DNA of 64,000 nt from Eucommia ulmoides (Eukaryota; Streptophyta; Magnoliopsida; Garryales; Eucommiaceae): the NCBI GenBank assembly GCA_016647705.1, contig CM028336.1, positions 4,898,001 through 4,962,000 of the forward strand, written 5' to 3'. The notes beneath the pieces are model-generated. The model was not told the DNA's origin. It saw only the letters and a program-made list of their open reading frames with translations, and ran no database searches. How positions within the stretch are numbered: the first letter of the stretch is position 1; the number at the start of each line of letters is the position of its first letter. The translations under genes and the position numbers were made by a program. This document shows, in pieces, positions 1 to 64,000 of this stretch.

Positions 1-1735
1 CTTAAAGATAAAATATCATATCAAAAATAGTCTAAATTGTTGAAGATATTTTTCGGTAATACCGACTAGAAATAATTTAGAATATCGAGTTAGCAATTAT
101 CTTTGGTTCCTCCTATTTAATTAGCCAAACATTTTAACTAAATATCCAAGTTCTATGACAACAATGGCAAAATTACAATAATAATATCAATAACACATTT
201 TATTAATACTTGAGATTCAAAATATTTTTACAGATACAAGGCTTAATGTAATAATAAAATATTGACTATAAGACTTACATCAAATAATTTTCCATTAGCA
301 TTATAACCAAATTGTTGATGTCAAATAATGGTTTATTACAACAGTAAGGTCTGGTTAGGGTATCTTCGTCTTTTTCGTGCTGAGGTGAAGTTGGAGAGGT
401 CCGAGATGGGTTCTGATTAATCAAACAATCTGAGAAATCTTGAAGTCCGAGATTAATCCTTGCTCGTCCTAAGATGAGCTCCAAGCTGGTACCTACACTA
501 AGGACCCACCGGGGTTGTACCCGGCGTGTCCCCTCCGACGTGAGAGTAAGAGCTCGGAAAAATAATATAAGAGTGCTTTGAAAAGCAATTACCTTTTTCA
601 ACACTGTTCACATTTCTGTTTTATAGGTGGTGGTCTGATTAGCGTTTGGAGGATTAACGACCTAAATTGGGGTTATTACCCTAAGCTTGGTACGTGACCA
701 TTGTGCGGGCACGTGGAGAGATTAGCCTGTGGGCTTGGGCTTTTTGGCCTTCTGAGCAGAGGCCCATGGGTGGTATGTGTACGGTAGCTGACAGGCGGCC
801 CAGCATACAACATTAGCGGGCTTTCTGTTCATTCCTTCGGTTCATGAACTCATTTCCCAGCTCTTGTAGACAAGATGAGACAGGCATGGGATATTTTCAC
901 ATAAGAGTTCGTTGAATTGAGTTCCGACCTGGGGAGTGCCGAGTTGGGAATATCCTGGGCTGATAAAAGGTTTCCCCAACCCGGAAGCTCTTCTTGCCGG
1001 ATATTACCAAGGATGCCTTCATAGACGTGACCGATCTGAGCTGGGTTGGGTCCTTGGTCAGCGGAGTCTTCGTGTTTCGTCATCAGTACGACCGGGTCCC
1101 ACTTGGGACTCGTTTACACCTGGCAGTCTTCTATTGGAAGTTTGAGGATAACCATTTTTACACTCATTAGTTTCTAATACTTATTTTTAGAAGATGGTGA
1201 TCTACCTGTTGTAAAGTCATGGCTTTAGTAAGTGGGTCTTTTACATTAAACATTGTGTCTACTCTCCTAATGTCGACATTATTTCTCCCAATGATTTTAT
1301 GAATCAAATGGAAACGTCGACTATGTGTTTGGATTTTTTTATGAGATCTTGATTCTCTTACTTAAGATATAGTATCATTGTTGTCACAATATAAAAGTAT
1401 CGATGACTCAATACTTGGAACCACCTGAAGTTAAAAATGAATTTCTTAGTCCATATACCTTTCTTAACTATGTCGGAAGCGATAATGTATTTGGTCTTAG
1501 TAGTGTAATCTACAATTGTAGTTTACATACAACTCCTTCAGCTAATAACCTTCCAATTGTAGTTTCACAACCTTCCAGTATTCGAAATCTGGATCTCCAT
1601 GATATTTGCTGCTCAATCCAATAACATAATTGATATTGTGTCTGGTACATCATTGATTTATATAAATCTCGAATATCAAACATGTTTTCGAATCTATTTC
1701 TGATTAACATATCATATACACACTATTGATTTTAC
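1..1735 (-). mobile_element. Ty1/copia fossil, 3' part, unit 1
   Basis: Broken Ty1/copia-type LTR retrotransposon remnant read on the minus strand. The part at about 1183-1720 has copia RNase H character, and the left part (1 to about 313) resembles the adjoining LTR. A segment of about 0.85 kb (roughly 314-1166) separates the two and may be a solo LTR of another element. The same fossil lies 5' of RLK exon 1 in the other three units, so it predates the array. It is a decayed copy with several breaks, and its left end lies outside the window. Confidence 0.7.
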
Positions 1736-2071
1736 TTTTATGTTTAAATAAAACTATTTTTTTTAATTTATTTTTTCATATAAAAAATAAACAAAAATAG
1801 AGGTTGGCAAATGATGCCTAAAATCAATTGAATCAAACATTGGCCACTAAAGGGTCATCCCAAAAAGACTCAAACTACACTTAGTGGGCGATTTAAGCAA
1901 CTTTATAATCAATAAATAAATAAATAAAACGTGTATTTTATAATCAATTTAAGCAACTTGAAAGTAAATTAGGGGAATTTGGTTGGCATATATGTATATA
2001 TGTGTGTGTATATATATATATGTATATGTAGGAGGGGCTCTAACCACTACTGGTTTCACCAACAAGAATTT

Positions 2072-2159
2072 ATGGAGATGATGATGAAGAGGGGTTTGAT
2101 GGGTGTTTTTTGGGCTCTTGTTCTAGTAGTTCATGCCCAAGTTTTTGAGGATCAATCAA
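2072..2159 (+). pseudogene. Orphan signal-peptide exon 1 of an LRR receptor kinase (unit 1)
   Basis: This 88-nt stretch matches exon 1 of the intact receptor kinase at 48827-48914. It encodes a start Met, basic residues and a hydrophobic core ([18 protein letters not shown]), ending in FEDQS. The donor reads TCAA|GTTCCT here against TCAG|GTTCCT in the intact gene. No kinase-gene exon 2 follows: the sequence runs through intron-1-like DNA to about 4715 and then into the 3' flank of QOR1. The TATA block found in the other copies is missing upstream, where the sequence jumps from the conserved GTGGGC motif to ATTTAAGCAAC. I read it as a gene remnant; expression is unknown. Confidence 0.8.
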
Positions 2160-2204
2160 GTTCCTATTCTTATGCTTATCTGTACTTATGAGCAAAAAAA
2201 AATT

Positions 2205-2520
2205 TCTAAGAGGTTTTTTCACTTTGATCCTTCGAAGTTTTGGAGAAATTTCAATTTACGTTTGTACTTTTAATTTAAACATATTAAATTCTGAAATATC
2301 CAAATCGTATGTCTCTACGTCATTTTCTATGACGGAATTCACTCAAGTGGGGTGATTCCGTATTTGATATGTGATTGATTTCTGTCAATTAAATTGATGG
2401 AATGACTTATTTGACACGATTTTGATACTTTAGAGTTTAACAGGTTCAAATTGAAAGTATGTGGGGTCAAGTGAGATTTCTCCAAAACTTAAGGGGTCCA
2501 AAGTGAAAAAAACCTCTAAA
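2205..2520. mobile_element. MITE-like element in the RLK intron 1 remnant
   Basis: A segment of about 0.3 kb with terminal inverted repeats of roughly 45 bp. The left end reads GAGGTTTTTTCACTTTGATC, and the right end read in reverse begins GAGGTTTTTTTCACTTTGGA. A full copy occurs at the same place in unit 4 (about 48960-49275), and truncated copies occur in units 2 and 3, so it inserted before the array formed. Confidence 0.65.
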
Positions 2521-4715
2521 AAATTGCATTTTAGTTTTTCACATTTTGATTTTTTTAGAAATAAAATTCTAATAGACAATCAAAAATCATGAATTTTAAA
2601 AATATAATATAAATTAATTCAGGTTTTTTGAATGCTCAAGTTACCTTTGTTTGGATGGAAAAATAAGAAGAAAATTATGATTAAAACTGAAAAAAAAAAT
2701 TGAAATGGAGAAAAAATTGGAGGGAAATCAAAATGGGAAGGCAGATGTACGATTTTTTAAGTAATTTTTTCATCCTGTCAATTTGGGAGGAAATAGAGGA
2801 AAAATTCGGAGAGTGTATGAAAAAAAAATGACATGAAAATTATAGTTATATATTTGATAGTAAAATTTTTAACTTATTTTTATAATATATGAGGTTAAAA
2901 TAATAAATTCGATAAATACATAATTTTTTTTTCACTAAATATAAAATCTATGTTCTCCTTTTTCAATATTCATCCAAGCAAGAAAAATATGTTGATTATA
3001 TCTCATAATCACAATAAAATAGAATTAAATAATAAACTAAAGTATATACGAATATTATGACACAACAATAAAGAACGGTAATCGAATACATACCTGTTTG
3101 GGCCATCGCATGAGATTGAATCTGTCACAGCAGATTACTAACTATGTCTTCCTCCCTATGATCTAGATTTCGTGGTGGCAGCTTTCAATGGGAAGAAACT
3201 CTCAATCTAGACTAAGGAGAAGACCTAATTATTTATATTAGGATTTTTCATTGGACCCTCCTATAACGGGCTTCAACAATATCTAAAATTTATATTTGCC
3301 ACTTAACTGAGCTTCTACATAAAAGATATCACAGATCATATCAAAATATGATCATTGATTATTTGAGCTGGTTATATAATAGACTATCCATTAAGCTGTT
3401 TTTATAAAACAATTTATTCAATTAATTAGCGCACAAAATTTTTTCCAACAAAAATATTCATTTGAGAACGAAAGATGAAAATACTAAACAAACACTACTG
3501 GAAGGGCGTGTTTGAAAATCGGTAATAAAAATTACATTGTGACGAAAAATCAAACTTTTTAATAAACACTCGTTGAAATCTCGATTGCACTTTATTACCG
3601 CATACCAAACATATCCTAATAATATTGATTAACTCAATTAGTAAGAGTTGATTATTTCCACCCCTAAAGATTTAGAAAAATCTCACTTTAGCCCATGTCA
3701 TTTCCATTTGAACACATTAAACCTTAAAATGTTCAAATCATGTCAAGTCAATATTTCTGTCATTTTTATGACGGAATTCACCCACGTGGCTGATTCCGTC
3801 ATAAAAAATCACGAAGTTATCGATTTAGACTAACTTAACAAAATTTGGATACTTTAGGGTTTAATGTGTTTAAGTTAAAAGTATAGAAACTAAAATTGAA
3901 TTTTTCAAAATTTTAGAGGCAATGTGCAAAAATCTCTTATATTTAAGAGGCACTTACCGCTAACTTCTAAATTGCTGTGGAAACTATCAAACAAATCCAA
4001 TTAAAAAAAAATCACTAATTACTTCTCTTGGCATTTCGTAGAATTTTCTCATATTAATGAATCGTTACCTTCCATACACATTAACACTCCTAAAACACAT
4101 AACAAAATATGGTAATAAATTACCAATAAAACTGAAAATGAAACCTACAATTTCTATCAATTATGATTGTTATTCATTGATTTTGATAAACCACAACGAT
4201 TTATAAATCATTATCTTAATAATGAAATATTGATTTATTTTTTTTGGAGTTCTGGATATGATACATGTGAATGTTATATATAACATTAACTATGATTTTA
4301 ATGTTCATTACAATCTTTGAGCCCACATGAATGTTGAGTATAACATTCAGTGCAATACAAATAATATCAGTTAATGTTAATAATAACACAAATTATATGA
4401 ACGTATTAAATGTAACATGACTTACTGATAAATGTAATTTAAATGTTGAATGTAACACTCAACTGTATTACAGTTTGATAATGTATAAGACTGTATTAAA
4501 TGTAACATGAATGTACAAATCTGAAACTAATAAAAAAATAGTGAAAGTGATATCATTTTAAAGACTTATTTAAACAATTCGGAATATATAATTAGATCCT
4601 GAAAAAAGAATGTGTATAAAAATAGTTATTTTGATTTTAATTAAATAATTTTATTGTGAAACCATTGAATATAAAAAATCTCAATCGCGCGGATCTCGCA
4701 AGTTATAAGGGCAAT
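2521..4715. other. Remnant of RLK intron 1 (unit 1)
   Basis: Non-coding DNA collinear with intron 1 of the intact kinase gene (about 49275-50828). It shares the stretch around 'aatagacaatcaaaaatcat', a second MITE-like block at about 3650-3965, and a field of imperfect palindromes such as AATGTTATATATAACATT at 4260-4520. Similarity fades at about 4700, where the intact gene has its exon 2 acceptor, which suggests that exons 2-12 were deleted from this unit. No coding potential is visible. Confidence 0.65.
4260..4520. repeat. Cluster of imperfect TGTTA..TAACA palindromes
   Basis: Several short imperfect palindromes of the type AATGTTATATATAACATT, AATGTTGAGTATAACATT and TGTTAAATGTAACA occur within 260 bp. 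The cluster is repeated in the intron 1 remnant of unit 3 (about 30370-30670) and in intron 1 of the intact RLK (about 50330-50600). The same motif class fills the 2-kb insertion at 14460-16443. Confidence 0.7.
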
Positions 4716-5302
4716 TTCTCATATAATTTGGTATTTTTTATTTGGTTAATCAATTGATAATTGTTTATACATTTGGGATGGGCCGCATAAAAATTTCACA
4801 CACCACTTCGAAGGCGGTTAATTTCAATTATTTTGTAAACACTATTTGGAAACATTACGCAAATAACAACCCACACAAGCCCTAGTTTTAGTTCTAATAA
4901 TGCATGCCTTCAAGCCATTAAACAAGATTATGATTTATGACCAAGCATGGTACACATTTATTCAAAATGGGTTCTACAAATCTTCCGTCATCATATGACC
5001 AAACATTTGTTCAATCCCATAATCACCAGTCTACCAACACCTCCTAAATAAAACATAGCACACATTTGTTCAATCCAGTAATTCATAAACAATACCCAAA
5101 AAGTAGTTCTAAAACTCACTTTGTTTAGCGTTTCTGTTTCCAGATTTTTTATTCCATTTCTGCTCCCATCAAGGATCCTGTTTGTTTAGTGTTTTTGTTC
5201 CCAGAAATCCAGGAATCAAAACAGAAGTATGGGAAGAAACAAAATATGTTCTGGGAAACAGAAACAGAAAACTGAGAATAGAAACACTAAACGAACACAA
5301 CC
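4716..5302. other. 3' flank of QOR1, shared with QOR2
   Basis: Non-coding DNA matching the 3' flank of QOR2 at about 30846-31413. The part next to the stop codon (about 5120-5300) is built of TGTTTAGTGTTTCTGTT-type sequence and its complement, resembling a small PIF/Harbinger-like element. No gene is seen. Confidence 0.6.
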
Positions 5303-8300
5303 TTAATTCGCAGAATCGGGTATGAGCACAACAGAACCAGTTGTTTTTCGATTTTCGAGATCAGCGTGGGCTTGGGCAGCCTGAGATAAAGGGTAAGTAT
5401 GATTTACTCGAACCTTCAAGACACCCGAATTGATTAGGGAAAACAACTCTCCGGCGGATCCAAGAAGCTCCTCACGTTTTGTGGTGTATTGCATTAGAGT
5501 AGGCCTTGTCAGGAAGAGCGATTTTGCACCGATAGCAGAAACAGGAACAGGGTCAATAGGACCAGATGACTGCCCATAACTCACCATGTATCCGCGAATT
5601 TTCAAGCATGCCAGTGATCCCTAAACACAGATTAACTTCCCAATTCATAATTGCAAAAAGAAATATGATAACAAATCTATTTTTCGAAAATTTTACAAAC
5701 AGTTTTTGAGAATAGTTTAAACACTACAGAAACAAGGCCAAAGTTATTCAGTTCCTTAAGGTTGTGTTTGGGTAGAGGATTTTCAGTAGGGATTTCATTT
5801 GGTTAGAGGATTTTGAAATCATTTTTTATCAAATCCCTTGTTTGGGTTTTAGGAAGGAGGGATTTGCAAAATCCTTTTGGGGGTGAAATGAAATATTTCA
5901 AAATCCTTTTGGGAGAGACTGAATTTGCTAAATCGTTCGATCATCGTCTTCTGCTTCTTCGTTCTTCTGCTTCGGCTTCTTCGTTCTTCGTCGTCGATTT
6001 ATTCTTCATCGTCGATTTTGTCTTCTTCTTCTCCGTTCTTCGCCGATGTTCGAGTGATTTCGATTTCGAAATCGAACAACACGTTCAATTTCAAAAACAA
6101 AATCGATTTCAATTTCGAAATCGAAAACGAAATAGGGTTCGAAATGGAAATAGGGTTTCGATTTCTACTTCAATTTGGGTTTCGATTTCGAAATCGAAAT
6201 CAAATTAGGGTTCAAAATCAATTTCGATTTCGAAATCTAAATCGAAATAGGGTTTCGGTTTCTACTTCAATTTGGGTTTCGATTTCGATTTGGGTTTCGA
6301 TTTCAAATTTGTTCTTGGATTTGCTCGAAATCTCGATTTATTCGAGATCTCGATTTCGAAATAGCGAACGATGATGAACGGCGAATATGTTCTTGGATTT
6401 GTTCGAATTTGTTATTGGCGGATTTCTTCGAATTTGTTTTTGAGTTGTTCATCGTCTTGTCTTCATCGTGTATTTTCTTTTTTCCAGAAGTGGGATAAAA
6501 AAATAAAACCAAACATCAAATCCTTTATCTAAATACTTCAGTTCAAACAATTATCTAAATAAGAGATTTGTGAAATGAACAGATTTTGAAATCCCTTCAT
6601 TTCACAAATCCCTTGAATTTATCAAATCCCTTACCCAAACACCACCTAATTTTTGATTTTGTTCATGGAATACTTGGATAGAAACAGAACTAGAACTAGG
6701 AACAAAGAAATCAGCGAAGAATTCGGTTATGTTCGCCAAAATTAGTTTTGAAAATCTAGGAACAGAACAGAAGTAGATTCATTTTGTTCCCTTCTCCTGT
6801 TTCTGTTCTTAGTTAAACAAAAATGAAACAGAAACACCAAATCCCCATTTCGGTTGTCAGTTTTTTATTAAAGTTCCAAGAAAATAGGGAACAAAAACAA
6901 AAATATAAGGACAAGAGAAAAAAAAAAAAAATGTTTCTGTTCCACACCCATATTGTTTTGAACAAAATTCCGAGAACAAAAGATATGTTTCCGAATTTTT
7001 TTTTTCAGTTCCCAGATTACTTTATAAACACCACATAGGGCGGACAAATTCTCTGTTTTCACCATAAGAATTATTAAAACGAGGGTTTATCATTCACCTC
7101 CCCTGAGGTCTGGCATAATATCAAAGAACACGATAATGGAGGTTGTGTAAATACAATTTTGCCCTTACTTTTTCTTTGGGCATATATCATTTACCGATCC
7201 TGATGTTTAGCAAAATATCAATGACCCCCCCAATTTTTCTCATAGTATCACAAAAGGTCCACGTCGGTAACGGCCGTTAACTTGCAAATGGAAGTTGTAA
7301 AATTACATTATTGTCCTTACATTATCTACCTCTTTATTTACACAACAAAAAAAAAATCACTTTTATATCCCCTCTACGTTTTACTATGTATAATAATAAA
7401 ACTATAAACAAAATACTAATAAAATTAAGTTTGTTTCCTTTTTTTTTTTTTTTTTTTTTTTGGTGGGCATGAAATTCTGGGGACACTAGTTGGAAGCACT
7501 CAAAAGAGGAAAAAAAGAAAAAGGAAGACAAGAGAAAACGAGGGAAAAAAAAAAAAGAATAGAGGAATAAAAAAAAAATAAAGAGTTTTTGTGATAGCGA
7601 TTTTTTTGAAAAAATAATTACTATAAGATATATCCCTACAACTGTAAGAAAATTTGGGGGCAAAAAAAGGAAGAATAGATGAACAAAAGAAAAAATTATA
7701 TTTTTTTCTTTGAAGATAATAAGGGTGGTTTGTGATAAATGTCAAGGGGTAAAATGGAGATTCTTTATAAAAATTATTTGGAAATTAAAGTTTGACTAAC
7801 GTGTTAGAATCTTACGTCGAATCAATGAAGCTTCCCAAAGTAGTCGATATATGAAAGGGAATTACTCCACTTGATACCAAATGGTTTTAGGTTGGAACCT
7901 CGTAACATAGTATTGGAGCTAGGTTTGATAAGCCTCGTTCGTTTGTCCCTAATTGTTTGAACGTTTGTCTTCTTTTTTATGTTTGTTTGATCGCATTATA
8001 TGCAATGCGGGTTGCACATAGAGGGTGGGTGTTAGAATCCCACATTGAATATGTCAGGTTTCCTAAAGTAATCTATGTATGAAAGGAGTTACTCCACTTG
8101 ATACCGTATGGTTTTAGATTAGAACCTCTTAATATGATATCAAAGCTAGTTTGGAAAGCCCAGTTTCTTTGTCCTCGATTGTTTGTCTTCTCTCTTCTGA
8201 TGTTTGCCTGATTGCATCACGTGCAAAACGGAATTACACATGAGGATGAGTGTTAGAGTCCCACATTGAATTTTTAAGCTTCCTAAAGTAGTCTATATAT

Positions 8301-10461
8301 GAATAGAACTACTCCACTTGATACCATATGGTTTTAGGTAGGAACCTTCTAACATAACGCACCGTTAATATATGAGGCAATGTGATACATAAACCCAAAC
8401 TTCAAGGGTGGTCCTCGCTATTTTTGAAAAAGGGTGCATTGTGATAGTATGACAAAACTCAGGAGAGGTTAGTGATATTTACCCTTAAAACTAAGCAAAG
8501 AAGATGTATTACCTCATATGTGTCTTTTCCAACAGCATCATAGACGACATCGACCCCATTTCCCAACGTTATCTCATTGACACGAGCAACAAAATCCTGA
8601 TCCTTGTAGAGAATAACATGGTGACATCCATCTTCTTTGGCTTGAGCTGCCTTCTCCTCGGTTGAGACCGTCCCAATAACAGTTGCGCCAAGTGCATTAG
8701 CCCACTGGCACAGTAAAGAGCCAACTCCACCTGCTGCTGCATGAATAAGAACCGTATGCCCACGTTCAACCTGCATTTCATTGCACTTATAGTAATATCT
8801 ATGCAACTGCTTTGTTTCCTAAAGCTTATAAGTTAGAACCAAACACTAAAAGAGGACACTACTTCGATTCCAAGATTAACTCAAAGAAATTTGGAAGGGT
8901 TTTCATATTTTCATAGCCAAAGCCGAAAACCAAGAGTTTCAATCCCTATATTAACGGAATTACAAGTCCCCTAGTTTAAGCTGCCAGCATAAAGATTTTC
9001 GTTCAGATATTGTTTTCACTCTTCTTTTCCAGGTATATTTGTACAAAAAAGAATCAAACTTGTGTGATAAGTACACAGTCCCTAAGAGTTAAACTTATAC
9101 CTAAGAAAAAATGGAAAAACAAAGAAGAAGAATATAAAGATAAGCATTTTAGGACCATGCCAGGTATATTTGTAACATACCTTGAAGCAACGCCGGACCA
9201 GATATTCGGCTGTCATTCCCTTAAGCATGATGGATGCTGCTTTAATAGGATCGATGGAGGGGGGAACAGGCACAACCTTCTCTGCAGGAAGGATTTGCTC
9301 TTCAGTATATGATCCCATTGGAAAACCAGCATAGGCTACAAGATCTCCTACTTTTCTGCCCGTTAGTCCCGGACCCACCGCAGTCACTACACCAACTGCT
9401 TCCATTCCTGCAATTCATTTCCGAGACATAACTGGATCAAGATATGTTTTTAAATCTTTAGTGGGAGTTTCATGGAAATTCCAAGTTTTCCTTTCCCTTT
9501 ATGTAGATGCCTAAATTGTTATTAAATAAAAAACAAAAAAAAACAAGCACCTGGTGTGAAGGGCTTTGTAGGCGCGTTGGATAATCCTTTGCGGAAATAT
9601 ACATCAATGAAGTTAAGCCCAACAGCCTTATTTTTCACCTTGATCTCTCCTTCTTTTGGTTCTCCTATTTCCACATCCTCCCATTTTAGGACCTGTCATC
9701 ATTTTGATTATGTTATTCCCGACACAAATTCATCAACACCCATAAAAGATTTGGTAACATAATCAAAACCCAATCAAACACACTCAAACAGATGCGATAG
9801 GCACAACGATTGACAAACCAAAAATCATAAATGAAACTTCGCAAATAATCATGTCGGTAGCCAAATCATGCGATTTTACAATCATTTCGAATATGGCGTG
9901 CTCAAAAAATGGATATATTTATAAAAGTAAATCAGGATTAGCAAGTGAATGCACCGATCTATTCATGATGCTAGAAAATGCTAGAAAGGAGCGGTAAGAA
10001 CAACAATTATTACCCAACTTTTAACAATATGCAGAATGAAATGGAAGCAAGCGCATGATTACAAGTAAAAAGGCGGCCTCGAGCAACTTATCTATCTGAA
10101 AATCTTCAACTTATAATCTAAATGGCAAAGTCAACTGAAACATGATTAAGACCATACACTACATGAACAACGGAATTCAACTCCTAAAGAAACCAAAAAT
10201 CCAGTTCTGCAGATTAATCATTAAATATTCATCACTCGCAAACGAAATAATCATCAGCAGAAGTTCGATCAAGTTTTGACAACTTCAAATCAACACCAGA
10301 TTCGACTACTAAAACAGAAATCCGACTTAGTCCTAGCATGCGATTGCTATATGAAACAGGAAACAACCCTAGTTACAGAAAATAATAGGAAAAAAAAAAA
10401 GTTAGAGAGAGAGAGAGACCTCGGGGCCACCGCATTCATGAACCCTAATTGCTTTTACCAT
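5303..10461 (-). CDS. NAD(P)H:quinone oxidoreductase, zeta-crystallin type (QOR1)
   Basis: Five exons: 10461-10420, 9692-9551, 9407-9181, 8770-8513 and 5620-5303, all with GT-AG introns and one open frame, giving 328 aa. The protein is a zinc-independent medium-chain dehydrogenase/reductase of the zeta-crystallin group, whose plant members reduce quinones or reactive carbonyls with NADPH. It starts MVKAIRVHECGGPE. The GroES-like N-terminal half contains GLNFIDVYFRKG, the Rossmann NAD(P)H-binding loop AAAGGVGS lies near residues 148-155, and the C-terminal part contains SLFLTRP and ends in VVLIPDSAN. The chosen Met is the family's usual cytosolic start; an in-frame stop lies a short way upstream. 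Intron 4 is about 2.9 kb and carries a PIF/Harbinger-like element and a TRIM array inside a MULE-like element. It is nearly identical to QOR2 at 31414-41315 and less similar to QOR3. No disabling change was seen. Substrate is inferred from the family only. Confidence 0.93.
5760..6646. mobile_element. PIF/Harbinger-like non-autonomous element in QOR1 intron 4
   Basis: An 887-bp insertion with terminal inverted repeats GGTTGTGTTTGGGTA and (reverse of the right end) GGTGGTGTTTGGGTA, flanked by TAA on both sides (5757-5759 and 6647-6649). The three-base TWA duplication and terminal motif are typical of PIF/Harbinger. The matching place in QOR2 (near 31862) is empty, so it inserted after the two copies split. 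The interior is dominated by repeats of CGATTTCGAAATCGAAA type. Long frames there come from this low-complexity repeat and are not a gene. Confidence 0.85.
7085..8486. mobile_element. MULE-like non-autonomous element in QOR1 intron 4
   Basis: The left end (about 7089, TATCATTCACCTCCCCTGAG) is the inverse of the right end (about 8440-8486, reverse reading ATATCACTAACCTCTCCTGA). An intact counterpart at about 32285-38390 in QOR2 holds further nested insertions. No transposase is encoded; poly-A/T-rich filler lies at 7330-7740. The TRIM array at 7802-8354 sits inside it. Ends are approximate and no target duplication was confirmed. Confidence 0.5.
7802..8354 (+). mobile_element. TRIM array with three LTRs (QOR1 intron 4)
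   Basis: LTR-type miniature element. Three terminal repeats of about 105 bp (7802-7906, 8030-8134, 8251-8354) start TGTTAGA and end around TAACA. Each of the first two is followed by a sequence close to TGGTATCAGAGC, the usual plant initiator-tRNA-Met primer site, and two internal segments of roughly 120 bp separate the repeats. The 5-bp direct repeat TAACG flanks the array (7797-7801, 8355-8359). It has no coding capacity. It is shared with QOR2 at the same intron position, so it is older than that duplication. Confidence 0.8.
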
Positions 10462-10697
10462 TACTACTGCTGAATCGGATGCAGAAAATTATCTGACGAC
10501 TGTTTTTGAAGCGATTCTTGCGTTGTTCTTGTGATTGACGAAATGGCAAGTGTTGATGCGTGGTGTTTGGAGCTGAGTGAGTGAGGATATGGAGTGGCGA
10601 AGGCTCCAGAAAAACGAATTCGGCAGAAGCCAATGAGAGTAACTGTAGATAATCCCATTTTTCAGATTTCAACCCCCAAACTTTCGGCCGTCTTGTC

Positions 10698-10749
10698 GAC
10701 GTCACGAGAATAATAATTAATAAATTTTATCACATGAGATTGACGTGAC
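10698..10749 (-). promoter_or_regulatory. ACGT/TGACG motifs upstream of QOR1
   Basis: GACGTCAC at 10698-10705 and TGACGTGAC at 10741-10749 lie about 240-290 bp upstream of the start codon. TGACG cores are the known binding sites of plant TGA bZIP factors (as-1-like elements) in oxidant-responsive promoters, which would fit a quinone reductase. The same pair is kept at QOR2 (41552-41603), and GACGTCAC alone is kept in the eroded unit 2 remnant. Function is inferred. Confidence 0.45.
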
Positions 10750-10854
10750 ACACTTGGGTAAATTACATTTAACCAAATTACATGGTGACGTTGCTTTCTG
10801 CTAAGAGTTGATAGATCGTATATTACATATTTATATATTCAGGTGTATGTTTTA

Positions 10855-12835
10855 CTGTAACTAATGAATACATTTAAATACTACATTTAAATACTCGTAG
10901 TTAAAAAATAACACTCAACATTACTAAAATATAACAACTTATACATGTAATATACACCGACTCGAGTATAAAAGTTTACGACATACAATCACACATTGAA
11001 TATCATATTTTGGCTCGAGCAAAAATTATCATGTAGGATAACAAGGATGATCATAACTCTCTCTTACTACTCTTAGCAAGTTCCCTTGCAGAGGTTTTAA
11101 TATCGCATACTAAAGGATTGAGACTCACCATTCTTAAAGAGAAAATATCGGATCAAAAGTAGCCTAAATTGTTGAAGATATTTTTCAGCAATACTGACTA
11201 AGAATAATTTTGAATATCGAGTTAGCAATTATCTTTGGTTTCCTCCTATTTAATTAGCCAAACATTTCAACTAAATATCCAAGTTGTATAAACAATGATA
11301 TAATTACAATAATAATATCAATAATGCATTTTATTAATACTTGAGATTCAAAACATTTTTACAGATACAAAGCTTAATGTAATAATAAAAAATTGACTAT
11401 AAGACTTACATAAAATAATCTCCCATTAGCATTATAACCAAATTGTTGATGTCAAATAATGGTTTATTACAACAATAAGGTCTGGTCAAGGTATATTTGT
11501 TTTTTCTGTGTTGAGGTAAAGTTGGAGAGGTTCGAGATGGGTTCTGATTAATCAAACAATCAAAGAAATCTTGAAGTCCGAGATTAATCCTTGCCCGTCC
11601 TAGGATGAGCTCCGAGTTGGTACTTGCACAAAGGACCCAACGAGGTTGTACTCGGCGTGTCTCCTCCCTCCGGTGTGAGAGTAAGAACTCGGGGAAATAA
11701 TATAAGGGTGCTTTGAAAAACAATTACCTTTTTCAACACTATTCACATTTCCTTTTTATAGATGGCGGTCTGATTCGCGTTTGGAGGATTAGCAATCTAA
11801 GCTGGGGTTATTACCCTAAGCTTGGTGTATGACCACTGTGCAGGTGTGTGGAGAGATTAGCCTGTGGGCTTGGGCTTTTTGACTTTCTGAAGAGTGGGTG
11901 GTGTGTGTACGGTAGCTGACAGGCGGCCCACCGTATGCCGTTAGGGGGCTTTCTGTTTGTTCCTTCGGTTCATGAAGTCCTTTCCCAGCTCTTCTAGACA
12001 AGACGAGACAGGCAGGAAATGTTTTCACAGAAGAGTTGACTGAATTGAGTTCTGACCTAGGGAGTGTAGGGTTGGGAATATCCTGGGCTAAGGAAAGGTA
12101 TCCAACTTGGAAGCTCTTCTTGCTGGAAATCACCAAGGATGCCTTCCTGGACGTGACCGATCTAAGCTAGGTTGGGTCCCTAGTCGGTAAAGTCTTCGTG
12201 CTTTGTCATCAGTATGACCGGGTCCTACTTGGGACTCGTTTACACCTGGCAGTCTTCTATTAGAAGTTTGGGGATGACCATTTTTACACTCATTAATTTA
12301 TAATACTCGTTTTTAGAAGATGCCGATCTACCTGTTATAAAGTCATAGCTTTAGTAAGTGGGTCTTTTACATTAAACGTTGTGTCTACTCTCCTAATGTC
12401 GACATTATTTCTCCCAATGATTTTACGAATCAAATGGAAACATTGACTATGTGTTTGGATTTCTGATGAGATCTTGATTTTCTTACTTAAGTTATAGCAT
12501 CATTGTTGTCGCAATACAAAGGTATCGATGACTCAATACTTGGAACCACCTAAAGTTAAAAATGAATTTCTTAATCCATATATCTTTCTTAACTGTGTCG
12601 GAAGTGACAATGTATTCGGTCTTAGTAGTGTAATCTACAGTTGTAATTTGCATATAACTCCTTCAACTAACAACCTTCCAGTTGTAGTTTCACAATCTTC
12701 CAATATTCAAAATTTGGATCTCCCTACTATTTGCTGCTAAATCCAATAGCATAATTGATATTGTGTCTGGTACATCATTGATTTATATAAATCTCGAATA
12801 TCAAACATATTGTCGAATCTATTTCTGATTAATAC
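10855..12835 (-). mobile_element. Ty1/copia fossil, 3' part, unit 2
   Basis: The same decayed copia remnant as in unit 1, minus strand. The LTR-like part spans about 10855-11448, the inserted segment about 11449-12290, and the RNase H-like part about 12306-12800. It is broken in several places. Its position directly 5' of an RLK exon 1 copy matches the other units. Confidence 0.7.
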
Positions 12836-13028
12836 TTTTATGTTTAAATAAAACTATTTTTTTAAATTTATTTTTTCATATAAAAAATAAACAAAAATAG
12901 AAGTTGGCAAATGATGCCTAAAATCAATTGAATCAAACATTGGCCACTAAAGGGTCATCCCAAAAAGACTCAAACTACACTTAGTGGGCAAAACGATCAT
13001 CTTTCTATTGGATTAGGCACAAGACTTT

Positions 13029-13036
13029 TATAAATA
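13029..13036 (+). promoter_or_regulatory. Putative TATA box of the orphan RLK exon, unit 2
   Basis: TATAAATA lies about 180 bp upstream of the exon 1 start codon, at the place where units 3 (17973-17980) and 4 (48641-48648) also have it. Unit 1 lacks this block. Conservation of a TATA block suggests this orphan copy could still be transcribed. Confidence 0.45.
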
Positions 13037-13210
13037 AATTGTTTTAAATACACAATAAATAAATAAAACGTGTATTTTATAATCAATTTAAGCAACTTGA
13101 AAGTAAATTAGGGGAATTTGGTTGGCATATATGTATATATGTGTGTGTATATATATATATGTATATGTAGGAGGGGCTCTAACCACTACTGGTTTCACCA
13201 ACAAGAATTT

Positions 13211-13298
13211 ATGGAGATGATGATGAAGAGGGGTTTGATGGGTGTTTTTTGGGCTCTTGTTCTAGTCGTTCATGCCCAAGTTTTTGAGGATCAATCAG
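13211..13298 (+). pseudogene. Orphan signal-peptide exon 1 of an LRR receptor kinase (unit 2)
   Basis: An 88-nt copy of kinase exon 1 with an intact start codon, hydrophobic signal-peptide core and the same donor as the functional gene (TCAG|GTTCCT). The MITE-like element that follows in intron 1 is cut off at about 13647, after which come unrelated tandem repeats and the remnant of a QOR promoter. No exon 2 is present in the unit. If transcribed, read-through would add only a short tail ending YLYL. Confidence 0.8.
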
Positions 13299-13344
13299 GT
13301 TCCTATTCTTATGCTTATCTATATTTATGAGCAATTTTTTTTTT

Positions 13345-13647
13345 CTTAAGAGTTTTTTTCACTTTGATCCTTCGAAGTTTTGGAGAAATTTTAATTTAGC
13401 GTCTTTACTTTAATTTGAACATATTAAATTTTAAAATATCCAAATCGTGTGTCCCTACGTCATTTTCTATAAAAGAATTCACTCAAGTGAGGTGATTCCG
13501 TGTTTGATATGTGGTTGATTTCTGTCAATTAAATTGATGGAATGACTGATTTTACCCGATTTGAATACTTTAAGGTTTAATGGGTTCAAATTGAAAGTAC
13601 GTGGGGTCAAGTGAGAATTTTCCAAAACTTAAGGGGTGCAAAGTGCA
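13345..13647. mobile_element. Truncated copy of the RLK intron 1 MITE
   Basis: Matches the element at 2205-2520. The right end stops at 13647 (after GGGTGCAAAGTGCAAA), where an unrelated tandem repeat begins, which marks a rearrangement breakpoint in unit 2. Confidence 0.6.
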
Positions 13648-14190
13648 AATTATTCACTAATCCGTTTTTGGTATTCTCAATTTTATAATTTAGTATTATG
13701 AACTTAGTTTGTATAAAAAAAAAAAATAGGTTCATTTCTGCCACGAATAGACCATATTTTATTAACTCAAAATTTTTAAAAAAACTGCATCGTCGTCAAA
13801 ATAACTCATTCGACCAATTTTAACGATTATTTAAAAATTATTCATTAATCCGTTTTTAGCGTTCTAAGTTTTATTATGTAGCGTTATGAACATTGTTTGT
13901 ATACAAAAAAAAAAAGTCTCATTTCTCTTAAGGATAGCCCATCTTTTGTTAACTCCAAATTGACGAAAAAATTATACCGTCATCGAAACAATTCATCTGG
14001 CCAACTTTGACGATTTTTTAAAAATCATTCACTTATCCGTTTTTAGTGTTGTAAAAAATATTATGGAGTGTTTTCAACGTAATTTATGCACAAAAAAAAA
14101 TTGAATTTATTTAAAATACCGATAGACCACCGAAAATTAATTCAAAGTTGCCGAAAATATTAATTAATTCACTTGTTTTGAGTTTTTTAT
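13648..14190. repeat. Tandem repeat, about 183-bp period, 2.7 copies
   Basis: Three diverged tandem units begin near 13655, 13840 and 14024, each with a 'atccgttttt' motif, an A-run near the middle and a 'ccaa..ttgacgattttt' end. There is no coding potential. The block fills the gap between the unit 2 intron 1 breakpoint and the QOR promoter remnant. Confidence 0.65.
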
Positions 14191-14230
14191 TTGGTTTTTT
14201 ATTTTTTTATTTTTTTTAATGTTGTAAACT

Positions 14231-14341
14231 CGGGGAACAGTACCCTGGGTATAGTACTCGGGGTACTGTTCCCCGGGTTTGTCCTGACCAAAAAAAGAAA
14301 AAAAAAATCTTTTTTGTACCCGAGGTTGTGAACCTCGGGTA
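14231..14341. repeat. Two GC-rich perfect hairpins in AT-rich DNA
   Basis: Arms CGGGGAACAGTACCC (14231-14245) and its exact complement (14261-14275) enclose a 15-nt loop. A second hairpin has 11-bp arms TACCCGAGGTT / AACCTCGGGTA (14317-14341) and a 3-nt loop. Both carry a CCCGAG-type core, so they may be related subterminal repeats of a transposon. Confidence 0.65.
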
Positions 14342-14424
14342 ACTGTATTTTGGTAATTGAGTTGAAAAATGCCTCTTTTCAATAATTTTTTTTAAAAATA
14401 TAATATTTACGAAAACAACTCCAA

Positions 14425-14459
14425 ATTTTCGGTCGTCTGGACGTCACGAGAATAATAAT
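14425..14459 (-). other. Remnant of a QOR promoter (unit 2), split by an insertion
   Basis: The stretch around TTTCGGTCGTCTGGACGTCA continues to AATAATAAT and matches the QOR1 promoter at about 10672-10712. The matching sequence resumes at 16444 after a 2-kb insertion. No QOR exon is present nearby, so the QOR gene of this unit appears to be deleted. Confidence 0.6.
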
Positions 14460-16443
14460 GGGGCACTGAGCCGCTTGTCTTAAAAGGTGTTGAAAACTAC
14501 TGATCAAGTTCTCTTATCTTTTCATGCACCGAGCGATCCTTTGGCCATTTCTGTGACGAAAATATCCCTATGTGATGCGTCTCACACTGAACAAGATCTT
14601 CGGCTCCTTATTTTGCGGATCTAATTTTGGTAAACGATACTAATATCCATGCGCATAATCTTTTTTATTTTTATTTCAGATTTTCATGTGAAAAAAATTG
14701 AAAAATTGCAAAATAATTATGTGCATTTGATTATCTTCCAAATGAGATGTTAATCGCATTTTTTGGAGATATTTAACTCGTTACAACTAATGTTACATGT
14801 AACATTCAACAGGATAAAGATGAATTTCGTAACATTCATGTTATATGTAATATTGGTGATAACGATGTTATATGTAACATCTATTTACACTAATTACATA
14901 AAACATCTGGGGAGTGCTGTGAAGATTATGTTACATGTAACATCTGTTTTGAAAACAATTGAGTATGTGTGTCTATGTGGCAATGTTGTGTGTTACATTT
15001 TACATTCATGTTACATGTAAACATTGGTGATGACGATATTACATGTAACATCGATTTACATTGATTATATCCAGGGTGTAGTGTCAAGATAATGTAACAT
15101 GTAACATCATTTTTTGAAAAAAAAAAATGAGTATGTCTGTGTATGTGGAAATGTTACATGTAATATTTCAATCATTTAGTTATCTGAGAGCTTTTTCGAA
15201 AAGAATGAGTATGTTTGTGTATGTCTAAATCCACTTGAATCATTCAGTCTTCTCTGGATGCATATCTCCAACAGCTCAATCTACATATATGTTGTTAGCA
15301 ACATCATCTTCTCGAAGTCATTTTGGTCAGCAAGCATGCAGTTAGGATGACCGTACAATGCGTATGACAAATCAAAATTCGACTTAGCTAATTCTGGTCA
15401 TTTGCTTATAATCTTGTTACACAAATTGCTAATGTTGTTGTTGTTGTTTGCAATTCTCAAGACTGTGATCACCCCCTCATACTTGCACTTATATGAAATT
15501 GAAAAATACTCCATGCTGACATACCAATAAACATCAGTCATTTTTTTGTCCCACCACCTAAAAATTAATGATTGTTACATGTAACATCAACATACTACAC
15601 CATTATGTTGATGTTACATGTAGCACGCCCTACGTTTTCCTGTTAAATGTAACACACCCTATGAATGTAACACCATTGTAAGTGCAGAGTTATGTGACAG
15701 TTGTATCATTCATACGCATATGCAATGTGTGTATGTTAATTGTAACACGCATTATGAATGTAAACGCTAAAAGTGCAATGTTATGTGTGTTACGTGTTGC
15801 ATTTCATTTCGCATGTGCTATATGTGTATGTTACATTCCACACTATGAACTGTGTGAATTAACCTGAATCATCCAAAAATACTACTACATACATTGATCT
15901 GCATCGAAAAGCACTGTATCATCCATTCGTACATGCATTTTCGTACACATATGTTCGATAACAAACGCTTGATTGACGAAAAAACAAGATCTTTATAAAC
16001 ATTACTATTGAAACCCTAACTATGATATCAAGAGGTCTGTAAAATCGCTATGATTGACACAAATCAATGCGAATAGATGTTACCTGTTATTGCTCGTCTC
16101 GGAATGATATATCAATTGTCTTTCCATAGCTGCTATGATTCGATTGTTATCACTGCGTGTACCACTATTTGTTGATTTTGAAATTCGAAATGCAACATAT
16201 ATTAAAAAAATTCTGTATGATTTCATATTTATAGTATGTTTCCACAACTAAAACAACGATCCAAGAATAGAATCCGTTGCGGCTATAACGGAGGGGCAAA
16301 TCAGTCACCAAAAAATATAGGATGATGAATTTAGGACTGATCGGTGCATAGAAAATCAGCAAGGGATTGTTTTATTCAGTAATTAAGGAGCGGGGTTCAT
16401 TGGTAGATTACCGTTAAAAGTTGATCTAGCTGATAATTTTTCC
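14460..16443. mobile_element. 2-kb insertion filled with TGTTACATGTAACA-type palindromes
   Basis: The insertion splits the QOR promoter remnant. Both flanks carry TAATAAT (14453-14459 and 16444-16450), compatible with a 7-bp target duplication, although the AT-rich sequence makes this tentative. At least ten near-perfect palindromes of the form TGTTACATGTAACA are spread over 14788-15660. No convincing reading frame or terminal inverted repeat was found, so the class is unassigned. It may be a non-autonomous DNA transposon with subterminal binding sites. Confidence 0.5.
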
Positions 16444-16589
16444 TAATAATTAATAGGATAAATTATATTTTGATTACGTGAGATTCACGTGTCATACTTG
16501 GATGAAATATATTAAACCAAATTACGTGGGTCACATCTATTTTTGCTAAGAGTGATAGATCATTTATTGCATACTTATATATTCACATG

Positions 16590-17760
16590 TATGTCTTATT
16601 ATAACTAATGAATACATTTGAAGATTCGTAATTAAAAAACAACACTCAGTATTATTAAAGTATAACAACTCATACATATACATATAATATACACTACCTC
16701 AAGTATAAAAGTTTACGGAAAACAATTACACCTCGGATATCTTATTTTGACTTGAGCAAAAACTATCATGTAAGATAACAAGAATGATCATTTTCGCTCT
16801 CTTACTACTCTTGGTATGTTCCCTTGCAGATGTTCTAGTATATCATGCTATTGAGTTGAGATTCACCGTTCCCAAAGAGAAAATATCGGATCAAGGTAGC
16901 TTAAATTGTTGAAGAGCTTTTTCAACAATCCAATACCAATTAGGAATAATTTAGAATATTGAGTTAGCAAATGCTTTGGTCTCCTACTATTTAATTAGCC
17001 GAACATTTCAACTTAATATCCAAGGTCTATAAAGATAATGATATGATTATAATAATAATATCAATAATATATTTTATTAATACTTGAGATTGAAAACATC
17101 TTTACAAATACAAGACTTAATGTAATAATACAAAATTGACTATAGGGCGTACATTAAGCAATCTTCCACTAGCACTATAACCAATTGGAAGAGTATCTAA
17201 TACTCATCTTTAGAAGATGCCGTTCTACATGTAAAATTATAGCCTTTGTGAGTGGATCTGTTACATTATTCGTCGTGTCTACTCTCATAATGTCGACATC
17301 ATTTCTCCCAATGATTTCACAAATCAAATGGAAGCACTATGTGTTTAGATTTCTGATGAGATTTTGGTTCCCTTACTTGAGCTATAGCACCATTGTTGTC
17401 ACAATATAAAGGTATTGGTGACTCAATGCTTGGAACCACCTGAAGTTAAACTATGAATTTCTTAATCCATATACATTTCTTAACTGTGTCGGAAGCAACA
17501 ATGTATTCAGTCTCATTGGTGTAATCTACAATTGTAGTTTGCATATAACTCCCTCAGCTAACAATCTACCAAATGTAATTTCACAACCTTCCAGTATTCA
17601 AAATCAGGATCTACCTGATATTTACTGCTCAATCCAACAACGTAATTGATATCGTGCCTGGTACATAATTGATTTATATAATTCTCGAATATCATATCTA
17701 GATTATCAAACATACTTTCGAATCTATTTATGATTAACATATCATATACACACTATTGAT
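16590..17760 (-). mobile_element. Ty1/copia fossil, 3' part, unit 3
   Basis: The same copia remnant as in the other units, minus strand, but without the roughly 0.85-kb segment that splits the other three: here the LTR-like part (to about 17175) is followed directly by the RNase H-like part (about 17190-17720). It is broken. This copy shows the arrangement expected before that inserted segment arrived. Confidence 0.7.
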
Positions 17761-18136
17761 TTTACTTTTATGTTTAAATAAAACTATTTTTTTTCAATTT
17801 ATTTTTTTATATAAAAAATAAACAAAAACAAAAGTTGACAAATGATGCCTAAAATCAATTGATTCAGACATTGGTTAAAGGGTCATCCCAAAATAGGGAG
17901 AAAAAAAAAAGACTCAAAGTACACTTAGTGGGCAAAACGATCATCTTTCTATTGGATTTTAGGCACAAGACTTATAAATAAATTGTTTTAAATACACAAT
18001 AAATAAATAAAACGTGTATTTTGTAATCAATTTAAGCAACTTGAAAGTAAATTAGGGGAATTTGGTTGGCATATATGTATATATATGTATATGTAGGAGG
18101 GGTTCTAAGCACTATTGGCTTCACCAACAATAATTT

Positions 18137-18224
18137 GTGAAGATGATGATGAAGAGGGGTTTGATGGGTGTTTTTTGGGCTCTTGTTCTAGTAGTTCATG
18201 CCCAAGTTTTTGAGGATCAATCAA
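18137..18224 (+). pseudogene. Orphan signal-peptide exon 1 of an LRR receptor kinase (unit 3)
   Basis: An 88-nt copy of kinase exon 1. The first Met codon is GTG here, but an in-frame ATG two codons later (18143) could start the same signal peptide. The donor is TCAA|GTTCCT as in unit 1. TATAAATA lies at 17973. Intron-1-like sequence continues to about 18465 and then breaks; it resumes only at about 29770 after the receptor-like protein segment. Confidence 0.8.
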
Positions 18225-18267
18225 GTTCCTATTCTTATGCTTATCTATACTTATGAGCAATTTTTTT

Positions 18268-18465
18268 TTTTCTAAGAGGTTTTTTCACTTTGATCCTTCA
18301 AAGTTTCGGAGAAATTTCAATTCACGTTTGTACTTTTAATTTGAACATATTAAATTCTGAAATATCCAAATCGTATGTCCCTACGTCATTCTTTATGACG
18401 GAATTCACTCAAGTGGGGTGATTCCGTATTTGATATGTGGTTGATTTCTGTCAATTAAATTGATG
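18268..18465. mobile_element. Truncated copy of the RLK intron 1 MITE (unit 3)
   Basis: Left part of the element seen whole at 2205-2520. It stops at 18465 after 'caattaaattgatg', which marks the left junction of the 11.3-kb segment carrying the receptor-like protein pseudogene. Confidence 0.6.
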
Positions 18466-20160
18466 AAAAACGTGCAACCCACGGCCAACTCCCTCACTGC
18501 TCCCGATCGAAAGCGATTTGTTGAAATCTCTCATTTTCTCGTCGGTTATGCTCCGAATTAGCAGATTTTCTGTCTAATTTCAAAATCCTACAAAACAAAT
18601 ACAATTAATTAATTTCTAATGTTTTAATTTATTTAATCAATTAACAAAATTGAGTTTAGTGGTATTAGATCGCACAAAATGTGGTGTGATCAGCTAGCTT
18701 ACGCGCACCTCGACCCCGGACGATCTTATGGGTGTGCTCTCTTACATCAGCCTGTTGCATTTATGATTAAATAAGGGACCGATTGAGTATAATTTTCCTC
18801 AATTGTATGGGAAGTGGAGGTGTGAAGTAACCGGTTAGGAATTTCCACCAATTTTTTTGTAAAACGATGTTATCTGTTTATTTTTATGAAAATTAATATT
18901 AATAATTAATTGAAAAATATTTTGTAGAGCTTGCAATCTGAACTGATTCAATCACTTTCCATCCAGGAAACCTCTATGCACCACAAAAAGGGTCGACAAT
19001 CACTCCTTGAAAAACTCATGCGAGAATGAAAGAACGTAGTGGTACCACTGTAAACGAGCGAGTCAAGTCGAGTATTAAGTGTTTAGGTTTGATTCATTTA
19101 TTTATCTTACTACTCGGGTTCGTGCCGAGGATGAAACCTTATGCTCAAGTTTGGTTTGTTTAATAATTGAACTGTTCGCCAGCTTATCTTTTTTCTTTCT
19201 TTTTTTTAAATATTAATTAAATTTTAATGACTTATATTTTTTCTAATAAAATTAATTATTTATAAACGTTTCTTGAAAATTTATATACAAACTTCAAATA
19301 TTTAATTTACTAACCAATCAAAATATAAGAACTAAAAATCAATACAAATTTGCAAATAATCAGTTTATTTAGTAATTAAATAGGTTAAATAGAAATTTAT
19401 AAAATTAAAATAGAATTGAATAAGTTCTTAAAAGATTTGATGTATAAGAATGTACTATTAATGTAATTCAAGAGTCTACTTTACTATTTTTTCATACTAA
19501 AAATATAATAAAATATTTTAATTTTAGATTATTTGAGTTGTTCAAGAATATTAACGAGTCGAGTTTGAACATTTTTTTTTATTATTTTAATAAATGAGTT
19601 TAACAAAAAAAAGTTTGAGCATGGTTTATTTATTAAATGAACGAGTTTCGAACGAGTTATTGTCGAGTTGAACTCGAGTAGTTTTGTATGACATTTTTAA
19701 TCATAAACATGGAACTAACGGCGTGTTTGGTTGGACAGAATCGGGGCGGAATGGAATCGTCATTCCACTCTCAATTCTCATTCCGATGTTTGACTTTCCA
19801 ATAGAATCACTTAGGGAATAAAATTCTATTTGAAATGGGTTGTAATCAAGTTCAGTCCAATGTAACCAAAACTAAAATTACAAAAAAAAAAAAATCACTG
19901 TTAATCCAGCTCAATCCAGAAATTAAGAACATAAACAAAAATTAGAGAATAGAAAATTAATAACAGAAACAGAAAATTGAGAAAGAAAAAAATTGAGATT
20001 TTAACACTAAGAACGTTAACTTTTGACATGAGGTAAATTCATGTGTTGTTTGAACAAATTTCAAGGATGATAGATGTAATTATTAATAATAATAAATTTG
20101 ACCAATGAACATAATTTATTTAGGAAAAATTATTGAATTAGAATAATTTTATTTTTTAAT
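18466..20160. other. AT-rich intergenic DNA with old transposon-like pieces
   Basis: No gene seen. About 19046-19712 carries 'aaacgagcgagtcaag' near the left and 'gagttgaactcgagtag' near the right, resembling a decayed non-autonomous element. At about 19724 the motif GGCGTGTTTGGTTGGAC resembles one PIF/Harbinger-type end without a clear partner. The rest is AT-rich filler. Confidence 0.4.
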
Positions 20161-20164
20161 TCTT

Positions 20165-21770
20165 AGGGAAAATTATATTTTTTATCCCTAAAATATGGAG
20201 AGTGTCTATGAAGAAAATGAAAAGAAAAATGAGAGAATAATATTTTTATCTATTGTAGAAGGAAAATTATTTTTCCTAATATTGTTTCGTTAGGGAAAAA
20301 AATGAAAGGAGAAAAAATAATTCAAAATTAAGTTTTGACCCCTTAAGTTTAGATGATTTTTCAAAATTAACCTCATTGAATAAAAAGACTAAAATACTCT
20401 TAATAAAACGTTGACCGTTAGTTGACTTAACGGAATTTGCCTCAGGGGCCAATTTGACACTATTTTAAAATGTCAAGAACCAAATTGTCGAGTTGCAAAA
20501 GTTAGGAGCCAACTGAACACCCGAGACATTTGTCAGGGACCAAAAAGGTCTTTATCCCAAATTACATTTTGGTTCCTAAAATATAGAATAGGTTTCGTGT
20601 CTATATGGACCTTAAGATTTATCAAATTGCATATTTGGTCCATCAAATTTATTTCAATTCTGCAAAATTAAAGACATTGTTAATAATATTGGATGAAAAA
20701 CAAATTGTTCTCAACACGTGACTTTCTAATAAGGATATTTTTGTCATTTCATCACTCCACTAAATCGAAAATTATCTCCTAACAACGATTCAGACTTCTC
20801 TTGCTCTCTCATTTTTCAGACGAATCGTTGTTCAAAAAAATTCATGGAGAAACAACGTGTTAATTTAAAAAAAGATGAAATGACAAAAATATCCCAAACA
20901 ACGTGTTGAAAATAATCCATTTTTTTTACCAAAATCATTAACAACATTATCACTTTTGCAAAATTAAAACAAATATGGAACTTGAGGGATAAAATATGTA
21001 ATTTGATAAACCTCAGGATTTGGATAGACATCCACCTCAGACTAAAAATATGATAATAAGAACTTAATCCAAAAGGTATTAAATCAGTAGACTGCATGGG
21101 ACTTTGCAACATTCCTAATCAATTTTAACAAATCAATTGAATTAATTTAATTTAATTCTTTGTATTAAATTGGTCCAATTAACAGATATCGTGTAAGTAA
21201 TGTCTTTTATCACATATCAAAACCAAAAAATTTGTGTCAAATAAAAAATCTAAAAATTTTACGATCCGAAAAAAAAAAATATTGAGGGCATGTCTCCTAT
21301 TGCCGTCATCTTCTATCCATGTTGTCATTTTGAGAATTGTCGTCATCCCTAAAGAACTTGAAAGACTCGTTTTATCTCTGTTTCAATCCGAATCAACAAA
21401 ATGCTTTTGTCGAATCGTTAAAGTTCTTTAAAGACAGAGACAATTCTCTTCCGAACAACATGATTTGTGTGTTGAACAACATAATCAGATCCATTGCACA
21501 CCCCTACCTAATACATTTTCCCTTAACTTTTACCTTAAAAAAAATCCGTCTAAAGAATGAAAGAGAAACATAAATAGTTAGTAGAGTGATGAAATAACAA
21601 AAATATTCCAACTAGAAGCCTACATGCAGAGCATAACCCATTTTTCTTCCAAAATCAAGAACGGCGAGAACTAGATGGATCAAATGTACAATTTGGCAAA
21701 ACCTCAAGGTCTAGGTAGACGCCCTCCCCATATTTTAGGGGCCAAAAATGTAATTTCCCCCTAAATTCAA
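20165..21770. mobile_element. MULE-like element with long inverted ends and an internal foldback
   Basis: The left end (GGGAAAATTATATTTTTTAT, followed by CCCTAAAATATGG) is inverted at the right end (about 21720-21767). Internally, about 20575-20755 is inverted at about 20865-21065. A block at about 20330-20570 reappears in inverted orientation at about 27930-28170. No transposase was found. Several nested or rearranged copies are likely, and the target duplication is not resolved. Confidence 0.45.
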
Positions 21771-21852
21771 GAAAATCAAACCTTAAGATCATCACACGCA
21801 AGGTGGACTTTTTGAATAAAACCACTACGAACGAATATCAGGGAAAGAGCCA

Positions 21853-22075
21853 AACATCGATGTGGGACTCAAACACACCCAACATCAGACAAGAGTCATG
21901 GCTCTAATATCATGTGGAAACACAATGAGCGTAACTCACTCTTAAAATACGCCTTATAAGATGAGGATTGCCCCAGGCTTTACATATAGCTCAAGAACAC
22001 GTCACACAAGCGATGTGGGATTCAATAAGTGTGCTTCAAAATTCCATGCCATGTGGGAAAAAAATCTTCACATCA
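21853..22075 (-). repeat. Copy of a 'GAGCAATATATAAACC' dispersed repeat (minus strand)
   Basis: Read on the minus strand this matches the repeat at 59098-59646: TCCCACAT, then CAATCCTC.TCTTA, then GAG.GTGAGTTA.GCTCATTG. The edges resemble 'gatgtgggactc' and an imperfect TGATATTAGAGCC, so it may be a degenerate TRIM-type piece. It lies 3' of the receptor-like protein pseudogene. The stretch 22076-22556 holds nothing recognisable. Confidence 0.45.
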
Positions 22076-22556
22076 AGAAACAAAATCCATGTCTTCATCA
22101 ACAGATCACATTAAGATGGTGACATTATAAAAAGACTAATTCATACTAAATCAAATGTTTGTCATCTTCACCATTTGCATCTTCACCAATTGATAAAATT
22201 TTATAGGACCACAAAGAAGACCGGATTGTCAGATATGAATCAACTGCCATGGGCACTACAATAGCTTGAATCCTTTCTATGGCAGTCAAGCTATGCTATC
22301 TAGGTTGTAATATTACGATCTCCACCTCTAAAAAAATATGTATTTGATTAATATATAATGATCAAAATCCAATATGAGAAAATATAATTACAGAAAAGCA
22401 GTAAGTCTGTACTTTTAGTTATAATAAAATATGTATCATACATAGATCTGATATGGAAACCTTAATACAAAAATAAATACAAAAGTACAATACTGTGGCA
22501 TTTTTAGAAAGTGGCAAAAAGGGAAAGTTGTTTACCGCTCAACTCTGAATCCTCCT

Positions 22557-25500
22557 CTACAATCTCCTCATGCTTACTGCTACCGTTACATAGATCCAAT
22601 CGCTTGTGTCCCTTACAAACTTAAACAAGGCATATCTCCAAGAATCAACAAGCACAAAATTGATGACCACCGCCCAAACTCCAAACACGAATCCAAGCCC
22701 CAAACTGACAAAAAAACCTGTGCTAATAAACCCATCGTCGCCATCTTCATCATCATCAACACCACTATCGCCGCCGCCACCGTCGCGGGGTATTGTTTCG
22801 TCTCCAGGACATGGGTTAGGAAGTGGTTCACCACAGTCTAGGATTGTCCACATATGATGAAACATTGAAGCTTTGCAACTTAGTGCTTACAGGAATCCTG
22901 CCTGAGAGATTGTTACTTGACAAGTCCAAAACACCGAGAAAACTCAACTTGGACATACTATTGGGAATCTTCCCAGAAAGTCGATTTTGGGATAAATCAA
23001 GAAAATCCAGCAACCTTAATTGACTTATGTTCGGAGCAATTTCTCCAGTCAAATTATTTCTCGAGAGATTCAAAGCGACCAACCCTACAAGATAGGTGAT
23101 TTGGAAAGAAATATCTCCCATCAATTTATTGCTCGAAGAATCAATTCCTCTCATCAATCCTAAATTATTTTGGATCCCAAATTCTCCCATTTTCCAGACA
23201 AGCATCGTGTTGTCATCATAGAACGTACTCGTGGAACCCTGATTACCCTAAGCATAATAATAATGATGGGTCTTCTTCCTATCACTCTTACTGCCATGTC
23301 TCAAGTAGGAGTGATAGGAAGAAGAACGACAAACTCGGAGGGGGCCTTCCTCTATCTATGATGTTATGTTACCAATCAAGTTGTTTTCTCCCACATCAAA
23401 GACTTTCAAACTCGTGTAGTTCTTCAATGACGAGGGCAATTCCCCGGTGAAATTGCTTTGGCGTAAATGCAATGACATAAGCCCATATAGTGAGCCCAAT
23501 AAAGAGGGAATATTTGCTGAGAAATTATTTTTTGCCAAATTAAGAACAACCAATCCTAGGAAAGGGTTCCAGCAATCTGGGAGCGTTGTCGTTAGAAGGT
23601 TATTAGAGAGGTCAAGATCGATCAAGAAGCCATTAGAGCTACACAGAGAAAAGATTGAGCCAAAAAACATGTTTTTGGAGAGAATCAACGATGTTATGGT
23701 CGGTGGGAAAAGCGGGAGTAGACCTGTGAAATTGTTTTCTCGTAAATGAACTCTCAGAAGATCAGCAAATTTAGATGATAAATCAGGGAGGACGCCATGG
23801 ATTTGGTCGTGGGAGAGGTCTAGAACGCTTAATCTGTGCGGCTGGCTCCAAAACCAACCCGGGATGGGTTCCGAAATGCCTGCACCGGACATGTCGAGCT
23901 CAGAAAAACTTGTCTGAGTTTGAAACCATTTTGGAAATCCCGACCTGAGCTTGCAATTTGACAGCCTCACGATGTCAAGCTGAAAACGAGGAACCCAATT
24001 GGAATCAAATTCAAAACCCAACTGTGGGTTATGAGAGAAATCCAAAATTCTTAACAAGGAAATATTCGCCAGGTGAGCCTCAAAAATCACGCCTTCCAAA
24101 TCGTTTAAAGAAAAAGACAGCTCCTCGATTTCCGAAAGCTGTCCAATATTTTTGCTGAGCGACCCCTTCATCAAATTGTTGTTGAGGTACAAGCCTTTCA
24201 ACGATGAATACATCGTTAAATCAAGTAAAGACCCAATCTGATTCCCGGATAAATCCAGATATTCGAGACCATAAATTTTTCCGACACTGTTGTCTGAAGT
24301 TGATATCTCGTTTAACTGATTGTCCTTAACATGCAATCCTTTCAAGGATGAAAATCTCGTAATATGAGGTAGTGAACCACTAAGTCAATTTCTAGTCAAA
24401 TCTAGATACTCCAACAAACGCTCGATTTTTCCAGACAAATTCTTTACTAAATCAGGAAACAACCCGGTTAAATTATTGTAAGAGAGTTCTAACGACTGTA
24501 AACGACTTAAATTTCCAAAATTTCTGGGAACCCCACCTTCAATATGATTGTTGGAGAGATTAAAATTAACAAGCGATGTCATGTTTCCAAAAGCATAATG
24601 AATTGGACCTTGTAATTTGTTAAACGAGAGATCAAGATTAACAAGAGATGCCATGTTTCCAAAAACATCAGGAATTGGACCTTGTAATTTGTTATCCGAG
24701 AGATCAAGATTAACAAGAGATGCCATGTTTCCAAAAGCGTCAGGAATTGGACCTTGTAACTCGTTATCCAAGAGATCAAGATTAACAAGAGAGACCATGT
24801 TTTCAAAAGCATCAGGAATTGGACCTTGTAACTCGTTACCCGTGAGATCAAAATTAACAAGAGATGCCATGTTTCCAAAAGCATAAGGAATTGGACCTTG
24901 TAACTCGTTAGACGAGAGATCAATGGAAACCAGTCTAGCACTGAAATTAAACAACCAGGTATAGACAGAAGAAGAAGATGTGAGAGAATTATAAGAGAGA
25001 TCAAGGGTAGAAAGAGATTTTGAAGAGGAATTGGTGAAGGGAGGAAGAGGAGTAACGGTGGAAGAGAGTGAAGACGAACGCAAATACGGTTCGGTCAAGA
25101 AAGAGAGATTATTTATTGAATTTAGAAGATCGGTTCGTTTACTAAGGTTGATAGAATTAAGGTCAAGGTGTTTCAATGGAGAAAGACAAGAGAGCCATTC
25201 AAGATTATCGACAGTGAGCAAAGAATTATCACCGAGATCAAGAACTGTAAGTTGGAAAGATTTCCGAGATGAGGAAGAACTATACCATAAAAGCAGAGTC
25301 CCCAAGACTGAGGTGCCTCAATACCTTGAATGAACTAATGAACACTGGAATACTACCAAAGAAATAGTTCCTGCTGAGGTTCAAATGATATAAATACTGA
25401 AGTCCAAGTAGTGAAAAGCTAATTTTACCTCCCAAACCATAATCATAAATGTCGAGAACAACTACAAGGCCAGTCTTGTTGCTGCACTGGACTCCCCTCC

Positions 25501-25726
25501 ATTTGCAGCAGTGTTTCTTATCTTCTTCAATCCCCCAAGAAGAAAGAATTCCATCTATATTAGTGAGGTCTTGCTTAAAACTGAGGAGTGCTCGTCTCTC
25601 CTTATCAATGCCTTAATCTTAGCATTTTCCATTTCTGAATCAAGACCAGAAATGGGTACCATCCATAGGAAAAGCACGAAAAAAAAACAAATGGAAAATT
25701 CGAGGCGAGATTGTTTTGAGAGCCAT
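22557..25726 (-). pseudogene. LRR receptor-like protein (EIX/Cf type), broken
   Basis: A single-exon receptor-like protein gene in several frames. Parts in order are a signal peptide (MALKTISPRIFHLF), a cysteine-bearing N-cap (KERRALLSFKQDL, then HCCKWRGVQCSN), many 24-residue LRRs, a C-terminal cap (NPRL, CGEPLPNPCPGDE), an acidic linker, one membrane segment (FFVSLGLGFVFGVWAVVINF) and a short cytoplasmic tail. This family acts at the cell surface in immunity with a partner kinase, having no kinase of its own. The copy is not functional: the frame shifts in the signal peptide, at the N-cap (about 25617) and near 25300, an in-frame TGA lies at 24385-24387, a block of LRRs is missing near 23250-23355, and a one-base loss near 22833 separates the last LRR from CGEPLP. 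It sits inside what should be RLK intron 1 of unit 3, and nothing suggests it was part of the original unit. Confidence 0.88.
24570..24929 (-). repeat. Five tandem 72-bp LRR units inside the receptor-like protein
   Basis: Units start at about 24570, 24642, 24714, 24786 and 24858, each encoding one 24-residue LRR of the form LQGPIPDAFGNMASLVNLDL. They are far more alike than the other LRRs of the gene, pointing to recent unequal exchange or slippage within the coding region. Confidence 0.85.
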
Positions 25727-26503
25727 GGAAGAGTACGATTGAGATCGAAAAGGAATCAAGAACCAAAAACTGCAATCCTTCAAAAGCGAGTTATATGGGT
25801 GCGCTTCAAAATTCCACGCCGTGTTGGGACAATAAAGAAAAATCCATCTATGGGAAATTCCATGCCGTGTGGAAAAAACCATCTTCCCCTCAAGAAGCAA
25901 ATGTTTCTCACTTCTTTGGGACCATAATGGAAAGGCCACTGAAGTGATGGAATTGGCAGATAGTGCTTCTCACTTCTTTGCTCATTCAAAATATCTAATA
26001 AATTATACTTTTGACCTTCTAAGTTTTACCATATATTTTGGTTGTCTATTAAATTTAAATATATTTTACTTTAAACCCTTTTTCTTTGGTTTATATTTTA
26101 ATTTGTCCTTCTACTTAATTTAAATATTAAATAAGACAAAAAAATTAAGATAAATTGTACATTATATTTGTTCTAATTTCATAAAATTAAAAATATTGTT
26201 AAGAATTTTAGATGAAAAATGAGTTGTGTGTGATTGGACGTTTTCAAGTGTTAAGGGGCTCACACAGATTTCACTCATGAATCTTTCAGCTCATTCGAAA
26301 ATATTTGATAAATTATACTTTTGACCCTCTAAGTTTGACTATATATTTTGGTTGTCTATTAAATTTAACTTTAAACCCTTCGTCTTTTGTTTAGGTTTTA
26401 ATTTGCTCTCATGTCTAATTTGGTTGTTATATGAGATGTAAAATTATGTGTCTAGCACGCTGGAAAAATTATATTTTTGGTCCTTAAAGAATGGGTGGGT
26501 ATC

Positions 26504-26740
26504 TAGGGATGCCTAAAAAAATCGAACCGACGGGTAACCGAGAGAAAGCGAACCAAATGATCCGGGTTGAAACCGATTAAATGGTTTTGGTCTTGGTTCT
26601 GGTTTTGAATTTAGCAACCGAAGCGGTTGTGGTTTCAAATTTAGCAACCAAAGCGGTTGTGGTTTTGGTTTTGGGATAATAACCGCGTAACCGAACAGTA
26701 TAATCGAACCACGTGACCGAATCGTAAGCCGAACTGTGTA

Positions 26741-26809
<69 letters not shown>

Positions 26810-27274
26810 CACACACACACATAAATAAAAAATTTATAATTTAATCCCTATATTTTATTTATTTATAAGTTAACCCTTATACCCACTAACCCTAGTATAA
26901 ATATATGATTATAAGTAGGGTTGTCAAATCTCACTTCTCATATTTCCTCTTCAGAATCAATCAAGTTGATTTTACAGGATTAAAAATTAATTGTATGAGA
27001 ATTGTTTAGAGACTGTCGTTATATTTTAGTCATGTTTTTTTTTTTTTGTTTTTTTTTTTTCATATATAAGAAACAATGGTATGCGATTTTGGTTTTGATT
27101 TTGTTTTTTTATAACATTTAAAATTTTTAAACGGTTTTGGTTTTGGATAAAATTACATGGTCCGGTTTTAAAATAGTTTAAAAGAAACCATCTGTTTTGA
27201 TTTTATATATGTTTCACGGTTTTTGTTTTTGTTTTGTATAAAATCGAGCCGAACCCGGACCGTGGGCATCCCTA
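26504..27274. mobile_element. Non-autonomous hAT element, 771 bp
   Basis: Terminal inverted repeats begin TAGGGATGCC at both ends. They are flanked by a perfect 8-bp duplication TGGGTATC (26496-26503 and 27275-27282), the hAT signature. Subterminal sequence is rich in GGTTTTGG and CCGAACC motifs. A microsatellite lies inside. The perfect target duplication suggests a fairly young insertion. Confidence 0.85.
26745..26820. repeat. Compound microsatellite (AT)n(GATA)n(CA)n
   Basis: Consecutive AT, GATA and AC tracts inside the hAT element. The cysteine- and tyrosine/isoleucine-rich frames across it are translations of the repeat. Confidence 0.95.
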
Positions 27275-27929
27275 TGGGTATCGGATCCTAATATTTATCA
27301 AATGGTACATTTGCTTTCTTGAGTTTTACATTTATTTCAATCTTACAAAAAAAATATTGTAAATGATTTTGAACAAAAAATGAGTTGTGTACAACACGTG
27401 ATTTTCTAATAAAGATATTCTCATCATTTTGTCACTCTAACACTAAGACGGTTTTTTCAAACCTTTTTTTTTCTAAAAATGATTTAGACTTCTCTCTCAT
27501 TTTTCAAATAAATCGTAATTAAGAAAAAGTTGAGAAAAAATATATTAAGTTTGATAGAGCGATGAAATGACAAAAAAAAAAAAAAAACTCTATTTGAAGA
27601 CCAAATGTTGTGCATAATTCATTTTCAATCCAAATTACCATTTTGTGAAATTAAAACAAATATAGAACTCAATGCCCCATAATGATAAGGAATCAAATTG
27701 AACCAAAAACAGCCAATACTTCAAAATTCCACGCCGTGTTGGGACCATAAAGGAAAAACCATCATCCCCTCAAGAAGCAAATGTTTCTCACTTCTTTGGG
27801 ACCATAAAGAAAAAACCGATCGATGGGACCATAATGGAAAGACCACTGAAGTTATGGAATTGGCAGATAATGCTTCAAAATATCTAATAAATTATACTTT
27901 TGACCCTCTAAGTTTTATTATATATTTTG

Positions 27930-28170
27930 GGAAAAAATATTTTTTTGATCCTTGAAAGATGGCTAGAGTGTCCAATTGGCCCCTAAGATTTAAAACTTCA
28001 CACATTTGCTCTCAACATTTCAAAATCGTTCCTAATTGGCCCCTGAGACGGATTTCGTTAAGTCAACTAACGGTCAACGTTTCATTAAGGATATTTTAGT
28101 TTTTTTATTCAAAGGGTTAATTTTGAAAAGTCATCTAAACTTAAGAAGTCAAAAAAAAACAATTCTATTT
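27930..28170 (-). repeat. Inverted copy of the block at 20330-20570
   Basis: TTAAGTCAACTAACGGTCAA and neighbouring sequence are the reverse complement of about 20410-20430, with matching order across about 240 bp. Together the two blocks flank the receptor-like protein region as distant inverted repeats. Their edges resemble MULE-type ends. Confidence 0.6.
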
Positions 28171-29160
28171 ATTTTTTATCTTTCTCACTCAATATTTGTT
28201 TGCAACTTTTAAATATTCTTCCTACCCCCAATTTAATTGTTTATTCTTCATTGAAACACAAATCTGGGAACAAATCTGGAACACAAATAGGACCCTCCCA
28301 TATTGAAACAAAAATCTGGGAACAAATTTTGAAACCGACGAATAGGACCCTCCCATATTCAAACAAACAAATTTCGTCGCCGTCTTCTTCGTCGGCAAAT
28401 GTAAATATTGCTAAATTTGAATGTGTAATTTCAACAACAAATTTTTGGGAACGAAACAGAATTTATGGGAACAAAACAGAATTTATGGGAACAAAACAAT
28501 ATTCTTTTTTTTGGAAATATTATTTGATTTTTTTTTTTTCATTAAAAGAGAAATTAAAAATCCCAATAAAAACAAAAGAAATGACATATTCAACCAAACC
28601 AAATACAAACCTCTATGAAAGAGGAAATAGGAACAAAATTAAAGGCTAATTCCATTATATTCTAAGAATTTTGTGCTAAAAATAAGTAGAACATAAACAT
28701 ATATTTTTTTGTTTGGCTCCCATATTAAAACACAACATCAACACCAAAACCAACATCAACATCAAAACGAACACCATCACCAAAACGAACATCAACACCA
28801 ACGAACACCACTACCAAAACAAACAATACTACCGACAAACACCGAAATTGAAAACGAAGAACACCACTGAAATCAAACCTTGGGGTGTCAATTTCGATTT
28901 CGAAATCGAAACAGGAAATCGAAATCGATTTCGATTTCGAAATCGAAACCGAAGAACATGGCAAGAAGAACACCGCCGAACACCACCACAAAAACAAAGA
29001 ACACCACCGAAATCGAACCTTAGGGTTTCGATTTCTATTTCGAAATCGAAACTGGAAATTGATTTCGATTTCGAAATCGAAATCGAAGAATACCGCCGAA
29101 CATCGCCACCAAAACAACGAACACCATCGAAATCGAACCTAGATTATTTGGTAAATGTAA
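28171..29160. other. Low-complexity region with CGATTTCGAAATCG repeats
   Basis: Holds AC-rich CCAAAACGAACA-type repeats and, at about 28888-29080, the CGATTTCGAAATCGAAA motif that fills the PIF/Harbinger-like element at 5760-6646. It is probably a related, less well delimited element. No gene is seen; long frames are translations of simple repeats. Confidence 0.5.
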
Positions 29161-29324
29161 TTAATTTTAAAAAAATATTAACAAAACATTAAAAATAACC
29201 ATTATATTGAAATTAAACGCGTTTCCCATAAAAATGAAATTCATTTATGAAACATAAATTTTTATGGACGAAAGTGCCCACAATAATAGAAAAAAATAGA
29301 AACTAAAATTAAACAAAGGAACAA

Positions 29325-29625
29325 AAATATAATTAATATTTTTTAATTGAACCCAAAGTTTCAAGGATGAAAATGTAAAAAAAAAAAAAAATAATAATTA
29401 AAGAGGAGAAAATATAATTAACACTTTTTAGTTTAAACCCAAGATTTTAGGGATGAAAGTGCCAAAAAAAATTAAAATTAAATATAGGGACGAAAATATA
29501 ATTAATACTTTTTAGTTGAAACCCAAAATTTCAAGTATGAAAGTGCAAAAAATAAAAAATTAAAAAAAAGGGAGCAAAAATGTAACTAACAATTTTTAAT
29601 TGAATCCCAAGGTTTGTATTAACTA
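29325..29625. repeat. Tandem repeat, about 95-bp period, four copies
   Basis: Four diverged units of the form 'aaaatataattaa', 'tttttagttgaaaccca', 'aggatgaaagtgc' and an A-run, beginning near 29325, 29408, 29490 and 29575. Non-coding. Confidence 0.6.
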
Positions 29626-29769
29626 TAATTTTTTTTAAAAATTATATAACAAACGGCAACAGTTAACGAACGGATCCCTTCAAAAGAACGGCGACAGAGA
29701 TGAATCCTAAACCTTCAATCTCGAAGGGCGAAAGTGGTAACAATAAAGAAAAAATAGAAAGTAAAATTA

Positions 29770-30845
29770 AATAACACCCCTAAAGATTTAGAAAAATCTC
29801 ACTTTAGCCCATGTCATTTACATTTGAACACATTAAACCTTCAAATGTTCAAATCATGTCAAGTCAATATTTCTGTCATTTTTATGACGGAATTCACCCA
29901 CGTAGTTGATTCCATCATAAAAAATTACAGAGTTATCAATTTAGACTAACTTAACATAATTTGGATACTTTAAGGTTTAATGTGTTTAAATTAAAAGTAT
30001 AGAAACTAAAATTGAATTTCTTCAAAATTTTAGAGGCAATGTGCAAAAACCTCTTATATTTAAGAGGTGCTTACCGCTAACTTCTAAATTGTTGTGGAAA
30101 CTATCAAACAAACCCAATTCAAAAAAATTTCACTAATTACTCCTCTTGACATTTTGTGGACTAATTTTCTCATATTAATGAATTGTTAACTTCCATACAC
30201 ATTCACCCCTAAAACACATAACAAAATATAGTAATAAACTACCAATGAAACTGAAAATGAAACCTACAATTTATTATGATTGTTATTCAATAATTTTGAT
30301 AAACCACAACGATTTATAAATCATGATCTTAATAATGAAATATTAATTTATTTATTTTAAAGTTCTGGATATGATGCATGTGAATGTTATATATAACATT
30401 AACTATGATATTAATGTTTACTACAATCTATGAGCCCGCATGAATGTTGAGTATAACATTCAATGCAATACAAATAACATCAATTAATGTTGATAATAAC
30501 ACAAATTATATGAACATATTAAATGTAACATAACTTACTGATAAATGTAATTTAAATGTTAAATGTAACAGTCAACTGTATTTTAATAATGTATAAGACC
30601 GTATTAAATATAACACGAATGTGAAAATTGAAAATTCTAGAAATATAATATTGAATGTAACATAAATGTACAAATTTGAAACTAGTAAAAAAATAGTGAA
30701 TGTGATATCATTTTAAAGACTTATTTAGACAATTCTTAATACATAATTAGATCCTGAAAAAAATTTCAGAATGTGTATAAAAAATAATTGTGAAACTGTT
30801 GAATATAAAAAATCTCAATCCTGCGGATCTCGCAAGTCACAATGG
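29770..30845. other. 3' part of RLK intron 1, unit 3
   Basis: Collinear with 3655-4715 of unit 1 and with about 49760-50828 of the intact gene, including the MITE-like block and the palindrome cluster (30370-30670). It ends at the position of the lost exon 2 acceptor and is followed at 30846 by QOR2 3' flank. Together with the break at 18465 this shows that the receptor-like protein segment replaced the middle of an RLK intron 1. Confidence 0.65.
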
Positions 30846-31413
30846 CAATTTCGTCATGTAATTTGGTATTTTTTATTTGGTTAATCAATTGATAATTGTT
30901 TATACATTTGGGATGGCCCGCATAAAAATTTCACACACCACTTCGAAGGCGGTTAATTTCAATTATTTCTAAACACTATATTTGGAAACATTACTCAAAT
31001 AACAACCCACACAAGCCCTAGTTTTAGTTCTAATAATGCATACCTTCAAGCCATAAAACAAGATCATGATTTATGACCAAGCATGGTACACATTTATTCA
31101 AAATGGGTTCTACAAATCTGTTCAATCCCATAATCACCAGTCTACCAACACCTCCTAAATAAAACATAGCACACATTTGTTCAATCCGGTAATTCATAAA
31201 CAATACCCAAAAAGTAGTTCTAAAACTCACTTTGTTTAGCGTTTCTGTTTCCAGATTTTTTATTCCATTTCTGCTCCCATCAAGGATCCTGTTTGTTTAG
31301 TGTTTTTGTTCCCAGAAATCCAGGAATCAAAACAGAAGTATGGGAAGAAACAAAATATGTTCTAGGAAACAGAGAGAAATCTGAGAACAGAAACATTAAA
31401 AACAAACACTACC

Positions 31414-34400
31414 TTAATTCGCAGAATCGGGTATGAGCACAACAGAACCAGTTGTTTTTCGATTTTCGAGATCAGCGTGGGCTTGAGCAGCCTGAGATAA
31501 AGGGTAAGTATGATTTACTCGAACCTTTAAGATACCCGATTCAATTAGGGAAAACAACTCTCCGGCGGATCCAAGAAGCTCATCACGTTTTGCGGTGTAT
31601 TGCATTAGAGAAGGCCTTGTCAGGAAGAGCGATTTTGCACCGATAGCACTAACAGTAACAGGAACAGGGTCAATAGGACCAGATGACTGCCCATAACTCA
31701 CCATGTATCCACGAGTTTTCAAGCATGCTAGCGATCCCTAAACACAGATTAACTTCCCGATTCATAATTACAAAAGAAATTTGATAACAAATCTATTTTT
31801 TGAAAATTTTACGAACAGTTTCTGAGCACTACAGAAACAGGGCCTAAAGTTATTCTGTTCCTTAATTTTCGATTCTGTTCAAGGAATACTTGGATAGAAA
31901 CAGAACTAGGAACAAAGAAATCAGAGAAGAATTCGGGTATGTTCCCCAAAATTTGATTTGAAAATCTAGGAACACAACAGAAGTAGATTCCTTTTGTTCC
32001 CGTCTCCTGTTTCTGTTCTTAGTAAAACAAAAACGAAACAGAAACACCAAATCCCCATATCGGTTGTCAGTTTTTTATTGAAGTTCCAAGAAAATTGGGA
32101 ACAAAAACAAAAATATAAAGACAAAAAAAAAATATGTTTCTGTTCCACACCCATATTATTTGAACAAAATTCCGAGAACAAAAAATGTTTCCTAATTTAT
32201 TTTTTTCGGTTCCCAGTTTACTTTGTAAACACCACCTAGGGCTACAAATTCTCCGTTTTTACTATAAGGATTATTAAAACTAGGGCTTATCATTCACCTC
32301 CCCTGAGGTCTGGCATAATATCAAAGAACACCCCTATTTTCAAAATAACACTGACCTCCTCTATACCAATAGACGTTCATGGAACTTGTGTAAATACAAT
32401 TTTGCCCTCACTTTCTTCTTTGGGCAAATATCATTTACCTATCCTGAAGTTTAGCAAAATATCAATGACACCCCAAAATTTTTCTCATAGTATCACAAAG
32501 GGTTCACGTCGGTAACGGCCATTAACTTGCAAATGGAAGTTGTAAAATTACATTATTGTCCTTACATTATCTACCTCTTTATTTACACAACAAAAAAAAA
32601 AACATCACTTTTATATCCCCTCTACAAGGTTTTAAATCGCGGTATCGGGTTACGTAACGGTAACGGTCGCGGTGTAACGGTATCGGGAGTATCGGCCTGT
32701 CCGTAACGGGAATCGGCCGTAACGGTCGTGAATTTTTTAAAATCACTAAAACATCCCCAAAAACTCAATAAGAATAATTGTTTCACTCATTTAACCTTTA
32801 ATAAACACATTATAATAGATCTTATGACATTTTAAGGTTATATACAACACAATAAAAACATAAAAAATACGAAAAATCATCGTACTTAACAATCTTGAAA
32901 GAATAAGATAATGCACACAATACTTAATAAAAATATATTACACAAATATAATAAAAGAGTAAATTGTACTTGTACATCATATTACAAAAACAATACACTC
33001 GTATAAAATTATCAATACCAAAACGAATTGCGCGCAGGCTCTTCATAGTCGGCATCGGCATGATCACCACTCTGATTTTGTTGTGCAGCACCATAACCAC
33101 CAAAGTAATTAAAGGTGCAATGATCATAAATGGCGTTGCTAGGGCCACTACCACCGGTACCGCTAGATTCTGCTCTTTCTTCGCAGTGACCGAAAGTAGA
33201 ACTCGAACTCTCTTGATGTGGAGGAGGGACACCGTATTGGTAAGAAGGTGGTGGTGGATATGAGTATCCAGTAGTAGGAGGTTGTGGACATCCTAAAGGA
33301 CCCATACCCACATAATGTGGCGCCGAAACATATTCCGAAGAGGGATAATAAGGGTAAGGATATGGTTGTGGTTGACGCCACTGATGATAATTATCCCCTT
33401 GATATCCATATCCGTATCCTCCAACTCCAAGCATACCAAAGCGGTTTTCCATGTCATCATATTCTTCGGAATTTGAGGATTGTGGGTTTGGTCTTCTTCT
33501 TGATGATCCAATTGCACTAGAAATAGAATGCCTTCGTGGCTCACTAATATCCCCACGTTCGACATTGTCTGCAAATCCAGCCATTCCTAACTCTCCATGA
33601 TACGGCGATTGTCTAGTGTCTCCTCCACCTCCACCTCCACCATTATCACCACTAGACTCTCCACTAGGTGGGCTCAAACCACGACCACTATCAGTATCAC
33701 TTCCATCTCCAGATGGACTATCACTTTGCCAACGTCGAGGTGCTTGGCTACTGGAAGTAGCGACCTCATCATCGCTTACGTCTAACCATCTGGAGTTGTC
33801 CTGATCATCTAACAATGGTTCTTCTCTCTCTTGAAGCCATGGAGATAGTGGATCATCTTCTTCAAAGATATAATCCAAGTTTATAGGGTTGAAGCTGTCT
33901 TCAATTTCACTTTGGCTTAATCTCGTAGCATGTCTAATTTTCAACCTCATATTATAAGCCACGTAAACAAGTTTATTCAGTTTTTGATACTTTAGACGAT
34001 TTCTCGTCTTTGTATGTATCAAGCTGAATGTGCTCCAATTAAGCTCGCAATTAGAAGACGATGTTGTTTGGCTCAACACTTTAACTGCAATCTCTTGAAG
34101 TTCAGGGGCAGATGCACCAAAGTGGATCCACCATTCAGCTGTAGAAACAATATGAATTAAAACGATACAAAGATTGAGATTCTTATATTAATAGTTAATT
34201 GTTCATTGTATTACCTGGATTTGTGCGTGTTACTGCTTTTTGTGCCAATACTGTCCCGAAAGAATGTTCTTTATCACGAAACATCATAATCTATATTTAG
34301 AACGTAACAAATCAAAAACCCACAAATAAAACATATAAAACTTAGTAACTTGTTAGTCGCTAGTTGTTACTTAAAAAAAAAAAAAAAAAACTAACTTGAT

Positions 34401-36439
34401 TAATAGCTTGAATTTATTTATCAATATTCGGCTCCAATCTTTGAATCACTTTTTGAACTCCCTCCATTACCTCTCTATGGTCAGAAAGTTTACCACCATA
34501 TTGAAATTGAGGATTTAAAAAATAACCTACATGAATTCAAAACAAAAAGCACATTTTGTTAAATGAAGTTTAATTCTAATAAGTAACAAGAGTTTTTAAA
34601 ATTGAATTTACAATTAGTCAATTACTTACCAGCTGCATGCAAATCATGGTGTAATTGGAATTGCCATCTTTTGTCGATCATTTTCCAATATTTTTTGTAG
34701 TAACGACAATTTTTTTCAATGGCCATCTTCGCTTTGTCCATAGCTTCATAGACAAATCCCATTGTAGGCTTCTCATCTCCATCAACAAGCCTAAGCACCC
34801 TCACCAATGGTTCTTGAACTTTTAAAATTTCTAAAGCTTTTATCCAAAAACCATTGTCGTTCACAATTTTTCTAACTTTTTTTCCACAGTCCTCCTTCGC
34901 CCATCTTTTGCTTTTCCACTCATCACAATTAAACATATTTTGTAAGGCATTCTTATACCTTACAATGCTTTCCAGCATAATGAAATTAGTGGCAAAACGT
35001 GTGATCCTGGGGCGTAATAACTCTTTTCCTTCAGTAAATCTCTTCATAAAATCAATAACCCAACTAGAGTTATAAATGAAGCGTGATATTCTTCTTGCAT
35101 CATCCAAGACTGTCAGCACATTTGTTTTCTCTCCAATATCTTTCAATATCAAATCAAGGCAATGTGCAGCACAACCTGTCCAATATAAATTTGGTCTTTT
35201 TAACATAAGTTTTTTCCCCGCCGCTTTTATTGCAGGCTCATTATCAATGACGATTTGGACAATATATTTTTCACCAATTTCATCTACCACCTTGTCCATA
35301 AGCCCGAAGTAATAATCGGCAGTTCTGCTAACAACATCGGTGGCATCCACTGATTTATGAAAAACAGTCCCCCGATTGCTATAAATCAAAAAATTGATAA
35401 TGTGCTTCCGGGTAGGTCCGCTCCATCCATCACACATGATCGTAACGCCCCTCTCCTCCCAATTTGGTTTATGAGATTCGATCCACTTTCTCAATTCTTC
35501 ATATTCTCTAGGTAAGAAAACTTCAGTCACCTCGTAAGGAGTAGGGACTTTCACTCCTTTTCCAACCTCCCTTGCAACATCCAACATTGGCTCAAGCCAT
35601 GGCGAATTAACAACGTTTGTTGGCAAACGTGTGTATAACACAAATTGACTAACTGCGACCCCTAATTTTTTCCTCAACCCTTTTATTATCCTTGTTGAGA
35701 TCTTTTGTTGTTTGGGGGCTTTGCTACGGTGTAGATCAACATCAATCTCGGCCAACCGTGCTTCAGGTAAAGACGAATCAATCCAACTTTTTTTCGAACT
35801 CGATTCACGGACAGTAGAAGATCGTCGAAACATATTAGCAATGCGAGTAGTAGTGCTTCCCCGTCTGGTGCTTTCACCAACCCCGCTATTACTCCCGGTC
35901 TCATATCGGTTGCCTGCATCCCTCCTATATCTCTCCCTATCTTCTTCTTCTCTATGCAACCTCATACTTTCTTTTCGTGCATAAGCCATATACGGATCAT
36001 CCGAGTTATCATCATTACTCAAATCGTAAGGATTATCTTGATCACGTTAAGAAGCTCGAATTTGTTCAATCACTTCTTCTCTTTGTTTTCTTTTATCCAT
36101 TTTTTTCTCCAAGTTACCTTCAAGATGTTTTATCATAAGCGTTCTAACATCGGCACTAACACTTTGGCATGGAGCTACTTGACCCTTTTTGGCCGCCAAG
36201 TGTTGCTTCAATCTAGTTATTCCACCATTTATCTCTCTACCACAAAATTTACATTTTAATTTGTGTCTAGAACCACTAATAGGAATCCCGAATTTCCATC
36301 CAATATCATCACTAGGAGGATGTGATCCTTCTTCACCCGACATTGTTAAATTTTAATTTTCTGCAATTTACATACACAAATTTAATTCATACTATTTATT
36401 AAAATTATAATTGAAGCTAATTAACACTACATTAACCAT

Positions 36440-36471
<32 letters not shown>

Positions 36472-36774
36472 TAATGTGATAAATAATAATGACAAAAAAA
36501 AAAAAAATTGCTACAAAAATATAAGTTAAAAAATTTTAGGACTAAATTGTAATTGTAAAAAAGTTAATTAACAATTTTAGGACTAAATTGTAATTATAAA
36601 CAAGTTAATTAACAATTTTAGGACTAAATTGTAAACAAAAAAATATTTTTAAACCCCTTAATTATTTCTAAATTACAATTTCTAAATAATTTTAATGCCT
36701 AAAATACTAATTTCAGCCCCCACCCAAATCAAACACCCCCAATTGCCGTGAAATCCCTAACACGGTAACACCCG

Positions 36775-36822
<48 letters not shown>

Positions 36823-39800
36823 AACCGAGCGGAGGCGAGACCGGAGCGGAGGCGAGACGGCGACGGCGACGAGCTGCAACGCGAAGGAGAGGAGACGTCG
36901 CCGGCGACGCGAGAGCTACGTTCGGCGGCGATGAGCTGTTTCTGTTAGACGAACCAGACGAAATCCTCAACGTTCGACGAAATCCTCAACGTTCGGTAAG
37001 TGTTTGGTTATCTTCTACTACTTTTTTCTCTTCCTTCCTCAATTATATGAAGAATCTTGGAAGAAATCTGAAAAGTGTGCGCGAAATCAGGAGTCGGTTG
37101 GTCGGTCGGTTGTTCTTTACAGACTGTAACGGCCGTTACGGTCTCCGTAACGGCCGTTAACTGCCCGTATCGGCCCGATACGAGGCGATTCAGCCCTAGA
37201 TGCCGGAATCGGCCGTGTATCGATATCGGCCTACCCATTTTCCGGTACGAATCGGCCGTTACGGTACGAATCGGCCGTTACGGTACGTAACGGCCGATAT
37301 TTAAAACACTGCCCCTCTACATTTTACGATGTACAATAATAAAACTATTAACAAAATAATAATAAAATTAAGTTTGTTTGTTTTTTTTTTTTGGTGGGCA
37401 TAAAATTCTAGGGACACTAATTGGAAACACTCAAAAGAGGAAAAAAGAAAATGGAAGACCAAAAAAAACGAGGAAAAAAAAAGAATAGAAGAATAAAAAG
37501 AAAAAGATAAATAGTTTTTTTGGATAGCAATTTTTTTGAAAAAAATAATTACTATAAGATATATCCCTACAACTGTAAGAAAAATTGGGGGCAAAAGAAG
37601 GAACAATAGACGAACAAAAGAAAAATTTATATTTTTTTCTTTGAAGATAATAAGGGTGGTTTGCGATAAATGTTTAGGTGTAAAATGGAGATTCTTTATA
37701 AAAATTATTTGGAAATTAACGTTTAACAAACGTGTTAGAATCCCACATCGAATCAATGAAGCTTCCAAAAGTAGTCTATATATGAAAGGAATTACTCCAC
37801 TTGATACCATATGGTTTTAGGTTGGAACCTCCTACCATGGTATCGGAACTAGGTTTGATAAGCCTCGTTCGTTTGTCCTGATTGTTTGAATGCTTGTCTT
37901 CTTTTTTATGTTTGTTTGATTGCATTACATGCAATGCGGGTTGTACGTGAGGATGGGTGTTAGAATCCCACATTGAATCTGTCGGGTTTCCTAAAGTAGT
38001 CTATATATAAAAAGAGTTACTCCATTTGATACCGTATGGTTTTAGGTTGGAACTTCCTAACATGGTATCAGAACTGGTTTGGAAAGCCCCATTTGTTGGT
38101 CCTCGATTGTTTATCTTCTCTCTTCCGATGTTTGCCTGATTGCATCACGTGCAAGGCGGGTTACACATGAGGATGAGTGTTAGAATTCCATATCGAATTT
38201 TTGAGCTTCCCAATATATGAACAAAGCTACTCCACTTGATACCATATGGTTTTAGGTCGGAACCTTCTAACATAACGCACCGTCAATATATGGGGTGATG
38301 TGATACAAAAACCCAAACTTCAAGGGTGGTCCTGGCTATTTTGGAAAAAGGGTGCATTGTGATATTATGACAAAACTCAGGAGAGGTTAATGAAGATGCG
38401 TTACCTCAAATGTGTCTTTTCCAACAGCATCATAGACGACATCGACCCCATTTTCCGATGTTATCTCATTGACACGAGCAACGAAATCCTGATCCTTGTA
38501 GAGAATAATATGGTGACATCCATCTTCTTTGGCTTGAGCTGCCTTCTCCTCTGTTGAGACCGTCCCAATAACAGTCGCGCCAAGTGCATTTGCCCACTGG
38601 CACAGTAAAGATCCAACTCCACCTGCTGCTGCATGAATAAGAACCGTGTGCCCACGTTCAACCTGCATTTCATTGCACTCACAGTAATATCTATGCAACT
38701 GCTTTGTTTCCTAAAGCTTATAAGTTAGAACCAAAAATTAAAAAAGGACACTACTTCGATTCCAAGATTCACTTCAAGAAATTTGGAAGGGCTTTCATAT
38801 TTTCATCACCAAAGCCGAAAACCAAGAGTTTCAATCCCTATATTAATGGAATTACAAGTCCACCAATTTAAGCTGCCAGTAGGGCTGGCAAAACAAGTAT
38901 TTACACAATGACACGACACGAGACCGACACAAAATTATCAGGTCTAGATTTTGCTTATCAGGTATCGGGTCGTTATCGTGTCAGACCCGATAACCTGATA
39001 AGAAATAGTGTAGGTTATCAGGTCAAGGTTGACCTGATAACCCAATAGGTTACACGATAAGACACGATAAGAATTTCGTGTATTCAGGTTACACGATAAC
39101 CTGAGATCTAATAGGCTACCCATTAATTTAATAAATTATTTTTACACCTCCAAATTATCAAATATTATAATTTAGTACCTAATATATATATTCACATTTC
39201 CCTAACCCTACTCATTTAGTCATTTGATATTCGTTCTACCACCGTCCGCCGCTCACTTCGTTCTCTCTCCCTTTGCCGTTGTTCCACAAGACAACGACGA
39301 CGACTGCGACTGCCACTGTAAATGTAATGATGGATTTTTTTTTTCTTGTTTGGTTTGTTTTGGTTGAACTAGTTTTTTTTTTTCTTTTGTAAATAAATTT
39401 TGTTAACATTGTGTCAACTTAACAGGTCAGTAACGTGTAATGGGTTAAGGTGTTAACTTAACAAGTTGACAGGTCATTAACATATAATGGGTTAATGTGT
39501 AATGAGTAGGTTAATATGTAATGGAAACCTATCAGGTCTTATCGTGTCGTGTTTACCTGATAGGTTTCGTGTCATCGTGTGACAAGAAAAATTATCGTGT
39601 AGTGTCGTGTTGACACGATAATTTTCGTGTCGTGTTCGTGTTTGGGTAGTCTGATATGATAAGCTTATCGTGTCATGTTCGTGTTTGAGTCTTATCGTGT
39701 TTCGTGTTATCGTGTAATAACCTTTTACACGACATGTTACCTGTTTTGCCAGCCCTAACTACCAGTATAAAGATTTTCGTTCAGATATTGTTTTCACTCT

Positions 39801-41315
39801 TCTTATCCAGGTATATTTGTACAAAAAGGAATCAAACTTAGAGTGTAATAAGTACAACAGTCCCTAAGAGTTAAACTTATACCTAAAAATAAAGGGAAAA
39901 ACAAAGAAGAAGAATATAAAGAAAAGAAATTTAGGACCATGCCAGGCATATTTGTAACATACCTTGAAACAACGCCGGACCAGATATTCGGCCGTCATTC
40001 CCTTAAGCATGATGGATGCAGCTTTAATAGGATCAATGCAGGGGGGCACAGGCACAACCTTGTCTGCAGGAAGGATTTGCTCTTCAGTATATGATCCCAT
40101 TGGAAAACCAGCATAGGCTACAAGATCTCCTACTTTTCTGCCTGTTAGTCCCGGACCCACCGCAGTCACTACACCAACTGCCTCCATTCCTGCAATTCAT
40201 TTCCAAGACATAACTGGATCAAGATATGTCTTTAATCTGATAACCTAAGAGTACGTCACAACTCTATAATTTGGTGGGAGTTTGATGAGAATTCCAAGTT
40301 TTCCTTTCCCTGTATGTAGATGGTAAGAAAAAGAAAAAAACAGCACCTGGTATGAAGGGCTTTGTAGGCACATTGTATAATCCTTTGCGGAAATATACAT
40401 CGATGAAGTTAAGTCCAACAGCCTTATTTTTCACCTTGATCTCTCCTTCTTTTGGTTCTCCTATTTCCACATCCTCCCATTTGAGGACCTGTCATCATGT
40501 GGATTATGTTATTCCCGATGCCAATTCATCAACACCCATAAAAGATTTAGTATAACATAATCTAAGCCCAATCAAACACACAAACAGATGCAATAGACAA
40601 AACGATCAACAAACAAACATTATAAATGAAACTTTGCAAATAATCATGTCAGTAGCCAAATCATGCGATTTTACAATCATTCCGAAAATTGTGGGTACTC
40701 AAATATATCAACAACAACAACTAAGCCTTTGTCCTACTTATGTAGCAAATTATGGGTACTCAAATGATGGATATATTTATAAAAGTAAATCCGGATTACC
40801 AAATGAATGCACCGATCTATTCATGATGCTAGAAAATGCTAGAAAGGAGCGGTAAGAACAACAATTATTACCCAACTTTTAACAATATGCAGAACGAAAT
40901 GGAAGCAAGCACATGATTACAAGTAAAAAGGCCTCGAGCAACTTATCTATTTGAAAATTTTCAACTTATAATCTGAATGGAAAAGTCAACTGAAACAAGA
41001 TTAAGACCATACACTACATGAACAACTGAATTCAACTCCTAAAGAAACCAAAAATCCAGTTCTGCAGATTAATCATTAAAGATTCATCACTCGCAAACGA
41101 AATAATCATCAGCAGAAGTTCGATCAAGTTTTGACAACTTCAAATCAATCCCAGATTCGACTACTAAAACAGAAATCCGAATTAGTCCTAGCATGCGATT
41201 GCTATATGAAACAGGAAACAAACCCAGTCACAGAAAATAATAGAAAAAAAATTAGAGAGAGAGAGAGAGAGACCTCGGGGCCACCGCATTCATGAACCCT
41301 AATTGCTTTGACCAT
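31414..41315 (-). CDS. NAD(P)H:quinone oxidoreductase, zeta-crystallin type (QOR2)
   Basis: Exons 41315-41274, 40488-40347, 40189-39963, 38662-38405 and 31737-31414 have GT-AG introns and an open frame of 330 aa. Same family and motifs as QOR1: MVKAIRVHECGGPE start, AAAGGVGS cofactor loop, DSAN end. Exon 5 has a two-residue insertion (VPVTVSAIG against VPVSAIG in QOR1). Intron 4 is 6.7 kb because a 4.7-kb hAT and a TRIM array lie in it; intron 3 carries a 0.88-kb hAT derivative and intron 1 a LINE tail. Upstream of the Met the frame stays open for about 70 codons (ending RSFSAADSAVA) but has no ATG, so the annotated Met is kept; a plastid or mitochondrial extension from a non-ATG start or an upstream exon cannot be excluded. 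The host gene's frame and splice sites look undamaged. Confidence 0.92.
33012..36343 (-). pseudogene. hAT transposase (BED finger, DUF659, hAT dimerisation), two nonsense codons
   Basis: Exons 36343-34630, 34526-34396, 34290-34215 and 34138-33012 join in one frame of about 1,015 codons. The BED-type zinc finger is at residues about 31-60 (CKFC, then LKQHL). A DUF659-type core follows (TIMCDGWSGPTRKHIINFLI, DNEPAIKAAGKK, CAAHCLDLILKDIG), and the hAT dimerisation region in the last exon includes NCELNWSTFSLIH. A low-complexity tail rich in Gly, Ser, Tyr and Pro ends FWY. Two in-frame stops interrupt it: TAA at 36049-36047, between the BED finger and the core, and TAA at 34416-34414, in exon 2 (DK*IQAINQ, where Gln is likely ancestral). 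Both could be single C-to-T changes. It probably cannot move itself, but its ends could still be mobilised in trans. Confidence 0.88.
36779..36820. repeat. (GA)n microsatellite in the hAT 5' region
   Basis: About 21 GA repeats between the transposase start and the right subterminal region, on the 5' side of the transposase gene. GA/CT tracts are common in plant 5' leaders, so it may lie in the untranslated leader. Confidence 0.85.
37115..37305. repeat. Subterminal TAACGGCCGTTA repeats of the hAT element
   Basis: GTAACGGCCGTTA-type palindromes and CGGCCGTTACGGTACG direct repeats are packed into the last 190 bp. A matching but less regular set lies at the other end (about 32640-32735). In the hAT family, subterminal repeats of this kind are transposase binding sites. 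Confidence 0.8.
37733..38272 (+). mobile_element. TRIM array in QOR2 intron 4
   Basis: Same three-LTR miniature element as at 7802-8354, with TGTTAGA starts, TAACA ends and TGGTATCGGAAC / TGGTATCAGAAC primer-site sequences. It is followed by TAACG at 38273-38277. Shared with QOR1, so it was present before the copies separated. Non-coding. Confidence 0.8.
38880..39757. mobile_element. Non-autonomous hAT element, 878 bp, in QOR2 intron 3
   Basis: Ends TAGGGCTGGCAAAAC at both sides (right end read in reverse). Flanks GCTGCCAG (38872-38879) and ACTACCAG (39758-39765) fit an 8-bp duplication with two G-to-A-type differences. The site is empty in QOR1 near 8985. Subterminal regions repeat TTATCGTGT and ACACGATAA. 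The middle (about 39230-39320) resembles a gene leader but has no convincing reading frame. Confidence 0.82.
40705..40752 (-). mobile_element. 48-bp RTE-type LINE tail in QOR2 intron 1
   Basis: An insertion absent from QOR1, flanked by a 13-bp direct repeat TGGGTACTCAAAT (40692-40704 and 40753-40765). Read on the minus strand it ends AAGGCTTAGTTGTTGTTG, the same tail as the LINE fragment at 54943-55482. It is therefore an extremely 5'-truncated LINE copy. Confidence 0.85.
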
Positions 41316-41551
41316 TGCCACTGCTGAATCGGCTGCAGAAAATGATCTGACGACTGTTTTTGAAGCGATTCTTGCGTTGTTCTTGTGATTGACGAAATGG
41401 CAAGTGTTGATGCGTGGTGTTTGGAGCTGAGTGAGTGAGGATTTGGAGTGGCGAAGGCTAGAGAAAAACGAATTCGGCAGAAGACAATGAGAGTAACTGT
41501 AGATAATCCCATTTTTCAGATTTCAACCCCCTAACTTTCGGCCGTCTTGTC

Positions 41552-41603
41552 GACGTCACGAGAATAATAATTAATAAATTTTATCACATGAGATTGACGT
41601 GAC
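41552..41603 (-). promoter_or_regulatory. ACGT/TGACG motifs upstream of QOR2
   Basis: GACGTCAC at 41552-41559 and TGACGTGAC at 41595-41603, at the same distances from the start codon as in QOR1. They are candidate TGA-factor (as-1-like) sites by motif only. Confidence 0.45.
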
Positions 41604-43807
41604 ACACTTGGGTAAATTACATTAAACCAAATTATGTTCCTTTCTACCAAGAGTGATAAATCATATCTTACACTAGCATATACCTCGTGCTTAAAAATAC
41701 GGACTTTAATTTTATTATTATTAAATTAATAATAATACAATTGACTAAGTAAAATGGTCAATACAATGGAGAAAAAACCAACAAAATAATCAATACAAAA
41801 AATACTATACTAAGTAAAAAATATGGGGGATAAAAAAAATTTATAGCACGGCACGTCTATAGACACCACCCGTTTGCTTCCATCAACCTACAAAACAATT
41901 ACATGAAATTGAACAAATTCTCCCCGACTTTCATCGCCAATCACTCGATCTTCTTGAACCATCTATCCAAAATATTCTTGTTTGGGAATACAACGATCTA
42001 ATTAAAAAATCTGCAAGTCTTGTTCATGCAATTAAGAACAAAAATAGACAATAAGAATAATATATTCAACTTAATAGTCAAGATTCACCAAGAAAAGACA
42101 AAAATGAGGATAGAAGATAAAATTCCATTGCTCAAACATAAATCAGCTTCAAGTCTTCTATTTTAGCAGAAGAGAACAGACATTAGAAATATAAGGAAAA
42201 TGAAAATATTACCTCTTCATGGAAGTAAAAGAAGAAATCAAGAAATGGATGGTCGAATAAATGTAAAAAACTTTCTAACGAACAAAAGAACAAAGATATT
42301 AGAGTTTGGAGAGTGTAATAATGAATTGCATGAATATATAATAGACAAAGAACTCGGAGAGAAAAACCAGAGCTAAGAATCTACACTATATTTTGTTGAT
42401 CGAGTAAAGACACTTCTAATACTGTTTCAATTTAAGGCCTTTAGTTTCTGTTTAATGTTCATGATCACCATAGAAAACTTCTTCCTAAATGGAACCCAAA
42501 ACAATCAAATTAGCCAAACATTTAGAATTAAAAAAGAGAAAAGAAAAAATTTCCATAAGATCCAACATACCTGCCAGAGACACGATCGCTCAACCCAGAT
42601 TGGAAGATGAATCCAAGAATTATGGATTAAACCTATCGCTTTGTCTGTAATTCCCACCCAGTTCATCCACGTTGTGAACGGGGCCCCCTATCCCAAGAAA
42701 TACTCATCCACCCCCTTTGAAACCCTGATTTTCCCAAATCTAAAACCCATTTCCTCATAGCAATCTCCATTGTCCACCGAAACGTTCATCTCTGAATACC
42801 TCATGGCCAATTCAAGATTCGACTCTCTATCTCTCTATCTCTAACTGTTCGTGAAACATAAAGTATCTAAATTTGAGACAAAAAAACAATAAACGAACGT
42901 GACCATAAAAATAGAATCATATGAATGCAAAACCAAACTATTTTCAGCAAAACTAACCAAATGTTCTAGTACAAACTAATCGAACTGTTTTACTGAACAT
43001 GTAAAATGCGTGATCTTAAAATGGCGTATTTTTGTAAGTTCTATCTTGGATCATGAGCATTAGAGATCTAAAAAATAAAAGAAAATTGAAATTTAAAATT
43101 GTAAAGACACTCAATTTTGTGTTCGTGAAAAGTTAGTTTTAACTTCTTTGATATTATAGAATGACAAAATGGAGATGAAGCAAGACTATGTGAACCTGTA
43201 AAAACAAAAATTAAAAAATAATATTGCACAGAAAATAAGCAATCCCAAACCGTAAGAATTATAAAATAAAAAAGTAACTAAATCGATAGCAAGAAATCCA
43301 AAAGAAAATAAAATCATACAACAAATTGAGACGGACCAAAATAAAGAAAGAAATCTTCAAAAAGAAATATAGAGATGGACAATGAGAACCCATTGATTTA
43401 AACATTCGCAATAGATACAAAGAGAGATCAACAAACCTTGAGGTCGTTGCGAGAGTGAAAGAGCAAGAGCGAAACATTAATTGGAAATCCATATTTGGAT
43501 CCCCCATACACAAACTAATTGCCTGAACTCCTACATTAAGGTTCTTGGAATGAACCTGCATTTATTTAACTAAATATGTCAAAAAAACATGATAAATAAC
43601 TATTTTCAATAAATATGTCAACAATACATGATAAATAACTATTCGCAATAAAATGCACTGAAAATATGTCAACAATACATGATAAATAACTATTTTCAAT
43701 AAAAATGAACTCACTCAGATTTTTTAGCTTTACCAGCTGAATCATTGGCGTCTGGAGCTCAACAACATCAGCTTCATCTCTTGAAACATAGGGGGAAGCC
43801 CAATTTA

Positions 43808-44030
43808 CTCCCTATAATTCCTCAATTCACTTTCTATTTCAAAAGCAGTGAGTGGACTTACCTGGAAAGAAGTCAATGCATTAATAAGTGATATGCTGAA
43901 AAAACTGTAAAAAAACTTTTGAAATAGAAAGTGAACTGAGGAATTACTGTAGGAGATAATAAGTGTTAAGTGTTTGTTGTAAAGAAGTCAATACTCCCTA
44001 TAGGTTCAACAAACACTTGCTATCTCCTAC
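43808..44030 (+). other. Two adjacent long hairpins (possible small-RNA precursor or foldback)
   Basis: Arm 43808-43845 (AATTCCTCAATTCACTTTCT within it) pairs with 43916-43955 over more than 30 bp with one internal mismatch and a loop of about 70 nt. Directly adjoining, 43949-43979 pairs with 44007-44030 (core GTAGGAGATA / TATCTCCTAC) around a 27-nt loop. The motif AAAGAAGTCAATACTCCCTA repeats nearby at 43981 and 44074. The folds could be a decayed foldback transposon or a MIR-like precursor; nothing here distinguishes them. Confidence 0.5.
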
Positions 44031-45205
44031 ATTTAATACCACCCTGCAGTGGAATTACTTGGAAAGAAGTCAATACTCCCTATTAGTTTTGAAAGCATAT
44101 TAGTGCTAGTGGGCACCAAAGTTCCATGGAAATGGAAATAAAGCCTATATATGGGGAATACCAGCAATTTCCAATGAGAATAAACTGTGCTTCTTATAAC
44201 AATAAATCAACCCTAACCCCAAATTGAAAGAGATGGAGAAATGGTGGCCATGAACATAAAGATCCTAAAATTAATCCTATCAAAACCCTAAATTAGATGA
44301 GCAAGAGCGAGAGAGAATAGAGTACCTATGATTAGGGGTAAACAGATGAATGGTGATGATGAAGCGTTGGGCGGCTGATGACCATCCAAATGCGACCATC
44401 GGTGACCTTCACCATCCTCGCCGAACACCGATGACCACCTGTGCACTGTCGTCATAAAGGGAGGAAGAATGGTTTCGAAATAGAAATTGATGAAATGTTT
44501 CAATTTTAAGGGTTTCGAAATAGAGAAATAGAGACAATCAAACCCAAAATCCAAAGAGAGAGGGAGAAATATACCTGGAGACAGAGTGGGGAACTCGATG
44601 CTAACAGAAGACAGCCATGGGGCAATTGGTCTCCTGGTCACGAGTGATCGTCGCTGTCGTCTTCGCAAGGGAGGGGGGAGGCCGTCGTTGTCGTCTTCGC
44701 AAGGGAGGATGAGATCAGTTTTTGATGGAGAGGGTGAGAGAGACGGCTCAGAGGGATTGTGGGGAAAAACCCTAATTTTAATATTTATATCGGAATTGAG
44801 AGAGAGAGAGAGAGAGAGAAAGAGGCTTACCAGGGAATCTGCGACGTCGGGAGCGAGGACCGTGAGCGATTGGAGGAGTCGACTATCAACGGAGTTGTGA
44901 CATTAGATTCGGCCGAGAGCTAAGCCACCGTCGTCGTCTGAAGAAAGGGAGAAGTCGTCGCGAGGGAGAAAGAATAATCCGCCCCCGTCGCGAGTGAAGG
45001 ATGACGGCGTGGATGGCGAGACGATGGTGGAGGAGGCTGAGAAGGAGTGGATCGCGGGAGACTGAGAAAGAGAGGAGATGAAGGCGATGGCGATGGCGAT
45101 TGTCGGAGAAGAACAACGACGCTAAGCAGATGGTAAGTCTCAAAAGATGATGAACCGTGGATTGGGGGGGACAAATTCTGTGAAGAAAAAGAACACACTG
45201 AGCAG

Positions 45206-46119
45206 TAGGGCTGTGCAAATAATCTGACGGCCCGGCCTGCCCGAACAAACCGACCGGGACCGGCCCGAAATCTTCGGGCCTATATTATTTTTTGTTCAAA
45301 TCGGGTAAGACCCGATCCGAAAAGAGAGAAATTCAGTCGGTGGGCGGTTTTGAGAAACCCTTACCCGCATCAACCCGACCCGACCGTGACAGACCTTAAA
45401 TACTATTTTTCGCGTTTTAGGGCTTCCACTTTCCAGTTTTCAGCGGCTACTTCATTTCCTCTCCTCTCATTTACTCAGCCGCCTCCAAATCCATAGATTC
45501 ATTTCATGAATCTAAAGGTTTCTCCATCGTCTGATTCGTCTCGTCGACTTTAAAACCTAAGTGGCGCTCCATCCATTCGACCTCCAAAGTCCATCGACAA
45601 TGCTTCGACGCACATCGCAAGCTCCAAAATCTTCAATTCCCTCGGTTGATTTGTCTTCGTTTCTTCGGTGAGTTCTTCTATTTGTTGGATTTGTTGGTTC
45701 TTCGATTTGTTTATTCTTCGATTTTGATTCTGTATGAATTAGGGTTTTCGGATTATTTGCACTGCCCTATCAGTTAGTGTTTCTGTTTTGTTTTAATTAG
45801 GGTTGTTTAATTAGGTTTTTCGCTCGAATTTGGTTTCAATTAGTGAACTTCATTGACAACCAAAATTCTCTTTCAATTACTTTATTGTTCTTGTTTAGTG
45901 TCTTCTTTTTCTTCTTGTTCTATCTTCTTTTTCTTCAACCTGTATTGGTATACCCGGCCAACCCGACCATCAACCCGCACGGAACCCGTAGACCCGAAAA
46001 TGTTCGAATTATACAGTCCCACGGTCGGATAGCGGGTCTGATTTTTTCACACCCGACAAGGGCGGGTCGGGTGGCGGGTTAGGGCCATACTGTTGGGTTT
46101 TGACCCGTGCACACCCCTA
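45206..46119. mobile_element. Non-autonomous hAT element, 914 bp
   Basis: Ends TAGGGCTGTGCA and (reverse of the right end) TAGGGGTGTGCA, flanked by CTGAGCAG (45198-45205) and CTGAGTAG (46120-46127), an 8-bp duplication with one change. Subterminal ACCCGAC-type repeats lie at both ends. The interior (about 45420-45720) resembles a leader and first exon, but no transposase frame is present. Confidence 0.85.
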
Positions 46120-46424
46120 CTGAGTAGCACAGCTATGATCATGGGAAGTCTCAAAAGTAAGCCTAAGTAGTAAATGCAAGCACTGTTGATGGTAAGTTTC
46201 ATCAAGTCACGTGATATGTTAGATATTTGTATAATATGTATATAGATTTGTATAATATAAAAGTAATCCTACGGTTGAGAATATTTTGATGTTTATTATA
46301 TAGATATTGTATATAGATGTTGTATATATCCAAAGACATCCAACGGTTATGAATATCCAGAGACATCCAACGGCCCTGGATGTAAATGAGCTGATTTATT
46401 ATATAGATATTTATATATTCAAAT

Positions 46425-48445
46425 GTATGTTTTACTATAACTAATGAATACATTTAAATACTCGTAGTTAAAAAACAACACTCAGTATTACTAAAATATA
46501 ACAACCTATACATGTAATATACACTGACTCGAGTATAAAAGTTTACGAAATACAATCACACATTGAATATCATATTTTGGCTCGAGCAAAAATTATCATG
46601 TAGGATAACAAGGATGATCATAGCGCTCTCTTACTACTCTTAGCAAGTTCCCTTGCAGAGGTTTTAGTATCGCATACTAAAGGATTGAGACTCACCATTC
46701 TTAAAGAGAAAATATCGGATCAAAAGTAGCCTAAATTGTTGAAGATATTTTTCAGCAATACTGACTAAGAATAATTTTGAATATCGAGTTAGCAATTATC
46801 TTTGGTTTCCTCCTATTTAATTAGCCAAACATTTCAACTAAATATCCAAGTTGTATAAACAATGATAGAATTACAATAATAATATCAATAACGCATTTTA
46901 TTAATACTTGAGATTCAAAACATTTTTACAGATACAAGGCTTAATGTAATAATAAAAAATTGACTATAAGACTTACATCAAATAATCTCCCATTAGCATT
47001 ATAATCAAATTGTTGATGTCAAATAATGGTTTATTACAACAATAAGGTCTGGTCAGGGTATCTTCGTCTTTTCCGTGTTGAGGTGAAGTTGGAGAGGTCC
47101 GAGATGGGTTCTGATTAATCAAACAAACTGAGAAATCTTGAAGTCCGAGATTAATCCTTACCCGTCCTAGGATGAGCTCCGAGCTGATACCTGCACAAAG
47201 GACCCAACGAGGTTGTACTCGGCGTGTCTCATTCGACGTGAGAGTAAGAGCTCGGGGAAATAATATAAGGGTGCTTTGAAAAGCAATTACCTTTTTCAAT
47301 ACTATTCACATTTATAGATGGCAGTTTGATTCGCGTTTGGAGGATTAGCAACATAAGTTGGGGTTATTACCCTAAGCTTGGTGCATGACCACTATACGGG
47401 CGCGTGGAGAGATTAGCCTGTGGGCTTGGGCTTGGGCTTTTTGACCTTCTGAGGAGAGGCCCATGGGTGGTGTGTGTACGGTAGCTGACAAGCGGCCCAG
47501 CTTATGCCGTTAGGGGGCTTTCTGTTTGTTCCTTCGGTTCGTGAAGTCCTTTCCCAGCTCTTTTAGACAAGACGAGATAGGCAGGGAATGTTTTCACAGA
47601 AGAGTTCACTAAATTGAGTTCCGAACTAGGGAGTGCAGGGTTGGGAATATCCTGGGCTGAGGAAAGATTTCCCCAACTTGGAAGCTCCTCTTGCCAGATA
47701 TCACCAAGGATGCCTTCCTGGACGTGACCGATCTAAGCTAGGTTGGGTCCCTAGTCGACAAAGTCTTCGTGCTTTGTCAACAGTATGACCGGGTCCCACT
47801 TGGGACTCGTTTACACCTGGCGGTCTTCTATTGGAAATTTGAGGATGATCATTTTTACACTCATTAGTTTATAATACTCATTTTTAGAAGATGCCGATCT
47901 ACCTGTTATAAAGTCATAGCTTTAGTAAGTGGGTCTTTTACATTAAACGTTGTGTCTACTCTCCTAATGTCGACATTATTTCTCCCAATGATTTTACGAA
48001 TCAAATGAAAACATTGACTATGTGTTTGGATTTCTGATGAGATCTTGATTCTCTTACTTAAGTTATAGCATCATTGTTGTTGCAATACAAAGGTATCGAT
48101 GACTCAATACTTGGAACCACCTGAAGTTAAAAATGAATTTCTTAATCCATATACCTTTCTTAACTGTGTCGGAAGCGACAATGTATTCGGTCTTAGTAGT
48201 GTAATCTATAGTTGTAATTTGCATATAACTCCTTCAACTAACAACCCTCCGGTTGTAGTTTCACAATCTTCCAATATTCAAAATTTGTATCTCCCTACTA
48301 TTTGTTGATCAATCCAATAGCATAATTGATATCGTGTCTGGTACATCATTGATTTATATAAATCTCGAATATCAAACATACTGTTGAATCTATTTCTGAT
48401 TAACATATCATATACACACTCTTGATTTTACTTTTATGTTTAAAT
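46425..48445 (-). mobile_element. Ty1/copia fossil, 3' part, unit 4
   Basis: The copia remnant directly 5' of the intact RLK. The LTR-like part spans about 46425-47010, the inserted segment about 47011-47865, and the RNase H-like part about 47885-48400, all on the minus strand. It is broken. Because it abuts the RLK promoter, its LTR could have contributed regulatory sequence; this is inference. Confidence 0.7.
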
Positions 48446-48640
48446 AAAATTATTTTTTTCAATTTATTTTTTCATATAAAAAATAAAGAAAAATAAGAGT
48501 TGGCAAATGATGCCTAAAATCAATTGAATCAAACATTGGCCACTAAAGGGTCATCCCAAAATAGGGGGAAAAAAAAAAGACTCAAACTACACTTAGTGGG
48601 CAAAACGATCATCTTTCTATTGGATTAGGCACAAGACTTT

Positions 48641-48648
48641 TATAAATA
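48641..48648 (+). promoter_or_regulatory. Putative TATA box of the intact RLK
   Basis: TATAAATA 186 bp upstream of the start codon, with a reversed CCAAT motif (ATTGG) about 20 bp before it. The block is conserved in units 2 and 3 and missing from unit 1. The leader downstream contains a variable GT/TA microsatellite (about 48740-48785). Confidence 0.5.
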
Positions 48649-48826
48649 AATTGTTTTAAATACACAATAAATAAATAAAACGTGTATTTTATAATCAATT
48701 TAAGCAACTTGAAAGTAAATTAGGGGAATTTGGTTGGCATATATATATATGTGTGTGTGTGTGTGTGTATATATATGTATATGTAGGAGGGGCTCTAACC
48801 ACTATTGGTTTCACCAACAAGAATTT

Positions 48827-51800
48827 ATGGAGATGATGTTGAAGAGGGGTTTGATGGGTGTTTTTTGGGCTCTTGTTCTAGTAGTTCATGCCCAAGTTTT
48901 TGAGGATCAATCAGGTTCCTATTCTTATGCTTATCTATATTTATGAGCAATTTTTTTTTCTTAAGAGTTTTTTCACTTTGATCCTTCGAAGTTTTGGAGA
49001 AATTTTAATTTAGCGTCTCTACTTTTAATTTGAACATATTAAATTTTAAAATATCCAAATCGTGTGTCCCTACGTCATTTTCTATGAAAGAATTCACTCA
49101 AGTGAGGTGATTTTATGTTTTATATGTGATTTGATTTCTGTCTATTAAATTGATGGAATGATTGATTTGACCCGATTTGAATACTTTAAGGTTTAATGGG
49201 TTCAAATTGAAAGTACGTGGGTCAAGTGAGAATTTTCCAAAACTTAAGGGGTGCAAAGTGCAAAAACCACTAAAAGATTGCATTCAATTTTTACGCATTT
49301 TGAGTTTTATAGAAATAAAATTCTAATAGACAATCAAAAATCATGAATTTAAAAAATATAATATAAATTAATTATGGAAAAATACGAAGAAAAATATGAT
49401 TAAAAAAAATGATTTGGAGAGAAAATTGGAGGGAAATCAAAATGGGGAGGCAAATATACAATTTTCTAAATAATTTTTTTATCCATCAATTTGGAAGGAA
49501 ATTGAGGAAAATTTTGGAGAGTGAGAAAAAAAATACACTAAATAGTTATATATTTGATAGTAAAATTTTTAATTTATTTTTATCATATATGAGGGTAAAA
49601 TAATAAAGGCAAAATCGGTGATTAGTCATTTTTTAGTATTAGGTTTTGATTTAATCCCTTAAGTTGGATTTCACTTGAGTTTTAGTCTCGCATTGCAGGA
49701 ATTATAGGGACATTATATAAATTGTAGGGACATTGCAGGAGTTTTATAGTGAATATTAGTTACATCTAATTTATATTTTAACACATTACATCTTGAAATA
49801 TCCAAATCGTGTTAAATCAATATTTCTGTAATTTTTTTGACGAAATTCACCCACGTGGCTAATTCCGTCATAAAAAATCACAGATTTGGATTAACTTAAC
49901 ATAATTTGGATACTTTATGGTTTAATGTGTCTAAATTAAAAGTATAGGAACTAAAATGAAATTTCTTCAAAACTTTAGACGCAATGTGCGAAAACACCTA
50001 TATTTAAGGGGAGCTTACCACCAACTCCTAAATTGTTGTGGAACCTATTAAACGAACCCAATCAATTTTTTTTTTCACTGATTACTCCTCCTGACATTTC
50101 GTGAACTAATTTTCTCATATTAATGAATCGTTACCATCCATGCACATTGTCATTCCTAAAAACACATGACAAAATATGGTAATAAACTATCAATAGAACT
50201 AAAAACGAAATCTATAATTTCTATCAATTGTGATTATTATTCAATGATTTTTTTTAAACCACAACGATTTATTAATCATGATTTTAAAAATGAGATAATA
50301 TTTTTTTATTTATACTTTTGGATAGAATACATGCGAATGTTATATATAATATTAATTGTGATATTAATACTCACTACAATCTGTAAACCCGCATAAGTGT
50401 TAAGTATAACATTCAATACAATACAAATAACATCAATTAATGTTGATAATAACACAAATTATATGAACGTATTGAATATAACATGACTTACCGATAAATA
50501 TGATTTGAATATTGAATGTAACACTCAACTGTATTTTGATAATGTATAAGACCGCGTTAAATATAATACGAATGTGAAAACTGAAAATTGAACATGAATG
50601 TACGAATTTAAAATTAATAAAAAAAATAGTAGATGTGATATCATTTTAAAGATTTATTTAGACGAATCTGAATATATAATTAGATCGTGAAAATAGAATA
50701 TGTACAAAAAATAGTTTTTTGATTTTAATTAAATAATTTTATTTACAAAAATAGTTTTTTGATTTTAATTAAATAATTTTATTGTGAAATCGTGGAATAC
50801 AAAAAATTTCAATCCGGGTCTCTCTCAGGATTCATAAGCCTCGACTGCGGGCTAACCGAAAACTCCACCTCTCTAACGGACATAGCCTACACCGGAGATG
50901 CAACTTTCATAGACACCGGCGTGAGCGCCAGTTTATCGCGCGAATACATAACCAATTACTCTCTTCCCCGGCATCTCTGGACGGCCAGAAGCTTCCCAGA
51001 AGGGGTGAGAAACTGCTACAACCTAAGCGCCGCCCTGGTGAATGGGAAAAAGTATCTGATAAGAGCGATTTTCGCGTACGGAGACTACGATAAGAAGAAT
51101 CAGCTTCCCAAATTCGATCTGCATCTCGGCGTCGAGCTATGGGAAACGATTCAGCTCGAAAATGCGTCGGCGATCCTAACGAAGGAGATTATACATGTTT
51201 TCCGATCGAATTATATGTATATCTGTCTCGTAAACACCGGTGGCGGAACGCCGTTCATATCTGCGTTAGAGATACGGCGGTTGAAGGATTCGATGTATGA
51301 AACCAAATCTGGATCACTGGCGACTTTGATTCGCGCGGATTTGGGCTCAGGGGGTCCTGAACTCAGGTAACGATATTAGTTTTTCAGCAAAATTATTGAA
51401 CAATTGCATAATCAGTTTCACTAATCTAGACTTTCAAATGCATGTTCATTAGGTTTCCCTTTGATGCTTATGATCGGATATGGGAGCCCTTCGACTTGCC
51501 CGCGTGGACTTACTTGACCACCAAACTCGAAATTGACGCCGAATTCCACAACTCCTTAGAACTGCCGACCCTCCTAATGGGGACCGCTGCGACGCCGCGA
51601 AACCCTAACGCTTCCATGGATTTCAGAATTGAGCTTCCAGCGGATACCAATACCCTGATTCATTTCTACCTGCACTTTGCGGAAATTGTGAAGCTCAAAC
51701 CCAACCGAACAAGAGAATTCGATGTCAATTTGAACGGATTTCCCTGGATCACAAACTTTGTACCCGAGTACCTCTCCTCGTTTTCAGTATACAACGACGA

Positions 51801-54800
51801 AGGGGAGAGTCAATTGGCTCTGGAGTTTTCGTTAAATAGAACAATGAAATCGAACCTTCCGCCGCTCATCAATGCCTTCGAGGTTTACACTGTCAAACGG
51901 TTCTCGCAATCAGAAACAGATGAAAATGATGGTATGAGTCTCTTTCTCTTTCTGTTTCTCCAACATGATTCAAGCACGCCTTCTTTAACGTTCTTGGCGA
52001 TTTGGTATCGAAAGAAGCGTAATTCTAAACGTAGCAATATTCACTATCACTGCCACAATAAATATTCACCATCATCTCCGTCAACATAACAAACATACAT
52101 TGTCACAACCAACACCATAGAATATATTGACGGTAACTGTCACCACTATAACAAATATTCACTATTGTCGCCGCCGCCACCATAACAAATAATTAAAAAA
52201 TCAATAATATGTATCAAAATTATACAATTAGCAACAAAATATACGAAATTTTATTTTGACATCGATCAAAATAGATCTTCAAATTAAAATAATAAAAAAC
52301 CATGAAGAACCAAAAAAAATTGAAAACAAATCAAAACAACAAATTTGCAACTGCAAAAATTCAAATCTGGACAACAATTTTTTTATATATCAATTATCAA
52401 CACAACAAATATGTAATATATGAGTTAAAAAAATTAAAAAATCAGATCTGATAAAAAAATGGAAACCAATTTTGGAACAAGATCTGGTTTCCAGAGAGAG
52501 AGATGTCTGACTTTGTACTGAACAAATTCAGCCGGATCTGTTCGGCGCAAAGGGGAGTGGTGGGGTGGTCTTGGGTTTTGACATGGTGGTGGTGGTGGTT
52601 TGGAAAGACGGTGGTCGGTGGTGGCATGGGGTGTGGCTCCGGTTGGTGGCTGGTGGTGTTGGTGGAGCCGATGAGAAGATCATTTTTTTGTTTTTGTGTT
52701 TTAGATAGATAATGAAGTACTCCTTTAAATGTAATCGAAAATTTCTATTTTAATAATCACAACCCCTCTAGTTGTGATTATATACTTATATGTGAATTGT
52801 TTGTGATTTTATTTTTTTGAACTTTTTAGTGAATGTTATGATAAGTATGAAGTCAAGGTATGGAGTGAAAAGGAACTGGAATGGAGATCCTTGCTCCCCC
52901 AAATCTTACATTTGGCAAGGTCTTGATTGCAGCTACAATGGCGCCACTCCCCCCAGGATCATCTACCTGTATGTACGTTTATTTATTCATGGTACCTCTG
53001 AAGTTTGATCATTATTTCACTCATGGAAAATTTTATAATTGCAATCAGGGACTTGTCGTCTAGTGGATTGACTGGGGAAATTGCTCCTCAAATATCAAAT
53101 CTCACTTTTCTACAATACTTGTAAGCATATCACATATGGTTACCATTTGAATCTACGCTGATATGAGACACCCCGTGTCATTTGTTCATATACTAGGGGC
53201 ATCCCTTATAGTTTGAATAATACTCGAGACATACCTTATCATATCAATTCAGTTACCTTAGATTGAGAAACTCCCATCACATTTTATTGAAAAATACCCT
53301 TACAATGTTATTTTAGTTCTTGTTTTTGCTTTCCATTTTATCTTTTTTTTTTTTTTCCTTTTCTTTTGTTCTATATTTTGTTTCATATTTTTTTAGATGG
53401 TGTTTATAGGGGGAAAATTAAAAAAGAAAACTAAAAACCTAGAAAGCAGAAAGTAGAAAATTAAAAAAAAAAAAAAATTCAAAAACAAAAAACTAAAATA
53501 AAATATTTAAATTTAAAAAACAAAATCAAATATAACAAAAACAGAGACAGATTTTTTTATTTATTTTTTCTTTTTGTTATCTAGAAATTTTAATTTTTTG
53601 TTTTATTTTTGTTTTTATTTCCTGCTTTTTTATTTTCTAATTTTTAATTTTTTTATTTTTTATAGACACCATACACAAAAAATAAAAATAAATAAAAAAC
53701 ACCGAACAAAAGCAAAAAATAAAAAATAAAGAGAGAGAGTAGAAAATAAGAAAATTAAAAAATAAAAAGAATTATTATGTTGTAAAAGTATTCCCCCCCC
53801 CCCAAAAAAAAAAATAAAAATAAAAATAATACGGTGTCCTAGGTATTATTCAAACTATAGGGAACGTCCTCGGTATAAGGGGTGCCTCATTTGTTAACTC
53901 TCTCTCTCTCTCTAATCTTATTTCAGGGATTTGTCTAACAACAGTTTAACTGGACCATTACCCGATTTTCTAGCTAGATTGGCGTCCTTGAGGTTCCTGT
54001 AAGTTGCTATACATATAGATACACACATACGTGTATATACATATGTATACATACATGTGCATATATTTTTAATGAATCATTTTGAAGTCGTAATTCTTCT
54101 TGAGAGATTTATATTTTCATTTTCCTATCTCCCTCCTCAGAAACTTGGCCAAAAACAAGTTCTTTGGATCAATTCCGGTGGAACTCATCGAAAGAGCCAA
54201 TAACGGAACTCTATCGTTGAGGTATGTTGATCGCAAATCCATTGATAATTGGATTTCGTTCTTATGTATTGTTTAGGTAAATCAAAGTCCGCTCTATTGA
54301 TTGTGAAATTTAACTAAACATTTCTTGAACAATCTCTTTTTTTATATGTCGTGAAAAAAAAAAAAAAGTATTGACGGATACGTGCCTGACACTGCAAAAT
54401 CATGCCACTCGGCTCCATGCGAAAGAAAGAGGAGTTCTTCTCTTGTTCCGGCACTTGTATCCGCCGCCGTAATTTTCACACTTTTGACTGCAATTTTTGG
54501 TTTCTGGTGCATCAAGAGGAGTAAACGAGGTACCTACAGATAATCTATTATATGTTTCATCGTATGATATACAAAATAGCACTAAAATCATGCATTAGTT
54601 ATTTAACCCTAAACAACCACATGAATGTAATGACTTTGGCACAAATGTGAAACTTTTGGGAGGCTAATATGATAAATTGAAAAATCAAGGTGCAAAAAGT
54701 AACTCCATTTATACCTTCTAGGTGCAAGCTTTGGGTGAGAATTTTCACCCAAAAATCTTTTATAATTCAATCTCATTATCCATTCCTCTCAAATTAGTCC

Positions 54801-57800
54801 CAACTCTTAACGAAAAGACATTTTCAAGAAATTGTTTTAAGCTACTATATAGATAGACAAGGGATTTCCTGTGCCTAAAGGCACTATAACAGTAAGTGTT
54901 AAAAAATAGCTAATAAAGTACAAATACGAAACTTAAAGAATACAACAACAACTAAGCCTTTGTTCCACTCATGTAGGGTCAGCTAGTGATCGATCAAGGG
55001 TCATCCCCTTCGTCAGGTTTAATGTCATCAAATCATTTTTAATAGTTTCGTTTAACGTCTTCTTAGGTCAACCTCTCCCGCTAGTAGCCCTCTGCACTTG
55101 AATTAAACCACATTTTCTCACTGGTGCTTCTATGGGTCTTCTATGCATATGCCTAAACCATCGTAAACGATTTTCTCTTCGATGGGTGCTATTTTTAAAT
55201 TCTCTCTAATAGTTTCATTCTTAATTTTATCCATTCTCGTCTTCCCACTTATTCACCGCAACATCCTTATTTCTGTCACTCTAATTTTCTGGATATGATT
55301 TGTTTTTATCGTCTAACATTCTGAACCATACAGAAGTGCTGGTCTTACAACAGTTTTGTAGAATGTATTTGGATTCATGTCATAAAAGTTCTGACAAATA
55401 CCTAACACAACCCTCCTCCTTTACCTAGGCTTGGGACTGGCTATGTGTAAAGAATAAAGTGTCGAACACTCACAGGCGGAGTTACGAAACTTAAAGAATA
55501 TAAAACATAATTTAACTCAACTGCTTTGGAAATGGGGGTGTGAAATTTTTGGGCAAGAATTCCCTTCCCCCCCCTCCCCCCCCTCCCCTCAAAAGAAAAA
55601 TCATAATTTAATCTCATCGTTCCATTCATCTCGAATTAATCTCAAACTATTAGAATACCACATCGAATTTGTAAGACTTCCCAAAGTAGTTTACATCTAA
55701 AATGAGCTACTTCACTTAACATCATATGATTTTAAGTTGGAATCTCCTAACATGGTGGTTGTAAGTTGGAACTCCTAACATGGTATTAGAGTTAGGTTTT
55801 GGGACTCTGGTTTGTTTGTCCCTGATTGTTTAAATGTTTGTGTTGTCGCTTCTATTGTTTGATCGCACCATGTGCAAGTCGGGGTTGAGGTGGGTGTTAC
55901 TTAGAATTTCACGTCGAATTTGTAAGGCTTCCAAAGTAGTTTATATATGGAAGAAGCTACTCCACTTAACAATTAATACCCTTACCAAAAAAGACATTTA
56001 AAAAAAAAATCTTAATTATTATAGATATGGTTATTGTCTGCAATACTCTAATGAATTTTATTATGTTCTTGTTAGTTGAGAATGAGTCATTCGAATCGAA
56101 AATTCGACGGTTTACTTATCCCGAAATCTTGAGAATCACAAACAACATGGAGAGAGTTATTGGGAGAGGAGGATTCGGAATTGTTTACCATGGATCTTTA
56201 GATGATACTCAAGTTGCAGTGAAAATGCTGTCTGAAAAGTCAGGCTACAAGGAGCTCAAGACAGAGGTAAGAGATGATTCATTTTTTTTTTTTACTTTGA
56301 AGAATATTGTGAAACCTGTTAGAATCGCATACTGATCGCATACTGAATTTGTGAGACTTCCCAAAGTGATTTATATATGAAAAGAATTAGTTCATTTAAT
56401 ACCATATGGTTTTAGGTTGAAACCTCTTAACATAGGATCAGAACTAGGCTTGGGAAGTCTCGTTTGTTTGTCCCCGATTATTTGAATATTTGTTTTCTGT
56501 ATTTTGTTTGTTTGATCGCATTATGTGCACGGCGGGGTTGCATGTAAGAGTAGATATTAGAATCATATTGAATCTGTGAGACTTCCCAAAGTAGTCTATA
56601 TGTAAAAGAAATTATTCCACTTAATACCATATGATTTTGTGAGAATCATGTGATTTTTTGAGAATCATATGTTACTCCACTTGATACCATATTGATATGT
56701 GAGACTTCCCAAAGTAGTCTATATATGAAAATAGCTACTTCACTTAATACCATATGATTTTAGGTTGGAACCTCCTAACAAAACCGATGATTACAGGCAG
56801 AGATTCTGACAAGGGTTCATCACAAAAACTTGACTTCTCTTGTCGGGTATTGTCTTGAAGGCAAAAAGATGGGGCTAGTGTATGAGTACATGGCTAATGG
56901 CAACGTAGAAGAACACCTATCATGTAAAAGCCCAAGCGTCCTTAGTTGGACAGAAAGACTTCAAATTGCTACAGATGCAGCACAAGGTAACTCTAGAATT
57001 TTGGACTAAACAATAAGGCTCTGTACTCCCTGTTATATAGCTGCTCATCGGAAGAATATCGCCCTAATAAATGGGATAACTGATAGAATAAAGGAAGTTA
57101 ACAAATTTGTCAAACATGACCAAAATAAAAATGCTAAAGAATGCATTAATATTAGGGTATATTGTCTTTTACTCCCCACCATTTTCTCTAATTATCATTT
57201 TATTCACTCGACTTCCAAAATGTTCACTTTTCTTATTTCTACTTTTGAACAAAATGAGAAATTAACTTTTTTACGTTTAAATTAACGGAATATGCATGAA
57301 ATTAAATTTCCCATCCATTTTTCTGGATGAAATAGACAAGATTACTCCTTTATTTTAATTTTGATTTTTTTTAGATGAAATGTTCTTAAACAAATTAAAT
57401 TAAAAATAAAGGGGCAATTTCGTCTCTTTCATTTAAAAATTGAATAGAAAATTTAATTTCATTCATTTTTAAGCATATGTCGTTAATTTAAATAGAAAAA
57501 AAATAGTTTTACACTTTGTTCAAAAAAGGAAGTAGATAAAGTGTAATTTTTTGAAGTGAGAGTAAAATGATAATTGGACAAAATAGAAGAAGACAAAAAG
57601 CAATTTACCCTTAATGTAAATATTAAATATTCCTACAAGAACAGAAATAGAAATGTTCACCAACATGACCTTAGACTACCAATTTGAGATTTTTGGGAAA
57701 ATTATTATATTTTCCTCGAAATAATTCACGAGTAATTTTTTATCATTTTTTTAGTCTCATTTGATATCAACTAGATGTTGCATTTGTATTTGATATCATA

Positions 57801-58996
57801 GTTAATGTCAACTATATATATTGATAAAAGACAAAAAAATAAAAGACTATATAATAAGTGCCCGTTGGTGGGCATTTGCAGTGTTTCTGTTCCCAGAATA
57901 AAAATATGGGAACAAGAAATGCATTCTATAATTCTGGGAGCAGAACAGGAACACATTAAAGTTAAAGAAACTGGGGGCTTAGTAATGGAAAAAATGCAGG
58001 ATTGGATTATCTGCACAATGGTTGTAAGCCCCCAATAATCCACAGAGATGTGAAGTCTGCTAATATCTTATTGAATGAAGAACTGGGTGCAAAAATAGCT
58101 GATTTTGGGATATCCAAATTTTTCCCGATCGACGCCGGATCTTCTGTCATCACTGCAGTTATTGGCACCGTCGGTTACCTTGATCCCGAGTGAGTGCCTT
58201 TTTTTTATTTATTCCAAGACTTCAATTTCGCGCAACCAAAGCCCCCCCTTGGAATGGTATTTTTGTTAACTACGAAATTTGCTTGTCTGTTTGGTTGTCT
58301 AAATTATCCTATTTTATGATTATTTTGTATCTTGTTTCCGGCGAATTGATTTGTATATTTATTTATTTACCTATGATTTAATTCAAAAAAACATAAAATA
58401 GTTCTAGTTTAGTTAAATTTTTAACTTATATTTTATTCTAATTATACAAGGAACAAGGGTATGAATTAAAACTAAAATGGTTAACTAGCTAACCCAGGTG
58501 TTTTTAATTCTTATAATCAAACACTGAACTAAAAAAAATAATCATAAATTGATTAACCAAAAAGCCGTATTATGGATCATATACGTTCATTTGTTCATAT
58601 AGGTACTTTGAAACGAGGAAGCTAAGAGAGAAGAGTGATGTTTACAGCTTTGGTGTCGTGCTCTTAGAGCTAATCACGGGCCGATCGGCAGTTGAAAACG
58701 ACGGGGAGAGAAGCGTCAACATAACGAGTTGGGTTAAAAATTGTTACGCAACGGGTAAGGATGATGATGATGTCGGGAATGTTGTTGATCCTAGGTTAGG
58801 CAGGAATTACGAGGTTGATTCAGTTAAGGCGGCGGTTGAATTGGCAATGGAATGCGTTTCACGCACTTCTTCTTCGAGGCCGACCATGAATCTCGTGGCG
58901 GCAAAATTGGAGCAGTGTTTGGCCGTGGAGATGGCACGGAAAGAGGCACTCGTCGACAAATTCAAGATTCTAGTTGATAGTGATTTGATGGTGTGA
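48827..58996 (+). CDS. Malectin-like LRR receptor kinase (subfamily LRR-I)
   Basis: Twelve exons join in one frame of 864 aa: 48827-48914, 50829-51366, 51453-51931, 52830-52968, 53049-53120, 53927-53998, 54141-54221, 54369-54529, 56076-56266, 56797-56986, 58000-58189, 58603-58996. Order: signal peptide (to about residue 23), malectin-like domain (GFISLDCG through exon 3), the family's GDPC motif, about three LRRs (two on 72-nt exons), a membrane segment near 515-538 ([20 protein letters not shown]) and a kinase. The kinase has GRGGFG at 573-578, VAVK with Lys593, HRD with Asp687 and DFG at 705-707, so it should be an active RD kinase. Relatives act at the plasma membrane in defence and symbiosis-type signalling. 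Exon 1 is placed by its match to three orphan copies and by phase: CAG|G joins GA|TTC to give [12 protein letters not shown]. The exon 8 acceptor follows an A-tract, which is unusual. Its tail faces QOR3. No disabling change was seen; the ligand is unknown. Confidence 0.9.
48960..49275. mobile_element. MITE-like element in RLK intron 1
   Basis: Intact counterpart of 2205-2520, starting near the same distance from exon 1 and ending near 'gtgcaaaaaccacta'. The rest of intron 1 to 50828 is AT-rich, includes the palindrome cluster at about 50330-50600 and a short duplicated stretch around 'tagttttttgattttaatt' at 50713-50780. Confidence 0.6.
53165..53888. mobile_element. Foldback element in RLK intron 5
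   Basis: The left end (GAGACACCCC, later TTATAGTTTGAATAATA) is inverted at the right end (reverse reading GAGGCACCCC, later CTATAGTTTGAATAATA). The interior consists of A- and T-rich tracts that are themselves roughly inverted. No coding potential or clear target duplication. Confidence 0.65.
54943..55482 (-). mobile_element. 5'-truncated RTE-type LINE fragment in RLK intron 8
   Basis: 540 bp flanked by an 18-bp direct repeat (TACGAAACTTAAAGAATA at 54925-54942 and 55483-55500). On the minus strand it encodes the end of a LINE reverse transcriptase ([15 protein letters not shown], then [14 protein letters not shown]) with stops and frameshifts, and ends in a GTT-repeat tail instead of poly-A. 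It is a dead 3' fragment inserted by target-primed reverse transcription. Confidence 0.85.
55648..55970 (+). mobile_element. TRIM-related fragment in RLK intron 8
   Basis: Two diverged terminal-repeat-like blocks (CCACATCGAATTTGTAAGAC and a relative near 55905) surround a short interior with a TGGTATTAGAG primer-site-like sequence. Same family as the arrays in QOR introns. Edges are worn; no target duplication found. Confidence 0.6.
56317..56780 (+). mobile_element. TRIM in RLK intron 9
   Basis: Starts TGTTAGAATC, ends CTCCTAACA and is flanked by the 5-bp repeat AAACC (56312-56316 and 56781-56785). Internal repeats of the LTR sequence are present. It begins only about 50 bp after the exon 9 donor and ends about 16 bp before the exon 10 acceptor, so it makes up nearly all of the intron. 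Confidence 0.75.
57152..57614. mobile_element. MITE-like foldback in RLK intron 10
   Basis: The left end TTAGGGTATATTGTCTTTTA is inverted at the right end (reverse reading TAAGGGTAAATTGCTTTTTG), and inner segments (TTATCATTTTA) are inverted too. Non-coding; likely a terminal-inverted-repeat element of unassigned superfamily. Confidence 0.6.
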
Positions 58997-59097
58997 GTAA
59001 TAGCCCCCATAAATTGTTGGTGTAGTTTTTACATTGACAAATATCCATTTATTTGATTTTCATAACGGGGGAAACGAAAATTAATTATGAGATTTAT

Positions 59098-59646
59098 TGT
59101 TGTTGAATCCCACATTGACGCTAGGCCCTCCAATATCAAACTCCACCTTGCGCGTGAGGGGTGTGTTGAATCTCACATCTCTTGTGTTACCTGATCTGGA
59201 GCAATATATAAACCTTAGGGCAATCCTCTTCTTACAATATGTATTTTGAGCATGAGTTAGGCTCATTGGGTACCTGATCCGGAGCAATATATAAACCCTA
59301 GGGCAATCCTCTTCTTACAATACGTCTTTCGAGCGTGAGTTAGGCTCGTTGGGTTTCTACTTGATGTTAGATGTGTTCATTCACACATCAATGTTGGGTC
59401 TCCTGATATCTGTTCGTAGTAATTCGTTAAGGTCCACTCTGTGTGAGAAGGTGTGGTTAATTCTACATTTGATATGTTCCCACCGGTTTGTCAAACTTCA
59501 CCCTGCGCGTGAGAGGCGTATGGGAACCCAAATTGCTTGTGTTACCTGATCCTAAGCAATTATATTAACCCTAGGACAATCTTCCTCTTACAAAACGTCT
59601 TTTGAGAGTGAGTGAGACTCATTGAATTCATATAATTGTCAATTAT
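59098..59646. mobile_element. 549-bp insertion 3' of the RLK with 22-bp flanking repeats
   Basis: A near-identical 22-bp sequence (one mismatch, core GAAAATTAATTATGA) flanks the segment at 59076-59097 and 59647-59668. Inside, an 83-bp unit with GAGCAATATATAAACC and CAATCCTCTTCTTACAATA occurs twice in tandem near 59195 and 59277, with a diverged third copy near 59550. It belongs to the same dispersed family as 21853-22075. Long flanking repeats suggest retroposition, but TCCCACAT edges also resemble TRIMs. It lies about 100 bp after the RLK stop, so it may fall in the 3' untranslated region. Confidence 0.55.
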
Positions 59647-59935
59647 GAAAATTAATTATGAAATTTATCTCCCAAAGGGGATACGTTTGTGGCATTTGTG
59701 TAGCAATTTCCTCTCATATTTTTGTTTCCCTTCCCAGAAAATTCGGAACAGTAACATAAATCCTGGAACAAAAAAAATGTTTTGGTTTCTATTAAGTTAA
59801 CAAAAATTCATTTCGAAACCTGGGAACATAAAACAAGAACATATATATGCTTTTTTCTTTAATTACTTTATTTCTATTCCAAGTTTTCTATGAATAAAAA
59901 CAAAAATACGAGAACAAAAACATTAATATAACTTA

Positions 59936-60252
59936 GGTAGTGTTTGGTTAGTGTTTCTGATTTTCTGTTTCTACTTCCAATAAATTGGGACAAAAATTCT
60001 ATTTCGTTCAGGAGTATTCCAGGAATAGAAACATGTTTCGTAACAACTATTGCCTTGAAATTGTTTGTTTAATTTATGAGAACAGAAACAAAAAACACGT
60101 TTAGTTGTAACATTTTTTTTTTTTCGTTAAGAAATTACTCCCAAAATTTTGGGAACATAAACGTGTTTACCAAACGCGTTTTTGTACATTAATTCCAAAA
60201 TTTTAGGAGCGGGAACAGAAATCGAGGAACAGAAACACTAACCAAACGCGGC
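59936..60252. mobile_element. PIF/Harbinger-like MITE at the 3' end of QOR3
   Basis: Left end GGTAGTGTTTGGTTAGTGTT, right end in reverse GGCCGCGTTTGGTTAGTGTT. The target duplication is not clear. It ends about 10 bp from the QOR3 stop codon and so should form most of its 3' untranslated region. Similar GTGTTTCTGTTCC sequence also abuts QOR1 and QOR2. Confidence 0.6.
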
Positions 60253-60262
60253 CCACTTGCTT

Positions 60263-61146
60263 TTATTGATTGGAACCATCGGGTATGAGCAAAATAGAAC
60301 CAGATGTTTTTCGACTCTCGAGATCAGCATGGGCTCGGGCCACTTGAGATAAAGGGTAAGTATGATTTACTCGAACCTTTAGAACTCCTGATTCAATTAG
60401 GGCAAAAACATCTCCAGCGGCTACCAAAAGCTCGTCTCGACTCAAAGTATAATGCTGTAGGGAAGGTCTTGTCAAAAAGAGCGATTTTTTGCTCAGATCG
60501 GTAACAGAAATGGGGTCCGGTGGACCAGATGACTGCCCGTAAATCACCATGTATCCTCGAGTTTTCAAGCACGCTAACGATCCCTGAGAACACAATTTTA
60601 ATGTCCCAATTGGTAAATGGAAAGAACAATTCAGTTATGTTTCCAGAAATTTGTTCTAAAAATCTAGGAACAGAACAGAACATAACATAACAGAACAGAA
60701 CAGAAACAATTAGAAGATAATTACCTGAAAGGTATCTTTCCCAACCGAATCATAGACAACTTCGACCCCATAGCCAAACGTTATCTCGTTAACGCGAGCA
60801 ACAAAATCCTGATCCTTGTAGAGAATAACATGGTGACATCCATCTTCTCGGGCTTGAGCTGCTTTTTCCTCTGTTGAGACCGTCCCAATAACAATGGCGC
60901 CAAGCGCATTAGCCCACTGGCACAGTAAAGACCCAACCCCACCTGCTGCTGCATGAACAAGAACGGTATGCCCACGTTCAACCTGCATTTCCCGACAGTT
61001 AAAATCAACTTTTTTTTCCAAATGAAAATTAGTTTAATTCTGTTCAATTAAATCAACAGTTAAAGAAAGTTTATGGTGCATTTGATTAGGGAGCTGGGAA
61101 CATAAACACAAATATGAAAACAAAACAAATAAATATCATTATATAT

Positions 61147-61202
<56 letters not shown>

Positions 61203-63478
61203 GTATATGTTGCTGTTTAGCCCCAACAATTTTAGAATATTTTTTTGTGAACATAACAGAATTGTTTCCAGATTTCTATTTCTGCTCTACGTTTTCTAAG
61301 AACAGGAACAAAATTTGAGAAAAAAAAAACACTAAACAAACGCCACTTTTACTTTTATGTTCCATGAAAACTTGGACAGTAACAGAAAAATTGTTTATGG
61401 TCTTTTCCCAAAATTTTAGAACAAATTTATGGGAACAGAACAGAGAAATATTTTGTTTTGCTCCCAAGTTTTTGTTTATATTACAACAGAAACAGAAATA
61501 TGGGTCTGAACAATGAACTAGTACAGTTAACATATAATAATAAATAATTTATTGGGGCAGTTCACCGGCCCCATTAGGGGGTAAAAACTACCGTAATAAC
61601 CAAAGCTTTTGCGGGTTACATTCCAATATTTTTTGATTATCCAGTCAGATTTGCCTTTACTCATATCTAATTGCTTAAATAACACGAGATTGATTTGCTT
61701 GAGATAACTACGCCACAAAAAGTAGGGACGGTTACCGAATTGAAAATAAACCACACCACTTGCGTGTTCTTAAAATAACGATAACTTTTTTTTATATGTA
61801 AAGTTTGTTTCATTTGATTACAAATTTATGATCGTGAGATCATTAGTTTCAAAACGATTCCAGAATCAACTATTTTTTTCACCAATTAAAAAGTTCATGT
61901 TGAATTCAACATGAAAAAAAAAAAAGTATTAAACTCAACTACTACTAAATTATATAACAAAACATATACAAATGTATGTTGTTTTGAAGTTATGTTTATG
62001 GCGAATAAAAATCTGTGTTTGGATCATCAAAACGATCATTGTATCACAGTCTATTCTTAGCTTTCTAACCTTAAAAATTTGCATATAAAATACCTAAAAA
62101 TATGGAGTCGTGAGTTGACTAATATTTCAATTTATCTTTCCATTTGTGTTTAAATCAATCATTTATTTCTGATTCAAAAATATAGAAAGACTCATCGTTC
62201 ATAGTTGTATTTCAATTGAAACTTGTTTACATATCTATTGTTTTTCCATAATTAGATTGAACAATAACGTACCATAGTGATTCAACACCGTGTTATATTG
62301 AATTCAACAAATTCTAAATTCTGTAAGCTATATTTCTGAATGTAACACGGCATACCTTAAAACAGGTACGGACCAAATATTGAACCGTCATTCCCTTAAG
62401 CATGGCAGCTGCTGCCACTAGAGGATCAACGGACGGCGGAACCGGCACCACCCTCTCCGCCAACAGGATTTGCTCTTCAGCATATGAACCCATCGGATGA
62501 CCAGCATAAGCAACAATATCTCCAACTTTCATTCCGGTTAGACCCGGACCCACTGCTGTAACCACACCTACCGCCTCCACGCCTGAAAATAACCGAAATA
62601 ATTTGAATCTACACAGAACACCGATATAGATTCAAAATTGAAGCACGATTGAAGTAATGAAGAAGAAGACGACGACCTGGAGTGTAGGGAATCTTAGAGA
62701 AAATGTGAACTCCTTTACGGAAAACTAGATCGATGAAGTTAAGCCCAATAGCCTTATTTTTTACCTTCACCTCTCCCTCCTTTGGTTCTCTGATCTCCAC
62801 ATCCTCCCATTTCATAACCTGTCATCATTTCTGTTAGATTTCTATCCCACATCGATTATATGAGAGTGCCTAGACCACTATATAAGTCAAAGAAGTTATC
62901 CCAGTTGACTTATATAGTGATTTGAAAACTCTTAAGTGATCGATGTGGGACAGAAAGTTAACACCCATTCTTAAATTCATGGTTTCAGAGCCAAGATTAT
63001 GAGAATTTCCATCTCTTCCCTAGTAATCAAATCTTCCGTGCAAGTCGAGATTTACACATATCAAATCATTCATTCCCTCATATTCAAACCATCCGTGCAA
63101 ATCGGGAGTTACATGTGTTAGATTCTTATCTCACATCGATCACTTAAGAGGATTCCCAAACCACTATATAAGTTAAGTGGAATAACTTGATGGTTTTGAT
63201 TTGGGCGTAATCGATGTGGATCGGAAATCTAACAATTTCAAATTACAATTTCACAGAGACAGAAAAACAATTCAAAATTAAGCAAAGCATACACTAAGAA
63301 GTTCTTCGTGAATTCAACATAACCATCACAATCAATCCGAGTGTATGTATTTAATACCTGAGCAATAGTAACCTAATTACTAATGATTAAAGGCATATGT
63401 TACATGAATAGAGAGAAGATATAGAGAGAGAGTGACCTCAGGACCACCGAATTCATAAACCCTAATGGCTTTGACCAT
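60263..63478 (-). CDS. NAD(P)H:quinone oxidoreductase, zeta-crystallin type (QOR3)
   Basis: Exons 63478-63437, 62818-62677, 62582-62356, 60982-60725 and 60583-60263 have GT-AG introns, giving 329 aa with no interruption. The exon lengths equal those of QOR1 and QOR2 except for the last. It starts [14 protein letters not shown] and keeps the AAAGGVGS cofactor loop and SLFLTRPS, but ends LIPDGSNQ. It is the most diverged of the three copies (for example [16 protein letters not shown] where QOR1 has FRKGLSNAPTKPFTPG), and its introns share little with theirs, so it split off first. It sits tail-to-tail with the intact kinase gene, 1.27 kb between stop codons. Intron 1 contains a TRIM; intron 3 carries an AT microsatellite. 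Substrate is inferred from the family only. Confidence 0.93.
61141..61208. repeat. AT/GTAT microsatellite in QOR3 intron 3
   Basis: An AT-dominated tract with ATAC and GTAT interruptions. Short frames on both strands here are repeat translations. Confidence 0.9.
62832..63234 (+). mobile_element. TRIM in QOR3 intron 1
   Basis: A second TRIM family. LTRs span 62832-62963 (132 bp) and 63116-63234 (119 bp), both starting TGTTAGATT and ending AACA. A TGGTTTCAGAGCC primer-site-like sequence lies shortly after the first LTR. A perfect 5-bp duplication ATTTC flanks it (62827-62831, 63235-63239). The first LTR contains its own inverted repeat (CCCACATCGAT / ATCGATGTGGG). Absent from QOR1 and QOR2. 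Confidence 0.85.
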
Positions 63479-63719
63479 TGTCGCTTGGGATGATGCAGAA
63501 AACTACTCCGACGATTGATTTTGTTGGGGCGGTGGAGAAAACAGGGGATCATTGCGTTCTGATTGAGCTTCACGGAATTGAAATAGGAATTGTTGTCTCT
63601 CTCGGACTTTGTAATTGTCGCCGGCGAAGTGACGAATTGCGGTGGCGGGAGATACGCCAAAACAATTTGGTAGAAGACGACAGAGGTAATGACAAACCGC
63701 TGCATTGCTTTTTGATTTT

Positions 63720-64000
63720 TGAAAAATAAAAAGTGATATATTTTGTATTTAACTAAATTATATCCGGAATTGTAATGCCTTTTTCAAAACAGGAGGAGAC
63801 TGTTACAACTGCCCCGAGCAAGGATGCCAGTAATGGTGTGTCTCGGGATTGATGAGCTTGCTCAGGATAATGTGGTTGAGGTCTTCGACCTGCTATCCCT
63901 AATAAGGGCGACGGCTAGGGTTTGTCTACTTAGGAGTAGTAGTGCTCGATGTAGTAGTCTGCTCGGGTCACTGGTAGGTCTTCCCGGGAACCAACACACG
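63720..64000. other. Right edge of window, no gene recognised
   Basis: From about 63780 the composition becomes GC-richer (CTGCCCCGAGCAAGG, then TCTTCCCGGGAACC). This may be the start of another repeat that continues beyond the window. No supported coding region. Confidence 0.3.

Follow-up and report, generated by a model that had tools for sequence, protein, structure and literature searches.

A probable small birth-and-death array of a receptor kinase and a quinone oxidoreductase in Eucommia ulmoides, shaped by partial duplication

The window, the whole 64,000-nucleotide stretch of Eucommia ulmoides DNA analyzed here, is best explained as a small birth-and-death array of a receptor kinase (RLK) and a quinone oxidoreductase (QOR), with three units plus an older fragment in a 16.1-kb interval that splits the middle unit. 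We give this reading a probability of about 0.7. In each pair, the minus-strand QOR and the plus-strand RLK would have their promoters facing each other. The latest copying involved about 10 kb, starting at MITE2 in RLK intron 1, crossing a deletion scar and a whole QOR, and ending at MITE1 within the first intron of the following RLK. Because the block spans MITE2 to MITE1, the QOR was copied whole and the RLK only as promoter and exon 1. What look like three RLK losses come down to a single shared deletion, with the other copies truncated or fragmentary. The features are as follows.

1-2907, plus strand: A1, RLK 5' flank with orphan exon 1 (2072-2159), followed by the beginning of intron 1, which contains MITE1 (~2201-2525)
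3655-4702, plus strand: I1, RLK intron 1 remnant beginning with MITE2 (3655-3939); end set by eye
3655-13649, no strand: block copy 1 (I1, QOR1, intergenic, A2)
5303-10461, minus strand: QOR1, intact, 328 codons, five exons (10420-10461, 9551-9692, 9181-9407, 8513-8770, 5303-5620)
10721-13649, plus strand: A2, RLK 5' flank and orphan exon 1 (13211-13298); matches A4 as far as the outer end of MITE1 (13649)
13650-29770, no strand: 16.1 kb separating A2 from I3 and holding A3
14421-14459, minus strand: QOR promoter stub matching 10676-10717; the match resumes past a 2-kb insert with (T)AATAAT at each side
16444-18468, plus strand: A3, the most divergent RLK 5' flank, with orphan exon 1 (18137-18224), ending inside MITE1; BLAST match from 16464
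29771-30836, plus strand: I3, RLK intron 1 remnant carrying the deletion scar of I1; end set by eye
29771-49265, no strand: block copy 2 (I3, QOR2, intergenic, A4), enlarged by transposable element insertions
31414-41315, minus strand: QOR2, intact, 330 codons, five exons (41274-41315, 40347-40488, 39963-40189, 38405-38662, 31414-31737)
32625-37311, minus strand: hAT transposon in QOR2 intron 4, with 8-bp target duplication CCCCTCTA on both sides
38880-39757, no strand: QOR2 intron 3 insert bounded by TAGGGCTGGC terminal inverted repeats, missing in QOR1
41673-46407, minus strand: Helitron-like insert of 4,735 bp between QOR2 and the intact RLK, with 5' TC and 3' CTAG between A/T; empty site in copy 1
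46408-49607, plus strand: A4, 5' flank and exon 1 of the intact RLK, running into intron 1, with an LTR-like insert (~47010-47863) and MITE1 (~48958-49265)
48827-58996, plus strand: RLK4, intact, 12 exons, 864 codons, with a malectin-like domain, a short LRR stretch and a kinase domain
60263-63478, minus strand: QOR3, intact, 329 codons, five exons (63437-63478, 62677-62818, 62356-62582, 60725-60982, 60263-60583)

RLK4 is stop-free, has AG/GT at all inner exon borders, and matches PF12819 (E=1e-101), LRR_1 (E=4.3e-09) and PF07714 (E=7.2e-45), all in one open frame. By this domain content it is a predicted malectin-like LRR receptor kinase (LRR-RLK subfamily I). The inner exon borders of QOR1-3 likewise all carry AG/GT. 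QOR1 matches ADH_N (PF08240), ADH_zinc_N (PF00107) and ADH_zinc_N_2 (PF13602), and its best solved-structure matches are 1wly (2-haloacrylate reductase, 2.1e-93), 9kuj (1.3e-89) and 1qor (3.9e-87). With GroES-like and zinc-type dehydrogenase domains, and with QORs among its closest solved relatives, QOR1 fits the zeta-crystallin-type class of the MDR family; by family, all three genes are predicted NADPH:quinone reductases of this type. At5g61510 is an Arabidopsis QOR gene. No tRNA genes were found in the window, and no Rfam family reached its gathering score there.

The preliminary description had read the window as an ancestral unit repeated four times, with the RLK lost separately in units 1-3, the QOR lost in unit 2, and selection or dosage keeping the QORs. 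Its collinear blocks at about 1-2.5, 10.8-13.6, 16.5-18.5 and 46.4-49.3 kb were borne out by self-BLAST of the window: 1-2907 matches 46700-49607, 1-2509 matches 11133-13649, 10819-13649 matches 46400-49264, and 16464-17184 and 17192-18468 pair with portions of the three other RLK flanks (poorest E, 1.9e-79). Four flanks bearing exon 1, three intact QORs and one intact RLK are indeed present, and QOR pairs have dN/dS of 0.220-0.225, as that scheme would have it. However, the contents do not resolve into four eroded RLK-QOR units. Only units 1 and 4 keep the order of flank, intron 1 and QOR free of long interruptions; unit 3 has it broken by 11.3 kb, and the unit 2 flank goes no further than 13649.

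The closest long match in the window is between 3655-13649 and 29771-49265 (K ~0.03-0.10), which is out of phase with the four-unit scheme. The two copies are collinear over six pieces, with K of 0.059, 0.074, 0.097, 0.084, 0.058 and 0.050; single 200-bp windows range from 0.010 to 0.149, and short end windows vary further. The alignment of I1 with I3 runs uninterrupted across the deletion scar, and in both the similarity to the intact RLK ends at the intron 1/exon 2 boundary. The next ~0.6 kb (4703-5302) is common to both block copies and unmatched in unit 4, so the RLK deletion join is not clean. Similarity to unit 4 picks up again only inside QOR exon 5 (5315 versus 60278). Because the blocks adjoining QOR1 and QOR2 carry the same scar, the RLK body was gone before copying; because A2 ends at the block edge, with no RLK sequence beyond, exons 2-12 were probably never behind it. 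Units 1 and 3 have a single scar in common, not two losses.

RLK exons 2-12 were not found elsewhere in the window (tblastn, E up to 10; blastn of the RLK CDS, E up to 0.1), and the other RLK matches were only of LRR type, inside a receptor-like-protein pseudogene at 22.9-25.6 kb. Beside A2 and A3, tblastn with four proteins (E up to 10) detected no remnants of QOR exons or of RLK exons 2-12. The spacer at 2908-3655 showed no homology to 49608-49752 at E 1e-3, and E up to 10 gave short, chance-like matches only.

Ages differ along the array as well. Ks is 0.112 for QOR1-QOR2, and 0.613 and 0.592 to QOR3. Units 1 and 4 differ by 9.1% in the flank (153/1,681) versus 15.3% in intron 1 (113/738; P 1e-5), a moderate step in age; when the comparison is restricted to the 344 columns adjoining MITE1, P is 0.037. 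The I1-I4 value, K 0.234, was set aside since it derives from a longer, poorly matched stretch. Flanks pair as 2+4, with 3 outside by distance, whereas intron 1 and QOR pair as 1+3, with 4 far outside. Because unit pairs differ in age from segment to segment, we rejected the four-unit phase. The segments agree broadly only with a duplicated block shifted to intron 1, QOR and next flank. Given the conflicting pairings, the single scar and the end of A2, four units eroding separately is highly unlikely; what stands is that an old unit of plus-strand RLK and minus-strand QOR was duplicated locally and that most RLK copies have disappeared. The ratio of three QORs to one RLK can be accounted for without selection or dosage, mostly by the latest duplication with its whole QOR and lone RLK exon 1, though QOR1 and QOR2 are each under purifying selection.

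Could a two-unit block have been duplicated instead, from [U1 U2] to [U1 U2][U3 U4], pairing 1+3 and 2+4, with A3 then evolving faster or being partly replaced? In 1,597 four-way flank columns, two-against-two sites favor 13|24 (37 of 44), against 5 for 12|34 and 2 for 14|23. I1-I3, QOR1-QOR2 and A2-A4 are each close, and both observations are as such a duplication would give. However, the A1-A3 distance (K 0.158) is ~1.8 times that of A1-A2 (0.087) and ~2.5 times that of I1-I3, so that noncoding DNA in A3 would have to evolve at a 2-3-fold faster rate. A3 also lacks a 0.85-kb insert common to A1, A2 and A4. We therefore regard the two-unit block as unlikely. The flank tree groups A2+A4 with 100% bootstrap, which along with the site counts also speaks for the shifted block. 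Flank distances are near ultrametric with A3 outside (0.145-0.158 to A3; 0.087 and 0.092 from A1 to A2 and A4; 0.027 for A2-A4); by distance A3 is the outgroup, a rooting that the unrooted split alone would not give. The A2-A4 value is lower than in the rest of the duplicated block, and gene conversion may have acted there.

The 0.85-kb insert is, we assume from its TG...CA ends, LTR-like. A clean target duplication was not found for it, and two frames taken from its copies had no Pfam match. As for the copia fossil that the preliminary description placed in its unit, an antisense frame at ~48.0-48.3 kb appears to resemble Ty1-copia RNase H.

The 88-nt RLK exon 1 is present in four copies (starts 2072, 13211, 18137 and 48827); the copy at 18137 has GTG in place of the first ATG, with in-frame ATGs shortly downstream. 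In a core around this exon (A4 48640-48915), the A1 branch has 1 change in 229 columns versus 36 in 921 upstream columns (Fisher P 0.005) and the A3 branch 7 versus 86 (Fisher P 0.001), for regions picked post hoc with the data already seen. Excluded from this count were 48510-48640 (A1 11 and A3 4 changes in 97 columns), 48916-48960 (A1 8 and A3 0 in 45) and MITE1 at 48960-49160 (A1 2 and A3 8 in 198). The low A1 count in MITE1 speaks against a constraint particular to the RLK promoter, and core conservation would fit constraint before or after loss of the RLK body equally well.

A2 and I3-QOR2 are probably the two halves of one former unit, separated by the 16.1-kb interval. We infer that this interval carries an older fragment made of the QOR promoter stub and A3: the stub sits upstream of A3, where the match resumes from 16464 (or 16444 by eye). 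No target duplication was seen at the ends of the interval. Divergence is similar along both block copies, as in tandem duplication, but the copies are not directly adjacent, since 13650-29770 lies between them. With the copies 16.1 kb apart, a dispersed rather than a tandem copy is possible. Because the copies now lie apart and the insertion appears to be later, our claim is of a local duplication, probably tandem in origin.

MITE1 and MITE2 are self-complementary elements of ~290-300 bp, members of one family at two insertion sites in RLK intron 1. The hairpin of the MITE2 copy at 3656-3945 is far better than those of shuffled sequences (z -5.75; 0/200 shuffles as good). By size, terminal inverted repeats and several family copies, both fit the MITE class, and by eye neither has a clean target duplication beside it. 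The edges of the duplicated block fall within ~10 bp of the outer ends of MITE2 and MITE1, a coincidence spotted post hoc. One 0.5-1.2-kb interval takes in the recent block edges, the point in MITE1 where A3 is cut short, the presumed 16.1-kb insertion and the step in age from flank to intron 1.

Breakpoints at the intron 1 MITEs suggest that these elements were involved. The two palindromic MITEs would have gathered breakpoints in the intron 1 interval, with unequal recombination or break repair as the proposed route. More speculatively, the MITE pair might be a recurrent point of break and exchange, so that the array copies a QOR together with just the promoter and first exon of an RLK, and orphan promoters could drive transcription toward the 3' end of QOR1 in antisense; we regard this as doubtful. 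Should the pair truly be a recurrent breakpoint, the array would be a compact natural case of palindrome-driven gene-array turnover. A macrotransposon, in which the 10-kb block used the outer ends of its two flanking same-family MITEs and landed at a new place, would also put outer MITE ends at both block edges, and TTATT lies beside both ends of copy 1. However, the MITE end on the left is not as long as that on the right, TTATT stands 2 bp off the left end and is common in DNA of 34% G+C, and no empty site was seen within the window; we regard this as very unlikely. TTATT was not convincing as a target duplication or empty site of the block.

Other elements enlarge copy 2. The hAT transposon encodes a BED finger (PF02892), DUF659 (PF04937) and a hAT dimerization domain (PF05699) in three ORFs, and we take the QOR2 intron 3 insert to be hAT-like. 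Helitrons have 5' TC and 3' CTRR ends and insert between A and T. Three internal ORFs of the Helitron-like insert had no Pfam match, and the insert may be non-autonomous.

The array would be a case of ordinary birth-and-death with partial duplication, one common mode of evolution in tandem gene arrays. According to a review, partial (truncated) gene duplicates arise from small duplications (Katju 2012, PMC3449122). As in those duplicates, the breakpoint here falls within a gene, and the copy holds promoter and exon 1 with the neighbor gene whole; the block here differs in having MITEs at its ends and an older deletion scar within it. In a study of LRR-RLK genes, tandem duplication is frequent in several angiosperms and little seen in Amborella (PMC5179525). 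RLK4 shares the malectin-like domain, few LRRs and kinase of subfamily I clusters, whereas this array retains only a single complete RLK and has an unrelated QOR gene within its repeat unit. An RLK-QOR repeat unit was absent from the literature matches listed, which is not evidence of absence, and the QOR-RLK link seen here is proximity in the array only. Local copies and pseudogenes in arrays also recall cacao NLR clusters and unequal crossing over in resistance genes (PMC12405883). The authors of that study state that mechanism was not tested; in contrast, breakpoints are readable here, from a single sequence. Fragments should not be counted in phase with a presumed unit, and unequal survival of two linked array genes can stem from breakpoint position, without a difference in selection.

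Self-alignment of the window, which is plant-like DNA with 34% G+C, bore out the repeated blocks predicted in the preliminary description. Three quinone oxidoreductase genes (QOR1, QOR2, and QOR3) each have five exons with AG/GT inner borders and stop-free spliced frames of 328, 330, and 329 codons, respectively. The single receptor kinase gene (RLK) has 12 exons encoding 864 codons, and its product has malectin-like, LRR, and kinase domains. Exon 1 of RLK is present in four copies, compared with only one copy of exons 2 to 12 in the window.

48827-58996, plus strand: intact RLK
48640-48915: RLK proximal promoter and exon 1, more conserved among the four flanks, orphan copies included, than most other flank sequence
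~1914-2160, 13032-13299, and 17976-18225: copies of this promoter/exon-1 core
3655-13649 and 29771-49265: copies 1 and 2 of the duplicated block
14421-14459: QOR promoter stub, upstream of flank A3, resuming behind a 2-kb insert
22560-25612, minus strand: LRR receptor-like protein pseudogene with an LRRNT domain and many LRRs

The proposed duplication of four units in the order flank, RLK, QOR did not hold, as the same unit pairs gave discordant divergence by segment. In that phase, units 1 and 3 differ by a K of 0.16 in the flank versus 0.06 in intron 1, and units 1 and 4 by 0.09 in the flank versus a QOR Ks of 0.6. When the block was shifted to run from intron 1 through QOR to the next flank, the segment divergences were in broad agreement. 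K between copies 1 and 2 was 0.050 to 0.097 in six of six pieces, with a wider spread in single 200-bp windows. We found a Ks of 0.112 and a dN of 0.025 between QOR1 and QOR2, and a Ks to QOR3 of about 0.6 (0.613 and 0.592, respectively). The intron-1 remnants of units 1 and 3 (I1 and I3) differ by a K of 0.063, and each differs from the intact intron 1 by 0.17 to 0.18. Copy 2 carries insertions that are missing from copy 1, namely a 4,735-bp Helitron-like element, a hAT element flanked by its 8-bp target duplication, and another, small one that is hAT-like; an element at ~5760-6645, which from its ends and TAA duplication we take to be Tourist-like, is in copy 1 only. The empty and filled sites of these insertions support the pairing of the copies. 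The QOR1-QOR2 pair is under purifying selection (18 nonsynonymous versus 25 synonymous changes; binomial P = 2.6e-6), as is each branch alone, excluding sites where QOR3 differs from both (QOR1, 8 versus 12, P = 0.0008; QOR2, 8 versus 8, P = 0.024).

Repeats of ~220 bp, carrying a motif that resembles a retroelement primer-binding site, lie in intron 4 of QOR1 and QOR2 (7801-8357 and 37732-38273) and in RLK introns 8 and 9 (55643-56784). RLK intron 8 also holds a stretch at 54950-55450, starting ACAACAACAACTAAGCC, that resembles an Au-type SINE; a similar piece lies at ~40710.

We compared the four RLK 5' flanks (A1 to A4, the last belonging to the intact gene), leaving out the LTR-like insert and the exon-1 core. 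K was 0.027 between A2 and A4, the lowest within the block, 0.087 and 0.092 from A1 to A2 and A4, and 0.145 to 0.158 from A3 to the other three. The unrooted sites split A1 and A3 from A2 and A4 at 37 of 44 positions. This fits A3 lying outside, with the changes on the A2-A4 branch; a root between the two pairs, with A3 evolving fast, would also fit. We placed A3 outside because it lacks a ~0.85-kb insert present in A1, A2, and A4 and because the distances are near-ultrametric. A3 is an older fragment.

I1 and I3 can be aligned across the RLK deletion scar. Their similarity to the intact gene ends almost exactly, to a few bases, where intron 1 meets exon 2, and similarity of copies 1 and 2 to unit 4 restarts only within QOR exon 5. 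The intervening 0.6 kb is common to both copies; therefore, the one event or series of events that removed the RLK body predates the duplication. A2 and A4 diverge at the end of MITE1, at 13649, which is the block edge. As these two points coincide, A2 probably had no RLK exon beyond exon 1 from the outset. A 187-bp tandem repeat (2.4 copies, 13647-14100) begins at this end. Unit 2 had been described as having lost its QOR. However, A2 probably does have a QOR downstream, namely QOR2, past the 16.1-kb stretch separating the copies. The promoter stub, split by the 2-kb insert, which is flanked on both sides by (T)AATAAT, suggests that a QOR formerly lay upstream of A3. Thus, the QOR that is missing was that of the A3 fragment.

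Both block edges are at the outer ends of two same-family MITEs of intron 1 (MITE1 and MITE2), the 16.1-kb stretch lies between them, and A3 terminates within MITE1. MITE2 is strongly self-complementary (z = -5.75). The likely cause of the breakpoints, judging from this one sequence, is unequal exchange or break repair at the two MITEs. In units 1 and 4, flank and intron 1 differ in age, and this step is weaker evidence for a MITE-based mechanism. In the receptor-like protein pseudogene, frame changes as well as an in-frame stop interrupt the coding sequence, and a 72-bp LRR unit occurs about five times (24554-24923). An inverted repeat of ~235 bp, 80% alike, on both sides of this pseudogene (20333-20567 and 27920-28154) may mark the termini of a larger element.

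The breakpoint geometry explains the unequal survival of RLK and QOR. Local duplication of a shifted block, with one RLK scar common to both copies, is the best explanation as a whole, with a probability of roughly 0.7, held at that level because the scar has no clean join. Partial duplicates of such a kind are already well described (PMC3449122), as are tandem LRR-RLK clusters (PMC5179525).
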